Positions 1 to 64,000 of a stretch of DNA of 64,000 nucleotides are shown one piece after another. The DNA comes from Arbacia lixula (lineage: Eukaryota; Echinodermata; Echinoidea; Arbacioida; Arbaciidae). The first letter of the stretch is position 1, and every line of letters starts with the position of its first letter. The DNA is taken from NCBI GenBank assembly GCA_963669155.1, contig OZ022594.1, forward strand, positions 3,233,750-3,297,749. The letters run 5' to 3'. Under the pieces are notes generated by a model, which was not told the DNA's origin, made no database searches, and saw only the letters and a list, made by a program, of their open reading frames with translations. The position numbers and the translations under genes are program-made.

Positions 1-147
1 AATACCTGTGTCAATGTCAGCCCCAATAGAGCTTATAGTCCAGAAGAATGTTGGAAGATCAGAAAAATGGTATTTTTCTAGGTAATGAAACGTAATCTTT
101 TTGGTTTCATATTCACGCGACGCTCCGAAACCCGGAAGCAAATTGAC

Positions 148-712
148 TTTGTGCACGTTGCGATATAGAATCTACAAATTCCAACGAACACTCTGCCATA
201 GTGACGCTAATTCGTAAGATTTTGACGGCAAAGCAAGAAGTAATCGAAATTTGCTTACCTGTGCGGTATCGATGGGAAAATAGATCCTCCGAGAATACCT
301 TTCATAAGTCATATAAAATACATATAGGAAAGTGAAATTCTAGGTCAATTTTGGTACGAGGTGATAGAGAATTGCACACTTGTTTTGGTGGAATACTGTG
401 CGGGGAAATGGATTGCTTTTACACTGTACTGCTTGTACGTACATGTACAGTACATACGGTACATACGCCTTTGTGCACGTTGCGATATAGACTCTACAAA
501 TTCCAACGAACACTATGCCAAAGAGACGCTAATTCGTAAGATTTTGTCGGAAAAGCAAGAAGTAATCGAAATTCGCTTACCTGTGCGATATCGGTGAGAA
601 CATAGATCCTCCGAGAGTACCTTTCATAATTCATATAAAATACAGGAAAGTGAAATTCTAGGTCAATTTTGGTACGAGGTGGTAGAGAATTGCACACTTG
701 TTTTGGTGAAAT
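148..712. repeat. Tandem duplication, about 245 bp repeated at 322-bp spacing
   Basis: The stretch from TTTGTGCACGTTGCGATATAG (148 and 470) to GCACACTTGTTTTGGTG (to about 392 and 711) is present twice with about 90 percent identity. The spacer between copies holds short GTACATAC repeats. No coding potential is supported in either copy. Confidence 0.85.
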
Positions 713-1070
713 CAGCGAACCCAAAAAGTACTATCACCTAGAGTGTAACGAACTTTCCTTCTCAGGTGATCAGATGGGGAAAAACTACGCTTCATCACGT
801 GATCAACTCTTGACCAATCATATAGTAACATTGTTAGTATGTGGTATAGAATAATATATATATTTGTAGAGCGCATAAACTATTCCATAAAGTTTATATT
901 CTACTGCGCTTAATGGGACTCCTAAAATGCTTGTTATTAACTAAAATTAATAGATGCGTTTTGAGCTTCGATTTTAGGTTGTTTACGGATGGTGCTTTCC
1001 TAACTTTCAGGGGTTCCAGAGCTTGGTGGCTACACAAGAAAATGCTCGATCACCTGTCGTTACTTTTTTT
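713..1070. other. No gene seen
   Basis: AT-rich unique sequence with a short inverted motif around 872-912 (AAACTATTCCATAAAGTTTA). Nothing coding or structured is supported. Confidence 0.5.
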
Positions 1071-1074
1071 TTTT

Positions 1075-1690
1075 GAAGGATGGAATCTGTAAAAGCAGAG
1101 GATCAGTTGAACTGCGCAAACTGCGACCATGATTACTGCCTTTATACCTCAATAATTATGTAGTCAGGAGCTTGACCAAGAAGTGCTTTGTATACAATTA
1201 GTAAGACTTTGAAGGATATTATCTGCCGTATTGGTAACCTATGTGGGTTTCTTAGTATTGGTGTGAACCAAATATAAGCCTTGCACAGGTGTTTTGCACC
1301 CTCTGCAATTTAAATAATTGAGAGTCAGGGATCCCACACAGTAAACTACATTAATCCAATTTTCAAATGATGCATCCATGAACAATCTCTTTTGTAACAT
1401 CCATATCAAAATATTTTCGGATTCGCCGAATGTTGTAGACCATGTAATATGCCGATTTACAAAAATAATTATGTTCTTTCATATTCAACTCTGTATCAAA
1501 CTGTACATCAAGATTCCTAGCACTAACGGATGGTTGTATCAGAGAGCCTCCAACTGAAACACCATTTAAGTTAAGTTTGAATGTTTGCTTAGTTGTGCCA
1601 ATTATCATCAATTCAATTTTACTATCATTTAGCATGAGCCTATTCTCTAGCATCCATCATCGTACATAGTCAACATGGTCAATACATGTT
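1075..1690 (-). pseudogene. Decayed non-LTR retrotransposon reverse transcriptase fragment
   Basis: The minus-strand frame 1653-1363 reads MLENRLMLNDSKIELMIIG, then a SARNLDVQFD motif and SAYYMVYNIRRIRKY. These are the conserved segments just after the YADD region in CR1/L2-like (Jockey superfamily) reverse transcriptases. Downstream, LQRVQN-like and YKALLGQAPDY-like segments appear in shifting frames to about 1090, showing several indels. It is a dead fragment with no usable start. Confidence 0.8.
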
Positions 1691-2146
1691 TCTAGACGTG
1701 ATACAGATTGCTCTTGAGCATGCTCAGTGGGACTGAGCCCCAATGGAATAAGCCCCAACCTACATGTAAAGGGGCATCCAATGGACTACATAACGGGATA
1801 AGTGGGAGGATTAAGGGAAGCAATTAAGGTATTGTGGATGGAGAGAGGCAAAGTGAATACTTGTCTCAAGAAGTTAAGTTGGGCACTGGAGCGCCAGTAC
1901 CATTGGTAGCTATGATTGATGTTCATGAACTCCAACACTAAGGTGTGCTAGTGTATTTCAAAACCAATTTCACTTTGTATGTCCATGGACCTATCATGGA
2001 TGGACTGGACTCGGATACTTCCTTTGATCTATGATGACCACCGCCTCATAAAAATTCAAGACATTCAGGTGTTTTAAACAATACTTTGTATTTCTAATTA
2101 GGCAGTGCCTTCCTCCAAATATATAAATGAATTCTGGTTTGAGAAA

Positions 2147-2163
2147 TAATAATAATAATAATG

Positions 2164-2208
<45 letters not shown>

Positions 2209-2210
2209 TT
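2147..2210. repeat. (TAA)n microsatellite, the 3' tail of a minus-strand non-LTR fragment
   Basis: Roughly 20 TAA units with two interruptions. On the minus strand they directly follow the 3' end of the adjacent reverse-transcriptase fragment, as microsatellite tails do in several non-LTR families. The same tail-body order recurs at 46770-46800. Confidence 0.8.
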
Positions 2211-2555
2211 CAGTTCTTAGAGACGCATGATACCATTCAAATAGTCTCTATGCGTGTCAAAGTAAAAACTGGTAAAAATGTAATAATTAAGTAAAACTGA
2301 TTATGTGAACATTTGAAAATACCTAATAATTATCAAACAGATGCGTCTTTAGTGATGATTTGAATTGATCGAAGTCTGTCAATGATCTAATGCCTTGGGG
2401 GAGGTTATTCCATAATTTGGGTTCCGTATTTGCAAAAGCTCTATCACCGAATGTCTTAGATTTTACACGAATTTCAGAGAGAAGATTTTTTGATTGAGAA
2501 CGAAGATTACGACTAGGTTGGTATGTCAACCGTTCAGCCTGGGAGTTCATAGCTT
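2211..2555 (-). pseudogene. Non-LTR retrotransposon RT C-terminus, 5'-truncated
   Basis: Minus-strand codons 2550-2323 give a typical end of a CR1/L2-like reverse transcriptase: RNLRSQSKNLL, KTFGDRAFANTEPKLWNNLP and FKSSLKTHLFDNY with its stop. A short 3' UTR and (TTA)n tail follow. The upstream part is absent, as expected of incomplete target-primed insertion. A closely similar copy lies at 46800-47560. Confidence 0.88.
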
Positions 2556-2559
2556 ATCT

Positions 2560-3200
2560 TATTACACACACTGGGAATTAGTTTGGGGGTGAGCGAAGGG
2601 AAAATTTGATAAAATTGTAGAAAGAATTTGATCCGTAACTTTTTCGGACACCTCCGGACATGAAATCGAGGTTGTTTCCATGGAAGGTGAAACACTAATA
2701 AACGATTTACAATATATTATGATTAAATGTGATTGCCAAATGTGCGATATGGAGGCAATTCTCTGACATGTTTTTACAGTATTCTCGATTTATCACAATA
2801 ACGAAACAACCCTATAATATGAAATTCACAAAATCGTATCATTACGATATTAACTACTACTGCACATGCACTTCAGTACATGAAGTGGTTCTGAAATCTT
2901 CTGCGCATACAGAATATATATTCCTCTAAATGCATGCCAAATTTGTCTTGCATATTTGGCGGCGGTCGTCACTGGATCAAAGAACCAAACGCGTCAAATA
3001 TTCTATTGTGCTATCAATGAACGCGACTGGTGTAGGAATAAATTATTCTTCGTGCCGACTGCAGTTCTAGCACCTTCCCGGTATGTCAGTGCAAAGAGTT
3101 GGAGTTGGGGAGGACAGTCTAAGCGCGTAGCTTAAAACAAAGGTTTATATCATTCTCAGAAAGTAGAGGAGTTTATGAAAGAGTTGTACGTTGTGAACGT
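2560..3200. other. No gene seen
   Basis: Mixed-composition sequence without a supported open frame. The short frame at 2729-2929 has no recognisable domain. Confidence 0.45.
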
Positions 3201-3202
3201 CC

Positions 3203-3305
3203 ACTCCCCCCCTCTCTCTGTCTCTGTCTCTGTATCTCCCCCCGTCTCTCTCTGTCTTTCTCTCTGTCTTTCTCTCTGTCTCTCGCTCATTCTCCGTCTC
3301 TCTCC
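3203..3305. repeat. Pyrimidine-rich (CTGT/CTCT)n microsatellite
   Basis: Imperfect alternation of CTCT and GTCT units over about 100 bp, with CCCCCC interruptions. Confidence 0.85.
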
Positions 3306-3405
3306 TTACACTATAGGGATTCCTAGTTTTTCAAGATGATATGCACAATGAATTATTATTGTTCAGTATTCTGTACAATCAAGGATGTATATACATGTGT
3401 CTATT

Positions 3406-5028
3406 CAAGGCCGTACGCAGGATTTTTTTCCGGGGGGGGGGGGGGGGCACCATCACTGCTCCCATCGGGTGACAAGACGATCGACCCCCAAGTATAGGGA
3501 GTGTAATGAGGGGAGGTATTTTCCCTTTTTGACAAAACATAAGTTATCTTTAATTTATTAAATATCAGATTATTTTCACATACATTAACGTAACTAAGTG
3601 AGAAGAAAAATACTCTCACATATTGTGTTTGCTCACACAGGAATGGAGAAATCTTACTCTTTACATTTAATATAGAGTGAAAATGAACGACATGCAACAT
3701 GTACTGTAGGCTTGGGTGGATGGTTAGGAAGATGTAATGCTACAACGAGAGTAATAGTGATGAAAGAAAAGGAAAAGGGGGTAAACGAATTTGATCACTA
3801 TTACAATAATTTACATTATCATTTTACTCACATGAGCTGTGCAGCCTGATTATGTTTATACTCAAGAGCCTGGTTTATGCGATTCTCCAAGCAAACTTCC
3901 TTCCATAGACTTCGTTAGGGGTTGGGATGTGTTTACTGTCTCTGTGGAAAAAAGTTCTGGGGACTCGAGGCGTTTTCGCCAGCAAAAGGCTTAAAAGAGC
4001 CCCCAAAATAATCACAGACACAATGTAAAATTGTAGACAAATCGGCCAATACGCTAAATAAGTAGCCCCCACAAATTTTGAATGATTTTTTTTCTCTGCC
4101 TGATACTTACTTTTTTTTTTCAAATTGTACATTTTGTTTATATTGAATAGTCATGAATACAAATGAACACATGAAGAGTTCAAGGGGATATACTGTACTT
4201 GGAAGACAAAAATCCTTCAAAAGGTGATTGTGAGCAATCTTCTTTCCATCTTAAGTTTATGTATTGTTCATTTGAGAAACTTGCTGAAAGTTATTTGCCC
4301 TCATATAATCCACATTTTGAGTAATTAATTATTAAATCACAAATCCCTCAAATTTCCGGTACCCTTAGGCCTTTAATAGGCTTAGACCAGGGATACTGTT
4401 ATGGAAGGATATGAAACAACTTTCTTTCTTTGAACCCAAGCTCCACGCCGCTGAAAAGTTATGTGTTTTGAACAGATGCTCTTCAATCGTTTGAACAATA
4501 ACGATCATGATTGTGTGGCAACAGTTTCACAGAGAACAAAAGAAATGTAGAGTCGCGTTTCGCTTGTTCCGTTCTGTTAATGACATCACTACTTCCATGA
4601 GCATAACAAGTATCAGCAAACACAAATAAACGAGTTTTTCAAGTTAAATATCTCCGCTGCACGCAAACGCACAAAAACACCGTTAATGATAATACACAGC
4701 TTAATACATGTATATCATTTTGGGTTGAATCCCACAAATGCACAAGATGTCGGAAAGTGAAGAAATTAGACAATTTTGAAAGTAGTACAAATATCCTATA
4801 TGTCCGATTTTTTTTAATGATTCCTCATTACTTTTCGAAAAAAAAAGCAGAGTAAAGGATCTGCCATAATCTCCCCTAAATTTTTTGACTTTCTAAAGAC
4901 GTTAATTCTGTAAATTCACTCATTAAGGACAGATATGTCATAATAAAAATATGCATTGCTTTGAAAATTTCTGGGAAAGGGGGAGGGGCGGCTGCCCCTC
5001 CCCCCCCCCCCCGCTGCGTACGGCCTTG
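3406..5028. mobile_element. Non-autonomous hAT-like DNA transposon, 1.6 kb
   Basis: The ends are perfect 15-bp inverted repeats, CAAGGCCGTACGCAG and its complement, each followed inward by a G/C homopolymer. The 8-bp direct repeat TGTCTATT flanks it (3398-3405 and 5029-5036). Eight-base duplications and CA-starting termini fit the hAT superfamily. The interior contains only a short minus-strand frame (4132-3875) with a hydrophobic segment and no transposase signature. The element therefore depends on an enzyme from elsewhere. Its interior at 4187-4300 resembles the MITE at 45471-45590. Confidence 0.82.
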
Positions 5029-5133
5029 TGTCTATTGAAAGGCGAGACACGGATTATAATGAAAGCAATCGAAGTACAATTTTAGGCATAATGAGGACGC
5101 ACCAGCCTTCTCTTGGCTGTGGTCACTAGGGTC

Positions 5134-5153
5134 ATTGCTCTCTCTCCCTCTCT

Positions 5154-5195
<42 letters not shown>

Positions 5196-5302
5196 CTCTC
5201 TTTCTCTCTCTCTCTCACCCTCTCTCTTCTCTCTCTCTCTTTTCTCTCTTTCTCTTCTCTTTCTCTCTCTCTCTCTCTCTTCTCTCTTCTCTCTTTCTCT
5301 CT

Positions 5303-5335
<33 letters not shown>

Positions 5336-5350
5336 TTCTATCTTCCTCTC
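5134..5350. repeat. (CT)n microsatellite, about 215 bp
   Basis: Almost pure pyrimidine tract of CTCT with TTT interruptions. Long polypyrimidine/polypurine mirror tracts can form triplex DNA. Frames across it on both strands are artefacts. Confidence 0.95.
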
Positions 5351-6138
5351 CACATTTTTATTTTACTAAGTTGCCTTGTAAGACCAGCACCTACAGAAGG
5401 AAAACGGGCTCACACTATCGGACTTAATCCTCTGAACCAGTACCAGGTGCAGGGAGAAGAGTTTTATATTACGATCCCAGCCAACCATGGTGTCATTAAG
5501 GGGACAGGAAGCGACCAAAGAAGTTGATTGGTTGAATGGCTGTGTATATGTAACGTAGTTTGGGTTGTACATATAAACATTAATGCAGTTGTAAACGAGT
5601 TGCTGAGAATTAGAATATCTACATGTACGTAGTATGTCATTACTTAGAGTGAATGTGTATCAGTAAACAAATATATGAATCAATATATCTGCAAAAGGTT
5701 TCGATCGGACGAACAATGGATATTGATTGATGATTATGATATCTACCTTAGCAAAGATCCTGACAGGGATAAGCAAGTGAAACAGATCCCAAAGAAATCA
5801 AATAAAATGTGAATGCTTAGATAAGAAGTATAAACAAGGATATTCAGGTGAAAACATATCATAGTGAGATTTACAACACAATTTAGGAATAGAAGTAATC
5901 AAGTTGGCAGTTTTAGAAGTAAAACACTTTATAAGTTAATTAGCAATGTTACCTGAGGCTTTCATGGATCAACTACATGTTAAGATGCTTATGAAGTATT
6001 GATAAATGTATATCAATGAACATAAATTGTTTATTTGTACATATGTAAATAAATTATTCTATTATCTGACTACGAAAGATTTTCCCTTTCCTTCTATTTA
6101 AGATTTCAATATCGTGAAGAGGGTGGCTACATACATAC
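5351..6138. other. No gene seen; possible orphan exon at about 5399-5527
   Basis: After CACCTACAG at 5388-5396 an open plus-strand stretch encodes EEFYITIPANHGVIKGTGS and stops at TGA 5525-5527. The composition is coding-like, but I recognise no family and see no partner exon. The rest is AT-rich. It lies just downstream of the last recognised NLR exon and on the opposite strand from it. Confidence 0.3.
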
Positions 6139-6300
6139 CTGTGAGGATTGAGCTTGATCCGCAAGCACTGTGTAGAAGTCGTCGTGCATCTCGGCGCCAC
6201 TCTTTATCCGTACCTCCCGAAGGGACTCTGAAGTACAAATGCAGTCAGCCACGTCACGTGACACGGTGCGCCCGCAGCGTCTCTTGAGGGTCAATGTTTT
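6139..6300 (-). CDS. NLR gene exon encoding leucine-rich-repeat-like sequence
   Basis: A 162-bp exon of 54 codons, open and flanked by a pyrimidine-rich acceptor ending CATAAG and a CAG/GTATGTAT donor. Both ends are phase 0, fitting the NACHT exon donor at 6964. The join makes CLNLKTLTLKRRC, which has the L-x-x-L-x-L spacing of a leucine-rich repeat. A second repeat-like stretch is SLREVRIKSG. LRRs form the C-terminal sensing or autoinhibitory part of NLRs. A TGA lies in frame just upstream of the acceptor, which fixes the exon edge. I found no convincing further LRR exon between here and position 1, so the last exons are either missed, lost or outside the window. Confidence 0.78.
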
Positions 6301-6692
6301 CTTATGAATTGAACAAGACGCACAAAGTCAAGACATCTGAATGGCTGCAATAATTAAGTGTACTGCGATAAACATGTCAAATGGAGGTTGGTATTCCATT
6401 GGGAGATTCCAGTTTTATATAAACATGTGCATATATCAGGATCTCATTAATGAATAAACCATATCGCCTTATCATAGTTTGATTTAGTCTTGCAACTAGT
6501 CACCATTATCGTTTTGATACAACTCTACTAAGGACACTGAAATTGCTTTAGTTATGAAATGTATATTTCTGACCAATATAAGTATGCCTATTGACATTTT
6601 ACATTATGACGGTGACATTGGTACATGGAAATGCTTTTGTGTGTAACTTTGGTTAGCGATGCAATTCTGTAATTGAACCTTGACCTGCGGTA

Positions 6693-6742
6693 AGAACACA
6701 CACACACACAGACACACACACACACACACACGCGCGCGCAAA
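6693..6742. repeat. (CA)n/(CG)n dinucleotide repeat
   Basis: CACACA run with one G interruption turning into CGCGCG, in the intron between the NACHT and LRR exons. Confidence 0.9.
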
Positions 6743-6964
6743 AGTTAAACGTTGCATGAATGTTTTCTCTTTCCCCTTTTTTTTGACCAGCCAGGACTCA
6801 TGTATTCAATAGCACATCATGCCCTAAGGGTTTATGGGGTCGATATGTCACAGGTACTTTCCGATAGGTTTCTCTCTCTAAAAAAGAAATTAACTGATGG
6901 GGAAAATAAGAAAAAGGAATATGAGAAGAGAAAAATTAATTCACATTCCGATTGCCCATCTCAC

Positions 6965-8523
6965 CAGGTTAAGGCATCCCACGATGTACAGGTAGCCGGA
7001 TACAGTGTGCGCCGCCATGCCAGTGATGTTTGCATCTATCGTCAGGTCTTTGATCTTGCCTACCGTGGTGTGCTTTACAGCTGCAACTGCTTTGGGGTCT
7101 TGACACTCGAACGCTAAGTCTACGATGAACATATCTGCATCCCCCTTCTTATCAAGCCGAGAGATGATGTCAAGACCAGCACCAATATCCAACGCAGATG
7201 TGAAGTATAGAAGCAATTTATACTCAGTGTGATTGTTAAGAAGCTGCTCGATCAACCCTTCGTATTCCGGACGGTTTGTTTGGTAGAGCGATGCTAAGTA
7301 CGACCCGGCCAGGTACTCCTGGAAGAGTTTGTGAGGGAACTGCACATAGCACTGTCCATGGCTGCCTGGCTTTCTGTGTCGTCTTTCTGGAATGTGCCTT
7401 TCACGAGATAGAACTCCTGTCCTGCAACCTACATCCAATGAACCTGGACTCTCCCTGAATTCTTCTTCCGGAAAGACGAGCTGGGTCTCTAGCAGGCCCT
7501 GGAGAGCGATCTTACCGATCGACTTGAAGAGGACAAGAATGGCTTCACGGGTTCGCTGAAGTGTCACATCGTCGTACGACTCGCAGTGTTTCACAATGTA
7601 GTGATCAATCAGGAAGTCGATCATCTCACGGAAAAGCTGCGAATAGGTCTTCAATTTGCGCATTGCAAGGCGTCTCTCCCCGTCATACTCTCTCCACATG
7701 ATGCAAAGCATAGCCGCGAAGATTGGGAAGGGAGACATGTTCTCTGCGATGACGTCATTATGTTGCATAAACTGAATGAGGTCAGTAGCTGAAGCTGTGT
7801 CATCAGCAAAGAACTTCGTGATGTAGAATGCTAGGTTCTCGGGAGTGAACCCTTCAACTGCGATGAATGCGTATGCTTTTCTTAGATCCTTGCGGCGTCG
7901 TATCTCATCTGCCCTCCAAGGGCGTGACGTCACGAGAACTGTAGTGGCCTCGAATTGGCGTCTGTGCATAATCCTAGCCATAGCTTTAGCACTCTCCAAG
8001 TCACCATCGTACTCGTCTAAGCCGTCCAACACAAGCAATGCGTCGTTCTCGTGGGTCAAGATGTACTTGTCTATCCGCCAAGCCTCTACGGGGTTGCTAT
8101 CAGGAAGGTAGCTCTTAATGACGTCACCCACGGTCTTACCCTTAGCATGGCGAAGTAGTACAACCAGAACCAGCTGGAACTGTTGAAAGCACCTGCCATT
8201 CAACCAGTCCCACGCTATCTTGGAACATAGCGTGGACTTTCCAGCTCCCCCTTCTCCCTCAAGCAATAGACGTTTAGGGTACGCACCGTTGACCTTGGTA
8301 TCCAGTAGCTTACTGTATTCTAGCGGTACTTTTTTGTTCGTGCTCTTCACTTCTTCTTCCAGTTTGAGATTGGTGAAAATGTCTTCAAACTGTACGAGGC
8401 TGCCAAAGTTCATAGGGTCAACTTGAACCTGACAAAGATTTAAGGCGTAGTACTCCTTTAGGTCCTTAGCTAACCGTTGAACATCCTCATCCGCCAGAGA
8501 AGAGATTGTGCCAGTATCAAGCC
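6965..8523 (-). CDS. NLR gene exon encoding the NACHT NTPase domain
   Basis: A 1,559-bp exon, acceptor TTTTCCGCAG (phase 1) and donor GTGAGA after an Asn-Leu codon pair (phase 0). The Walker A motif is GEGGAGKSTL at about residue 464 of the gene model. Walker B is LLVLDGLDEYDGD with the typical D-G-L-D-E. The sensor region reads VLVTSRPW, the winged-helix region has MSPFPIFAAMLC, and the exon ends in a helical region before LRRs. The full set of NACHT motifs identifies a STAND-class NTPase that would oligomerise when bound to ATP. No stop or frameshift is seen across 519 codons, so the exon looks intact and under constraint. The ATG seen at 8596 lies in the upstream intron and is not the start; splicing from the Death exon supplies the frame. 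Confidence 0.95.
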
Positions 8524-8599
8524 CTGCGGAAAATTGAGAACAAGGCGCATGGCTACTCTGTGGTCGTGGACCATTACAGGAAATATAAAACAACATTCT

Positions 8600-9630
8600 G
8601 ACTGCAATATCAAAACAGGTTTGAGACCAGGAGCCCTAAAGGATGAAACCTAATTGGAAAGATCACACCGGAAGACCAGGTAGACAATGTGCAACACACT
8701 CCAAAGACACATTTATGACCATTGACTGCATTTCTAAGTGGTGGGGTGCCTCTTCCCCGCCCCCTCCCAGCCAGAGGCTTCAAAATGGTTGGTTTTGTTT
8801 TCGTGATAATGTAGCTGAACGGTGATAACTCGGATTAAATTGAAATGTATACATTGCAAAACTACAGGATTCCATTTTGGAGGGCGAAGGTTCTGTCAAA
8901 CTTAATTAACGCGTATGCAATACATGTTTGAATATTGTTTAGACTTCCACTCATCGTGTTTGGAGAAATCAGAAAAACCTCTATGTGTATGTGTGTATGC
9001 GTGTGTGTGTGTGTTTGTGAAGCAAATCCCTCTTAACAGGTACACACGGGGAAAATATTTTCAATAAGAGTATATTGCAAGGATATTGAATGTGGAAATT
9101 TGAACGAATCTGAGTCGTAAAAAGATGTACATTCTTTTGTATTATAATTGTTACATTTTAACCTGATTCAACTATCAACTGAATTATCATCAATTTAAAA
9201 GTCTTTTTTTGTTTTGGTGGTGGTAGTGGTGGTGGTGGGGGGGGGGGGGGGGGGGCGGGCGGCGGTGGAGGGGTATCTATGGGGTACCCGACCACTAAGA
9301 AATGCAGTTGGCGTTAATCCGAGTACCTCCGGAGTATACCTCCAGAGGTACTCCTCCTATACTCCTCCTGGAGTATACAATCTCCATGGAGATTAGACCC
9401 TGATAGTTCTAGAACGATACAGGAAAGTGATATTCACTCTTCGCAGATCCATAAAAATAAGTTTCGATTTCGGCCAGTTCTTTATATGACTCCTATATTC
9501 AATAGACCCATTTCCCAACAAGTGTATATGAATAAACTCACATCACGAATTACATGCTCTTCCTCTATGGGACACGCCACCATTCTGTCTAGAGGACTGG
9601 GAAAGGCAGCTCACTAAAACTTGGCGTATA
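8600..9630. other. Intron sequence with a poly-G tract and small palindromes
   Basis: GGTGGT runs into about 20 consecutive G at 9237-9256. Around 9316-9382 several overlapping GGAGTA/TACTCC motifs form short hairpins. No coding feature on either strand. Confidence 0.5.
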
Positions 9631-9695
9631 TATATATATATATTGTCATATAAATATGTATAAGGAAATATATAAATATATATATAAACATATAT
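9630..9695. repeat. (TA)n-rich repeat
   Basis: TATATA runs with short interruptions, flanking the left arm of the 9702-9837 hairpin. Confidence 0.85.
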
Positions 9696-9701
9696 ATAAA
9701 G

Positions 9702-9837
9702 AAATTGAATGAAACGCCGGAAAAGAAAAATTATTCGAATTTTCGGTCATAGGACTTTATCATAGACCTTTACCTTTATTTTCGGTCTATAACCGAAAAT
9801 TCGAATAATTTTTCTTCTCCGGCGTTTCATTCAATTT
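9702..9837. repeat. Foldback repeat with nearly perfect 46-bp arms
   Basis: AAATTGAATGAAACGCCGG at 9702 is repeated inverted at 9819-9837, and the arms continue through AGAAAAATTATTCGAATTTTCGGT. A 40-bp spacer lies between the arms. AT dinucleotide runs flank it on both sides. It sits in the intron between the Death and NACHT exons. Confidence 0.75.
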
Positions 9838-9883
9838 GTTTGTCTTCAGCTAGAAATTAGCGCCATCGCAACATACATTCTTC

Positions 9884-9885
<2 letters not shown>

Positions 9886-9930
<45 letters not shown>
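9886..9930. repeat. (AT)n microsatellite
   Basis: About 20 uninterrupted AT units, to the right of the hairpin repeat. Confidence 0.9.
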
Positions 9931-9931
<1 letters not shown>

Positions 9932-10040
9932 ATTGTTCAAAACCCACCTACACCCAACAAAGGAAATTATAATTGGTATAGTGTCGAGAAGTTGTCAATC
10001 TGCCGGTCAATCGGATCGGGGTCGCCTTAGCCACTAACCC

Positions 10041-10111
10041 GTCTCTGTGGTCTAGTGGTTAAGGCACCGGCGTTCAAAGCTGGGGGCCCGGGTTCGATTC
10101 CCGGCAGAGAC
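10041..10111 (+). tRNA. tRNA-like gene, anticodon UCA (opal-suppressor-like or tRNA-derived repeat)
   Basis: The 71 bases fold into a full cloverleaf. The 7-bp acceptor stem is perfect (GTCTCTG/CAGAGAC). The D stem is 4 bp with AGTGGTTA loop, and the anticodon stem CCGGC/GCTGG has loop GTTCAAA. The variable loop has four bases and the T stem CCGGG/CCCGG has loop TTCGATT. Pol III box A (TGGTCTAGTGG) and box B (GGTTCGATTCC) are intact and TTTTTT follows at 10113-10118, a Pol III terminator. The anticodon at 10074-10076 is TCA. The variable arm is far too short for tRNA-Sec, so a functional copy would read UGA as sense. The antisense translation resembles a commonly mispredicted peptide, so this may be one of many tRNA-derived repeats. 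It lies in the intron between the Death and NACHT exons. Confidence 0.72.
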
Positions 10112-10475
10112 ATTTTTTCGGCATAACCAATTTTTCCAAAGGGTAGATAGCTCTGGGGAACCTTGATTTAAGCTTCGCCTACCATTGTTCTCTTCATCCA
10201 TTTCTTTCACACAAAAAAAATATATATATATACATAGCCATATCATAAGGCTCTAGGAAAGTATCAGGCTCATCGCGTACATTGGCTTAATCAAATCGCA
10301 TAATGTTCATGATAGGTTAAGGTCTACATATTTTCGTAATAAAGTGTGAAAGAATGACCATTAATAAAAAACCTATGATAGGAAGAAAAGATTAATTCAA
10401 ATCAATGGTAAACCATATGCTCTATTTGAAAGATTCTTGAAAATCCATACAAAAAAATCAAATGACTATTTGTAC

Positions 10476-10738
10476 CTGTATCCAGACTTTTTGCAAGGTT
10501 AACTAAGTTAACCCGACGTAGAGCTTTGACCAGTGACGCCCGAGCAGAGTCCACCGGTACTCTCTTCAGCCAGTCAATGAGCATACGGTAGGTTGCCCCT
10601 TCGATGTTTTTGATGTCGTATTTATATCGACGAAGCTTTGCTTCCCTCACCCCCAATTCCAGGCCTACTTTCCTGTAATCGTCGGGGTCCATCAGTTCTG
10701 CGAGCTTGCACAATTCGAGGTCGGTGAGCTGGCCAGGT
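10476..10738 (-). CDS. NLR gene exon encoding a Death domain
   Basis: A 263-bp exon with acceptor ATTATACCAG and donor GTACAA. It enters in phase 2 and leaves in phase 1. It encodes 87 complete residues beginning PGQLTDLELCKLAELMDP. The six-helix Death-fold pattern is visible: an L-x-L-A first helix, DDYRKVGLELGV (the 'W-x-x-L-A-x-x-L-G' position), EAKLRRYKYD, a TYRMLIDWLKR helix, and ASLVKALRRVNLVNLAKSL at the end. Death domains bind other Death domains and are the signalling module of many echinoderm NLRs. The next exon in the same orientation is the NACHT exon, 1.95 kb downstream, with matching phase. A tRNA-like gene and a hairpin repeat lie in that intron. The open frame beyond the donor (to 10402) is intronic. 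Confidence 0.88.
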
Positions 10739-10759
10739 CTGGTATAATGTATTAAACAA

Positions 10760-12320
10760 GGGCAAATTATAAATAACAACAATTATTTAGCGGTACAAAC
10801 AACTTTCCCATATGACCAATATTCGTGTGTGTGTGTTTCAGGCCGGGGGGGGGGGGGGGGGGGGCGTTCGGATGGGTTTGCCTCTGGTATTAAAGCCAAT
10901 ATAACTTTGTAAAACCTTTGTATGCGTGCATGCATTTCCTCCCCCTCCCCCTAAAAAAAAACGAACCAAACACAAATGTTGACATTATTGAAGTCATTGA
11001 GTAGGATGTTTCAACCATGGACCCTGCTACGAAAACTAAACAAGGATATCTGGCGTATTGCCTACCTCTTTTAAAGCTGTGTATTACTGAGATCTTTTGC
11101 ATATATGAATGAAACTTCAGTTAGACAATAACTTGCTTCCGATAAATTTGTAAAAAAGAGGGACAGATTTATAGTATAACATAATATTGATAAGAAATCT
11201 ATTAATGTTTAAATGATATGAGGTTAGCTATTTGATGGATTCGAATTTCTTGTGACTGTTTCTAGATCTTTTCGTATTTATCTTAGATTTCTCCGTACAC
11301 GGCACCCCTCCTAGTAAACACTGAGATTTACTTTTTTTCCCGAAAATTTACTGAAGGTATTACGCTATGATATGTACCGATCGTGAGAACATAGTTACTC
11401 ATTCATTAAAATTATATAATAATTTCCTTTTCATGCCTTTGTCATGTTTGTGTTTCTAGAGAAAACGATCTCAGAGCTTCATCATAGTCCGTGTAATCGA
11501 ATCAGAGGTATACTTTCCACAACGTAAGATAATTCGGGTAAGATAATGTTGTTATGTTGATACCCTTTTCACAATCTACATAAATATAATTAGAAAAATA
11601 TAAAGTAATAATAACTGATGTTAAATGCATGAAACCAATGCACAGTTTGTTAGTTTTAATTGCATTCCACTCCACGTATTGCCTATAAATAAATACGCTT
11701 TTGTCGAAAACTATATGTTGCTTTTACTCAAAGGTCTAAATAAAGAATGAGAAGTTAACACAATCGCCGTTAAGTAATCTGAAAGATGAGTACTCGAAAC
11801 ATGTTATCCTAATGAATTGTCAGTCAACATTTTGTTTTTCATGATTCCTCCTTATCCATTCTGACTCTTGGCAGGAACAGATTCCAACTAAAAGAAAAAA
11901 ACTCCTTTGATACTCAATGACATCAAGCACATCCACATGAGAACTATGGTTGAATGTATTCGTCTGTGACATCACAGGCAGCGTTGCCCCTTAGACATAC
12001 ATAAAAAGCAGAAATAAAAAAAAATCTCATTGTCTATTTTTACACACGATTCCAATGATGTATCACTGTTATTTGTTTGCACATTTTTTTTATTAAATAC
12101 ACATTTATGGCAAAGAACTACATGTACCTTAGGCCCAGACTCTCACACACTCTATAGGTTTATCAATCACACTCATGTAGTAAAGCTGTAATCAAATGAG
12201 AAGTAATAAGAAATCTTAACAATGTGGAAATATTCACTATGTTGATGAAAGGAGACACCTATGTATTCCTGTCATACAGTGCTGAAATGATGTAGCTGGT
12301 ATTTCATATATATCAACATT
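10760..12320. other. Intron sequence with no gene seen
   Basis: AT-rich sequence upstream of the Death exon, with a GT run and 17 or more G at 10826-10864. Frames on both strands are short and featureless. The Penelope-like element begins at 12327. Confidence 0.5.
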
Positions 12321-12326
12321 GATTAA

Positions 12327-13930
12327 GTAATTCTTGACGCTACCACATACCATGAGAAGTTATCCGATTTACTAGAGTCTGGCCCGTACCGTGAGTTAAA
12401 GAAAGATCCCACAGATCGTCTGTGTCGTAAGCTTTCCAGCACTCTGCTGAACTTAAAGAAAGACAACACAATGGATGAACCAACCTACCGAAGGTTGGAA
12501 CTCACACAGAAGCAACCGCTGAGAATTTATGGGTTACCCAAGGTACACAAGCCCACAGTCCCACTCCGTCCCATCGTTTCATGCATAGGTTCGTTTGCGT
12601 ACAACCTCTCGGAGCATCTAGCAGAGATCCTTTCTCCGCTAACCGGTACCACAGAACACACGATCCACAATCCAAGTGTTTTTGCAGAGTTCATAGCAGA
12701 GCAAACCATTAGTCCACATGAAGGCATGGTGTCATTCGATGTAGTCTCCCTCTTCACCAACGTACCGATTGAGGGTGCTTGTAGTGCTGCCTTGCAGTGA
12801 GACAGCAACCTTTCTGCCCATACTACACTGTCTCCAGAACAGCTAACCAAACTCCTTGAGTTTGTTTTCAGATCCACATATTTTCTGTACAAGGGTTCAT
12901 ACTATGCACATACTGAAGGGGCGGCCATGGGCAGTCCAGTCTCGGCTGTCGTGGCCAACCTGTACATGGAAAGTTTTGAAGATGAAGCATTAGATGCATG
13001 CCCTCTCTCTTGCATTCCCCGGGTTTGGAAGAGATACGTAGATGATACGTTCATCATTGTCTCTAGTTCAGAAACCGACAACCTGCTCAAACACATGAAT
13101 GGCCGCCACCCATCCATTCAGTTTACGTCGGAGGTTGAGTGTGAAGGGAAGATAGCATTCTTAGACACGATGGTTCACAGGCACGATAACCATAGGCTCT
13201 CCACCTCATTCTACAGGAAGCCTACCCATATAGACCAGTACATTGCGTTCGACTTTTACCACCCCACATCGGTGAAGAGAAGGCTGGAGAAGTGTCTTTT
13301 TGACAGAGCATCACGCCTCGTGAAAAACCCACAACAACCAAGCAAAGATCGGATCCGTGTCCGCAATGCCCTGAGTCTCAACGGTTATCCATGCCGTTTT
13401 ATACATAACACCAAGAAGAAAGCGCTAGAACCGAAGGATCAGAAGGAATACAAGTCGTTCGTAGTCTTGCCTTACGTTGATGGAGTGTCCCCACAACTCA
13501 GGCGCCGCCTGGAAAGCCATGGCATCCTCCGACAACAACTTACACGCCCCAAAGATCCAATCCCTCAAAACAGACGGGACGGAATTGTGTACAATATCCC
13601 TTGCAAAGGGTGTGACCGTTCATACATCGGTGAAACTGCCCGACCGATATCTGAAAGAATCATTGAGCATAAGAGGGATGTCAGGCTCCGCCGGACTGAC
13701 AGCTCAGCAGTAGATGAACATGCCTGGGATAACCAGCACCAGCCAGACTGGGATGGGGTTCAGTGCATCTCCCAAGAAGGGCTCTGGTACACACGTATGG
13801 TAAAGGAAGCCATCAATATTCGTCTCAACCCAACGATTTCAATCGAGACAACGGGATCGATATCCCCGATTTGTGGATTCGTACGATTCGCCGCCATGAC
13901 ACTCCCCGACCACTGGTCGACACGCCATAG
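12327..13930 (+). pseudogene. Penelope-like retroelement ORF: reverse transcriptase plus GIY-YIG endonuclease, 5'-truncated and broken
   Basis: The frame opens after a TAA at 12324 and reads VILDATTYHEKLSDLL, internal RT-N sequence, so the 5' part is missing. RT motifs follow: GLPKVHKP, the SFDVVSLFTNVP motif A and AMGSPVSAVVANLYME, then the YVDDTF catalytic box near 13036. The C-terminal GIY-YIG endonuclease region has NIPCKGCDRSYIGETAR with the paired cysteines and Y-I-G, then HKRD and HAW. This RT/GIY-YIG order is diagnostic of Penelope-like elements, which copy themselves by target-primed transcription. Two lesions are visible: a TGA at 12798-12800, and a frame shift near 13840 after which the normal C-terminus continues in another frame to TAG at 13928-13930. 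Few lesions indicate a fairly recent copy. It is not an active gene as it stands. Confidence 0.9.
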
Positions 13931-13969
13931 TAGCTCGTTGTTAGTTTGAAGCTGGACATTGTTACCCCC

Positions 13970-13977
13970 TGTTACAC
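13970..13977. repeat. Target-site duplication TGTTACAC, left copy
   Basis: Identical to 18480-18487 and directly adjacent to the first CCACAAATG unit of the palindrome. It supports transposition rather than local inversion as the origin. Confidence 0.8.
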
Positions 13978-16900
13978 CCACAAATGTAATAATCGCCCAC
14001 AAATGTAATAACGCCCACAAATGTAATAACACTTTACCCACAAATGTAATACTTTCACCCACAAATGTAATAATGCACTTTACCCACAAATGTAATATTT
14101 TTGAACCACCCACAAATGTAATAATCACTTTACCCACAAATGTAATAATTTTTAGGGGATATTTTGTCCAATTTCTTCAAAACTGAAACCCTGTACTGAT
14201 GCATCGGTAAAGCGCGCAGTCTTTATTCCAGACCCAATTATAGGCCCGATCACCTTCTCTCTGTGGAATAACGTGAGAGTGGAGCCTAGTCTTTCCTCCA
14301 GACCCGATTATTTCAAAAATAAGAACGTAGTCTTTTTTTCCAGACCCACTTATTTCATTTTTGGAATCTTCAAAGCCAAGGCCCGATCGTCTTATTTTTG
14401 TGGAATAACATGAGAATGGAGCCTAGTCTCTCCTCCAGACCCGATAATAAAAAAAGCGTAGTCTCTTTCCAGACCCAATTTTTTCATTTTTTGAATCTTC
14501 TAAGCCAAGGCCTGATCATCTTATTCCTGAGGGATAACCTGAGAATCGAGTCTAGTCTTTCCTCTAAACCCGATTATTTTAAAAAAATGAGAGCCTAGGC
14601 TTTTCTCAACCCGTTTCATTCATTTTTTTAAATCTTCAAAACGAAGGCCCCATCATCTCACTCCTGTAGAATAACATGAAAATTGAGTCTAGTCTTTCCT
14701 CCAGACCTGGTTATTTCAAAAGTAAGAATGTAGTCTTTTCTCAAGACCCAATTATTTCATTTTTTCAATTCTTCAAAATCAAGACCCCATTATATTTTTC
14801 TTGTGGAATAACATGGTAATCGAGCCTAGTCTTTCCTCCAGACCCGAGTAGTTCAAAAATAAGAGTATAGTTTTTTCCAGACCCAATTATTTCGTTTTTT
14901 TTAAATCTGCAAAACTAAGGCCCTATCATCTTATTCTTGTGGAATAGCATGAGAATCTTTCCTCCAGACCCAGTTAGCTTAAAAGTTAGAGCGTAGTCTT
15001 TTCTGCAGACCCAATTAATTAACTTTCTAAATCTTCAAAACCAAGGCCCCATCATCTCACTCCTGTGGAAAAATATGAGAATTGATTATAGTCTTTCCTC
15101 CAGACCCGGTTATTTTAAAAGTAAGAGCGTAGTCTTTTCTGCAGACCCCATTAATTAACTTTCTAAATCTTCAAAACCAACACCCCTTTATCTTATTCCT
15201 GTGAAATAACATGCGAGTTTCTAGTCTTTCCTCCAGACCCGGTTATTTTAAGAAAAAAAAACAAATAAAATAAACTTGAAAACTAAGATCCCACCATCTT
15301 CCAAACTAAGACCCTGTAATAATTCAATGGTTTAGAGCGTAGTCTTTCCGCCATACCTGTTCAATTAAAAAATACGTTCATAAAATATATAAGACCCTCC
15401 CAGCAAACATAAAAACGTTCTTTTTTTTAGGTCCTGTACGTCTTCGTCGTAAATGATTTTTGGGACTTTATACCGTTTTTTTAGAACATTTAAAAACGTT
15501 TTTAAACTTTACAAACTTAAACCTTTTGTACCTAGCGTTTACAGAACGTTTTATATACGTCCAGTTCAATAAGTCAACTAATATCAAATACATAAATAAA
15601 TAAATAAATCACTATATTTATGTCATTATTTAAATGTCAGTATTAAGATGTAATTTTGACGTCAATGTTACAATCTTAATGTAATGTGATTACATGACCA
15701 AAACATCTGCACTTGTTGTATGACCATAATATGACGTAATGTTTGCGTAAATACGATGTCTTTAAAGACCAACTACTCCTAATCCCATCCTATCTCAGTC
15801 TAATCGTAAGCTTATAACCTGAATTTATACCGGCAGTTGTTTACATTCACTCAAGAAATCGATGTTCACCCAACTGGCACAGTATGTTACTTGAAAACCT
15901 ATCTGATGTTCTTGAATATACATGCATGCATTAGGCGTCTTGAATTGTGTCATATTTTTGAACATTTGAATAGATAACCGGCATATAACTAGAAAGAAGG
16001 AATATTTAAGCATACATTCCAATAAACGTTTTGAAATTTAGACATTAAAAACATAAATGCCACCTAATTGAGTGCAATATTTTGTAGAGCATATTGCCGT
16101 AGTACCAGTGAGGGTGTTAAAATACGATAGGAGCAGGATAGGGTAAGAAATGATTAGGATAGGTAAGTATAGGATTAGGGTATGTGTGCGTATATGTATG
16201 CATGTGTGCGTATGTATGCATATATGCACGTTTCTTTTTTGTTAGCTGGGCTATTATCTCATTCCTGTTTTTTCTTTTTCCTTTTCAATTACTTTTCAAG
16301 TACTTTGAGCATGTACATAAGGTGGATTTAGTGCATTCTAAGTACTCATCAGTGCCATCATCATTTCTTGGCGATGCATGGCATCGCTTAACATTGTTAC
16401 ATATGTGGAACAACACGTCGCAAATAAATGATTGTTCGGTGGTCACACGAACTGACGAATCAGTCCAAATGGTCATATAACACAGACAGGAGGAACCGAT
16501 GTGATGGATCGTTGATCATGGACGGATTTTATTTTTAATCATGGAAATATTCTATCGCCCACAAATATCCTGGATTTCAATGGTCGTCGAAAAAAGAAGA
16601 AATCGAATTATAGTGACCATAAAACATTATTACAATTGTCGTTGAAATCATTACATGTGTGGGTAAAGTGTTATTACATTTGTGGGCGTTATTACATTTG
16701 TGGGTGTACGAGACACCCTCAAATGTAATAACTCCCACAAATGTAAGAACACTTTACCCACAAATGCAATAGTTTCAACCACAAACGTAGCAACGCCCTT
16801 TACCAACAAAGGTAATGATTTTGAATCGCCCAAATTTTATCCAATTACTTTGTTTCTATACGACCATTGAATTAGACCATTAGAATATAGGCATAGACGA

Positions 16901-18479
16901 TTGAAAGAAAAGTCGACAGTCAACGTACCATCGAATCGGTCCCACCTCTGTGCGTTATATACAAGTATATATATGTACTATTTTGACTGATTCGTCAGTT
17001 TGTGTGACCGCCGACCACTGAGACGTGTTGTATCCAAATATGTAACAATGTAAAGCGATGCCATGCATTGCCAAGAAAAGATGACGATAATGATGACCAT
17101 TTATAATGAGCTATATACACACATTATGTACATGCTCAAAGTGCTTGACTTTTTGAGTTGTATTTTTTTATTAAAAAAACGGAATTAGTTGATAGGATCT
17201 TAGTTTTGAAGATTTTTTTTTAAACTTCAATTACGAGGAAAGACTACGCTCTAAACATTTGATTTATCACAGTCAGGGTCTTAGTTTGGAAGATGTTGAC
17301 ATTATTCCACAGGAATAAGATGATGATGGGCTTATTTTTTAAGGTTTCAAAAATGAAATAAATGGGTCTGGAGAAAAGACTACGCACTTATTTGTGAAAT
17401 AACAGGGTTTGAAGGAAAGACTACTAGGCTCGATCCTCATGTTATTCCATGAGAATCTGATGATGTGGTCTGAATTTGTAAGGTTCAATAATATAAATAA
17501 TTACCGGGTCTGGGGGAAAGACTAGAAACTCTCACGTTATTCCACAGGAATAAGATGAAGAGGTGTTGGTTTTGAAGATTTAGAAAGTTAATTAATTGGG
17601 TCTGCAGAAAAGACTACGCTCTTACTTTTAAAATAACCGGGTCTGGAGGAAAGACTATAATCAATTCTCATATTTTTCCACAGGAATAAGACGATGGGGC
17701 CTTGGTTTTGAAAATTTAGAAAGTTAATGAATTGGGTCTGCAGAAAAGACTACGCTCTAACTTTTAAACTAACTAGGTCTGGAGGAAAGACTAGAAACGA
17801 TTCTTATCTTATTCCACAGGAATAAGATGATGGGGCCTTAGTTTTGAAGATTTAGAAAATTGATTAAATGGGTCTGCAGAAAAGACTACGCTCTTAATTT
17901 TGAAATAATCGGGTTATTTCATAAGAATAAGATGACGGGGTCTTGATTTTGAAGAATTGAAAAAATGAAATGATTGGGTCTGGAGAAAAGACTACACTCT
18001 TGCTTTTGAAATGACCAGGTCTGGAGGAAAGACTAGGCTCGATTACCATGTTATTCCACAAGAAAAATATAATGGGGCCTTGGTTTTGAACATTTGAAAA
18101 AATTAAATAATTGCATCTGGAGAAAAGACTACGCTCTCAATTTTGAAATAATCGGGTGTGGAGGAAAGACTAGATTCCATTCTCACGTTATTCCACAGAG
18201 AGAAGGTGATCGGGCCTATAATTGGGTCTGGAATAAAGACTGCGCGCTATACCGATGCATCAGTACAGGGTTTCAGTTTTGAAGAAATTGGACAAAATAT
18301 CCCCTAAAAATTATTACATTTGTGGGTAAAGTGATTATTACATTTGTGGGTGGTTCAAAATTATTACATTTGTGGGTGAAATGATTACATTTGTGGGTAA
18401 AGTGTTATTACATTTGTGGGCGTTATTACATTTGTGGGTAAAGTGTTATTACATTTGTGGGCGTTATTACATTTGTGGG
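13978..18479. mobile_element. Giant palindromic foldback element (TU-like), 4.5 kb, inserted in the Penelope-like element
   Basis: The two halves are inverted copies around about 16711. Outer domains (13978-14150 and 18305-18479) are tandem copies of a 16-20-bp unit around CCCACAAATGTAATAA. Inner domains (14180-15395 and 17157-18290) are head-to-tail copies of a unit of roughly 140 bp containing CTAGTCTTTCCTCCAGACCC. The innermost arms (16298-16708 and 16714-17155) end with the outer-type repeat again, flanking a 5-base centre. The left arm has about 900 bp with no partner on the right. The element is flanked by the 8-bp repeat TGTTACAC. Terminal inverted repeats with a short-tandem-repeat outer domain and a distinct inner domain are the hallmark of sea urchin TU foldback transposons. 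No transposase is encoded, so movement would need a trans-acting enzyme. Confidence 0.88.
15398..16297. mobile_element. Left-arm-only segment, about 900 bp, probable insertion in the foldback element
   Basis: The right arm has no equivalent of this stretch. Its start carries AAC/GTT-rich sequence (CAGCAAACATAAAAACGTTC, with further AACGTT-type motifs to 15555) resembling a dispersed invertebrate repeat. The rest is AT-rich, with GTATGTATGCAT and TAGGATTAGGGTA runs near 16150-16210. No open frame of note. Its exact edges are uncertain by some tens of bases. Confidence 0.5.
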
Positions 18480-18487
18480 TGTTACAC
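18480..18487. repeat. Target-site duplication TGTTACAC, right copy
   Basis: Adjacent to the terminal CATTTGTGGG unit. The following C tract continues the C-rich context seen just left of the insertion. Confidence 0.8.
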
Positions 18488-18720
18488 CCCCCCCCCCCTC
18501 AATGCGCACCTATTAGCGACCCTTGGACTTGTTGGTCACCCGTAATTACCGACCAGTGTCTTTGTCCCTTTTGTACTTTGTCGGAAACTTGTTACCGCCC
18601 CAGGATTCGAGCCGCATTATCGGTCTATTGTTGGTTAGGTATCAGGATACGCCGGCTTAATCTCGGTTAGTGCGCTGCACTGACCATAGGTTATTCAAAC
18701 CCCTACTTACTACAATTTTG

Positions 18721-18767
18721 TATCACACCTGACGAAGTGTTGCAGCGGCGCACGAAACGTCGTGATG
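18721..18767 (+). ncRNA. Hammerhead ribozyme-like motif of the Penelope-like element
   Basis: The core is CTGACGA (18729-18735), a stem-II hairpin (GTG...CAC enclosing GC-AGCG-GC), GAAA (18754-18757), then GTC (18759-18761). Stem I pairs ATCAC (18722-18726) with GTGAT (18762-18766). That is the type I hammerhead order, with cleavage expected after the C of GTC. Stem III is minimal; the ACGT between GAAA and the cleavage site is self-complementary, which allows two RNAs to pair as a dimer. Hammerheads with very short helix III are known in Penelope-like elements. Activity cannot be judged from sequence alone. Confidence 0.7.
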
Positions 18768-18799
18768 TCTTTCGATTTCGTTTACCATACATTGCGAGA

Positions 18800-20930
18800 C
18801 AAACGATCATCACTAGCTTATTATCCGCAATGAGTAACATATTTAGCATTATATATCAACATTATTTCACGTTTGAATAAAATACACGTGTGAATATCGC
18901 GTACATGTTATATACTTAGTCGTTAGAGGGCAACATTTTATCTTGAGTGCGCGGCTTTAGACACGGCCTAATTTGGTCACTTGAGAACTGTTTAGGTAGC
19001 GCGTCCAGGTGGGGACACTACACGCAAAAACACTGTGCGAAGAGATGGAATCGAGATACGACCGTCGGGCGGGCGTCCTTTTAAAGATTGAGTTTTCTGC
19101 GGAACGATCGGCGCCCACACATGTCTGTAATTCCGTCTTGAACCGAGGATTTTAAAACGAATGGATATCCATACCTTTAAACAAGGTTTGATTCCGCCTA
19201 TTAATATTCATGACTAGCAGCTGCTTTAAAAAATATGATGAATACGCAATTGCGTCACGTCCACCTGGATTTTATAATAGGTCATACACATTCCTATACA
19301 TGCATACATTTCAGCTTTCGCTGCTGGACTTGAAATTTTGTCATGAAGTGCTTGTCATGTAGTTAATGAGAACAGGCGAACACGAAGTTGGATCCTTTTT
19401 GAGATGAAAATACTACCTTTGGCGCAGTTGGACACGTTTTTCATGTTACTTGTCTGAAAGGAAAATTTCTTAATATAACGTTTCCAGCAATTTTTTTTAA
19501 TATAGAATATGATGCGGAAGAGTGTGAAATCAAGACTTTTAGAGCCGTTTTGCCACATTGTAACAATTTTCCTCGATTGATTTTTATAGATGCATCGTAG
19601 GTATTAGATATCATAACTGCGCAAGCATATGGGATGAGGATATTTCCCCAAATTCTTCTGCGCATCCGATTTTGTTGATACATCAAAACCAGGCAAAAAT
19701 CATCCAGAGAATCGGCGGCATTGAACATCAAAGAGAAAATCTTGTGTGACTAGAAGGAGGGTACAATGAATATGCATTAATTAGACGGTTGATGGTACTC
19801 AATGTGCATAAACATCCTTGCCTAAACACAGTCCGCGTCAACGTAGAGAGCATGGAGAGTGCGCGGGCATACAAAATTTACCACTGTAAGCAAAAAAACA
19901 AAAACAAAACAACAACCAACAACAACATGAAATGAGATGGGTATCTGTGCGAGAAGCTTACTATGCCCCCCCCCCGTCTTTTCCCATTTTTCTTCAATGC
20001 CTGATCTACTTTGCTCTATTGATGTTGCATATGGAATATATTGATTTTTTTCTACAGAGTGAGTAAAGAATGTCTTTAATCTAAATATTAAAGATTAAAG
20101 ATCTAAATGTTTTTAAAGTTGTCTTAATCCGGTACGATTTTCATTTGGATCTTTGCATGCATGACTGGACAACAGGCTGAAGAAGACTGCAAAATCCCAT
20201 TTGCCGAGGAGCTGGGTGAAGGATACAACACATTGTTCAACAATTTATGATGTATGTGTACAGAGCGACACATACACAAAATGCAGAGGAACCGTACATC
20301 TAATTCTAGTACTACTCAAAGAGGGCTCAACATTTATAACTTTTGTGTAACCATTTGAAGGGAAGTCCACCAAGACCCCCCCCCCCCCATCCCCCAGATT
20401 TTTGATATAAATTGTCACTGTAAACCTACAGCAACAACTTTTCTTTTCATTGTTCTTGTACCTTCGTTTATGAGAAAGCACATTGGATCAAGTTACTTAA
20501 TAATAATGATGGTGATGATGATGAATAAGACGATGATTATAGTGATAATGATGGTGATGGTGATGGTGTTAATTAATATGTTATGGGAAAAATTCTAAGG
20601 TAATTGCCTAATTAAGATTGAGTAATCTTGATAAAAACTCAATGTCAAACAGAAATTGGGAAATGTTCTTACTGCATTATGAGACAATGTGTATTATGCG
20701 GGTATGTGTGTGTATGTGTGTGTGTGTGCGTGCGTGAGAGAGAGAGAGAGAGAGAGACACCAAACAGTCTTGTTTGGTTCATACGTCATATTCTATAGCC
20801 GTTCCGAACCAGTGTGGAAACACAATAATAACTTGCACATTTCATTCACAGTTCAAAGTCATTAATTGACTCAGAAACAGTATAATAAACATATAATACT
20901 TTTATACTAAAGTGTATCTATAATATATTT
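18800..20930. other. Intron sequence with one dispersed repeat and simple repeats
   Basis: Apart from the 19150-19365 repeat there are GATGATG-type runs (20500-20572) and a (GT)n(GA)n run (20700-20757). A 29-codon open stretch at 20161-20250 ends AEELGEGYNTLFNNL and stops, resembling a last exon, but I cannot assign it. The minus-strand frame at 19731-19441 has no recognisable domain. Confidence 0.45.
19150..19365. repeat. Dispersed repeat, also at 37115-37340
   Basis: Both stretches share AACAAGGTTTGAT, TTAATATTCATGACTAGCA, ATTTTATAATAGGTCATAC and ATACATGCATACATTTCAGC in order, at about 85 percent identity over 215 bp. The element type is unknown. Confidence 0.8.
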
Positions 20931-21069
20931 GTAATTGTATCCCTTCTATGAATATTCATGAGTATTCTGGGAACGTGATTGGTCGATTGATGATCGCAGA
21001 CTACAAAATAATTTGACTATATCTGCCTCAGCTCTGGATATTTTTCACTATTTTTTCATGGGGAAGACT

Positions 21070-21233
21070 GCGCATGCTCTATTTACTATTTTCTTCCTTG
21101 GCACTACTGCGCATGCTCACTACCTGGTAACAAAATTTGTTTCGACTGCGCGCGAGCAGCGCAGACGACCCGCCGCGCACTGCACTGTACTGTACTGTGC
21201 CGCACTCAGCTCACAGTGAGATTGTAAACAAAC
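21070..21233 (+). promoter_or_regulatory. Promoter-like region of the recombinase gene with two NRF-1-like sites
   Basis: CTGCGCATGCTC occurs twice (about 21068-21079 and 21107-21118) in a similar surrounding sequence, each containing the GCGCATGC palindrome bound by NRF-1-type factors. A GC-rich stretch (CGCGCGAGCAGCGCAG) and an ACTGT run follow up to the start codon. No TATA box is evident at a convincing distance. This local GC rise is unusual in the AT-rich neighbourhood and suggests a CpG-type promoter. Confidence 0.5.
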
Positions 21234-22612
21234 ATGGCGGCCTCCAGTGACCGAGTGCGGTTTGATCTGCTGCAAGGGGAAAACATTGATGACTTTATAG
21301 CATCAATCGACAGTTCTAACACGAAGAAAGCGATCAAATTCGGTGTAGACGTTTTTCGAGAATATTGCCGAGTGACTGACGTCAAATTTGAGGAACTTTC
21401 AAATCAAGATTTGGACGATGTTTTGGCAAGATTCTACGTTGCTGTAAAAAATAAACGAGGAGAGGATTACTCGGGGAAAACTATGTCGTCAATCAGATTT
21501 GGATCGCAACGACATTTCATTGCAACCAGGGATGTAGACATTGTCAAAAGTGGTGAGTTCAGCCGTTCAACTCGTGCTTTCAAAGCTAAACTTTCAAAGC
21601 TAAAATCAGTCGGTAAAGGAGAGGTGAAACATTATCCTCCAATTAGTGATGACGATCTTAACAAAATCAATGAACATTTGGACTTGTCAGAGCCAAAGGG
21701 CCTCCAGCGCAAAGCATTTGTGGCATGTATGCTACAATTCGCAAATCGTGGCATGGAGAATTTGCGTACATGAAAAAGACTGACCTCATTCTACATAATG
21801 AGAACTCAGAGTCAGAGTACTTCACACTACGAGACAAAGCCACCAAAAACCATGCTTCAGATAGCCGTAAGAGTCAGGGTGGAGAAATGCACGCCAATGG
21901 CCATGGTGATGGAACATGTCCAGTCACAGTTGTGAAAGAATACCTGAGTAAACTCCATCCTGACTGCGCATTCCTGTGGCAACGCCCAAAACAGAAACCT
22001 GTAGCTGGGAAAACAGAGTGGTATGACAAAGCACCGTTAGGTATCCACACATTGGAGGTGATGATGAAAACCATCAGTAAGGAAGTAAATCTCAGTCAAA
22101 GCTACACAAATCACTCACTACGAGCTACCAGTATCACACGTCTCGATCATGCTGGTTTCACGTCCAGAGATATTATGACTGTCTCTGGCCACAGGTCAGA
22201 AAACTCTATCAAGCACTACGTGCGAACCAGTGATGAACATAAGATTGCTATGTCCAAGGCAATCTCAGCAAGAGCATCATCAACGACAACATCATCTGCA
22301 GAAGTTGATGCCAGAGATCTTCCGTCGACCTCAAATGGAGCTCAAAATATAGATGAGCCAGCGGCATCTGATACTGTGAGTGGCATGTCTACTAGAGATA
22401 CAGCTGACAAGCCAGTCTCATCCGTTGATGCTGGAATATTGGATGATGGTGACGGTCTTACAGACAGCCAACTGGAAAGGTTTATGTCATCTATTCCAAG
22501 TACGGTGCCCCTTGAAAACATCACAAACCAGAATCTTACCTTGGTCCAAAAGATCGCTCGACCTCAGTTCCATTTCCACTCGGGATGTGTGGTCCACATT
22601 TACAATAAGTAA
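21234..22612 (+). pseudogene. Crypton-type tyrosine recombinase gene, one frameshift
   Basis: The first frame (179 codons from ATG at 21234) gives MAASSDRVRFDLLQG and a helical core-binding domain. It ends in FANRGMENLR, which holds the first catalytic arginine, at TGA 21771-21773. The second frame continues at once with YMKKTDLILH and runs to TAA at 22612, giving the rest of the catalytic domain: NHSLRATS (H-x-x-R), SGHRSENS and HYVRTS (the nucleophile tyrosine). A Ser/Thr-rich tail ends in HFHSGCVVHIY. Loss of one base near 21768-21770 explains the break. The order and spacing match Crypton/DUF3504-like recombinases, from which host proteins of the ZMYM and QRICH1 kinds descend. A sequencing error, or a gene that uses a small intron or frameshift, are alternatives. 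The ATG lies in a good context (ACAAACATGGCG). Confidence 0.82.
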
Positions 22613-22619
22613 CTGAACA

Positions 22620-22985
22620 CCGAATATTGTAAATATGTTCAGAGTTGCAGTTTATTTACTGTTCATGCATTACTGTTGGACTTTAGCAGTTACATGCAGA
22701 TCTACATGTGCATATTTCCAGAGTTTGCTGACTTTCCTTGCAAAATTTTCGCCGTGTAAGTTTTCATTGGAACTATAAATTTTCGCCGTGTATACAATCA
22801 ACAAAAGATTATTGAACTATCTAGACAAGGGGAAAGACAGTTTGAACCAGCTAGACAATGGGAGAGACAGTTTCAGATTCACCTTGTTTGCTTCATTGAG
22901 GTTAACCCATCAAATGGCTTGCACACAGGCTTAAATGAGGTGAGTCAAACATTTGTTTTTCATGTTCCTTTTTTGTTATTGTTTT
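22620..22985. other. No gene seen downstream of the recombinase
   Basis: Contains short duplicated phrases (ATTTTCGCCGTGTA at 22745 and 22781; GACAGTTT with CTAGACAA at 22821 and 22851). This may be the 3' UTR of the recombinase gene. Confidence 0.45.
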
Positions 22986-22989
22986 TACA

Positions 22990-23195
22990 AAAGGGATATA
23001 AAACAAATATACCAAGCTTTGAGTTCGAAAGTATAGTGGAAATTATCGATCTTCGGAGGGACTGGCTTAAGTTACTATTTTTTCCTCGGGGGCTTCGCCG
23101 CTTGGATAAAATAGTACTATGCCAGTCCCTCCTCAGATAGATAATTTCCACTATACAATCTCACAGCTTGGTATATTCGTATACTGTACCTTTAT
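22990..23195. repeat. Foldback (MITE-like) repeat with about 80-bp arms
   Basis: TATAGTGGAAATTATC at 23029 and its complement ending at 23154 anchor inverted arms that extend outward through ATATACCAAGCT. The loop is CCTCGGGGGCTTCGCCGC. The arms differ at several positions, so the repeat is moderately old. No duplication could be defined at the edges. Confidence 0.7.
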
Positions 23196-23199
23196 AAGC

Positions 23200-26100
23200 G
23201 CCTCACTCTTGTTGACCTTTAGAATAGCGCAACGCACTGAGTAGTGCAGAATGAATGTCTTAAATGGGTTATTGATGGGATACTGACGGCATTACATATT
23301 ATGTTTAATATAATTACTTCTCAAATTGTGTAGTCACTGTTAACTCTATCCAAATTGTATTATCTGGACACCACACACGCATGTGTAACACCTCTTTCGG
23401 TCCCGTATGGACAGAGTAATCTGATTTTGCATGATGTATAATAACTAGGTATTCATTTTATATTCTAACCTCTAAGGATTAGATATTTCATACTAGATAC
23501 ACAATTATTATTTGTACAAACAATTGATTTGGCATGATTATGGTTATGAATCACTTTTCACTCGTGTGTATTGTACCTTGTGATGTTTTTTGTGAATCAT
23601 CATTTCCCTGCAGGTGACAAAATTTATTTCGCTTTAACCCCCTGTCCTGGGTTCTATGTAACTTCTTTATGTGTATATGTTGTTTTGTGTTGAATGAAAT
23701 AAAGATGAATGAATAACAAATACACGATTTCACACTTTGTGGTATTCTTCACCCAGCCACTTGGCGCAGGTAAGATGTTGCAGTCTCCTTAAGATTTACC
23801 GGCTTTCTGTCATGCATGCAAGGATCTGAATAACGTTAGTACGGAAATATTAATTGAAGGATCGTTAATGGATGTTAATACTTTAAACAAGACAACTTTT
23901 AGGATATGGGACAATTTTTACCCACGCTGTATCGTGTAATATGTGTACTTTGAACGTCATCACCATTGTGTCATGACTATTGAGAGCAGGCGTTCATCCA
24001 TGTCACCTCTTCGCATACGGATTGGATGCAGACGCCCAACCATCGTTGATACGGTTATGCTAGTCCCAGGGTCTACCGCTGAAGTGCTTTATAGCAGCAC
24101 AATGTATCATGCCACGCATACTAAATTAGTGATCATGTGACGACAGAATGCTAAGATACTGAAAAGCCTGTAAAACCGAACATATTGAGAAGCTTTCGCT
24201 AGCGTGACGTGGCCCCTGGTTCGATTGTTTCGTGTGCAAATTGGCTTTTGCCCATTGATGCGCCAGACCGAATACATCCCTGGCTGCAATTTGTTTTGGT
24301 CTTACTTGTAAAAGCAAATACTCCATGTGCGCATGCGCGTTGACTTTCCTCAGGAAATCCACGCATGAACGTAGATCATACACGATGGGTTAGTAGTCTT
24401 CAAGCACAGACACTGATTTAACAGTTCGAAGAAAGTAGCTTGTTTACGCCTTCAAGTTGAGCAGTGTACCATGGCGTTTTGTGTAGTTATATTACGTACT
24501 TTGTAGATGGCCACCATGGCCTCAGCTCGGCTCACAGTCTGAATCATGAAACTTCACATAATCGAATACAAAGCACTTTTGCGGCAATGGTCAAAACGGG
24601 CAACTTTCTTCGAACTTTAAAATTAGAGTCTGAGTTTAAAGACTACTATTATATTATTTACGTTCACAGTGAACATATGCGTACATTTCCTTTGGAAGTA
24701 TTTGCTGTTACAAGTACGAACAAAAAAATCGCTCCCGGCCCGGCTGGAGGACGCAGCCTCGTAGCCAGCCAATCAGCCAATAGCATTGAACGTACACAAG
24801 CGCTGACGTCACACCGCTCTGCCGGTTCCACGATGAACGTTTTTAGTACGTAGACCTCGCTCTGCTCACCCCACAAATTCATTCGCCTGAACTAATATGT
24901 AATCTAATTCAGTGTGCGTTCCGTGGCTAGAGGTGGATGAGCTTTCCGCGCTGTCCGCCTACTCAACAGCCGTGAAAGTCTAAAAAAGGCGGTAAGATTC
25001 CACCTCATTTACGATTAAAACGGCAAAAACGACACACACTGGTGTAACATGAAAAGGCCAATCGCGATTGGATACTAGCGATTTCGAACTTCATATTCAA
25101 AGAGTACAGCGGCTAGTGCCGTCGGTCAGCATTTAGATACGTCTGTAAACCAGCTGGAAAACGATTTTCAGACATACAGTCAGGAGGAATAATGCCTGTG
25201 CGTATGTATGTATGCAATAGTGTGTTTAGAGGCAATAATGGGTAATAAATAATCTCAAGAGACCCCTTAAAACACTGTAACATCCTATTATCTTATTACC
25301 GGTGACTCCAAAAAAGTAGGATACATTCCATTGAATTTTTCAAAGTAAAGCCTCTAAAATACGACTTAATGGTGTTTATTGCCCATTGCTAGGGAAAAGG
25401 AAGCATCTAGCACCCGATTGTTGTACTTTCTAATGTTTTGATTATAAAAAATCAATTTGTTTTGTTAACTTGATGCGAGATTATCTTACATTATGTAGAC
25501 CGTAGTTTCCATGTCTTGTTAATGTTCTCCGTTTTTCTGGTTTATTAGTCGACACCGACCTGAAACATTTGTTTTGTTTTGTATATGTTTCTTGTATTAT
25601 TTATATCACTGGCGTGTATATTTTGATACGAATGAACTCCGTATTAATGTGGTTAATTGGGCAACCTCTCCTCCTTTCTCCTCCCCATCTCTTCCCATTT
25701 TTCCTTGTATTTTCTTAATATTATTTTTTGTATAAGTGTTGGTACGGGTTATATATAAAACAAGCAAACATTGCTATTAGTGTATGTTATATTAATTGTT
25801 ATCTTATTTGCATTTGTTTTGTTCTTTTGATAAGAAAGGTGTGGCAAACCTTCAAGCTGTAAGCTTATACCTCTGTAAGTTCCACTGTGTACAGGTATAT
25901 GTGTATCTTAAAACTTTGTACGTATCTTCAATAGCTTGTTATATTTTGTATGTATACTTTTATGTCATTGTTTGTATCACATTGTTTATTATTGGTGAAC
26001 TATGCAGGATTGAATAAAAAAATATATTCAGCGTTTAGTCTTTTTTCTCGTTAAGAAAATCTAGCAGCATCTAACACCATTTTAAATATTCAATGGGACC

Positions 26101-28580
26101 ACAGTGTAATGTTGCAAGGGGAAAGGAGACCTTAATAATCGTTTATAACACATTTTATTTTATTTCTTCCTAATCATAACTAAATTTATGAAATGTAGAA
26201 ACGTGCTATTTAGGGTTGCTATTAATCCAATAAGCACAGCTAACAAGGCTGTAAGTGTTCAATGGGACTTCATTATCACCCGGGTTCTGCGTTTAGTGGC
26301 ATTTCGTTTATGGTTAGGTACACCGAACAAGCATACCTAAGATGATTACAGGTAATTCCCATGTGTGGACCACGAAATTCAGAATCTCACGCCTGTAACG
26401 TGATCAGTCCATGGTCTATACATGTACCTTGAAATGAGTACGGCTGTCTCATTGCCGCTACTGTCACAGCTGACTGATTCCACGTCGCCACGGTCTTCCC
26501 GCCATGCATGTCGTGTAACGAAAGTTTACTCTTAAATCTGACCAGCGCACTGCCCAGGTCTACTACCGGCTACACTAGCCATTTTTGTTGGCGATGCGCA
26601 ACATTCTTGTTAGTTTGAAAATTCGTTACATACTATTCCGTTTGTTTCAATTCGCAGAGGCGCAATAACGGTATTTTTACGTTAAAATGTGCAGCTCAAA
26701 ATATTAAGTTATGAAAGAAGAAAGGTATATGCAACATAAAACACCTTAAAAGAAAAATGATGAACACAACAGTCACTTTCAGTGGATAGACCTTTTCATT
26801 TTAACGTGAGTTTTGTCAGGTTATTAAAGATAAAGTGTGGTATATATTACTATTCGTAACACAGATATTTCTTCTCAGATTATTGAAGATAAATGATCAT
26901 GTAGACATATTTGAGATGAGGTGTATGCATGAATTAATTTCATTCAAAACCGCGAATGTATAACTTACATTTGTACCATAAGACTTTTTATTAGTGCACT
27001 CCCATTGAAGGCATACATGAATGCCCCATACTTATCTATCATATCCCATTATTGTGAGTCCGAAGTCCTGGATGATTTTTGCAACGAATGAACGTGTTGC
27101 ACATACAATGCTCAGAGGTTCTCAGAATATTTACCTGAAAGATATATGAGCAGTTATATGATGAAGTACCTACAATGCAATCATGGCAGCGTCATCAAGC
27201 AATATTTATCCATGAATTTATATTCCATGATGCAAACCGAAAGTACACATTTTGGGAAATATGATAAATTATCCTTTCAGATATACAACGTGTAAACCGT
27301 GAAGTCTCGCTTACATATTAGTCTTTGTCGTCTCGAACAGTAGTAAAATTCGTTTTCGCTTGTCCTGAAATGAAAACATTACAAGCAAGACATAATAAAA
27401 CCGCCTGGTCAACAACGACATGAAAATATATGCTTCTTTTAGATTCAACTGTTGTATTGTATCACTTACTTAGGCATGTTCTCAACATGAAAGCCATCTT
27501 TTTAATCAGCCTTCATTCAACCTGTACCATCTTCGTATTGATAGCAAAATGACGATCAGCGCAATGCACTTTGATACGAGAATAAGATGCACATTGAACT
27601 TATCTGCAGCACAGCCCTCACCTTGATCTTAACCAAATCATCATATAAACAGTGAACATGTCTTTATGTTTCATTATAAGTTGGGATGTCATGATTGGTA
27701 CACTCCGCGGCATGAGCAATTCAGTCCCCGTGTTGTGAAAGGCACAAGTGTTCGACATTACAGTACGCGTAGTGAAGTGGTCAATGTGTTTTGGTATTCT
27801 TTCTTTTAAAATATAGGTAATATATTCATTACAGTATATATATGCTAACCTCTGCTTCAATATCTTTAGTTTCATGTGTTATCTAGACATCACTTTTCGC
27901 ATTTTTCGCCCACTCACATACACACACAATTTCACAGACATATACACATACGTACACACACACACAAACACACATCTACGAACAGATATCCACTTGATAC
28001 TGGTACCTGAATGTTTATAATGAATCTTCCTCCTTCTGCAATTTATCAATAGTTACATGAATGTTAATAGTAAGCGTACCACTATTTGATTAGTTTGCTC
28101 TGATGTATGTAATGCAGTATTGAGTTTCACTGTATATGCCACCACGCTCTGTGAGAATCTTCCGCGTTTCGTTACGAATTCTAATCTTCTATCGGGTTAA
28201 AGAGGGCACATCTGCAGTAGCATATATATTAACCATTTGTGTGCAACGTGAGTCCTTTGTACAAATTCCACAGAGCAGAAGTGTATCTGGCACACAAAGG
28301 GTTATTTTTTAACTGGTTGCATATTATGATAGTGGGTTCATAATATAAACAACAATTCCGAGTTCAGCTGTCAATAGAAAACTGTAGCGTGTGTAACGGA
28401 TTGCACGACAGTGGGTACTAAGCTTTACAATGCTTTAGGGAAGACGTTAACAATTTACAGTAAAGAAACGCCATATCGTCATCACGACCATAACTTGATT
28501 CACCAACTGAAATATATCCAAGTAAACATAGTAGACAAGAAATGTATCTCCACATGAAAGCCATAGTAAGGGCTACTAAT
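23200..28580. other. Long stretch without a supported gene; non-LTR-like 3' end near 23560-23720
   Basis: The sequence at 23560-23720 ends in GAATGAAATAAAGATGAATGAATAA, the look of a non-LTR retrotransposon 3' tail with no coding body. At 24325-24345 GTGCGCATGCGCGTTG contains the full GCGCATGCGC NRF-1 palindrome, beside a local GC rise (24700-24990), but no gene is tied to it. The remainder to 28580 is AT-rich. A 50-bp spliceable stretch on the minus strand (27365-27316) was considered as an NLR exon, but its phase does not fit the Death exon. Confidence 0.45.
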
Positions 28581-28586
28581 TCTCAC

Positions 28587-28750
28587 CGTTGATCAGGACC
28601 ATTCGGACCGGGGTTCCTTTCTACGTCCCCAGCCTGTAGAAGAAGCTCTTCCTCGACGTGTGAGTTGTTCTCAATGATAGAAACATCATCCTTGCTCCAA
28701 GTCCGCTGTGCTTTACAGCTGGGCGATAAAACGATGGTTGTCGGTGTAAC
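28587..28750 (-). CDS. NLR gene exon carrying a 2A-like ribosome-skipping peptide
   Basis: A 164-bp exon with acceptor TTCTTCCAG and donor GTGAGA. It enters in phase 0, matching the 29154 exon, and leaves in phase 2, matching the Death exon at 10738. It encodes 54 residues ending in ELLLQAGDVERNPGP followed by NGPDQ. The D-V-E-x-N-P-G-P signature with leucines before it is the defining 2A consensus. In 2A peptides the ribosome fails to link the final Gly and Pro, releases the upstream chain and continues. The Gly-Pro boundary would be after residue 280 of the model, leaving a Death-NACHT-LRR protein that starts with Pro. Sea urchin NLRs and some echinoderm non-LTR retrotransposons are known to carry such peptides. 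A retrotransposon origin is less likely here because clean splice sites flank the exon and no endonuclease/RT follows. Confidence 0.85.
28604..28645 (-). promoter_or_regulatory. 2A translational-recoding motif LLLQAGDVERNPGP
   Basis: The codons for the core motif lie within the 164-bp exon. All invariant 2A positions are present (D, E, N, P, G, P; here D-V-E-R-N-P-G-P), preceded by three leucines. The skipping point is the Gly-Pro pair encoded at 28609-28604. Efficiency cannot be judged from sequence. The upstream residues are more acidic and less hydrophobic than in 2A peptides that double as signal sequences, so a secretory role is not supported here. Confidence 0.8.
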
Positions 28751-29050
28751 CTGGAAGAAACATGATTACATGCATATCAAGTAATTACACTGTTTTGGAT
28801 GCTGGGATGTATACATTGAAGTTCTTCAAAATATTATATATGGAACTAGATTAAATAGTACGTTCACGTTTGTAACGTACCTTAATTCTTTATTCATTGA
28901 ATTGCAGGATTTATCAGTCTAATGAAATAACATATCACTTCTCGATGGAGCTGCTAATAATGTAGGGACATGTCGTATTGCAAATATTTTTTATATCAAC
29001 AAATCATATTCGATATGTCAATATTTGATATAATTTATAGTAGAAGGCAT

Positions 29051-29120
29051 TTGTCTTTAAAAAAAAAACATTTGTAGAACTAGCATTTGTAGAACTAGCA
29101 TTTGTAGAAGAAAACATTTG
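29051..29120. repeat. Short tandem repeat of CATTTGTAGAACTAG
   Basis: Three head-to-tail 16-bp copies with a fourth diverged, just inside the intron after the leader exon donor. Confidence 0.85.
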
Positions 29121-29153
29121 AAGAAAAATCAAATTAAATGAATGAACTCTTAC

Positions 29154-29858
29154 CAATGCCGCTTGAAGACTTCCAACCAGCTCAAGCGAAGTCTCATGCA
29201 CATCAGATCCAATGGAGGTGTCCATCCCAGCTTTGCAGTTAGGACTTTTGGTTGAAGTATTAGAACAATGCTGCTCGCTGTCGCTATCAGTACTCGATCC
29301 TGGAGTAGGTTTGTGATGGCTGTAATCACCGTCCGTTGCTGGCGGCATCGTGGACGATAGACTTTCATTTATCGGATGATGTCGCGAATCATCTGATTGG
29401 TTAGACAAATTCAGTGTGGAGTTTGGAGGTGATGCAAGAGAGGTCCCTCCTTCAATACAAGGAATGTCGCCGGAGTCAGCATCGTTCGCCTCGCGGTCAC
29501 TTTTTTCCTCGTTGCATGTGTCACTTGTTTTGGATGGGTCCGTAGAAGATCGAACTGTTTTTTCTTCTGCATCAGCGTCACCATGAGAGGATTTGTCGCG
29601 GTTTTTTGACGATGCTTGCTCAGCTGTTTGACTATTTGAGTCGCGGACTCCATTCAGCGTGTCACTTTCTTGATTGTTTTGTTCGTCATTGTTCTTACCA
29701 GCACCATTGCTCTTTTGCTTGAGCTTTTCTTCAATCAGGTCAATAAATTGTTGACAAAACCTGGTCTGCCGCTCAGTCCAGACTTCCTTCCTGGTCCGCT
29801 GGAGGAAGCAACCGATGCGGGCCCGCCACTCTCCAATCGAGACCGGCATGATGAGTGT
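29154..29858 (-). CDS. NLR gene exon with start codon: leader and acidic Ser/Asn-rich region
   Basis: The acceptor at 29860-29859 follows a pyrimidine-rich tract, so a 5' UTR exon probably lies upstream. The first ATG (29849-29847) is nine bases into the exon and opens 232 codons up to a GTAAGA donor at 29153, phase 0. The product begins MPVSIGEWRARIGCFLQ, a compact tryptophan/arginine-rich start, followed by a helical charged stretch (residues about 20-52). Then comes about 170 residues of low-complexity Ser/Asn/Asp/Glu/Thr sequence without hydrophobic segments. No known domain or signal peptide is recognised. If the 2A motif in the next exon works, this part is released as an independent polypeptide of about 280 residues. 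The open frame continues past the donor into intronic sequence and should not be annotated as coding. Confidence 0.72.
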
Positions 29859-29859
29859 C

Positions 29860-30920
29860 TGTGGCAGAGCAAGATAAAGATGAAGCAAATTATAATTTGA
29901 TTAGGTTCTCTTTTGTCCCTTGAGTGAACTATGAGATCAGCATCCTCATTCTTATACAAGAATGTTGACATTTGTGAGTTTAGTGCAAAGAGCTTGGGTA
30001 TGAAATGTTAGCAATGCTCTTTGCAATCTTTAGAATCCAACTTATCTTCTCATGGGGCAACATTCCTCCGCAGTAGTTACTTCAATACGAAGGTACGTTA
30101 TGTCGCTCTTTAACTCATCTAGGTTTGTTTGAATATACATGTAAGCGTTTATGTTCGTTTAGACGCTCACATTTTGTTTGTGTATCGAATTATCGTAGAT
30201 ATACGTTATGTATTTCATTAATAAATATTTCAGTGTATTTTTATTGCATGTTTTTAATTGTACCATTCGTACGTGAGGATCCAGTTAAACGGCCGCAATT
30301 GGGTGAACCTAGTTTTACCTCAAGCATTTGGAAAATGATAAATAAACATTAAAATGAAATAAGGGGTTCTTACTCATAATAAAAGAGAAAACAATTATAA
30401 GAATAAAATGCGTAAGGCTCAGGCGAGAGTTATCGCTAATTGACCCAGTCAGGTTAACACACAGATAATAAAGCCTATTATGCGTTATAGGCAATGATGA
30501 AACACGTCCCCATTTCGCCATAACAGTTTCTCTCCAGTCATGCTAGTACACTCACTTATCTATACTTCTACTCGTACACTTATTCCTCCGTTGACTTCCC
30601 AAACTAGATTGACTCTTCTGTGTACATGTTGGCGTGTACCCTTCCAAATCACTCCCTTCTAAAAGAAAGATGAAATAAAGACATAGGTGGAAAGATAGAA
30701 AGAGAGGAGAAAGGTGAGGAGCAGGAATCCCTCTACATACGGACCACAGTCTGTCTAATTAACCACAGCTCTCCGCAGTGGACATTATTGCCTCTCCAAT
30801 AAGTGTCACTGTTCTTTCCTCGGGATTGTTGTAAGTCATTGATGTTAAAAAAAAGACGTGCTTTATCTTTCTCCCTGGCAAAAACTGTACTCTGTATACT
30901 CATCTATACTTTTCCCATAT
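29860..30920. other. Upstream region of the NLR gene model
   Basis: A 5' UTR exon and promoter should lie here or further right because the first coding exon starts with a splice acceptor. I could not place them. No coding sequence is supported on either strand. Confidence 0.4.
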
Positions 30921-31209
30921 CAGGCGCGTACACAGGGGGGGGGGGGGGGGGGTCTTGTCAACAAATCCATCAATTCCCCCTCCCCACCCCCCACCCCCCC
31001 CCCCCCCCAAACCGAGAGAACTCTGAGAGCGTGGGCGGATGAAAAATGGAAAAAACACCCCTCCCAAAAAATAATAATAATAAATAAAAAAATAAAAAAT
31101 TCAACACTCCCCCCCCCCTCATCAACCTTTGGAGACTCGGCGGGAGTAAAAAGAATTCATCTCGAAACCGCCCCCCTACCCCCTCACAAAACTCCTGGAT
31201 ACGCACCTG
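30921..31209. mobile_element. hAT-type MITE, 289 bp
   Basis: Inverted ends CAGGCGCGTACACAGG and CCTGGATACGCACCTG are flanked by the 8-bp duplication TCCCATAT (30913-30920 and 31210-31217). The interior is rich in G, C and A homopolymers and non-coding. CAGG termini and an 8-bp duplication identify a hAT non-autonomous element. It differs from the 3406-5028 element in its termini but shares the homopolymer-rich style. Confidence 0.88.
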
Positions 31210-31519
31210 TCCCATATATTCTCTACTTGTAGTATGTAGTGAATTCCACTGCTAATATACCTCCCCGCCAACTTTGATCATGACTTCCACTGCCAAGGTG
31301 ATTTGTCGATGACAACCCATATTCAGTAGAATCATTGTTTTACACATTACATCAATCTACAAAATAAACGATCCAAATGCCTTATGATTTTTCGCACCTA
31401 TACCATTCAGGTTTTAATTACTAGCATGCAAGTATAGTGCATGATTTGCATGTTTATCGTTTACAGCAACATAAAACTATGCACCTTTGCATCAAATCGC
31501 GCCTGAACCCTTCCAGGAT

Positions 31520-31545
31520 TGAGGGGGTAGGGGGGGGGGGGGGCA
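31520..31545. repeat. Poly-G tract
   Basis: GGGGGTAGG followed by a run of G, one of about ten such tracts in the window, most next to transposon ends. Confidence 0.8.
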
Positions 31546-31689
31546 AACCTCACAAGGGGACCTCATGACCCCCATTCCCCTGAAGTGCCAACATTTCATA
31601 TGAAGGTCTACCTCGCATCAAGTGTGTTATGGGTTAATCTTATGTGCGTTTGTATGCCCCCACACCCCTCTCTTTTAAAAACAAGAAAA

Positions 31690-33330
31690 AAAATCGTCTT
31701 CACATTTTATATGTCAATCTTATATTTTGGAAAGAGGGTTAATTCATTTTACTGATTATGTTAGCCCAACAAATACGAAGCCACGGCCACAAGGCAAACG
31801 GATTGAGCGGTAACCTCGGCCACTGTGGAAGGTTGACATGGTTGAGGCCTGTCCAACTGTGCTCTGTACGCCATTATTGCGGTGAGGAGAAGTGTATTGT
31901 GCGCTCTTACTCTGCAAAAGGTTTACACTACCATGAAATCATGACGATGTACACTGATTAGCAAGGGAACTTGTTTTAAAACATTCACTTCCTCATTTTC
32001 ATTTTTCGTTTTTTATCTACATGAGCAGTGCAAACGACCTGGTACAGGCTGGTGTACATCTCTCTCACGAGCATGGCCAGTTTGTTTCGTTCACGTATAT
32101 GCAGTCAATGTCACGCTGCATGCACATCTATTGGATCACTGAGACACGCACAGTTTAAGGAAGGAAGACTATGAAAGCTTGAGTCAAATTGACATTTAAG
32201 AACTATTCTACATGTCAATAGGTGTACTACCGACTGCATGATACAAACCTTGCTATGGCTATGCAACCACCTGGATTTAGCGCCCACCTACCATTAGCGT
32301 CAACCCCAACTCCTCCTCAGGAAAATTCAGACTCTTGATATAGCCGCCACCTGTCTAACGCAGCCAGCGGCCGCCCAGTTTGTATCCCGCGGCCAACATT
32401 TTACCGTGGATAGCAGCTATCAATTCTGAAATCACCCATCCCTGTGGGCGTAGAAAGTACGCTTTTTGCAATGCAACTTAATCTAAACTGCAGTGAAAAG
32501 TTATAGGCGTAGAAAGGCCCGCTTTCTAGCTGCATGACACAATACATCTCATAAACACATTTTCCAATTGTATGAAACTTGTAGAAGACTGGTACCTAAT
32601 TGCCAAACAAAAACCAGGTTTAATATTAACTTGACTTGCCGGGGGTAAAACACCTATGTGCCGGATGATTTCTCTATTACAGTTTGGTCGCAAATTTGCG
32701 ACAGCGGCACGTTACCCTTTAGTCGCAAAAAGAGTTAAATACCCTTAATTAAGTCTCCGGTCCCCGCATTCGCTATCATTGTTCTATGGTAAAATTGGTC
32801 GATGTGTAATTCTAAACAATGTCAAATACAGAATGGTTAAAGGGAACAACAAAACACTCACTTGTACTTAACCGTCCTTAAAAAGGCTTGAACCAAAATG
32901 AAGACTTGAATTCAACACCAAATTAGTTACGTTGTGCTTAAGATATATTGAACAATACTGGATTTAAAAATTTGTTTTGACTTTAGAGTCTTGGATTTCA
33001 ATTTGAAGGATGTTGAAAGCATTGAAATTGACAATAGCCGATGTCTTTAAACAGGATCGCAAAATGAAGAAATCGTTTAGGTCATAATTATTGAAATTGA
33101 AAAAGTTATTCAAACCGGAAAAGTATCTATTGATTCTTAATCATAATGATGCTGCTACTTTGTGTAGATTCAACTGGAGATCACACAGTTTACCTGTTAA
33201 CAGTAATAATACATTTGACTCAAACATGTCGCATGATGACAAATGTTCACTCTATTGGTTATATACAGGGAGTTAATTCCACCATTTATTTATTTGCCCT
33301 CTTTTGTGAAGAGATAAAGTTTTAGAAAGA
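31690..33330. repeat. Composite repeat, copy 1
   Basis: Starts with the shared module (CCCAACAAATACGAAG ... GGATTGAGCGGTAACC), then GAGCAGTGCAAACGACCTGG, GCATGCACATCTATTGGATC and GACTCAAACATGTCGCATGATGAC. Each has counterparts in the same order in copies at 44.4-46.2 and 59.5-60.8 kb. No open frame survives. At 32275-32410 is an embedded GC-rich stretch of CCACCTGTCTAACGCAG-type phrases that the other copies lack. Confidence 0.75.
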
Positions 33331-34469
33331 AGTTTCACGTAGCCGTATATACCTAGCTCTATATAAATGAATACACTTTTAACGAAGCGTGATTCTTGCT
33401 GCTGATCATCCAAGAGGGATCTTTAAAAAAAAGTTTCAAAGCACCAATTTCCTTTAATATGTTCACGTCGCATGTTAAACTGCATTAGCTGTGCGTACAG
33501 ATTTTGCGACCTTGACGAGATGTTTTACCTTCAGTTATAAATATATATCACGCTGAATTTAATTCTATTGGATCTCTAAGGCACACAAGTCAAAAAGAAG
33601 GTTTTCACCAAAAGTTCTTAAAATAATTTTCTACATGTTAATAGATGTACTCCCGACTGCATTGTATACGGTGAAACTGGGCGATGTGTAATTGTAATCC
33701 GTGTCAAATGCAGGTTTTGCCTCATCGTCTACTACCATATGATGTGACTGATATCTTTTAGGTTACAAGATTGGGCTGTTGTAGCAATTGAAATCACATC
33801 ACATACTGTTTAGAGAAATCATTCGTTTTTATGTTGACAGTTAAGACCTCTATCAAACGTACAGTTACATTTTCTTTTCGATTCAGTTTCACAGATGTCT
33901 TCATATTTCATAGGTCAATCTCATTATGGAAAAAGGGTGGATTTTTTCTTGTTTATGTTGGCCCGACAAATATAAAGTTCCCGCCACAACGCAAACGGAT
34001 GGAGTTCTCCCGAACCCCGAACGCTGTGAGAGGTGGTTAAAGCCCAGACTGCTGTGCTCCTTTTTTTTTTTTTTTTTTTTTTTGGGGGGGGGGTTAAGAT
34101 TTTAAGACAAGTTTACCACAATGAACTGTTGAATAGTCTTTTTTCCATTGTAAAATATATTCACTACCTTCAAATCGTGACGGCGTCCATGACGAAAATA
34201 AACACGATCAGCAAAAGGGGATTGTAAAAGATTGGTTGAAAGCACCAACTTCATCATTTTTACAACGTGCGTTTAACTGCATGAGCTGTATAAACGGAAT
34301 GGTACAAGTTGGTACTACGAGCATGACGGGTTTCTTTCCCTTAAGTTATAACTGTCATGCTACATGAACATCAATTGGATCTCTGAGGCAAACACACATT
34401 TAGAGGTTATAGGTTACGGAAGACTATTCAATTTAGTTCAATAAGATTCGACTGTACAAGCACAACGAG

Positions 34470-34565
34470 CAGCAGTAGCAATGATAGTAGAAGTAGCAGC
34501 AGCAGTAGTAGTAGTAGAAGTAGTAGCAATATTGATAGTAGAAGTAGTTGTAGTGCTAGTAGTAG
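34470..34565. repeat. (TAG)n microsatellite
   Basis: TAG/CAG/AAG triplets on the plus strand. The position within the composite repeat matches the arrays at 37710, 46310, 47590 and 60855. Confidence 0.9.
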
Positions 34566-34671
34566 GATATGCACGAGTAATAATACCTTGTTTAGGTAAC
34601 CTGTTTTTAATCGTTATTTGGATAGGTGGTTTGTTTTCATATAATGAAAGACTGCATCTGTCATCCCTGTA

Positions 34672-36655
34672 TACGAAAGACTTCAGAATCCAATTTATCT
34701 ATGTCCCGTCCCATCTCTCTGCTTTACATCATATTCATGAAGGTTGTCGTACAGTACCAACTTCACAGTTACCTTCTAGGACAGGACACCGTCTTAGTTG
34801 CCCTTGACATCAAATGAGATTTTTGACAAAGGATGGCACAATGGTCACTTCTCAAAATGCCATTAAAATTGAATTAGTCATCTCAGTCAATAAGTACTCC
34901 CTCCATCAATGTTTTAGTCTGACAGGGGTCAATACTAGACCACATTTTTTCGAAGTATTCATTATTGACTTTAGTTTTCAGGCAGATGACTCTACGTTAC
35001 TCTGTGAAATACGTACAGTTCAGATTTGCCCTTTCACACACCTTTTTGTTTTTGCCATTTTAGAGCTCATCTACCATGTCTACTCGAGTGTCGCAGCTAT
35101 AGCTACAGCGACTACCCTATTACATGGAGGTACCTATCCTGGCTTCAGGACTTTCGGACGTTTATGATCCAAGCTAAAAAACAGACTCTCGTCCTCTAAG
35201 TCTAGTCACTGTGCATTCTCTTCTCATTTTCTCTTACCAGTCCCATATACTACTGGGGAAGCTTGAGAATAATTTCGAGAATGATTAGTCTACTGCAGCC
35301 AAATTTCTTTATATAATACTTTTTTTTTTAGAAATACCTAGCAGCCTGGAAAACAGGTTACTATTGGCTATTTGTTTGCAATGAAATACAAGACCGACAG
35401 TAGTCTTTCTGATTGGCTCTTGTCCGCGTCTCTGCCATTAGGGACAGAGTGGTGCCAATATTCACTTTCATGATGTGGCAGCATGCTATTTTTTTTTCTT
35501 CCGAACGATTTAGCTATCATTCAATCGTGAACGGTGTTTTAAGGGAGCTTATGACATTTCGGAACAGAAGTTTTATCCGTATTGATCGGTTACAAACAAA
35601 ATGGATGATTATTATAATCTTGATATACTGTACACATTGATCTTACTACGGTTCTAATGTCATGTTCTAGGGGTAAACAGCGTATCTTTCCATGCATTTC
35701 TCAATCGGAGTGGGTGCACTTCGTCAAGTGCACCCACCCGGGGGCATGTCCACAAAAAACATAACGTCCCGTGGGATATTTGTATGAAAACAAAATACCC
35801 ATCCAAATATCGCTAAGGCACTCAAAAAACGATAACAAAAACCGTCTGAAATCCCTGACAGATGAACACTATGACCAGTAAAAGGAAAACACAAACTTTT
35901 GCTTCGTAGACTTTCTGGTTTTATTTTTCGGGTGCTTCCAAAAATGATTTATTTGTGAGGTGATAATACATTCAGAATAATAAAAGCAGGCATGTAATGC
36001 CTATCGCAGAACAAACACAAACGGTTGTGAAGCAGCTTAAATATTTACAAATACATCGTTCATGTTATGAGGGTCCAATTAAAATTTGTGCTATGTGATA
36101 GCGTTGCATATAACACATGTCTGAAACAACTTAGATAACAGATATCAAATTAAACAAATTTTTTGATTAAGTGTTTTTTCTGAATGCCAGATATATTCAA
36201 TCCATTGTTAAAGTTCCAAGGCGAAATTACTGTTCCTTCGTAATTCCAGTACTTATGTTTTCCTTTTTTAAAGTTTGATTTGTTCTTCCGCTACCACAGA
36301 ATTTAATTCAATTTCAATTTCTATATAACCTGGTTTAACCGGAATTAAATGTCTGTTACTTTTCCTGCTCAAATGTTATTTTCCTCAAGCACGGTCAAAT
36401 CGAATGTTAGTTCTGATAAATCACGTGTTCGCACCTAGTGTAAAAAAAAAAATGGCAGCTCTCCGATGTGGACACCATTTATCTCTTTGATAACCGTTTT
36501 ATCGTTCTTGCCCCGGGAGTGTCTGACACATGGATTTTATTTACATGGAACAACATATTGATAGGTAACAAAAATTAGACTATACAGCAGAAACATTGTT
36601 CACCTTAAGCACCGTAACTCCCCTACCCTATTTAAAGTACTGGAATTTCAATATA
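34672..36655. repeat. Long direct repeat, partner of 42066-44215
   Basis: Shared from TATACGAAAGAC to CCCTATTTAAAGTACTGGAA with long identical runs. Over 36290-36655 and 43870-44215 the copies are almost identical. The copy at 42066 keeps about 105 bp (42190-42295) that is deleted here; that part encodes an RT segment. Confidence 0.9.
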
Positions 36656-36960
36656 GCCTGGTAAATACCGAATCATATGTCTGTTACATTTCCTGCTCAA
36701 ATGTTGTTTTCCGGAATCACGCTCAAATTAAATGTTAGTTCAGATAAATCACGTGTTCGCACCCAGTTAAAAAAAAACCAACATGCCAGCTCTCCGATGT
36801 GGACATCATTTATCTCTTTAATAACCGTTTCATTGTTCTTGCCCCGGGAGTGTCTGACTCATGGATGTTATTCACATGCAAGAACATATTGACAGATAAC
36901 ATAAAATAGACTATATAGCATAAACATTATTCACCTTAAGCACCGTACCCCCTCCCCCTA
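36290..36960. repeat. Tandem pair of about 350-bp units
   Basis: Two units share TGTCTGTTAC-TTTCCTGCTCAAATG, AAATCACGTGTTCGCACC and CCCCGGGAGTGTCTGAC. The first is nearly identical to 43920-44215, the second about 85 percent. Related sequence also occurs at 51470 and 59035. Confidence 0.85.
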
Positions 36961-37114
36961 TTTAAAGTACAAGAACATATAATGTCTTGAGATTGTTGAT
37001 GTTGGAAAAAAGGTATCATCATTCTGATTATCTCCTGTTGGCCCGAAAAATAATTGTGAAGTCCCCACCACAACGTAAACGGATTGAGCGGTAACCCCGG
37101 GCACAATGACTGTG

Positions 37115-37340
37115 AGCAAGGATGTTTAAGCACATGGATATACATCGCTTTGAACAAGGTTTGATGCCGCCACTTAATATTCATGACTAGCAACTGCTCT
37201 CAACAATATGATGCATACGCGATTGCGTTACGTTCACCTGCATTTTATAATAGGTCATACGCATTGCTATACATGCATACATTTCAGCTTTCGCTGCTGA
37301 ACTTTTAATTTTGTCACTAAGTGCTTATTATGTAGTTAAT
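37115..37340. repeat. Dispersed repeat, also at 19150-19365
   Basis: Same orientation as the 19-kb copy. It sits between two modules of the composite repeat, so it is either part of that repeat or an insertion in this copy. Confidence 0.8.
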
Positions 37341-37709
37341 AAGGACAAGCGAATACGAAATTTGATACTTGTTCGCTCTTTCGATTTGGAAGAGAGAAAT
37401 TCATATTTACAGATAAGAATATTGGATAGCCCTGGATGTAGTTGATAATTGTTTACACACGACATTCTTGCCACTGATCAGCAAAATGTTTTTTAAAGCA
37501 ACAAGTTCCCCATTTTTCCAACGCACGTTAAATTACGTGCATGAGCATTTGAAACTGATTTTCCCCCTTCCGTTAGAAATGTCACGCTGCATGCACATCT
37601 ATTAGATCTCTGAGGCACACACACAATTAGAGGTGAGAAGTTAGGCAGGACTATTCAATTCATCTGCATACCTTTATCATGACGATGTACCACTGTACTA
37701 TGACAACAA

Positions 37710-37975
37710 GGGTATGATGTAGTTGTAGGAACAGTAGTAGTTGTAGAAGTAGTAGTAGTAGTAGTAGTAGTAATAGTAGTAGTGGTAGTAGAAGTAGTAG
37801 TAGTTGGAGAAGAAGTAGTAGAAGTAGTAGTAGTAGTAGTAGGAGTAGAAGTAGAAGTAGTAGTAGTGTAGTAGTAGTAGTAGTAGTAGCAGTTGGAGTA
37901 ATATTGATAGTAGTCGTAGTAGTAGTAGTAGTACTACTACTACTACTAGTAGTAGTAGTAGTAGTAGTAGTAGTT
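37710..37975. repeat. (TAG)n microsatellite, 265 bp
   Basis: Mostly TAG with AAG, TAA and CAG variants and a short inverted switch (TACTACTACTACTAC at about 37932). The minus-strand non-LTR element ends against its right edge, so the element appears to have inserted into the array. Confidence 0.92.
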
Positions 37976-39301
37976 TTCCATTCATTCATTTATTATGTTT
38001 TCCACAAAAATAATATTTGTAACATACATCTGGAGATCGAAGCAATATTAAACAAAATTAATACTTGCATGTGTACATAAAATGAAGTATATAGATAATA
38101 TAAAATAGTGATCTTACATGCAGAATGTATATATTAATCTACTAAATGTACATTTAATACATATGAAGTTATATAATAAGGTATGTGGGGGAACCTACAG
38201 AAAAGCAGAAGCTTGTGAGGATAGGTCCCCAGAAAAGAAAACAGCATACTCACACACACGCGCGCACACACCCACGAAAACTCTGCACGCATACAAGTGC
38301 ACCTGGACAAGCGTGCGCGCCACACACAAAACACATAAAAGGGAAAAGAAAAAGAAAAAAAGAGAACACCTACAAAGCCATCATAAAGACAGCATCAAAG
38401 AACAAAACAATGAGAATACCTGCAGTTGCCTAATAAACGAAAGCCTGGATAATCAGGAATGGGAGAATAAACCAAATATATCTGTCCAACAACCATGCAT
38501 GTAGCGTAGTATAAAGTCATGATACAAATTTATTTCTAATTTTGCTGCCATCAGAGTACTTTGAAAGGAGGTTTTCTTTAAGCTTACGTTTACATGTACA
38601 AAATCCTTGAGTTTGTTGTAGTACAATATCTAAGGAATTCCAGAGTTTTGGACCGTTGTAAACGAAAGTATTTTGCAATGTTCGTAGTCTAGTGTTGGGT
38701 ATATAGTACAAGTAACTTTGTCTTGTTGGGTATTTAGGTATTTCTTTATTTTTCTTTAAAAGATAGTCCAAAACAACAGGCAGTTCGCCGTTATTCATTT
38801 TATGCATCAAAGATCCTAGGCTAATTGAATATATGTCGATTTTAAGCATATTACTTTCTAAGAAAAGTGGATGGGCGTAAGTACGTGAATTACGACCGTA
38901 AATACATCTTAAAATTTTCTTCTGAGTTATTAATATTTTGCCAACATTGATCTTGGCTGAGTTTCCCCAAGCAAGTATTCCGTAATTTCAATACGGTAAT
39001 ATTATTGTTGAATATAACATTAACAATATTTAGTAGGGAAAATGTGTTTTAATTTGTAAATGATCCCTGCATTTTGCGAAATAAGTCTATTCAAGTTAGT
39101 GAGGTGAGTATTCTAGGAAAATCGATCATCAATAAAAAGTCCTCAATTTTTTGTTGTTTTACACGATCTATAGTACATTGATCGATAAAATTTGACCTGG
39201 AAGGTTTTGTATGGGTGAACTGAATAACATATAATGTGTTTTTTGCAGGTTCAATGAGAGTTTGTTTGCTTGAATCCAGTAATTTAACTGAATTAGTTCA
39301 T
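37976..39301 (-). pseudogene. Non-LTR retrotransposon, 3' part (RT C-terminus and tail)
   Basis: On the minus strand the RT continues from the transposon insertion with LIQLNYWIQANKLSLNLQKTHYMLF (39293-39220). A decayed stretch follows, then the C-terminal region 38849-38517 with NTRLRTLQNTFVYNGPKLWNSL and KRKLKENLLSKY. After the stop come a 3' UTR and the tail AATAAATGAATGAATGG abutting (CTA)n. The style is CR1/Rex1-like within the Jockey superfamily. Its 5' part is at 41787-42066. Stops and frameshifts make it inactive. Confidence 0.85.
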
Positions 39302-41786
39302 GGGTTAGGCCATTTCCTGACCTACTTTTATCTGACCTAGTCTTTCTGACCCAGTTTTTTGCCATTCACTCAGTACGGCCTCTGTTATTGGCTACTGTGC
39401 TAATGAATATTCAAGACTATGGTATGGCTTGTCGATTATTCGCGCCGGCGCGGCCAAAGAGGCGGCCAGGAGGCGCAATTTTTTTTTGCACGCTAGCTCA
39501 TAGACGCCAGAGCTTTTCACAGCTGAGAGAGAAATCCTTGCTCTCTGCAATCGGCCACAGCCTGCGAGAGCACGCTCATGTCGATATATCAGCTGTTCCT
39601 TTGTACCATTGTATGTGGGTAATGAGTTGATATAAGGACACTAGAAAACCTATTACTGTGCACAAATGCCATGTTGTGATAAAAAGTTGAGTAAATAGAT
39701 AATGTTTGTGTTATAATTATTTCATGTTTGCTAGGTTTTATCAGACTATTTATTATTTGTTTATCTGTCCCTCCCGACATGATGCTCTAAATCCCCTAGA
39801 ACAAAATGGAATCTTCCGTCTCTTTTTCCCCAAATCTCGCTAGAGAAAAAAATATTGGAGTCATCGACTGTTTGATAGGGGTGCATAATAAATTTCTACC
39901 AAAAATATTCCTTATTCAATCATTCAATAATATTTTCATAAGATGATGTATTCTTCAATAATACAACAAGGATAAACAAACTCACTTTTATCTTATTGTC
40001 TCACAAAAATCCAGTGTTTTTTACATTATATTTTCTTTCTGAGAGCACCGTCCCCTTTTTCTGTAGTGGAGCAGTCCGGCGCCGGCAATTCCCGCGTGGA
40101 CTAAGCCACGTGACTCTGAGAGTGTAATCAGAGAGCGGTTGCGAATGGGATGTCAATGAGAACGCGCTTTAGAGCGCGAGCTGATACAGTATTAGAAACA
40201 ACTGATAGTCTTACGTTCCTAGACACAATGAATATTTATACTCCGAGAATTTTGATAAGGCACGATCCAAAAGAAGCGCAAGTATCACAATAAGATAACC
40301 AACAAATAAAGAAAAATGTTTGATTTTATCACGGAAGCAAGATTTTGTTAGCATTGGTAGCATTGGTAGTCAAGAGATAAGAGCATGTTTATAACAAGAG
40401 GAGAACAAAAAGTTTTAGAGTGTAGACTATCAACGTCCTACGAGTGACCTTCGTAGTCTGGACGCTACACTATGCATCAACACATTCTTTTGCAAAATGT
40501 AAACATTGCAGGCGATTCATTTTCTCCATGTTCTTTCAGGGAGTGTTCCTACACCTCAAACTTTGATGGTATTTTTGCCATGATGAACGACATTTACCTC
40601 AAGTAAAGAAAAGTTGTGGTTTTCTTGAAACAATTTACAGGAATTTAGTAACTACATTGATATAATCATTGCCCTCTGAGGAGTAGTTTTAGAACATGCA
40701 TCATGGAGGGAAAAAAGGGCCATAGAAACAGATGTGTTGGAAGTGAAAAAGAAAAAAGCGTGATTATTTTTGTTTCTTTCTTTACATAGTTGTTGTGGAG
40801 TTTTTTGTTCATCATTTGGGGTTCAGAGAACTAGAAAGATGAAGAAAGGAAGAATGAAACACCTGCTGAGCAGGCTCTCTTTATTATACAAGATATACAT
40901 ATATACATATCATCAAAAGGGGGTAAACTGTGACAAGTTGCTTGCAGAACCTGTGGAAGAAAGCAACTAGAGAATAAAAGAGGACAGCAGCCATTCTCTC
41001 TGCACAATTACAGCCACAACACGATCACAGCAAAACGAGTGTTTGGGATTGGGTCTGCGATAAAATTTGAAGTGTTGAGAACACACCTGATTTAAACTGC
41101 AAAAAAAAATCTGTTTAGAGGTATACTGATGAAAGCTACACGATAACTAAAACAGTGCTGGTCAGGATTGTGAACCAAATTAGAACTGAAATGCGACTGA
41201 AAAGGATGCAAAGCAAAAAACCTCGGATCTATGTCTACCTATATTATCGTATTGTTCGCACTACAGCCCAGTCTTACACACACGTAATGCGTTCACGGCG
41301 AGCAAAAACAAACGGCAGTCACACCTCAGTCATCACAGGAAAAAATCATATACCAAGCATTCTAAACCAGCCCGAAACTCACCAAAAACTCAACAAAATG
41401 CCACATCTAGCTGTCAGAACCGTCAAAATATATCCACACACGGAAAAAATTGCAGTCAGAGGAAAAGGTGACACAAAAGAGGGCTAAAAACAGGAAAGCA
41501 AAGGAGAGGAAAATAATCCCTACAGCTTCACTCAGCTAACTATATGTACTAGGAAAGTGAATGAGCGAGCAGCTAGCTCGCTAAATTAAACTACACGTGC
41601 ATGCAGTGAATGAGAACGCACCCGGGTGTAGAATTTCGACAAGCCATAGTCTTGAATATTCATTAGCACAGTAGCCAATAACAGAGGCCGTCTCATGAAA
41701 ACTGCCTCGTGTACAAAATGAATGGCAAAAAACTGGGTCAGAAAGACTAGGTCAGATTAAAAGTAGGTCAGGAAATGGCCTAACCC
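39302..41786. mobile_element. 2,485-bp inverted-repeat DNA transposon with 9-bp target duplication
   Basis: The ends GGGTTAGGCCATTTCCTGAC and its complement begin inverted repeats of about 135 bp (39302-39437; 41638-41786, the right one with an extra 27 bp). The 9-bp direct repeat TTAGTTCAT flanks the element and the interrupted RT reading frame resumes across it. GG termini, long inverted repeats and a 9-bp duplication fit Mutator-like or Merlin-like elements. Internal open frames (39388-39630, 41155-41487) show no transposase motif, so it is probably non-autonomous. The interior has a GC-rich part at 39440-39560 and an inverted GCGCTTTAGAGCGC at 40165. Confidence 0.88.
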
Positions 41787-42066
41787 TTAGTTCATTATTA
41801 ACGGTCTGAAGGAGAACATTTGGATCTTTATGAGAAAATGAGACAATGGAGTCATCGGCAAATAAAATAAAACTCAAAATTTTAGATGAGCGCACTAAGT
41901 CATTAATATAGTAAAGAAACAGAAGGGGACCTAACAGGGATTATTTGGGTATACAACATGATATATATTTGCAAGATGATACATAGGTACTAACGTATAC
42001 ACACTGCTGCCTGTCTGAAAGGTAACTCTTAAACCACTCCAAGGCCATCCCACGTTTACCATAGTC
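41787..42066 (-). pseudogene. Non-LTR retrotransposon, 5' remnant with RT active-site region
   Basis: Minus-strand codons read DDYGKRGMALEWFKSYLSDRQ, one stop where the 'PQG' box should be, SLLGPLLFLYYINDL and FADDSIVSFSH, ending in NNEL at the 9-bp duplication. The F-A-D-D box is the RT catalytic motif. The frame continues at 39301 in the part on the other side of the DNA transposon. The element is 5'-truncated where the direct repeat shared with 34672 begins. Confidence 0.9.
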
Positions 42067-44215
42067 ATCCATATACGAAAGACGTCAGAATCCAGTTTAT
42101 CTATGTCCCGTCCCATCTCTCTGCTTTGCATCATATTCATGAAGGTTGTGGTACAGCACCAACTTCACAGTTACCTTCTACGACACCGTCCTAGAAAGAC
42201 AGTTTGGCTTCAGACCACAGCACAGCACATCAAACATGCTGAACACCCTCAACCAATACTGGTCAAATTCTCTGGAACAATTAAGGAAAAAAGGTACGCC
42301 TGGTTGCCCTTGACATCAAATGAGATTTTTGACAAAGGATGGCACAATGGTCACTTCTCAAAATTCCATTAAAATTGAATTAGTCATCTCAGTCAATAAC
42401 TACTCCTTCCATTAATGTTTTAGTCTGACAGGGGTCAATACCAGACCACATTTTTTCTTAGTATCAATTATTGACTTTAGTTTTCAGGCAGATGACTCTA
42501 CGTTACTCTGTGAAATACGTACAGTTCAGATTTGCCCTTTCCCAGACCTTTTTGTTTATGCCATTTTAGAGCTCATCGACCATGTCTACTCGAGTGTCGC
42601 AGCTATAGCTACAGTGACTACCCTATTACATGGAGGTACCTATCATGGCTTCCGGACTTTCGGACATTTATGATCCTAGCTGATAAACAGACTCTCGTTC
42701 TCTAAGTCTAGTCACTGTGCATTCTCTTCTCATTTTCTCTTACCAGTCCCATATACTACTGGGGAAGCTTGAGAATAATTTCGAGAATGATTAGTCTACT
42801 GCAGCGAAATCTCTTTATATTATATTTTTTTTAAGAAATACCTAGCAGCCTGGAAAACAGGCTACTATTGGCTATTTGTTTGCAATGAAATACAAGACCG
42901 ACTGTAATTTTTCTGATTGGCTCTTGTCCGCGTTTTTTGCCATTAGGGACAGAGTGGTGCCAATATTCACTTTCATGATGTGGTAGCATGCTATTTGCTT
43001 TGTTGTCTTCCGAACGAATTGAATTGACTATCATTCAATCGTGAACGGTGTTTTAAGGGAGCTTATGACATTTATTTCATTCCACATTTACATCGGAACA
43101 GAAGTTGTATCCGTATTGATCGGTTAAAAACAAAATGGATGATTATTATAATCTTGACATACTATACACATTGATCTTACGCCGTTTCCAATGTCATGTT
43201 CTGGGGGTAAACAACGTATCTTTCGATGCATTTCTCAATCGGAGTGGGTGCAGTTCGTCAAGGTCTGTTAACCAGTATGCAAATACGTAGAGTATTCCGG
43301 CAGCATGTCCACAAAAAACATAACGTCCCGTGGGATATTTGTATGAAAACAAACTACCCATCAAAATATCGCAAAGGCACTCCAAAAAACGATAACAAAA
43401 ACCCGTTTGCCGTCTGAAGTCCCTGACAGATGAACACTATGACCAGTAAAAGGAAAACACAAACTTTTGCTTCGTAGACCTTCTGGTTTTATTTTTCGGG
43501 TGCTTCCAAAAATTATATATTGTGAGGTGATAATACAGTATAATAAAAGCAGGCATGTAATGCCTATCGCAGAACAAACACAAACGGTTCTAAAACAGCA
43601 TAAATATCTACAAATATATCGTTCATGTTATGAGGGTCCAGTTACAATTGGTGCTATGTGATCATGGTGATAGCGTTGCATATAACACATGTCTGATACA
43701 ACTTAGATGAGAGATAATCAAATTAGACAAAATCTTTGATTAAGTGTTTTTCTGAATGCCGGATCTATTCAATCCATTATTTAAGTTCCAAGGCGAGATT
43801 ACTTTTCCTTCGTAAGTCCAGTACTTATGTTTCCCCTTTTTAAAGTTTGATTTGTACTTCCGCTACCACAGAATTTAATTCAATTTCAATTTCTAAATAA
43901 CCTGGTTTAACCGGAATTAAATGTCTGTTACTTTTCCTGCTCAAATGTTATTTTCCTCAAGCACGGTCAAATCGAATGTTAGTTCTGATAAATCACGTGT
44001 TCGCACCTAGTGTAAAAAAAAAAATGGCAGCTCTCCGATGTGGACACCATTTATCTCTTTGATAACCGTTTTATCGTTCTTGCCCCGGGAGTGTCTGACA
44101 CATGGATTTTATTTACATGGAACAACATATTGATAGGTAACAAAAATTAGACTATACAGCAGAAACATTGTTCACCTTAAGCACCGTAACTCCCCTACCC
44201 TATTTAAAGTACTGG
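42066..44215. repeat. Composite repeat, copy 3 (partner of 34672-36655), with decayed RT
   Basis: The fuller of the pair. At 42197-42285 the plus strand encodes RQFGFRPQHSTSNML and NTLNQYWSNSLEQL, the RT motif with GFRP-x-HST. At 42480-42520 it encodes FQADDSTLLCEI. The composite repeat therefore contains, or derives from, a plus-strand non-LTR element. Frames are broken by stops throughout. Confidence 0.85.
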
Positions 44216-44359
44216 AAAGAGTGTGTGCTAGAGTACCAGAGGCCAGCATAATATTGTATGGTACATTCAAGAGCATATTGACAGATAACATGAAGCAGAC
44301 TATAGCCCAAACATAATGAACTTTAAGCAACGGAAATCTCCCTCCATATATGATATATA

Positions 44360-46250
44360 ATGTCTTCAGATTTTTGATGTTGGGAAGAGGTATGATCATT
44401 CTGATTATCTCCTGTTAGCCCGAAAAATCATTGTGAAGTCCCCACCAGAACGTAAACGGATTGAGCGGTAACCCAAGGCACAGTGACTGTGAGGAGCGGT
44501 TGGCTCGCTTTAACACCCTCTTCCCATGATGACTGTGCGGAGAGGTGTGTTGTGTGCTACTACGATCTCTGAACCCATCGCTACAGGAACCTTTCAATCA
44601 TGGACAATACGCCCGTCCGCTTAATTTTTTCTGCATCAGACAGCATGCTGCTCTATGAGATATCAGACTTTTATTAAATGCAAATCTCAGAGTTAAAGTC
44701 AGTTTCCAGCTTTAACATATGGGAGTATGGGAGTGTCTTCTCTTTTTCGCTTTCATTTGCACGGAATTGTTTTTTGTCATGTAAAAGGTAAAAGCAACCT
44801 CAAAATCATAATGTTATACACTGAATAGCAAACGGTGATTTCGAAATTTTGTTTAAAAAACATGAACTTCCTCATTCCCACAACGCACGTTGAGCTGCAT
44901 GAGCAGTGCAAACGAAGTGGTACAAACTGATGTATCTCACTCACGAGCATGACGATTATTTTTCCCTTCCCTACATGCACATCTGTTGGATGTGTGAAGC
45001 ATACATATAATTTCAGGTGGGAAGTTATGGACGGCTTTGAAAATATAAGTCAAATTACAGTTTTCTACAGAACGTTTACTCCCGAATGCATGGCTTATGG
45101 TGAAACTGGTCGATGTGTAATTCACGTAAAATGAATAATGGTTGTGTTTTGGTTAAAGATCATTCAAAATCATTGTCCGAAGCATACATATAATTTGAGG
45201 TGGGAAGTTATGGACGGCTTTAAAAATGTAAGTCGAATTACATTTGTCTACTGAAAGTTTTTTAGAACTATTCTCTATGTTAATAGATGTACTCCCCATT
45301 GCATGGTTTATGGTGAAACTGGTCTATATGAAATTTTAAGACATGTCAAATGCAGAATGGTTTGGATTTGGTTAAAGATCATTCAAAATCATTCAAAATG
45401 CTTGAGCCAGAATTAAGACTTTCATTCAGCACAAAATTGGTTACGTTTATGTTAAAAGGAATATACGGTACTGGGAAGACATTTTTTCCCAATAACTTTC
45501 AGCAAGATTGTAAAATGAAAAATTAAGACCACTGGCAAGAAGATTGCTCACGATGAACTTTTGAAGATATTTTTGTCTTCCCAGTACAGCAGATTTCCTT
45601 TAAAGGTATATTGAACAATGCTGGAGTTGAACGTGTGCTATTAACTCAGATTCATGGAATTGAATCTGAATGGATTTTGAAAGCGTTGACATTGAGACTA
45701 GCTCATATCTTTAGACAGGATTAGAAAGTTCCAATATGGAGTAGTCGTTTGTGTATTGATTATTGTATATTTATTCGTTGGAACTGGAAAAGTATTGATT
45801 AATTCTTAATAGTTTTGATGCTACTACTTTATGATTCATATTTAGATCACAATTTACCTGTTAATAATAACGGCTTTGACTCACACATGTCGCATGATGA
45901 TAAATGTACACTCTGTTTGTTATACAGGGGGTGAATTCAATTATGTATCTGTTTGCTCTTTCGATTTGGAACAGAAAAATTTATATTTACAGAAAGTAAT
46001 ATTACGGAGCCGTAGATGTTGTTATATAGATATTGATCATCCTTGCCACTAATCAGCAAAAGGGGAATTTGAACATTTTTTTTAAAAGCACCGAGTTCTT
46101 CATTTTTACAACGCACGTTAAATTACGTGAGCATTCCCGTCAGTAAGAAATGTCACTCTGCATGCACATCTATTGAATCTCTGAGGAACACACAAAATTA
46201 GAGGTGAGAAGCTTGGCAAAGACTATTCAATTCATCTGCATATCTTTACC
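44360..46250. repeat. Composite repeat, copy 4, first part
   Basis: It carries the modules CCCGAAAAATCATTGTGAAGTCC...GGTAACCC, GCATGAGCAGTGCAAACG, ACATGCACATCTGTTGGAT and CATGTCGCATGATGATAAATG in the same order as 31.7-33.3 kb. Within it, 44975-45130 and 45170-45330 are a tandem pair (CATACATATAATTT...GGAAGTTATGGACGGCTTT). A small MITE (45471-45590) is inserted. Confidence 0.8.
45471..45590. mobile_element. 120-bp MITE with TACTGGGAAGACA ends
   Basis: TACTGGGAAGACA at the left and TGTCTTCCCAGTA at the right form 13-bp perfect inverted ends. The core AAGACCACTGGCAAGAAG also occurs at 60450, and a diverged relative in opposite orientation lies at 4187-4300 inside the hAT-like element. No clear target duplication. 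Confidence 0.7.
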
Positions 46251-46299
46251 ATAACGAGGAATCACTGTACAATGATACCAAAGATACATAATGTTTCAG

Positions 46300-46394
46300 G
46301 AATAGTAGTTGTAAAGTAGTAGTAATAGTCGTAGTAGTAGTAGTAGTAGTAGTTTTAGCAGTAGAAGTAGAGGTAGTAGTAATGGTAGTACTAC

Positions 46395-46426
<32 letters not shown>

Positions 46427-46440
46427 AAAGTAGTAGTAAC

Positions 46441-46481
<41 letters not shown>

Positions 46482-46790
46482 CAGTAGGAGTAGTACCTGT
46501 TGTATAAGTAGTAGTGGTAATAGTCGTAGTAGTAGTAGTAGTAGTAGAAGTATTAGCATTCGTAATTTTTGTTGTAGTAGTAGAAGTAGTATAAGTTTTA
46601 TCAGTAGTAGTAGAGGAAGTAGCAGTGGTAGTAGTAGTAGTAGTAGTAGTATCGAAGTAGAAGTAGTAGTAACAGTATTAGTAGTAGTGCTAGCAGTAGT
46701 AGTAGTACTTGTTGTATAAGTAGTAGTGGTAATAGTAGTAGTAGAAGTAGAAGTAGGAGTAGTAGTAGTAATAATAATAATAATAATAAT
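46300..46790. repeat. (TAG)n microsatellite, about 490 bp
   Basis: TAG triplets with internal higher-order repetition: TACCTGTTGTATAAGTAGTAG and TACTTGTTGTATAAGTAGTAG at about 46495 and 46707. It runs into TAATAATAAT, the tail of the neighbouring minus-strand non-LTR element. Confidence 0.93.
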
Positions 46791-47570
46791 ATTCAATTCT
46801 TAGAGACGCATAATACCATTCAAATAGACTCTATGCGTGTGAAAGTAAAAATTGATTATGTGAGAATTTGAAAATTTGAAAATAACTAATAATTATCAAA
46901 CAGATGCGTATTTAGTTTTGATTTGAATTGATCGAAGTCTGTCAATCATCTAATGCCTTGGGGGGGGGGGGGGGGGGGAGGTTATTCCATAATTTGGGTG
47001 CCGTATTTGCAAAAGCTCTATCACCGAATGTCTTAGATTTTACACGAATTTCATAAAGAAGATTTTTTGATTGAGAACGAAGATTGCGAGTAGGCTGGGA
47101 TGGTTTGATGAGTTCAGTAAGATAGACAGGAGCATTTCCACATAAGCATTTGAATACAAGAGTGAGGATTTTAAACTGAACACGAGCCCTTATCGGGAGC
47201 CAGTGGAGACTACGTAGGATCGGAGTTATATGTTCAAATTACCTTTTTCGCGTTACAAGCCTTGCCGCTGAATTCTGTACACGTTGGAGTTTATTTAGTT
47301 GAGTCTCAGAGATTCCCAGAAACAGACCATTATTGAAATCTAAGTAACTAAATATAAATGCGTGAACAAGCCTCTCTGTGGTTGCTTTATTCAAAAAATC
47401 CTATATAGTCCCTTGGCCGCCGATTTACAAATATTATCAATGTGAGGGTTCAAACGCAGATCGTCTTGGACAATAACTCCCAGGTCACGTGCTTTGGAAA
47501 CTGACAAAACGGGAATATCAGAAACTGTTATTGACAGAGATGGTTGTAATTTAGTTGTAGTATAAATATT
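46791..47570 (-). pseudogene. Non-LTR retrotransposon RT C-terminus, 5'-truncated
   Basis: From 47560 downward the minus strand encodes SVSKARDLGVIVQDDLRLN, HIDNICKSAAKGLYRI, a FSYLDFNNGLFLGIS segment and LNKLQRVQNSAARLVT. It goes on with ITPILRSLHWLPI, CLCGNAPVYLTEL and FGDRAFANTAPKLWNNLP. This is the classic end of a CR1/L2-like RT. Indels, including a long G run at 46960-46978, break the frame. It is the longer homologue of the 2211-2555 fragment and ends in the same TAA tail. Confidence 0.9.
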
Positions 47571-47584
47571 AGCATTCTTTATTG

Positions 47585-47955
47585 TTGTAGTAGTAGTAGT
47601 GATAGTAGTAGCAGCAGTAGTAGCAGTGGTAGTAGTAGTAGAAGTAGCAGTAGCAGTATTAGTAGTAGTAGGAGTAGTAGTAGTAGCAGCAGTAAGAGAA
47701 GTAGCAGTAGTAGTAGTAGTACAAGTAGTAATAATAGAAGTAGAAGAAGCAGTTGTAGTAGTAGTAGTAGCAGTGGTATTATTATTATTATTATTATTAT
47801 TAGTCGTAGTAGTAGTAGTAGTAGTAGTCGTAGTAGTAGTAAGAGAAGTAGCAGTAGTAGTAGTAGTAGTAGAAGTAGCAGTAGCAGCAGTAGTAGTAGT
47901 AGAAGTAGTAGTAATAGAAGTAGTAGTAACAGTAGTAATAGCAGTAGTACTAGTA

Positions 47956-47988
<33 letters not shown>

Positions 47989-48182
47989 ATAGTAGTAGTA
48001 GTGGTAGTAGTAGTAGTAGTAGTAGTAGTAGAAGTGGTAGTAGAAGTAGTAGTAGTGGTAGTAGTAGTAGTAGTAGTAGTAGTAGTAATAGTAGTAGTAG
48101 TCGTAGTAGTAGTAGTAGCAGTAGTAGTGGTAGTGGTAGAAATAATAGTAACAGTGGTAGTAGAAGTAGTAGTAGTATTATT
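47585..48182. repeat. (TAG)n microsatellite, about 600 bp
   Basis: The longest triplet array in the window. It has repeated sub-blocks: AAGAGAAGTAGCAGTAGTAG occurs at 47692 and 47850, and an ATT run lies at 47777-47800. Open frames across it give poly-Val, poly-Leu or poly-Thr and are not genes. Confidence 0.95.
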
Positions 48183-48800
48183 AAATTTAAATGGATTAAT
48201 TTGCAATTAGTGTGAAGTGGATGTGCCAGTTTGAGTGGACTAACATACTTTATGTTCATACAGGCATTGCATTTGTACCAGGCTGACATGCCGCAAGATA
48301 ACATCATAATTACTCTCTTCCATGTACATCCGCTGACCACAGGACTGATAGTACAGTTTTTATAATTGGATAGTGTCCGTGATTCCGATACCGATATCCA
48401 TTTCCATTGCATGACAGCATGCTAGTTGCTGTGTGTGCTTCAGCAAAAAAAATCTTCATCATCCAACCGTGAACTGTGATTACAGGAAGCTTGAGGTATA
48501 CAGTGTATTTTGTTTCACTTTCCACATTTACTTAAAAACACAATTTTGATTCGTATAAATCGGTTACAAACAAGACGGATGAATAAATTGAATTAATTAC
48601 TATGTAAAGTAACCGACTATGTACTAAGTTTTGCAGGATATAATTATATAATTTCAAACGAAAATGTCACAAGGGCGCCGAAAATTATGATTAAAAACAT
48701 ATTGGTAGTCTGAAAACCCCGCAAAAAGCCCGCAAAAAACCCTCGAGAGGGGGGGGGGGGCAGAAATTTTGGCAGACCTTAGATTTCAAAGGGATGGACT
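48183..48800. repeat. Composite repeat, copy 4, middle part (related to 61430-62600)
   Basis: ACCACAGGACTGATAGTACAG, GACAGCATGCTAG, CAACCGTGAAC and GATATAATTATA phrases occur in the same order at 62098-62600. The short block beside the array (TTTGCAATTAGTGTGAAGTGG) is present at 61467-61490 in the opposite orientation, so that block was inverted in one copy. A G-tract repeat (CCCGCAAAAAGCCCGC) at 48715-48800 recurs at 63873. Confidence 0.75.
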
Positions 48801-49060
48801 AGCATAGGCGTACCTTAAACACTTAGTAGCGGGGAGGGGAGGGGTATGCCAAATAAGAAGTCGTGATGAACACCTACAACAGCTCAAAAGCGATCACGTG
48901 CTATACACTAGGGGGGTGGTGAAGAGTAGCAGGGGGCAGGGGGGGGGGAGTACGGTTTTCTCTTGGATAAGGAAAAAGCATCAAATGTAATTAGCTACAG
49001 AAACACTTCAGGAGGAGTAGCTCAGATCATTTCACAGATCTCCAAATGATAAACACTTGA
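48800..49060. other. G-rich spacer, no gene
   Basis: Several runs of GGGG up to nine bases (48912-48949). Nothing coding. Confidence 0.5.
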
Positions 49061-49061
49061 A

Positions 49062-49745
49062 ATCTTCCAGGTATACCTTCAAGCATCAAGCCGTACTAAC
49101 GAAGAAGATATGTTGTACGAAGAGATTGACAAACTTGAAAAAGACAAGGCAAATCATTAACATGATTAAACTGTCAATAGAGACTCTCATGCTTAAGTAG
49201 GTCAACACAAAGATTACAACGAGAGGATAATGGGGAAATTTGGAACATGCACTAGGAATGAAAGGGAAGATCGACTTCTGGAATTTGCCCTCAACAATGT
49301 TTTTAAGATCATGAGCACCTTCTTAAAAAATAATGAGCATCAAAAATGGACATGGCGGAGTCAAAATAGTGCAATCAGGAATGAGATTGACATATAAGCC
49401 AAATATTGCCAAATATGTATCAGTGCTAAATCAATTCAACGCTGGTAGTGCCCACAGCTGCAAATCAATGTTTAACTTCAAACTTCAAAGATGCAAGCTG
49501 ATTAAGAAGAAGAAGTCAAATCTCAATCTTCAACAGTGTACATAAGAATAGATATAAAGTGGAAAACACATTTAAAATACTACATCAGGAAGATGTTAAT
49601 GACATATATGTCAGTTTTAGTAAAACAATAAAAGACTGTGCATGGGAAGTTGTAGGTAAACATGGACCACACGGGATTGATAAGATCTCATCAGAGAGGC
49701 TTGGTTTGTTGAAAAAGAGAAAACTCTATATTACATGCGAATAAC
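49062..49745 (+). pseudogene. RTE-like endonuclease fragment of a non-LTR retrotransposon
   Basis: In shifting plus-strand frames one can follow VYLQASSRTNEEDMLYEEIDKL, GQHKDYNERIMGKFGT, NEREDRLLEFALNN and KWTWRSQNSAIRNEID. These are in the order of the APE-type endonuclease C-terminal half. The EN-RT linker (49559-49740) has KTIKDCAWEVVGKHG. Stops and frameshifts are frequent and no RT follows, so it is a dead 5' fragment. Confidence 0.78.
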
Positions 49746-49749
49746 ATAG

Positions 49750-50230
49750 TAATGTGGGGTAACTATGACAGACGTTTGCATCGTTAACTACTTAATTACT
49801 TGAAAAAAATAGCATTATGTAAAATGATAACAGTAATAATGCATTCTATATCATAGCAATTTTTTTACTTGTCATCTTTACGCCAGTAGATAGGCGAATA
49901 AAAACTGAGCACGATATTTGCCAAAATAATAATAACTGTTATCAAATACTTCTTTCATTAACATGAGCTTAAACGATTGTAAGGATATGGAAAGGCCAGG
50001 AATTCTTTTTAATAAATATATTTACTCTTCAATCACCATACTACCCAATGTCCATTCAACGGAGTTAAGGATAATGATGATGATTCAGCTGTCACTTAAA
50101 CAAAGAGACTGAGTCCGAGTTTTTGTTCGTCTCTCGTCATTCACTCATTAGTATTGTTGTTATATATACACGTTATAGTAAGCAGTAGGATCGATATAAT
50201 GATAGTAAACGTTGAAGTTGTAGATAGAGT
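49750..50230. repeat. Composite repeat module shared with 58350-58660
   Basis: CAGGAATT...TTTACTCTTCAATCAC, AATGATGATGATTCAGCTGTCAC and TCATTCACTCATTAGTATTGTTGTTAT have diverged counterparts at 58438-58605 in the same order. No gene. Confidence 0.65.
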
Positions 50231-50249
50231 TGTGTATATGAAGAGATCA

Positions 50250-51050
50250 TTTGCAAAAGAGGTTTAATACATTTTGCAACAAATTTGACTTTTTTACACT
50301 GTATAGATTTGAAATAGCTTTGTAAGATGATACCAAAGAAAAGTTGAAATTCCCATTAGAAAGCGAATAAATATGGCGTAGAAAAATCACCTTCTTTTTG
50401 AAAAGCGGTTAGATCCATTTCAGTTTGTTTGCAAAAGGGGCTAGATCTACAAAGGTAATTTTTGAAAAAAAAATATTTTGAAAGTATGAAGACAGGTAGA
50501 TTTCCTTTTATACACAGTTTTATGTTCACGTGGTAGGGTATTACATCATGACAATTTAGTTTTGCATAAGAATGTTGCAATATGGGAGAAAAAAGTAAAT
50601 TTTCTCAGAATGGTCTAGTGGATCTAACCCCTCTTGCAAACAAAATGAAATGTTCATTTGCAAAAAGGGGTTAGATCCATTTTTCATCAAATTTGATTTT
50701 ATTGTGTCAATGTATACATTTGAAGTAGTTCTATAAGACGATACCAACAAAAGTTGAAATTCTCATTAAAAAGTGAGCAAAAATGTCAAAGAAAAATTTT
50801 CTTTTTTCAAAAGGGGTTGGATCCATTTCAGTGTGCTTGGAAAAGGGGCCAGATCCACAAAGTCATTTTTGGAAAAAAATATTTAAAAAGATATGAAGAC
50901 AGGTAGACTTCTCTTATACCCAATTTTATATTTACATGATAGATAAATATATCATGACAATTTAGTTTCGCATAGGAATATTGCAATATGGGAGAATAAA
51001 AGAAGTAGATTTTCACAGAATGGTCTAGAGTGGAGGTAAACCCTTTTGCA
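50250..51050. repeat. Tandem duplication of about 400 bp
   Basis: The two units (about 50250-50650 and 50650-51050) share AAAAGTTGAAATTC, GATGAAGACAGGTAGA-like and CATGACAATTTAGTTT phrases at about 80 percent identity. Each unit also holds the short phrase GGTTAGATCCATTT twice. The matching 58-kb module lacks it, so the expansion is local to this copy. Confidence 0.8.
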
Positions 51051-51089
51051 AACAAGCTCTTAGCAGAATTAAAACTTGCAGGGATAGAG

Positions 51090-52735
51090 ATGCCATATAG
51101 ACCTTACATCTACGGTACATACAGGTGACCCATTAAAACGTAAAGAGATAATACAACCTGAAGTAATATTGGTTTTAATCTTAGCGGAAAAACATACCAG
51201 TGAAGGTTTGGCGACAATCCGTCAAAAAGTGGGAAAATTATTTTGTGACACCTTGTGCTCGAAAGTGTCGTCAAAGATTAAGCATTTGAATATGAATTTT
51301 GTATCATTGAACAAATATTTGTCAAAACCTTCACTAATTTCTTTGTTATACGTTTTTCCTTTCTTGAACAAAACAAAGGTGCATTTTAGCCTTAATACAA
51401 CCTGTTTTAAAAGTCTGTTTCATTTCAGGTTTAAACGGTGTTTTCCTTATTCACGATCAAATCGAATGTTAGTTCATATAAATCACGTTTGCTCACCTAA
51501 TATCAAACCATGCCACATAATTTCACCAAGCACCGACAAAACTTCGTAAAAAGCTGGAAATTCTTAATCACGTGTCTGCTCGTAGTAGGGGTCTCCTTGC
51601 ACGTTGCACGGTATACACATTATACATTTATGCTCCAAATCAAATAGTTATTGACGAGATGAGGAACCTACGAATATGAAGCCGCGCAGTAAAGTAAGTT
51701 AGCGGGTGTGGTCGGGCACTAGAGACGTTCCGCAAATTACAACAATTAGGTACAGACTGGTCTGCTATTCTAGGCTGGAGTGTTTGTGACTGTATGAAGT
51801 GAATGGAGAATAAAGTTGAAAAGGGCGACCTTGAACTGAACGTCATCTAATACCCATATCACGAAGAACAGCTTGGTGGGCACCGATCAGCTACCAATCA
51901 GATTGCTCGTATTAACGCCACACCCCCTCTCCTCTGCCACTCCTCACATACTAATCTGCATATTTTGATAGTAAATTACATGTAGGCAGAAGACTCTATC
52001 TGACAAGAAATGATTTCACTATTGGCTTCTCATGACACAGGTGTGCACGGTATTTGACGCTAGTAATGTCGTCATTTAATGTCATTACTTTTGTAACATG
52101 AGACGTGCTGGTGGTTAATACTCGTAGACGTTTGCACAGCGAATTTTTACGACGAGCGTTTTATGTTTGACAACTGTTGGTGTTCAGATGGAATGTGACA
52201 ATTTGTCATTCAAGGCATTCATGTGTGACGTGTATTTTGCATATTTGCATTACAATACTAAATGGTATCGAGCTTCGCCTGCTAGTCAGGTCCAATTTAG
52301 CACGTAATGTCTTTTGGAATACTTCTTACCAAGAATTTCCTTTTGTTTCAGATTGTCGAGATGGGAAACATTGCCATGTATTCTCTAACGGCTGGATTAC
52401 TTTCATGGTAAACGGTAACAATAGATATGATTGGAGTCATGACAGCATGATTCTTGGCACATTGATATAAAGATGTGCACCAAAATACCAGAATTGCAGC
52501 CAGCCAGAATGATGATATCCATTGGTTTGGCATAGCGTTACAGATCGAGAGTAACTAACAAAACAGCAAATCTTTGAAAACCATAGACAGGCCGAATCAT
52601 GTTTACAGAAAATGGCAACATGTATGTTCCAATTATCCAAGTTCCCATGATTTTAAGTATATCGTGTTCTGCTAAACCTCAGTCGTGTTCCACTAACATA
52701 CAGTACGTACTGAGGCAAATTGTGTAGAGCAAGCT
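51090..52735. other. Composite-repeat remnants, no gene seen
   Basis: 51130-51535 has counterparts at 58790-59130 (TTGGTTTTAATC, CGAATGTTAGTT...AAATCACGT). From 51540 to 52735 the sequence is not matched elsewhere in the window and contains only short open frames without recognisable domains. Confidence 0.5.
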
Positions 52736-52739
52736 GGTT

Positions 52740-54350
52740 GTCAATCTGCGCAGTCGTGGAAGCGTGACGTGGTGCACATAGTCCTACCTGGTTGTCAACC
52801 TACTGGTTGTCACAGTCCATGTCTCACATTCATACAGTAGAATACTTTCTACTGTAGCTTGGAAGAGCTTTAGTTTAGATGCTCTGGGAAGATTTGACTT
52901 CCATATATTGGTGAGCTTATTGCACTGTTTTCCATCCTGGATCCCAGATATTTGAAATCTAGTACCACTTCAAGATTTGTGCCTTGAGATGTGTTGATAG
53001 TAACATTGTCCTCTTGGTTGAATACCATGCACTTTGTCTTTTTGACATTGATATGAAGGCCAACTCGTCAGGCAGCTTGTTCAACTCTTTCAAGTAGCTC
53101 ATGGGCCTGAGAGGCAGTGTCTAATACTAGTGCTGTATCGTCTGCAAAGTCTAGGTCAGTAACCATTAGGGGTCCAACTCTGCGGCTCCGCCTGGGAATG
53201 ATTATGAAGCCAAGTTGCTCATCTCTATCATCTGTTGCTAACCCCATACAATTTTCAAGCACTATTATGAATAAGTAGGGAGCCAGTGTATCATCCTGAA
53301 GCGCACCCCCAGAGATGTCAAACTCTCCGGTATCTCCACCAGGAGTTTTCACTTTAGCGTTTGTGTTTCGATAAGTATCTTCAATGGCTTAGACAATGGT
53401 GCTTTGAATTCCATATGCCCTGAGGATTTTGATATTTTTACCCCTATGTATGGTATCAAAAGCCTTTTTGAAGTCAATAAAAGTCATCACTGTAGTAAGG
53501 TTGTTATCACGTATGCTTTCAATTATTCTTCGGAGTGCAAGTATCCTGTTAAGTAACATTCGATTGTAGGTTTTTGCAACTATGGAACTCGGGTTTATGC
53601 CTCTGTAGTTGGCAGTGTTGCTGAGGTCCCCACTTTGTGGTACTAGGATCAAGTTCAGTTATGGACCACTGATCTGGTTTCTGGTTAAACTGGAGTGCAA
53701 AGATACAGACGTGAAGGATGATCTCATCAATATCGCACTTTTTAAATACTTCTGGTGGAATTCCATCGTCGCCGAAACTTTTTCCAGCTCTGAACTATTT
53801 TTTGCTTGGTGGCATCCTTTAGTCTCCTTTCTACCACTTATCTCATTGATGAGACCCCAACCAATTTATGTTGATGATGCTGATATGCCTTTTCAAAATC
53901 CTTTAACTTCTTTTCAAGATATTGTCTGTTTGCAACTGCATACGCATCATCAAGATTCCTTTTCCTTCTCTGTAATTCAAGGCCACTATCGTTGTTGTTT
54001 TCAATGACATGTTTGTCATATGCAGTTCTCAGTTGGTGTCTTGCCATCTCAACATTTTCATCATATAATAGCGCTTTCTGACTCTTCTTCTGGACCTGTG
54101 GTAATAGCAGTGCAGCAGTCTCCTTGTTAGCTTGAATTAGATGACCATATCTCACAGACTAATTTTCATCATTGTTAACTTCACAGAGCACTGCAAAACG
54201 GTTTCTAACTTTAACTGAGTATCTTACCTGCAATTCGAGGTCTGAGGTTAGTTTATTCCAGTTATATTCTACTTTCTTGGGAGGTGCTTAATTGCTTGCA
54301 CGCAGACTGATACCAATTTCGGCTGTGTCAATTCTGTGATCAGAACCATG
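52740..54350 (-). pseudogene. RTE-like reverse transcriptase of a non-LTR element
   Basis: Reading the minus strand from 54350: SDHRIDTAEIG (end of the endonuclease) and VRNRFAVL. Next is the linker 54155-53838 (HLIQANKETAALLLPQ). RT blocks follow: MILVPQSGDLSNTANYRGI, MTFIDFKKAFDTI, GALQDDTLAPYLFIIVLE, DLDFADDTALV and HINVKKTKCMVF. The last is YLGSRMEN. The F-A-D-D box is intact, but stops and frameshifts interrupt the frame and the GVLQGD-type box has changed. Together with 55236-55880 it forms one element interrupted by about 880 bp. Confidence 0.88.
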
Positions 54351-54351
54351 T

Positions 54352-55235
54352 ACAGGAAGCACTCTTTATTCCGAAGGTTCGTTATTCCGAAGGTTCGAAT
54401 ACTCCGGAAGGTTGTTATTCCGAATGTTCACTATTCTGAAGGTCCGTTATTCCGAAGGTTCGTTAGCGCGAAACATAAATCAGGTTCGTTATTCCGAAGG
54501 TTTGTTTGTCTCAAAACGTAAAAAGGTTCGTTTGTCCCAAAATGTGAGACGATTTGTTAGTCCGAAAATGAAGTAAACCTATTTGAGTAACAAAAAGTAG
54601 TAGCATATTATGCAATGATAATCCCGGCAGAGAACGATGCATATCAAGAAGTGGCGTGGATGAAGCATCTTGATTTTAATTTTATCCAAGCAATTGCTGG
54701 CTGCACTAATTTTTGCTAATGGCTGTTTTGCCACCCCCCCGCCCAGCCCAAAAAAGGGGGATCAATGCCCGTGTTGGAGGTTTTAATCGCTTTTATTCTG
54801 GTCCAAACAACCACCCACCCCCACCCTTACTCTGCGTAGAACCGATTTTTTTTTTTTAAAGTTTGTAAGTGGTAAACATTTAATCAAGAATGGATCTTTT
54901 AGTATAAATTTTGAGCTTGGACAAAACAATTTCAAAATGCACCAATACTCCCCCAGCGAAATTTACAGGTCTGGCAATGAGAGATGAACATGATATTGAT
55001 TCCTGCTTGAAAATGTACCAGCCCCATAAGTCTATGATCACCCCTTTGAAAATTGTTTGCGTATTTAATCGCCCCTGGCAATGATAGATCAGCCCTTTCC
55101 CAACCCAACACGATTCAAGGTTTAATTTTTATTTTTCCACAAAAACAACAACAAACAAAATGCATGCATAAGGTTCAGATGCAATGAACGTAAATAACAA
55201 ACAAGAAAAAATAAACACGATTCATTCATAGAAAT
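54352..55235. mobile_element. Insertion of about 880 bp in the RTE-like element, with 16-bp tandem repeats at one end
   Basis: The endonuclease frame stops making sense after SNFNARI at 55236 and resumes with SDHR at 54350. The left end (54366-54565) consists of imperfect copies of GGTTCGTTATTCCGAA. The right end has AATAAAAATTAAACC on the minus strand. Short tandem repeats at a terminus resemble the outer domain of the foldback element at 13978, though with a different unit and no matching inverted copy at the right. Confidence 0.65.
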
Positions 55236-55880
55236 AATTCTGGCATTGAAATTACTAAGCACCACTAAAAAGTTGTGTGCTGGTACTTCCTTAATGACAT
55301 CATTCAGGGAGTTGTAGTAATATATAACCTCCTGTACATCAGTAACATTAGTTGGTGCATATGTCACGAGGATTGCAGTGTAAGGCTTTCCATTCAATGC
55401 AACTTTCATAATTTCTCATGAAATATAACCTACAGATAGTAGTGCTTTTCTTGCAAATGGGCTGAGAAGAATACCATATCCATCTACTGCAGCACCACTA
55501 GTATTACTCCATGCTGAGAGGGTAATGAGTTGATATCCATCAGTCAAGTTTTCGTATTGAACTTCATTGTTGTCATCATGAAATATTCTGTGTTCTTGAA
55601 TCAATAACATAAATGCTAAAACTCTGGACGAGTGAACAGAGTTCAAGTTGTTTATTTTGGCTCCTTAAAGTCTTGGTATTTATTGTCGCCATCTTGACTT
55701 TTTTCTTGCATTTCAGAAAATTAGGTTTCCTGTTGACTTCATCACAATCAATTGGTACCCTTCCTGGTGGCTTTGAGGTATCAATGTGATTAGTTTCATC
55801 ATAAGATGCAGTGATTCCATCATCAGACATAGTAGCAGGGACTCTCACCCTGGTGTCATTAGTTTTTGCCATCACATTTG
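55236..55880 (-). pseudogene. RTE-like APE endonuclease N-terminal part
   Basis: The minus strand from 55875 gives a leader with KMATINTKTLRSQNKQLELC, then IQEHRIFHDDNNEVQYENL, YQLITLSAWSNTSGAAVDGYG, MKVALNGKPYTAILVTYAPTN and PAHNFLVVLSNFNARI. Catalytic-type positions (N, E in QEHRI, Y-A-P and S/D-x-N-A) are recognisable, with the usual G-D-F-N-A changed to SNFNA. It ends abruptly at the 880-bp insertion. One stop and one frameshift separate the pieces. Confidence 0.87.
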
Positions 55881-55899
55881 TTTTTCAATTGATAAGTAC

Positions 55900-56320
55900 T
55901 GATTAGTACTACCAGGAAGGGTACCAATTCAATTGATAAGTACTGATTGGTGGTCACAACTGCTACCATCGGGTGTCTACTGGCCGGTGGGGTGATACTA
56001 TCCTCTTTCGCCCTTTAACCGTTGGAGGTATTTCCCTCTCTTCCGCCTTGGGAAATAGACTGCCCGTTAGATGTTCCAGCCTATCACTTTATTCTGTGGG
56101 CATGGATGCTAGTCGTCTCTCCTATTCAAACTATTCTTTAGTAGATAGTTGCTCAGGGTGCTCCAAATACGAGGAGGCTAATAATTTTGCATAGTAGAGG
56201 CTATACAGTACCAGGATAGGGACTTACGATGGAATGTCCTTCCTTTTCGCAAAACCTAGGTACCCGCCCGGTCAAAGGCCAACTGGTTGCGCATGACTAT
56301 GCCATTATCGCACCCCTAAA
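55900..56320. other. No gene seen
   Basis: CAATTGATAAGTACTGATTRGTR occurs twice (55887 and 55929) and CAAAACCTAGGTACC lies near 56250. The frame at 55973-56194 has no recognisable domain. Confidence 0.45.
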
Positions 56321-57960
56321 CTGGTCAAACTCTCTGAACCAAGTCAAGAAGGTACGCCTGATTGCCCCTGACATCACACGAGATTTTTGACAAAGGGTGG
56401 CACAATCGTCTCTGGTCAAAATTGATTTAAAATTGTTTCAATCATTTGGACAGTCTTTAAATGATCCCTACATCAATGTTTGTTAGTCTCGCAGGGTTTA
56501 ATACCTTCATGATTTCATTATTGACCTTGGTGATGAGGCAGATCACTCCATGTTATTAAGTTATTCAGACTTGCTATTTCCCAGACCTTTTTTTTGTTGC
56601 CATTTTAGAGCACATATTCTGGAGTGTCGCCGCCATAGCTACAGCGACTGCACATTGACATGGACTTGCCAAGTCTGGCTTTCGGGCTGTTGGACATTTC
56701 TGATCCGAGCTAACAAACAGAGTCTAGTACTCTGAGACTAGTACTCTCCTCTCATTTTCGCTTAAATTAGTCCCATTCTCTTAGGGAAGCTTGAGAAGAA
56801 ATCGAGAATGATTAGTTTATAGCATACTTTGTTTAAGAAATACCCAACAGTCTTAATCAGGCTAGTACGGGCAATTAGTTTGTAATATAATACACGACGG
56901 ACAGTAGTCTTTCTGATTGGCTTGTGTTCGCGATTCTGATATTAGAGACAGATATTCAGTAATAATATCCAATAATGGTGCCAATATTCACTTCCACGAC
57001 ATGACAGCATGGTAGTTGCTTTGTGTGCTAACGAAAGAATTCATTATCATTCAACCGTTAACCGTGATTTGAGGGAGCGTATGAATTTCATATAATTCCA
57101 CATTTACTTCATAACACAATTTCTAATTGGTATTGATCACAAACAAAATGAATGATTAACTGGGTTATTTACAATGTAAATTAACAAAGCAGCAAGTTTT
57201 ACAAACCATAGATATTGCACCAAAATTGAAAAATGACAAAGTTGAAGAGTATAATCTTGACATACTGTAGACATTGATCTTATGCCGTTTCCAGTGTCGT
57301 GTCCTGGGAGTAAACAAAGTTTCTTTTGGCGCATTGCTTAATCGAAGTAGATGCAGCTCGTCAAGGTCTGTTAACCAGTTTGAATATACGTTCAGTATTC
57401 TGGGGGCATGTCCACAAAAACTACATCCCGTGGGTTATTTGTATAAAAAGGAACCACCCGTCCAAATGTGGAAGGGAACTCAAATAATGATAACAAAAAC
57501 ATGTTGCTCGTCTGAAGTCCCTGACAGATGAACATTATGGAGGGGAAGGGTAAAATTTTATTTTGTAGACATTCTGTATCATATTTCGGGGTAGGTAAAT
57601 TGTAGAATATAGGGTGCTAAGTATAACAACAACAGGCATGTAATTTCTATCCCAGAACATACACGAAAACGGTTATAAAACAGCTTAAATGTCTACAAAT
57701 ACATTGTCGGTTCCAATTACAACTGGTGCTATGTTGTAGCGTTGGATGTAAAAGACATTGGCAGTTACCAAGTTAGATCAGAGATCATTAAATTAAGCAA
57801 ACACTTCGATTAGCTGTCTTTTTGAACACCGGATATATTCGATCCATCCGAGGTGAGAGTATTGTTCTGTCGTAATTCCAGTACTCAAATCAAATGATCG
57901 TGTGTCTTATCCAACTTGAAGTGATTTTCTCTTTCTTTTCCTTGTGATATTTCAGATGAA
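56320..57960. repeat. Composite repeat, diverged copy with decayed RT
   Basis: It parallels 42.26-43.9 kb in order: GGTACGCCTGATTGCCC, GGTGGCACAATCG, CATCAATGTTTGTTAGTCT, GTGTCGCCGCCATAGCTACAGCGACT, AGGTCTGTTAACCAGT and GACAGATGAACATTATG. Identity is about 75-80 percent, making this the oldest full-length copy visible. Frames are destroyed. Confidence 0.78.
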
Positions 57961-57999
57961 TTTGAAGCTTACGTGAGTGTATATTTAAAGTTGTATTAT

Positions 58000-59540
58000 A
58001 AGATTTATGTTTTCCCTTCTTTTTAGTTTGATTTGTACTTCCGTTATCACGGAATTCAATTCAATTTGAATTTGAATTTTATTCAATTATTGGCTCAGTA
58101 AGGTGAAGTTAGTTGGTATAACGAGAAGTAATCTACATGTTTTCAGGGAGAGTTTTACATACATATGGAATATATACTGCCAACTTAAATACACGATAAA
58201 TCATTGTAGGATTACAATTTGCCATTTCTGACAAATAATTCTGACGTCTTTTTAGAAGACAATTGTACTGTGCAGTTCGATGCATGGCCTAAGTAATTTA
58301 TTTATAAAATTACATATTGAATGTGGAACAACTTTGACAAACGTGTTCAGCATTTATTGCATACTCACTTTAAACCAAATAACAATAACAATAAAAACAG
58401 TAATAATGTAAATGTGGTTTAGCATGTACACACCCCAGGAATTTTCTATGACATGTACACCTACTCTTTAATCACAATAATTCCCAAATTCCATCAAGTA
58501 GCAATAGTAATGATAATGATGATGAGATGATTGGTCCGTCACTAAATCAACCAGACTGTTGTTTTTTTTGTCTATTTTCATTCACCTTTTAGCATTATTG
58601 TTATACCCATTATGATAAAAGCAGTACTATCAGGTTAATGATAATATTCATTGTTTGTGGAGAGAGATGTGAATATGTGTCTGGTAATAGGAATGCCAGG
58701 CAAACTCATTCTCTACGGTATTTCTGCTTTTTACTGGTGAACAAATACAGACATCACCAATTAAAAGTTAAAGGGAAAGTCCACCCTGAAGTTAAATTGG
58801 TTTGATTATTACCAAAAGACATATCATTGAATGTTTGCTAACAATCCCTCAAAGGATACGAACATTGTTTTGTGACGTCGTCTGCTCGAAATGACATCAC
58901 ATAATCAAGTATTTGAAAACGTATTGTTTTTTTGGTAAAGCCTTCACTTATTTGTTTATTTCGTGTTCTACTTTAAAAAAAAAGAGAGGAATGAACTTGG
59001 GGATTGATTTTTTCCTCAATACAATCTGATGTAGATGTCTGTTACATTTCCTGTTCAAATGTTGTTTTCCTCAAGCACGCTGAAATTGAATGTTAGTTGA
59101 GATAAATCACGTGTTCGCACCTCGTGTAAAAACCATGCCAGCTCTCCGCTGTGGACATCATTTATCATTTTATAACAGTGTCATCGTTCTTGCGTCAGGA
59201 GTGTCTGACTCATGGATGTTATTTATACAGTAAATACTTTTGCTTTCTTTGAAGCATTCAGCATCTGAAGTATACGTTTACTATCAATATACATACATGT
59301 ACTCCCATATCTTCTGTGTATATTTTCTAGTTTGTAAAGTACGTTGTGACTTCCACTGTACACATATTACAAGTGTTTAAATCTATATTATTGAAAAAGA
59401 CACATCTTTAACACTGTCAAAAATAAGAAGTACAACAAAATATTACATGTTACATTCAAGAGCAAATTTACAGATAACATAAAACAGATTATAGCCCAAA
59501 CATAATTAATTTTAACCACCGGAAATCTCCCCCCATGCAC
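58000..59540. repeat. Composite repeat remnants
   Basis: Contains modules shared with 49.8-50.2 kb, with 51.1-51.5 kb, and with 36.3-36.96 kb (GTCTGTTACATTTCCTGTTC, GTGTTCGCACCTCGTG). The sequence 59220-59450 is not matched elsewhere in the window. Confidence 0.65.
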
Positions 59541-60845
59541 AATATATAATGTCTCCAGATTTTGGATGTTGGAAAGAGGGTATGATCATTCTCCTCGTTA
59601 TCTCCTATTAGCCCGACAAATAATTGTGAAGTTCCCGCCACAAAGTAGACGGACTGAGCGGTAACCCCGGGCACAGTGACTATGAGGAGCGGTTGGCTCG
59701 CTTTAACGCCCTCTTCCCATGATGACTGTGCGGAGAGGTGTGTTGTGTGCTACTATAATCTCTGAACCCATCGCTACAGGAACCTTTCAATCATGGACAA
59801 TACACCTATCGGCTTAATTCTTTCTGCGTCAGACAACATGCTGCTCTATGAGATATCAGACTTTTATTAAATGCCACTCGAAGACTTCAAGTCAATTTCC
59901 AGCTTTAACATGTAGATGTCTGAGATACTACATGGTTGGTCTTCTCTTTGTCGTTGGTATTTGCACACAATTGTGTCCTTTTGCAATGTTAAATAGTTAA
60001 AGAAGCATGAGCAGTGCAAACGAAGTGGTAGAAGCTGGTGTATCTCACTCACGAGCATGACGATTATTTTTCCCTTCCCTACATGCACATCTTTTGGATC
60101 TCTGAGGCACACATATAATTTGAGGTGGGAAGTTATGGCAGACTTTGAAAGTCGAATTAAAGTTTTCTGCAGGAAGTTTTTTTTTAGAACTATTCTACAC
60201 GTTAATAGAAATACTCCCCACTGCATGGTTCATGGTGAAACTGGTCTATATGAAATTCTAAGCCATGTCAAATACAGAATGGTTGGGTTTTGGTTAAAGA
60301 TCATTATTCAAAATGCTAGAGCCAGAATGAAAACTTTAATTCAGCATAACATTGGTTAAGTTTATGTTGAAAGGAGTATACGGTACTGGGAAGGCTAAAG
60401 AGCCCTTCAGTAACTTTAAGTAAGTTTCTAAAATGGACAATACATGAATTTAAGACCACTGGCAAGAAGATTGCTCACTATTACTCTTGAAGGCTTTTTT
60501 TGTAGGAAGTAATATTACGGAGCCGTAGATCTGGTTTTATAGAAAGTGATAATTGTTTGCGACGTGCCATTCTTGCCACCGATCAGCAAAAGGGGATTTT
60601 AAGATTTTTTTTTAATGCAACAAGGTCCTTATTTTTCACAACGCGCATTCAAACACGTAAGCATTTGAAACGATTTTTCCCCCTTGAGCTGTTTAGTTAG
60701 AAATGTCACGCTGCATGCACATCTATTGGATCTCATAGGCACAAGCGCACAGTTAGAGGTGAGAAGTTAGGGAAGACTATTCAATCCATTTGCATACCTT
60801 TACCATGGTGAAGTACCACTGTTCAATCATATTACGAAGGGACAT
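59540..60845. repeat. Composite repeat, copy 5
   Basis: GAAGTTCCCGCCACAAAGTAGACGG, GAGGAGCGGTTGGCTCGCTTTAAC and AACCTTTCAATCATGGACAATAC are almost identical to 44440-44620. GAGCAGTGCAAACGAAGTGG and a relative of the 45471 MITE (60385-60500) follow, and the copy leads into a (TAG)n array as copies 2-4 do. Confidence 0.8.
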
Positions 60846-60854
60846 ATGGTTGTA

Positions 60855-60881
60855 TGAATAATAGTAGTAAAGGTAATAGCG

Positions 60882-60924
<43 letters not shown>

Positions 60925-61039
60925 AAGTGGTAATAGTAGCTGTAATAGCAGTAATAGCAGTAGTAGTAGTAGTGGGAGTAGAAGTAGTTTTAGTAGAAGT
61001 GGTAGTAGTAGTAGTAGTAGTGGTAATTAATTGTAGTAC

Positions 61040-61081
<42 letters not shown>

Positions 61082-61422
61082 AAGTGGTTGTAGTAGAAGT
61101 AGTAGTAGAAGTAGTTGTAGTAGAAGTAGTTGTAATAGTAGTAGCAGAAGTAGTAGTAGTAGTAGTAGTAGCAGTAGTAGTAGTTGTAGTAGAAGTAGTA
61201 GTAGTAATAGTAGTAGTACAAGAAATAGTAGTAGTTGTAGTAGAAGTAGTAGTAGTAATAGTAGTAGTACAAGAAATAGTAGTAGTAGTAGTAGTAGTAA
61301 AAGAAGAAGTAATAGTAGTAGTAGTAGTAGTAGTAGTAGTAGGAGAACAAGTAGTAGTTGTAAGAGTAGTAGTAGAAGCAGTAGTAGTAGTAGTAGTATC
61401 AGTAGTAGCAGTGGTAGTATAT
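60855..61422. repeat. (TAG)n microsatellite, about 570 bp
   Basis: TAG triplets with an internal duplication of a 60-bp block (AGTAGTAGTACAAGAAATAGT at 61208 and 61263). Frames through it give poly-Ser, poly-Val or poly-Leu and are not genes. Confidence 0.95.
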
Positions 61423-62720
61423 CTGCAGTCAGCCTGGTACAAATGCAATGGCTGCGTAAAAAAAACTTCCACTTCACACTAATTGCAAATTAATCAAGTA
61501 GTATTTGATTAAATTAGTGTACGTGTTTAAACCAATGGTTTCACAGTTAGTGAATAATGATAAACACTTGCTCAGATTAATGTAATGAATGTAATTTGCA
61601 TGATTTGCAAAATTTGGCCTCTGATGAGGTGGAGAAGCGAGAGAAAATCCCCTTTTTTATGTTTTTCTTTTTTAAAAAAAATTAGGCAATGTAAATGTAA
61701 TCACACTTTAATCCGGCAAAAATGTCAATCTCAGCCTCCATTTCATTATACAATATGTCGCGCTCATGAACGGACATCGATTTTGGCACCTTCTACATAA
61801 ACAGAAGCCAAGGTACATTTCTACACGATGCATGCAAAGTCAACCAGAACTGAAATTCTGGTGTTGAAATATGATCAACAAGTCCACCCATCATCGAGGA
61901 ACAAGGCTGAAAAATGTTGCCAGACCTTTGCTGCTAAATTCCAGCTTGATAATACAAATTACACAACTCCACACGTTCATCAATCGACAATGTACGTCAA
62001 GAAAAGAAAATATTTCAGGCCCAAGGACGTCAGGAAACCTCTGCGGAACTGGCAGCCTGAAAAATTCACTCTCCTTGATGGCATTCCAGCCCAAATCCTG
62101 ACCACAGGACTGATAGTACAGTCTTTCTGATTGGCTAGTGTCCGTGATTCTTACATTAGGGACACCTCAATGTAACCGATACCCACTCCCATTACATGAC
62201 AGCATGCTAGTTTATGTGTGTGGTTCAGAAAAAAAAAATCATCATTATCCAACCGTGAACCGTGCATAGATTGAGCTTAAGGTATACAGCTAATTTTGTT
62301 TCACTTTCTACATTTAATTAAAAACACAATTGTGATCCGTACAAATTGGTTACAAACAAGAGGGATGAACAAATTGATGAATCAATTACTATGTAAAGTA
62401 AATGATTATGTAATAAGTTTCGCATGATATAATTATAAAATTTCAAATGAAAATGTCGCAAGGGCACCAAAAATAATGATAAAAACATGTTGGAAGTCTG
62501 AAATACCTGACAGGTGAGCACTGTGAAGAGTAAAAGGAACACACAACGTTTTACTTTGTGTACGTTTTTTTTTATTTTTAGGGGAAATTCAATCGTAGAA
62601 TATAGGGTGCTTCCAAAAGAGATATTTTATGAGGTGATGACATATTCACTATAAGGAAATCATGCATGCAGTGTATGTCATAGAATAAACACAAACACAA
62701 TTATGAGGGCGCAATCACAA
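61423..62720. repeat. Composite repeat, copy 5, 3' part
   Basis: 62098-62600 matches 48300-48790. The stretch 61585-62095 is not matched elsewhere in the window; its plus-strand frame from 61828 (VHQSTMYVKKRKYFRP) has no recognisable domain. Confidence 0.65.
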
Positions 62721-63240
62721 TTCGTCCTAAGTAATTGCACCCTTCACAATCTTCACATTGAGGCCAAATGCCTTTAGGTGGGGAATGTGGTGTCACTGCT
62801 CAGGTGGCATGTCGCTGATACCATCCCATCAGTGAGCCAGTACTGTCAGCAAAATGCCAACGTCGAGCCCCAGGTGGTAGTAAATAAACTCGACAACTCA
62901 GGTATTGGATCTCCTATTGGGGAAAATGCCATCTCGTCCAACGGCATCCACGACTCACCAACATGCAATTGTGGCCAGCATGGTGAGTTTTGGACCCACA
63001 CCCCCAAGACTGGCACAAAGACAGCAATGACCCTCAGTTCCCAGCAGCTCCGAAACGCCCAGTTACGGGAGCGGCTGTGGTAGAAGAGGAGTTGAAGGTG
63101 CTAAGAATCTCTGGGAAAGGGCAGGCTCCACATAGGATTTGACCATCTGCACATTCATGTGAGTTCCCTACGAAATGTACGAGCAGAGGATTGACTTTGC
63201 GAGCTAGAAAGAGAACTAGAGACCATCACATGGGACACGA
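62721..63240. other. Unassigned stretch with a 101-codon open frame
   Basis: The frame 62778-63083 (MGNVVSLLRWHVADTIPS ... SSQQLRNAQLRERLW) has fairly coding-like composition but no domain I recognise and no flanking splice signals I trust. Confidence 0.25.
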
Positions 63241-63248
63241 AGGGAATA

Positions 63249-63329
63249 TGCCCCCCCCCACCCCCCCCCCCCCCCCCCCCCTCCCACCCCCTTTCCGTGG
63301 TCGGAGGGACCGCATGCGTGTTCCAAAAA

Positions 63330-63380
<51 letters not shown>
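63249..63380. repeat. Poly-C tract followed by a run of about 45 A
   Basis: Two C runs (to 63281) and then an uninterrupted A run (63337-63379) within 130 bp. It could be a retroposed poly-A tail or an assembly weak point; no gene-derived body is visible left of it. Confidence 0.8.
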
Positions 63381-63382
<2 letters not shown>

Positions 63383-64000
63383 GTGTATTTATTTTTCACC
63401 CGGATATTTCTTTGAAAAGGAAATGTTTTTTGCTCTATCTCTTTGGACTCCTAAGAAATTTAAATTGGGGGTTATAAATTATCTTGAATATCATAAGAAA
63501 AGCGATCAAATCCCGGAATTAAATTCCTTAAATTCCTGCGAGCTTTGAAAGGTCATTCAGGATTATTTCATTTTGAAAAGTACAAACATAACCCCCCACG
63601 ATCGACTCGATAGTACGGACTTCTCGAAATCTACGAGAGAGATAACAACAGAGCGTGTACTAGTAGTTTGCGCGTGCCAGTACAGTACTATACTAGTATT
63701 ATACGGTATCGGCACGATCGTCTTGTTACTTTTAGCAAAGGTGGGGTTAGACAAGCGAGGCATAAGTCGCGGATCCTGCCAACACTGTCTGTCCTGTGTT
63801 AAGGGGTTGGAATGAGAGCTCACCTGAGATAGGTGGAGGGGGGGGGGGGGCATTGGGCAGTGTTCCGAAAAAAAAAACCCCGCGAAAAGCCCGCGAAAAG
63901 ACGGCGAAAAGCCGGCGAAAGGGAGGTTCTGAAATGTTGGCAGACCTGAGATCGGGGGGGGGGGGGGTGCTTTCAAAGGGAGGGAAGGAGCACAGGCGTA
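63381..64000. repeat. Transposon-terminus-like G-rich repeat, cut by the window end
   Basis: 63860-64000 (CCCGCGAAAAGCCCGCG, TTGGCAGACCTGAG, G runs, CACAGGCGTA) matches 48715-48815 in order, including TTTCAAAGGGA and the terminal AGGCGTA. This looks like the end of a hAT-type element. 63381-63830 is unassigned. Confidence 0.55.

Follow-up and report, generated by a model that had tools for sequence, protein, structure and literature searches.

The minus strand of a 64,000-nt stretch of Arbacia lixula DNA (the window) very probably carries, in five exons, the 5′ portion of a single NLR gene, one of a family with about 39-40 members genome-wide. Judged from sequence, a single spliced mRNA would cover the region from a leader exon to an LRR-type exon (Table 1), and each message of the family would most likely give two products: a leader protein of ~280 residues; and a Death-NACHT-LRR receptor starting with proline.

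Exon structure and the 2A motif

Joining the five exons gives 2844 nt (948 codons) in a single open frame with 0 stops, and the phases at successive junctions are 0|0, 2|2, 1|1 and 0|0. This agrees with the sequence-only reading, which had described five exons of mutually compatible splice phase and had matched a 2A exon ending in phase 2 to a Death exon starting in phase 2; the latter two sites are conserved in the genome copies. Pfam matches place an N-terminal Death domain in the Death exon (E 1.2e-9, 38.6 bits, cut-off 22.6) and a NACHT domain with Walker A in the NACHT exon (E 2.1e-21, 76.9 bits, cut-off 26.7).

Table 1. Positions of the exons, the 2A core and the intron contents in the window
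Feature	Position	Strand	Details
Leader exon	29154..29858	-	coding from ATG 29849, 232 codons, phase 0 donor GTAAGA
2A exon	28587..28750	-	164 nt, phase 0 acceptor, phase 2 donor CG|gtgaga
StopGo/2A core DVERNPGP	28604..28627	-	motif pattern search of window and genome
2A-Death intron	10739..28586	-	17.8 kb; transposon-like sequence inside
DUF3504 and Phage_integrase ORFs in intron	21228..22612	+	Pfam
Large inverted-repeat element in intron	14076..18383	.	~136-nt internal repeats
Reverse-transcriptase-like ORFs in intron	12327..13949	+	RVT_1 E 1.7e-4 (below cut-off), GIY-YIG E 0.13
Death exon	10476..10738	-	Pfam PF00531; phase 2 acceptor, phase 1 donor
NACHT exon	6965..8523	-	Pfam PF05729; Walker A GEGGAGKST; phase 1 acceptor, phase 0 donor
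First LRR-type exon	6139..6300	-	162 nt, phase 0/0; blastp to C17 and C22 copies

Scored with consensus matrices and ranked among all GT or AG on that strand, the leader, 2A and NACHT splice sites fall in the top 0.3-2.9%, the Death donor in the top 8.2%, and the Death acceptor and the acceptor at 6300 in the weaker top 19.5% and top 20%. Despite its score, the Death acceptor is kept, in phase 2, at 10/10 Death loci inspected, the window included. The start of the fifth exon at 6300 is a position absent from the earlier note. A start at the tandem AGs 6227/6225 was rejected: the stronger AG yields no coherent phase, and the reading frame of the C17 and C22 relatives is open from the residue equivalent to 6300 onward. 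The LRR-type exon has 44 genomic matches, its own included, and 43 of these have a NACHT match 1.2-3.0 kb upstream on the same strand. One LRR-like exon lies in the window; four stretches related to it occupy 8 kb of the C22 paralogue. Pfam LRR gave no match in the stretches scanned, and neither the window nor the 8 kb beyond it showed a further LRR exon.

The octapeptide DVERNPGP is the sole match to [DGCN][VI]ExNPGP in the six frames of the window, and conforms to the StopGo/2A core (D/G/C/N)(V/I)ExNPGP as defined in PMC12846837. Directly before it lies the L-rich stretch EEELLLQAG, of which LLLQAG, judged by reading only, fits the L-rich (A/S/C)G-D StopGo class given in PMC12846837. The same paper states that viral 2As favour P, S, T, L, E, K, Q and A at p15, where x may be any residue; the window 2A has R, outside the favoured set. 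In a codon-usage test the 2A frame is the best of six. Given the putative splicing, the motif stands within one frame between two coding parts, and it ends at residue 280 of the spliced product, which makes it other than a short 2A at the extreme N-terminus. An in-frame TGA follows the 2A donor directly.

At this candidate skipping site (LLLQAGDVERNPGP), the ribosome would skip the Gly-Pro bond at NPG|P, releasing the 280-residue leader with the 2A tail retained. Translation would then resume to give a receptor starting PNGPDQR, which enters the Death domain after no more than about a dozen residues. Skipping in host genes is said to be rare (PMC12846837).

Linkage of the exons across the genome

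The 2A-Death intron holds ORFs that we take to be Penelope-like, a name drawn from the pairing of RVT_1 with GIY-YIG, and others that are presumably Crypton-like (DUF3504 with Phage_integrase); the arms of its inverted-repeat element (14076-14336 and 18123-18383) are 96% complementary. A 17.8 kb gap with transposon-like sequence, the weak Death acceptor and the fact that phases agree by chance in one case of three would all be compatible with leader and 2A exons that come from a different gene and lie upstream of the Death exon by coincidence.

The genome-wide arrangement speaks against such a coincidence. In the 607 Mb of the one genome searched (leader counts include the window's own copy), 39/40 leader-exon matches are followed, one-to-one and on the same strand, first by a 2A motif and next by a Death exon; the strand-flipped control gives 0. 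At the fortieth, a 2A is accompanied by a Death match (E 0.0011) that stays under the Pfam cut-off. In 23 of the 39 genes only 443-556 nt separate the 2A from the Death exon, versus 17.8 kb in the window, and no stop codon occurs within the matched leader stretch of any of the 40 matches. The search overlooks divergent copies, the WRxRI piece of L034 being absent from the match list. Among 17 loci, the window included, 16 yielded a 2A donor by the applied rule, phase 2 in 16/16; L056 yielded none. Within the gap itself, Pfam on the minus frames returned one sub-threshold match (E 0.034) and nothing above cut-off, as expected from the earlier statement that no other host-origin feature lies on that strand between the two exons.

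We favour one gene because exon order and strand repeat in 38/39 other leader copies, with conserved phase-2 donor and acceptor; these 38 copies are not 38 independent origins, because many are tandem duplicates. The proposal that a single gene joins 2A and Death exons 17.8 kb apart is upheld by this repetition. Chance adjacency of the two exons is rejected on the genome-wide order and its flipped control, and a different-gene origin is highly improbable, being already close to refuted.

Exact 2A motifs number 74 genome-wide (reversed pattern, 0). For 46/74 a same-strand NACHT match lies in the 40 kb that follow, versus 0/74 with strands flipped. Conversely, a 2A lies no more than 40 kb upstream of 40/44 Death matches at E 1.2e-9 or better; an exact 2A was not found within 40 kb for the other 4/44, and one of these four loci has no 2A in the 976 nt inspected upstream.

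The 28/74 2A motifs without a NACHT match within 40 kb downstream bear on another origin, in which leader and 2A would be the 5′ end of a non-LTR retrotransposon. Three of four non-NLR 2A loci fetched (L055, L057 and L058, not L056) look retrotransposon-like, although these domain calls were made by eye on the first 420 residues. Their ORFs pass the 2A without an intron into Cys-rich PHD-like and endonuclease-like parts; the 2A is preceded by a hydrophobic stretch, and WRxRI is absent from the first 420 residues. In the window, by contrast, an intron separates leader from 2A, NPGP is followed by a donor, and Pfam gives neither endonuclease nor reverse transcriptase downstream of the 2A on the minus strand. 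On these grounds a retrotransposon origin was rejected; it is even less probable than a different-gene origin.

Properties and possible roles of the leader

The leader had been described as acidic and of ~280 residues. This applies to the window product (280 aa, pI 4.76) and fails as a family property, since eleven C17 leaders range from acidic to basic (pI 5.46-9.34). Common to the leaders are: a mostly basic N-terminal WRARIG module of ~46 residues; and a hydrophilic tail. WRARI is exact in 17 of 23 leader copies inspected and differs in 6/23. Of the 23 leader exons, C50_105 lacks a start Met, and C17_1839 (shortened) and C8_372 lack a donor by the applied rule. The genome search matched the leader family only at such NLR loci. 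A PDB search with the leader gave 0 matches, and in the viral contigs searched none of 7 pattern matches was confirmed.

The maximum 15-residue Kyte-Doolittle value is 0.5 for the leader exon and 1.33 with the 2A exon added, whereas two signal-type 2A leaders of the same genome reach 2.24 and 3.28. This is in line with the earlier view that the leader has no signal peptide, unlike the signal-type 2A leaders described in sea urchin NLRs. An AG stands exactly 9 nt 5′ of the ATG in 21/23 leader exons inspected, which points to a probable 5′UTR exon upstream and makes a hidden signal peptide improbable. The leader shows almost no codon bias. Its own frame is the best of six overall; over the first 60 codons one antisense frame outscores it (0.154 vs 0.097).

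Ratios of dN/dS are 0.33 for the 2A exon and 0.44 for Death; leader residues 1-46 give 0.49 and 0.37, and the tail 0.70 and 0.69. When the six C19/C12 copies are taken by themselves, the leader gives a near-neutral ratio (0.75-0.78, from few changes), and the leader-2A intron has a JC distance of 0.079 versus a leader dS of 0.036-0.043. On these values the leader tail is weakly constrained. A single-sequence fold (mean pLDDT 51.6) places helices at 5-21, 26-49 and 216-231, and predicts a tail mostly without structure.

The weak constraint on the tail (about 0.7), the strongest constraint falling on the 2A exon, the near-neutral ratio in the recent C19/C12 copies and the largely unstructured tail model would suit a passive 5′ spacer without trans function, with selection keeping the 2A and the open frame for a clean receptor N-terminus or a set expression level. 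A mere spacer does not readily account for E7, W8, A10, I12 and F15, invariant in all 19 full copies aligned, for the narrow length of those copies (228-237 codons), or for an N-terminal module common to subfamilies in which leader identity to the window copy is only 27-44% across the matched stretch. We consider it unlikely. Similarly doubtful is the idea that the leader matters only in unskipped fusion, its basic WRARIG helix sending a receptor fraction elsewhere, a role held by the ER signal in signal-type 2A NLRs. Dual targeting has a precedent in PMC4981915, and two signal-type 2A NLRs of this genome have the identical phase-2 boundary; a leader of ~230 codons far exceeds the length that a targeting signal needs.

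The most likely role of the leader would be that of a partner co-produced with its own receptor in about equal amounts. The basic helical WRARIG module may bind a partner or direct localisation, with the tail as a disordered spacer, and a minority unskipped fusion could form a second receptor species bearing the module. This would parallel the signal-type 2A NLRs, a non-secretory module replacing the ER signal. We give about an even chance to the full proposal: that some forty immune genes each encode an NLR and, as its dedicated partner, a leader of an undescribed family, two separate proteins per message; and that the 2A exon, bordered in phase 2, can be exchanged as a 5′ module, other NLR genes having it joined to an ER signal or other leaders. 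If true, a large tandem family pairing a full-length leader with an immune receptor would stand as a strong example of a host message with obligate output of two proteins. Regulation of the receptor by the leader, shifts in skipping under infection or translational stress, and leader exchange via the phase-2 border become testable.

Comparison with known 2A and NLR systems

The top solved-structure matches of the NACHT exon are vertebrate NAIP, NLRC4 and NLRP3 (E down to 1.3e-10). These have CARD, BIR or PYD at the N-terminus where the window gene has Death, and none is known to have a 2A. The 2A-bearing non-LTR retrotransposons, with three look-alikes in this genome, have the same core motif; their ORF runs uninterrupted past the 2A into PHD-like and endonuclease-like sequence (by eye), whereas the window gene is intron-split. 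In such elements a reverse transcriptase generally follows the 2A as well, though none was seen in the look-alike stretches inspected; in the window gene neither it nor an endonuclease follows the 2A in frame. With the viral L-rich StopGo/2A class (PMC12846837) the window 2A has in common the core D(V/I)ExNPGP and L-rich residues ending AG, and differs in lying in an intron-split host gene, where a phase-2 intron interrupts the frame only a few codons from NPGP.

A close likeness is seen in Strongylocentrotus purpuratus, whose signal-type 2A NLRs (SpNLR2A; Roulston et al. 2016, PMC4981915) also have a 2A-like sequence before a Death-NACHT-LRR receptor. There, 85/241 NLRs have a 2A, and, in a different NLR set, 14/87 entries have characterised 26-residue N-terminal sequences, 12/14 of them predicted signal sequences. 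The 2A in NLRs is the subject of PMC4981915 and is mentioned in passing in PMC12846837 and PMC11512398; the accessible text of the matches listed on this topic held no description of a long leader ahead of an NLR 2A. Unlike the 26-residue signal type, the window gene has neither a short N-terminal 2A nor a hydrophobic leader signal, and instead a 232-codon non-hydrophobic leader exon with WRARIG and a separate 2A exon; signal-type 2As are present on other NLR genes of the same genome. The long-leader 2A NLRs appear to be a variant of the known 2A-NLR arrangement, with a seemingly undescribed family of leader proteins.

Gene order across the genome

The 2A exon and the Death exon of the window had been proposed from sequence alone to form one gene, and the 607 Mb assembly (window at C19:3233750-3297749) bears this out. 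At 39 of 40 leader matches (E up to 1), the next elements on the same strand are a 2A followed by a Death exon, every pair being distinct; with strands flipped as a control, this order is found 0 times. Without the window copy, the count is 38 of 39. As many copies are tandem duplicates, they do not represent independent origins. The 78 NACHT and 59 Death matches (E up to 0.1) include the window's own, as does the leader count, and for large families such counts are lower bounds. The exact 2A motif occurs 74 times and its reversed pattern 0 times; NACHT lies within 40 kb downstream of 46 of the 74 (flipped-strand control 0/74), and 38 have leader, Death and NACHT together.

On C17, 29 leader matches form an array in both orientations (17.99-20.99 Mb), with 2A, Death and NACHT matches behind; between 18.537 and 18.552 Mb three are evenly spaced at ~6 kb, and the NACHT matches of two of these are shortened. 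The C22:16504 locus has leader, 2A, Death and LRR-type exon matches and no NACHT match listed between them; possibly the NACHT was lost or its match missed.

In 23 of 39 genes, 443-556 nt separate the 2A from the Death exon; the other 16 have gaps of 2.5-21.9 kb. In the window copy, one of those with a long gap, this intron holds ORFs resembling transposons and an inverted-repeat element of 4.3 kb. Consistent with the earlier claim that no other host gene lies between these exons on the minus strand, a Pfam search of that strand of the intron gave a single sub-threshold match and nothing more.

Reading frame and splice phases

Exons of the candidate NLR gene in the window
Exon	Position	Strand	Remark
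Leader	29858-29154	-	ATG 29849
2A	28750-28587	-
Death	10738-10476	-
NACHT	8523-6965	-
LRR-type (fifth)	6300-6139	-	start by blastp to C17 and C22 copies

The minus-strand exons, singled out in the sequence-only reading for their compatible phases, join from the ATG into a single frame of 2844 nt (948 codons, 0 stops), which the 2A divides into a part of 280 residues and one of no fewer than 668. For the fifth exon, the blastp alignment with the C17 and C22 copies runs from KTLTLKRRCGRTVSR onward, and the open frame of those copies opens exactly at the residue matching 6300. This exon has 44 genome matches including its own, 43 with a same-strand NACHT match 1.2-3.0 kb upstream. Acceptor scores, from general consensus matrices, are weak at 6300 (top 20%) and at the Death exon (top 19.5%). 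A tRNA-like sequence lies at 10041-10112 (+), in the intron between the Death and NACHT exons; ARAGORN in its bacterial setting takes it for tRNA-SeC, and our guess is that a tRNA-derived repeat is likelier.

When the donor is taken as the first GT[AG]A[AG] after NPGP, 16 of 17 2A loci have one, in phase 2 in 16/16: six C19/C12 copies including the window, two C22, three C17 and, from other groups, five loci (L031-L035). At the remaining locus, L056, the rule gives none; by eye, GTAGG follows the 2A in phase 2. Each of the ten Death loci fetched begins with (A/G)CCT directly after AG, in phase 2. The 2A exon, taken together with this border, would thus seem to be a 5' module that can be exchanged between genes.

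The leader and its constraint

Of the 40 leader exons, 23 were read, the window's among them, and a script found a complete ATG-to-donor frame (228-237 codons) in 19. C17_1839, a shortened copy, and C8_372 have no donor by rule, C17_2018 does not match the script's start pattern though an ATG is present, and C50_105 lacks a start Met. An AG lies exactly 9 nt ahead of the ATG in 21/23, making an upstream non-coding exon likely.

Residues E7, W8, A10, I12 and F15 are invariant across 19 aligned copies, and the exact WRARI string occurs in 17/23 exons; W8, R9, R11, I12 and F15 are invariant in seven pieces, all chosen for carrying the motif. Beyond this N-terminal module the leader is S/T/N/D/E/K-rich. 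An AlphaFold model made without an alignment places helices at 5-21, 26-49 and 216-231, with block pLDDT of 60-79 across the first 50 residues and low values elsewhere. The acidity ascribed to the leader holds for the window product as a whole (pI 4.76, net -19), but its residues 1-46 have pI 9.69, and eleven C17 leaders span pI 5.46-9.34.

Constraint was gauged by mean dN/dS (Nei-Gojobori, as a ratio of pairwise means). It appears strongest on the 2A exon, at 0.33 (8 copies); Death stands at 0.44 (7 copies; the C22_703 copy is shorter). The leader N-terminus (1-46) appears constrained over longer times, at 0.49 in 8 C19/C12/C22 copies and 0.37 in 11 C17 copies, and the tail only weakly so (0.70 and 0.69, respectively). 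In the six C19/C12 copies alone, values are 0.75 and 0.78 for the leader, 0.15 for 2A and 0.60 for Death; their leader-2A introns differ by 0.079, versus a leader dS of 0.036-0.043.

Gene order, phases, open frames and the selection pattern were read directly from the DNA of one genome. The genes suggest that all exons would be transcribed as one mRNA and that skipping at the 2A would release the leader as a separate protein. Within this one-gene explanation, the leader is most likely a co-made partner protein. Action as a targeting element in an unskipped fusion seems less likely, and a passive spacer equally so, the roles being weighed singly and not as shares of one total.

Other 2A loci and known systems

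Two loci, L035 (C22:4209430-4211000; 2A C22:4209534) and L033 (C10:463050-464600; 2A C10:463158), carry a short hydrophobic N-terminal signal-type 2A ahead of a NACHT match, resembling those of sea urchin. At L034 (C12:8761660), both a WRARIG piece and a 2A stand ahead of a NACHT match, and L031 has two WRxRI pieces. The fortieth leader match (C12:1258638) has a 2A 2.1 kb on, a Death match under the Pfam cut-off (E 0.0011), then LRR-like stretches by eye, and no NACHT match within 40 kb of its 2A. Together, L031 and L039 (C12:1258400-1268400) make up a relative whose leader frame runs to 341 aa; it also has a further WRxRI piece, a 2A, a weak Death match and LRR-like stretches, and lacks a NACHT match. 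Three other 2A motifs on C12, nearly identical in DNA, lie at 1057071, 1335419 and 1751094.

Four non-NLR 2A loci were read. L055, L057 and L058 continue in frame into retrotransposon-like sequence; in their ORFs the 2A reads SDVELNPGP or SDIETNPGP and is accompanied by a hydrophobic stretch and a PHD-like segment rich in Cys, and the parts of these ORFs that were read show no WRxRI. The gene-like L056 (C22:9747600-9750400) has a hydrophilic frame ahead of DVERNPGP and no NACHT match within 40 kb; its motif recurs at C22:9877701.

The window 2A context fits an L-rich StopGo class described in PMC12846837, but the Arg at its variable core position is not among the residues favoured in viral 2As. 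In S. purpuratus, 85 of 241 NLRs carry a 2A according to Roulston et al. 2016 (PMC4981915). Those characterised are 26-residue N-terminal sequences, and some of the remaining 2A NLRs there may be of the same kind as the long-leader genes here.
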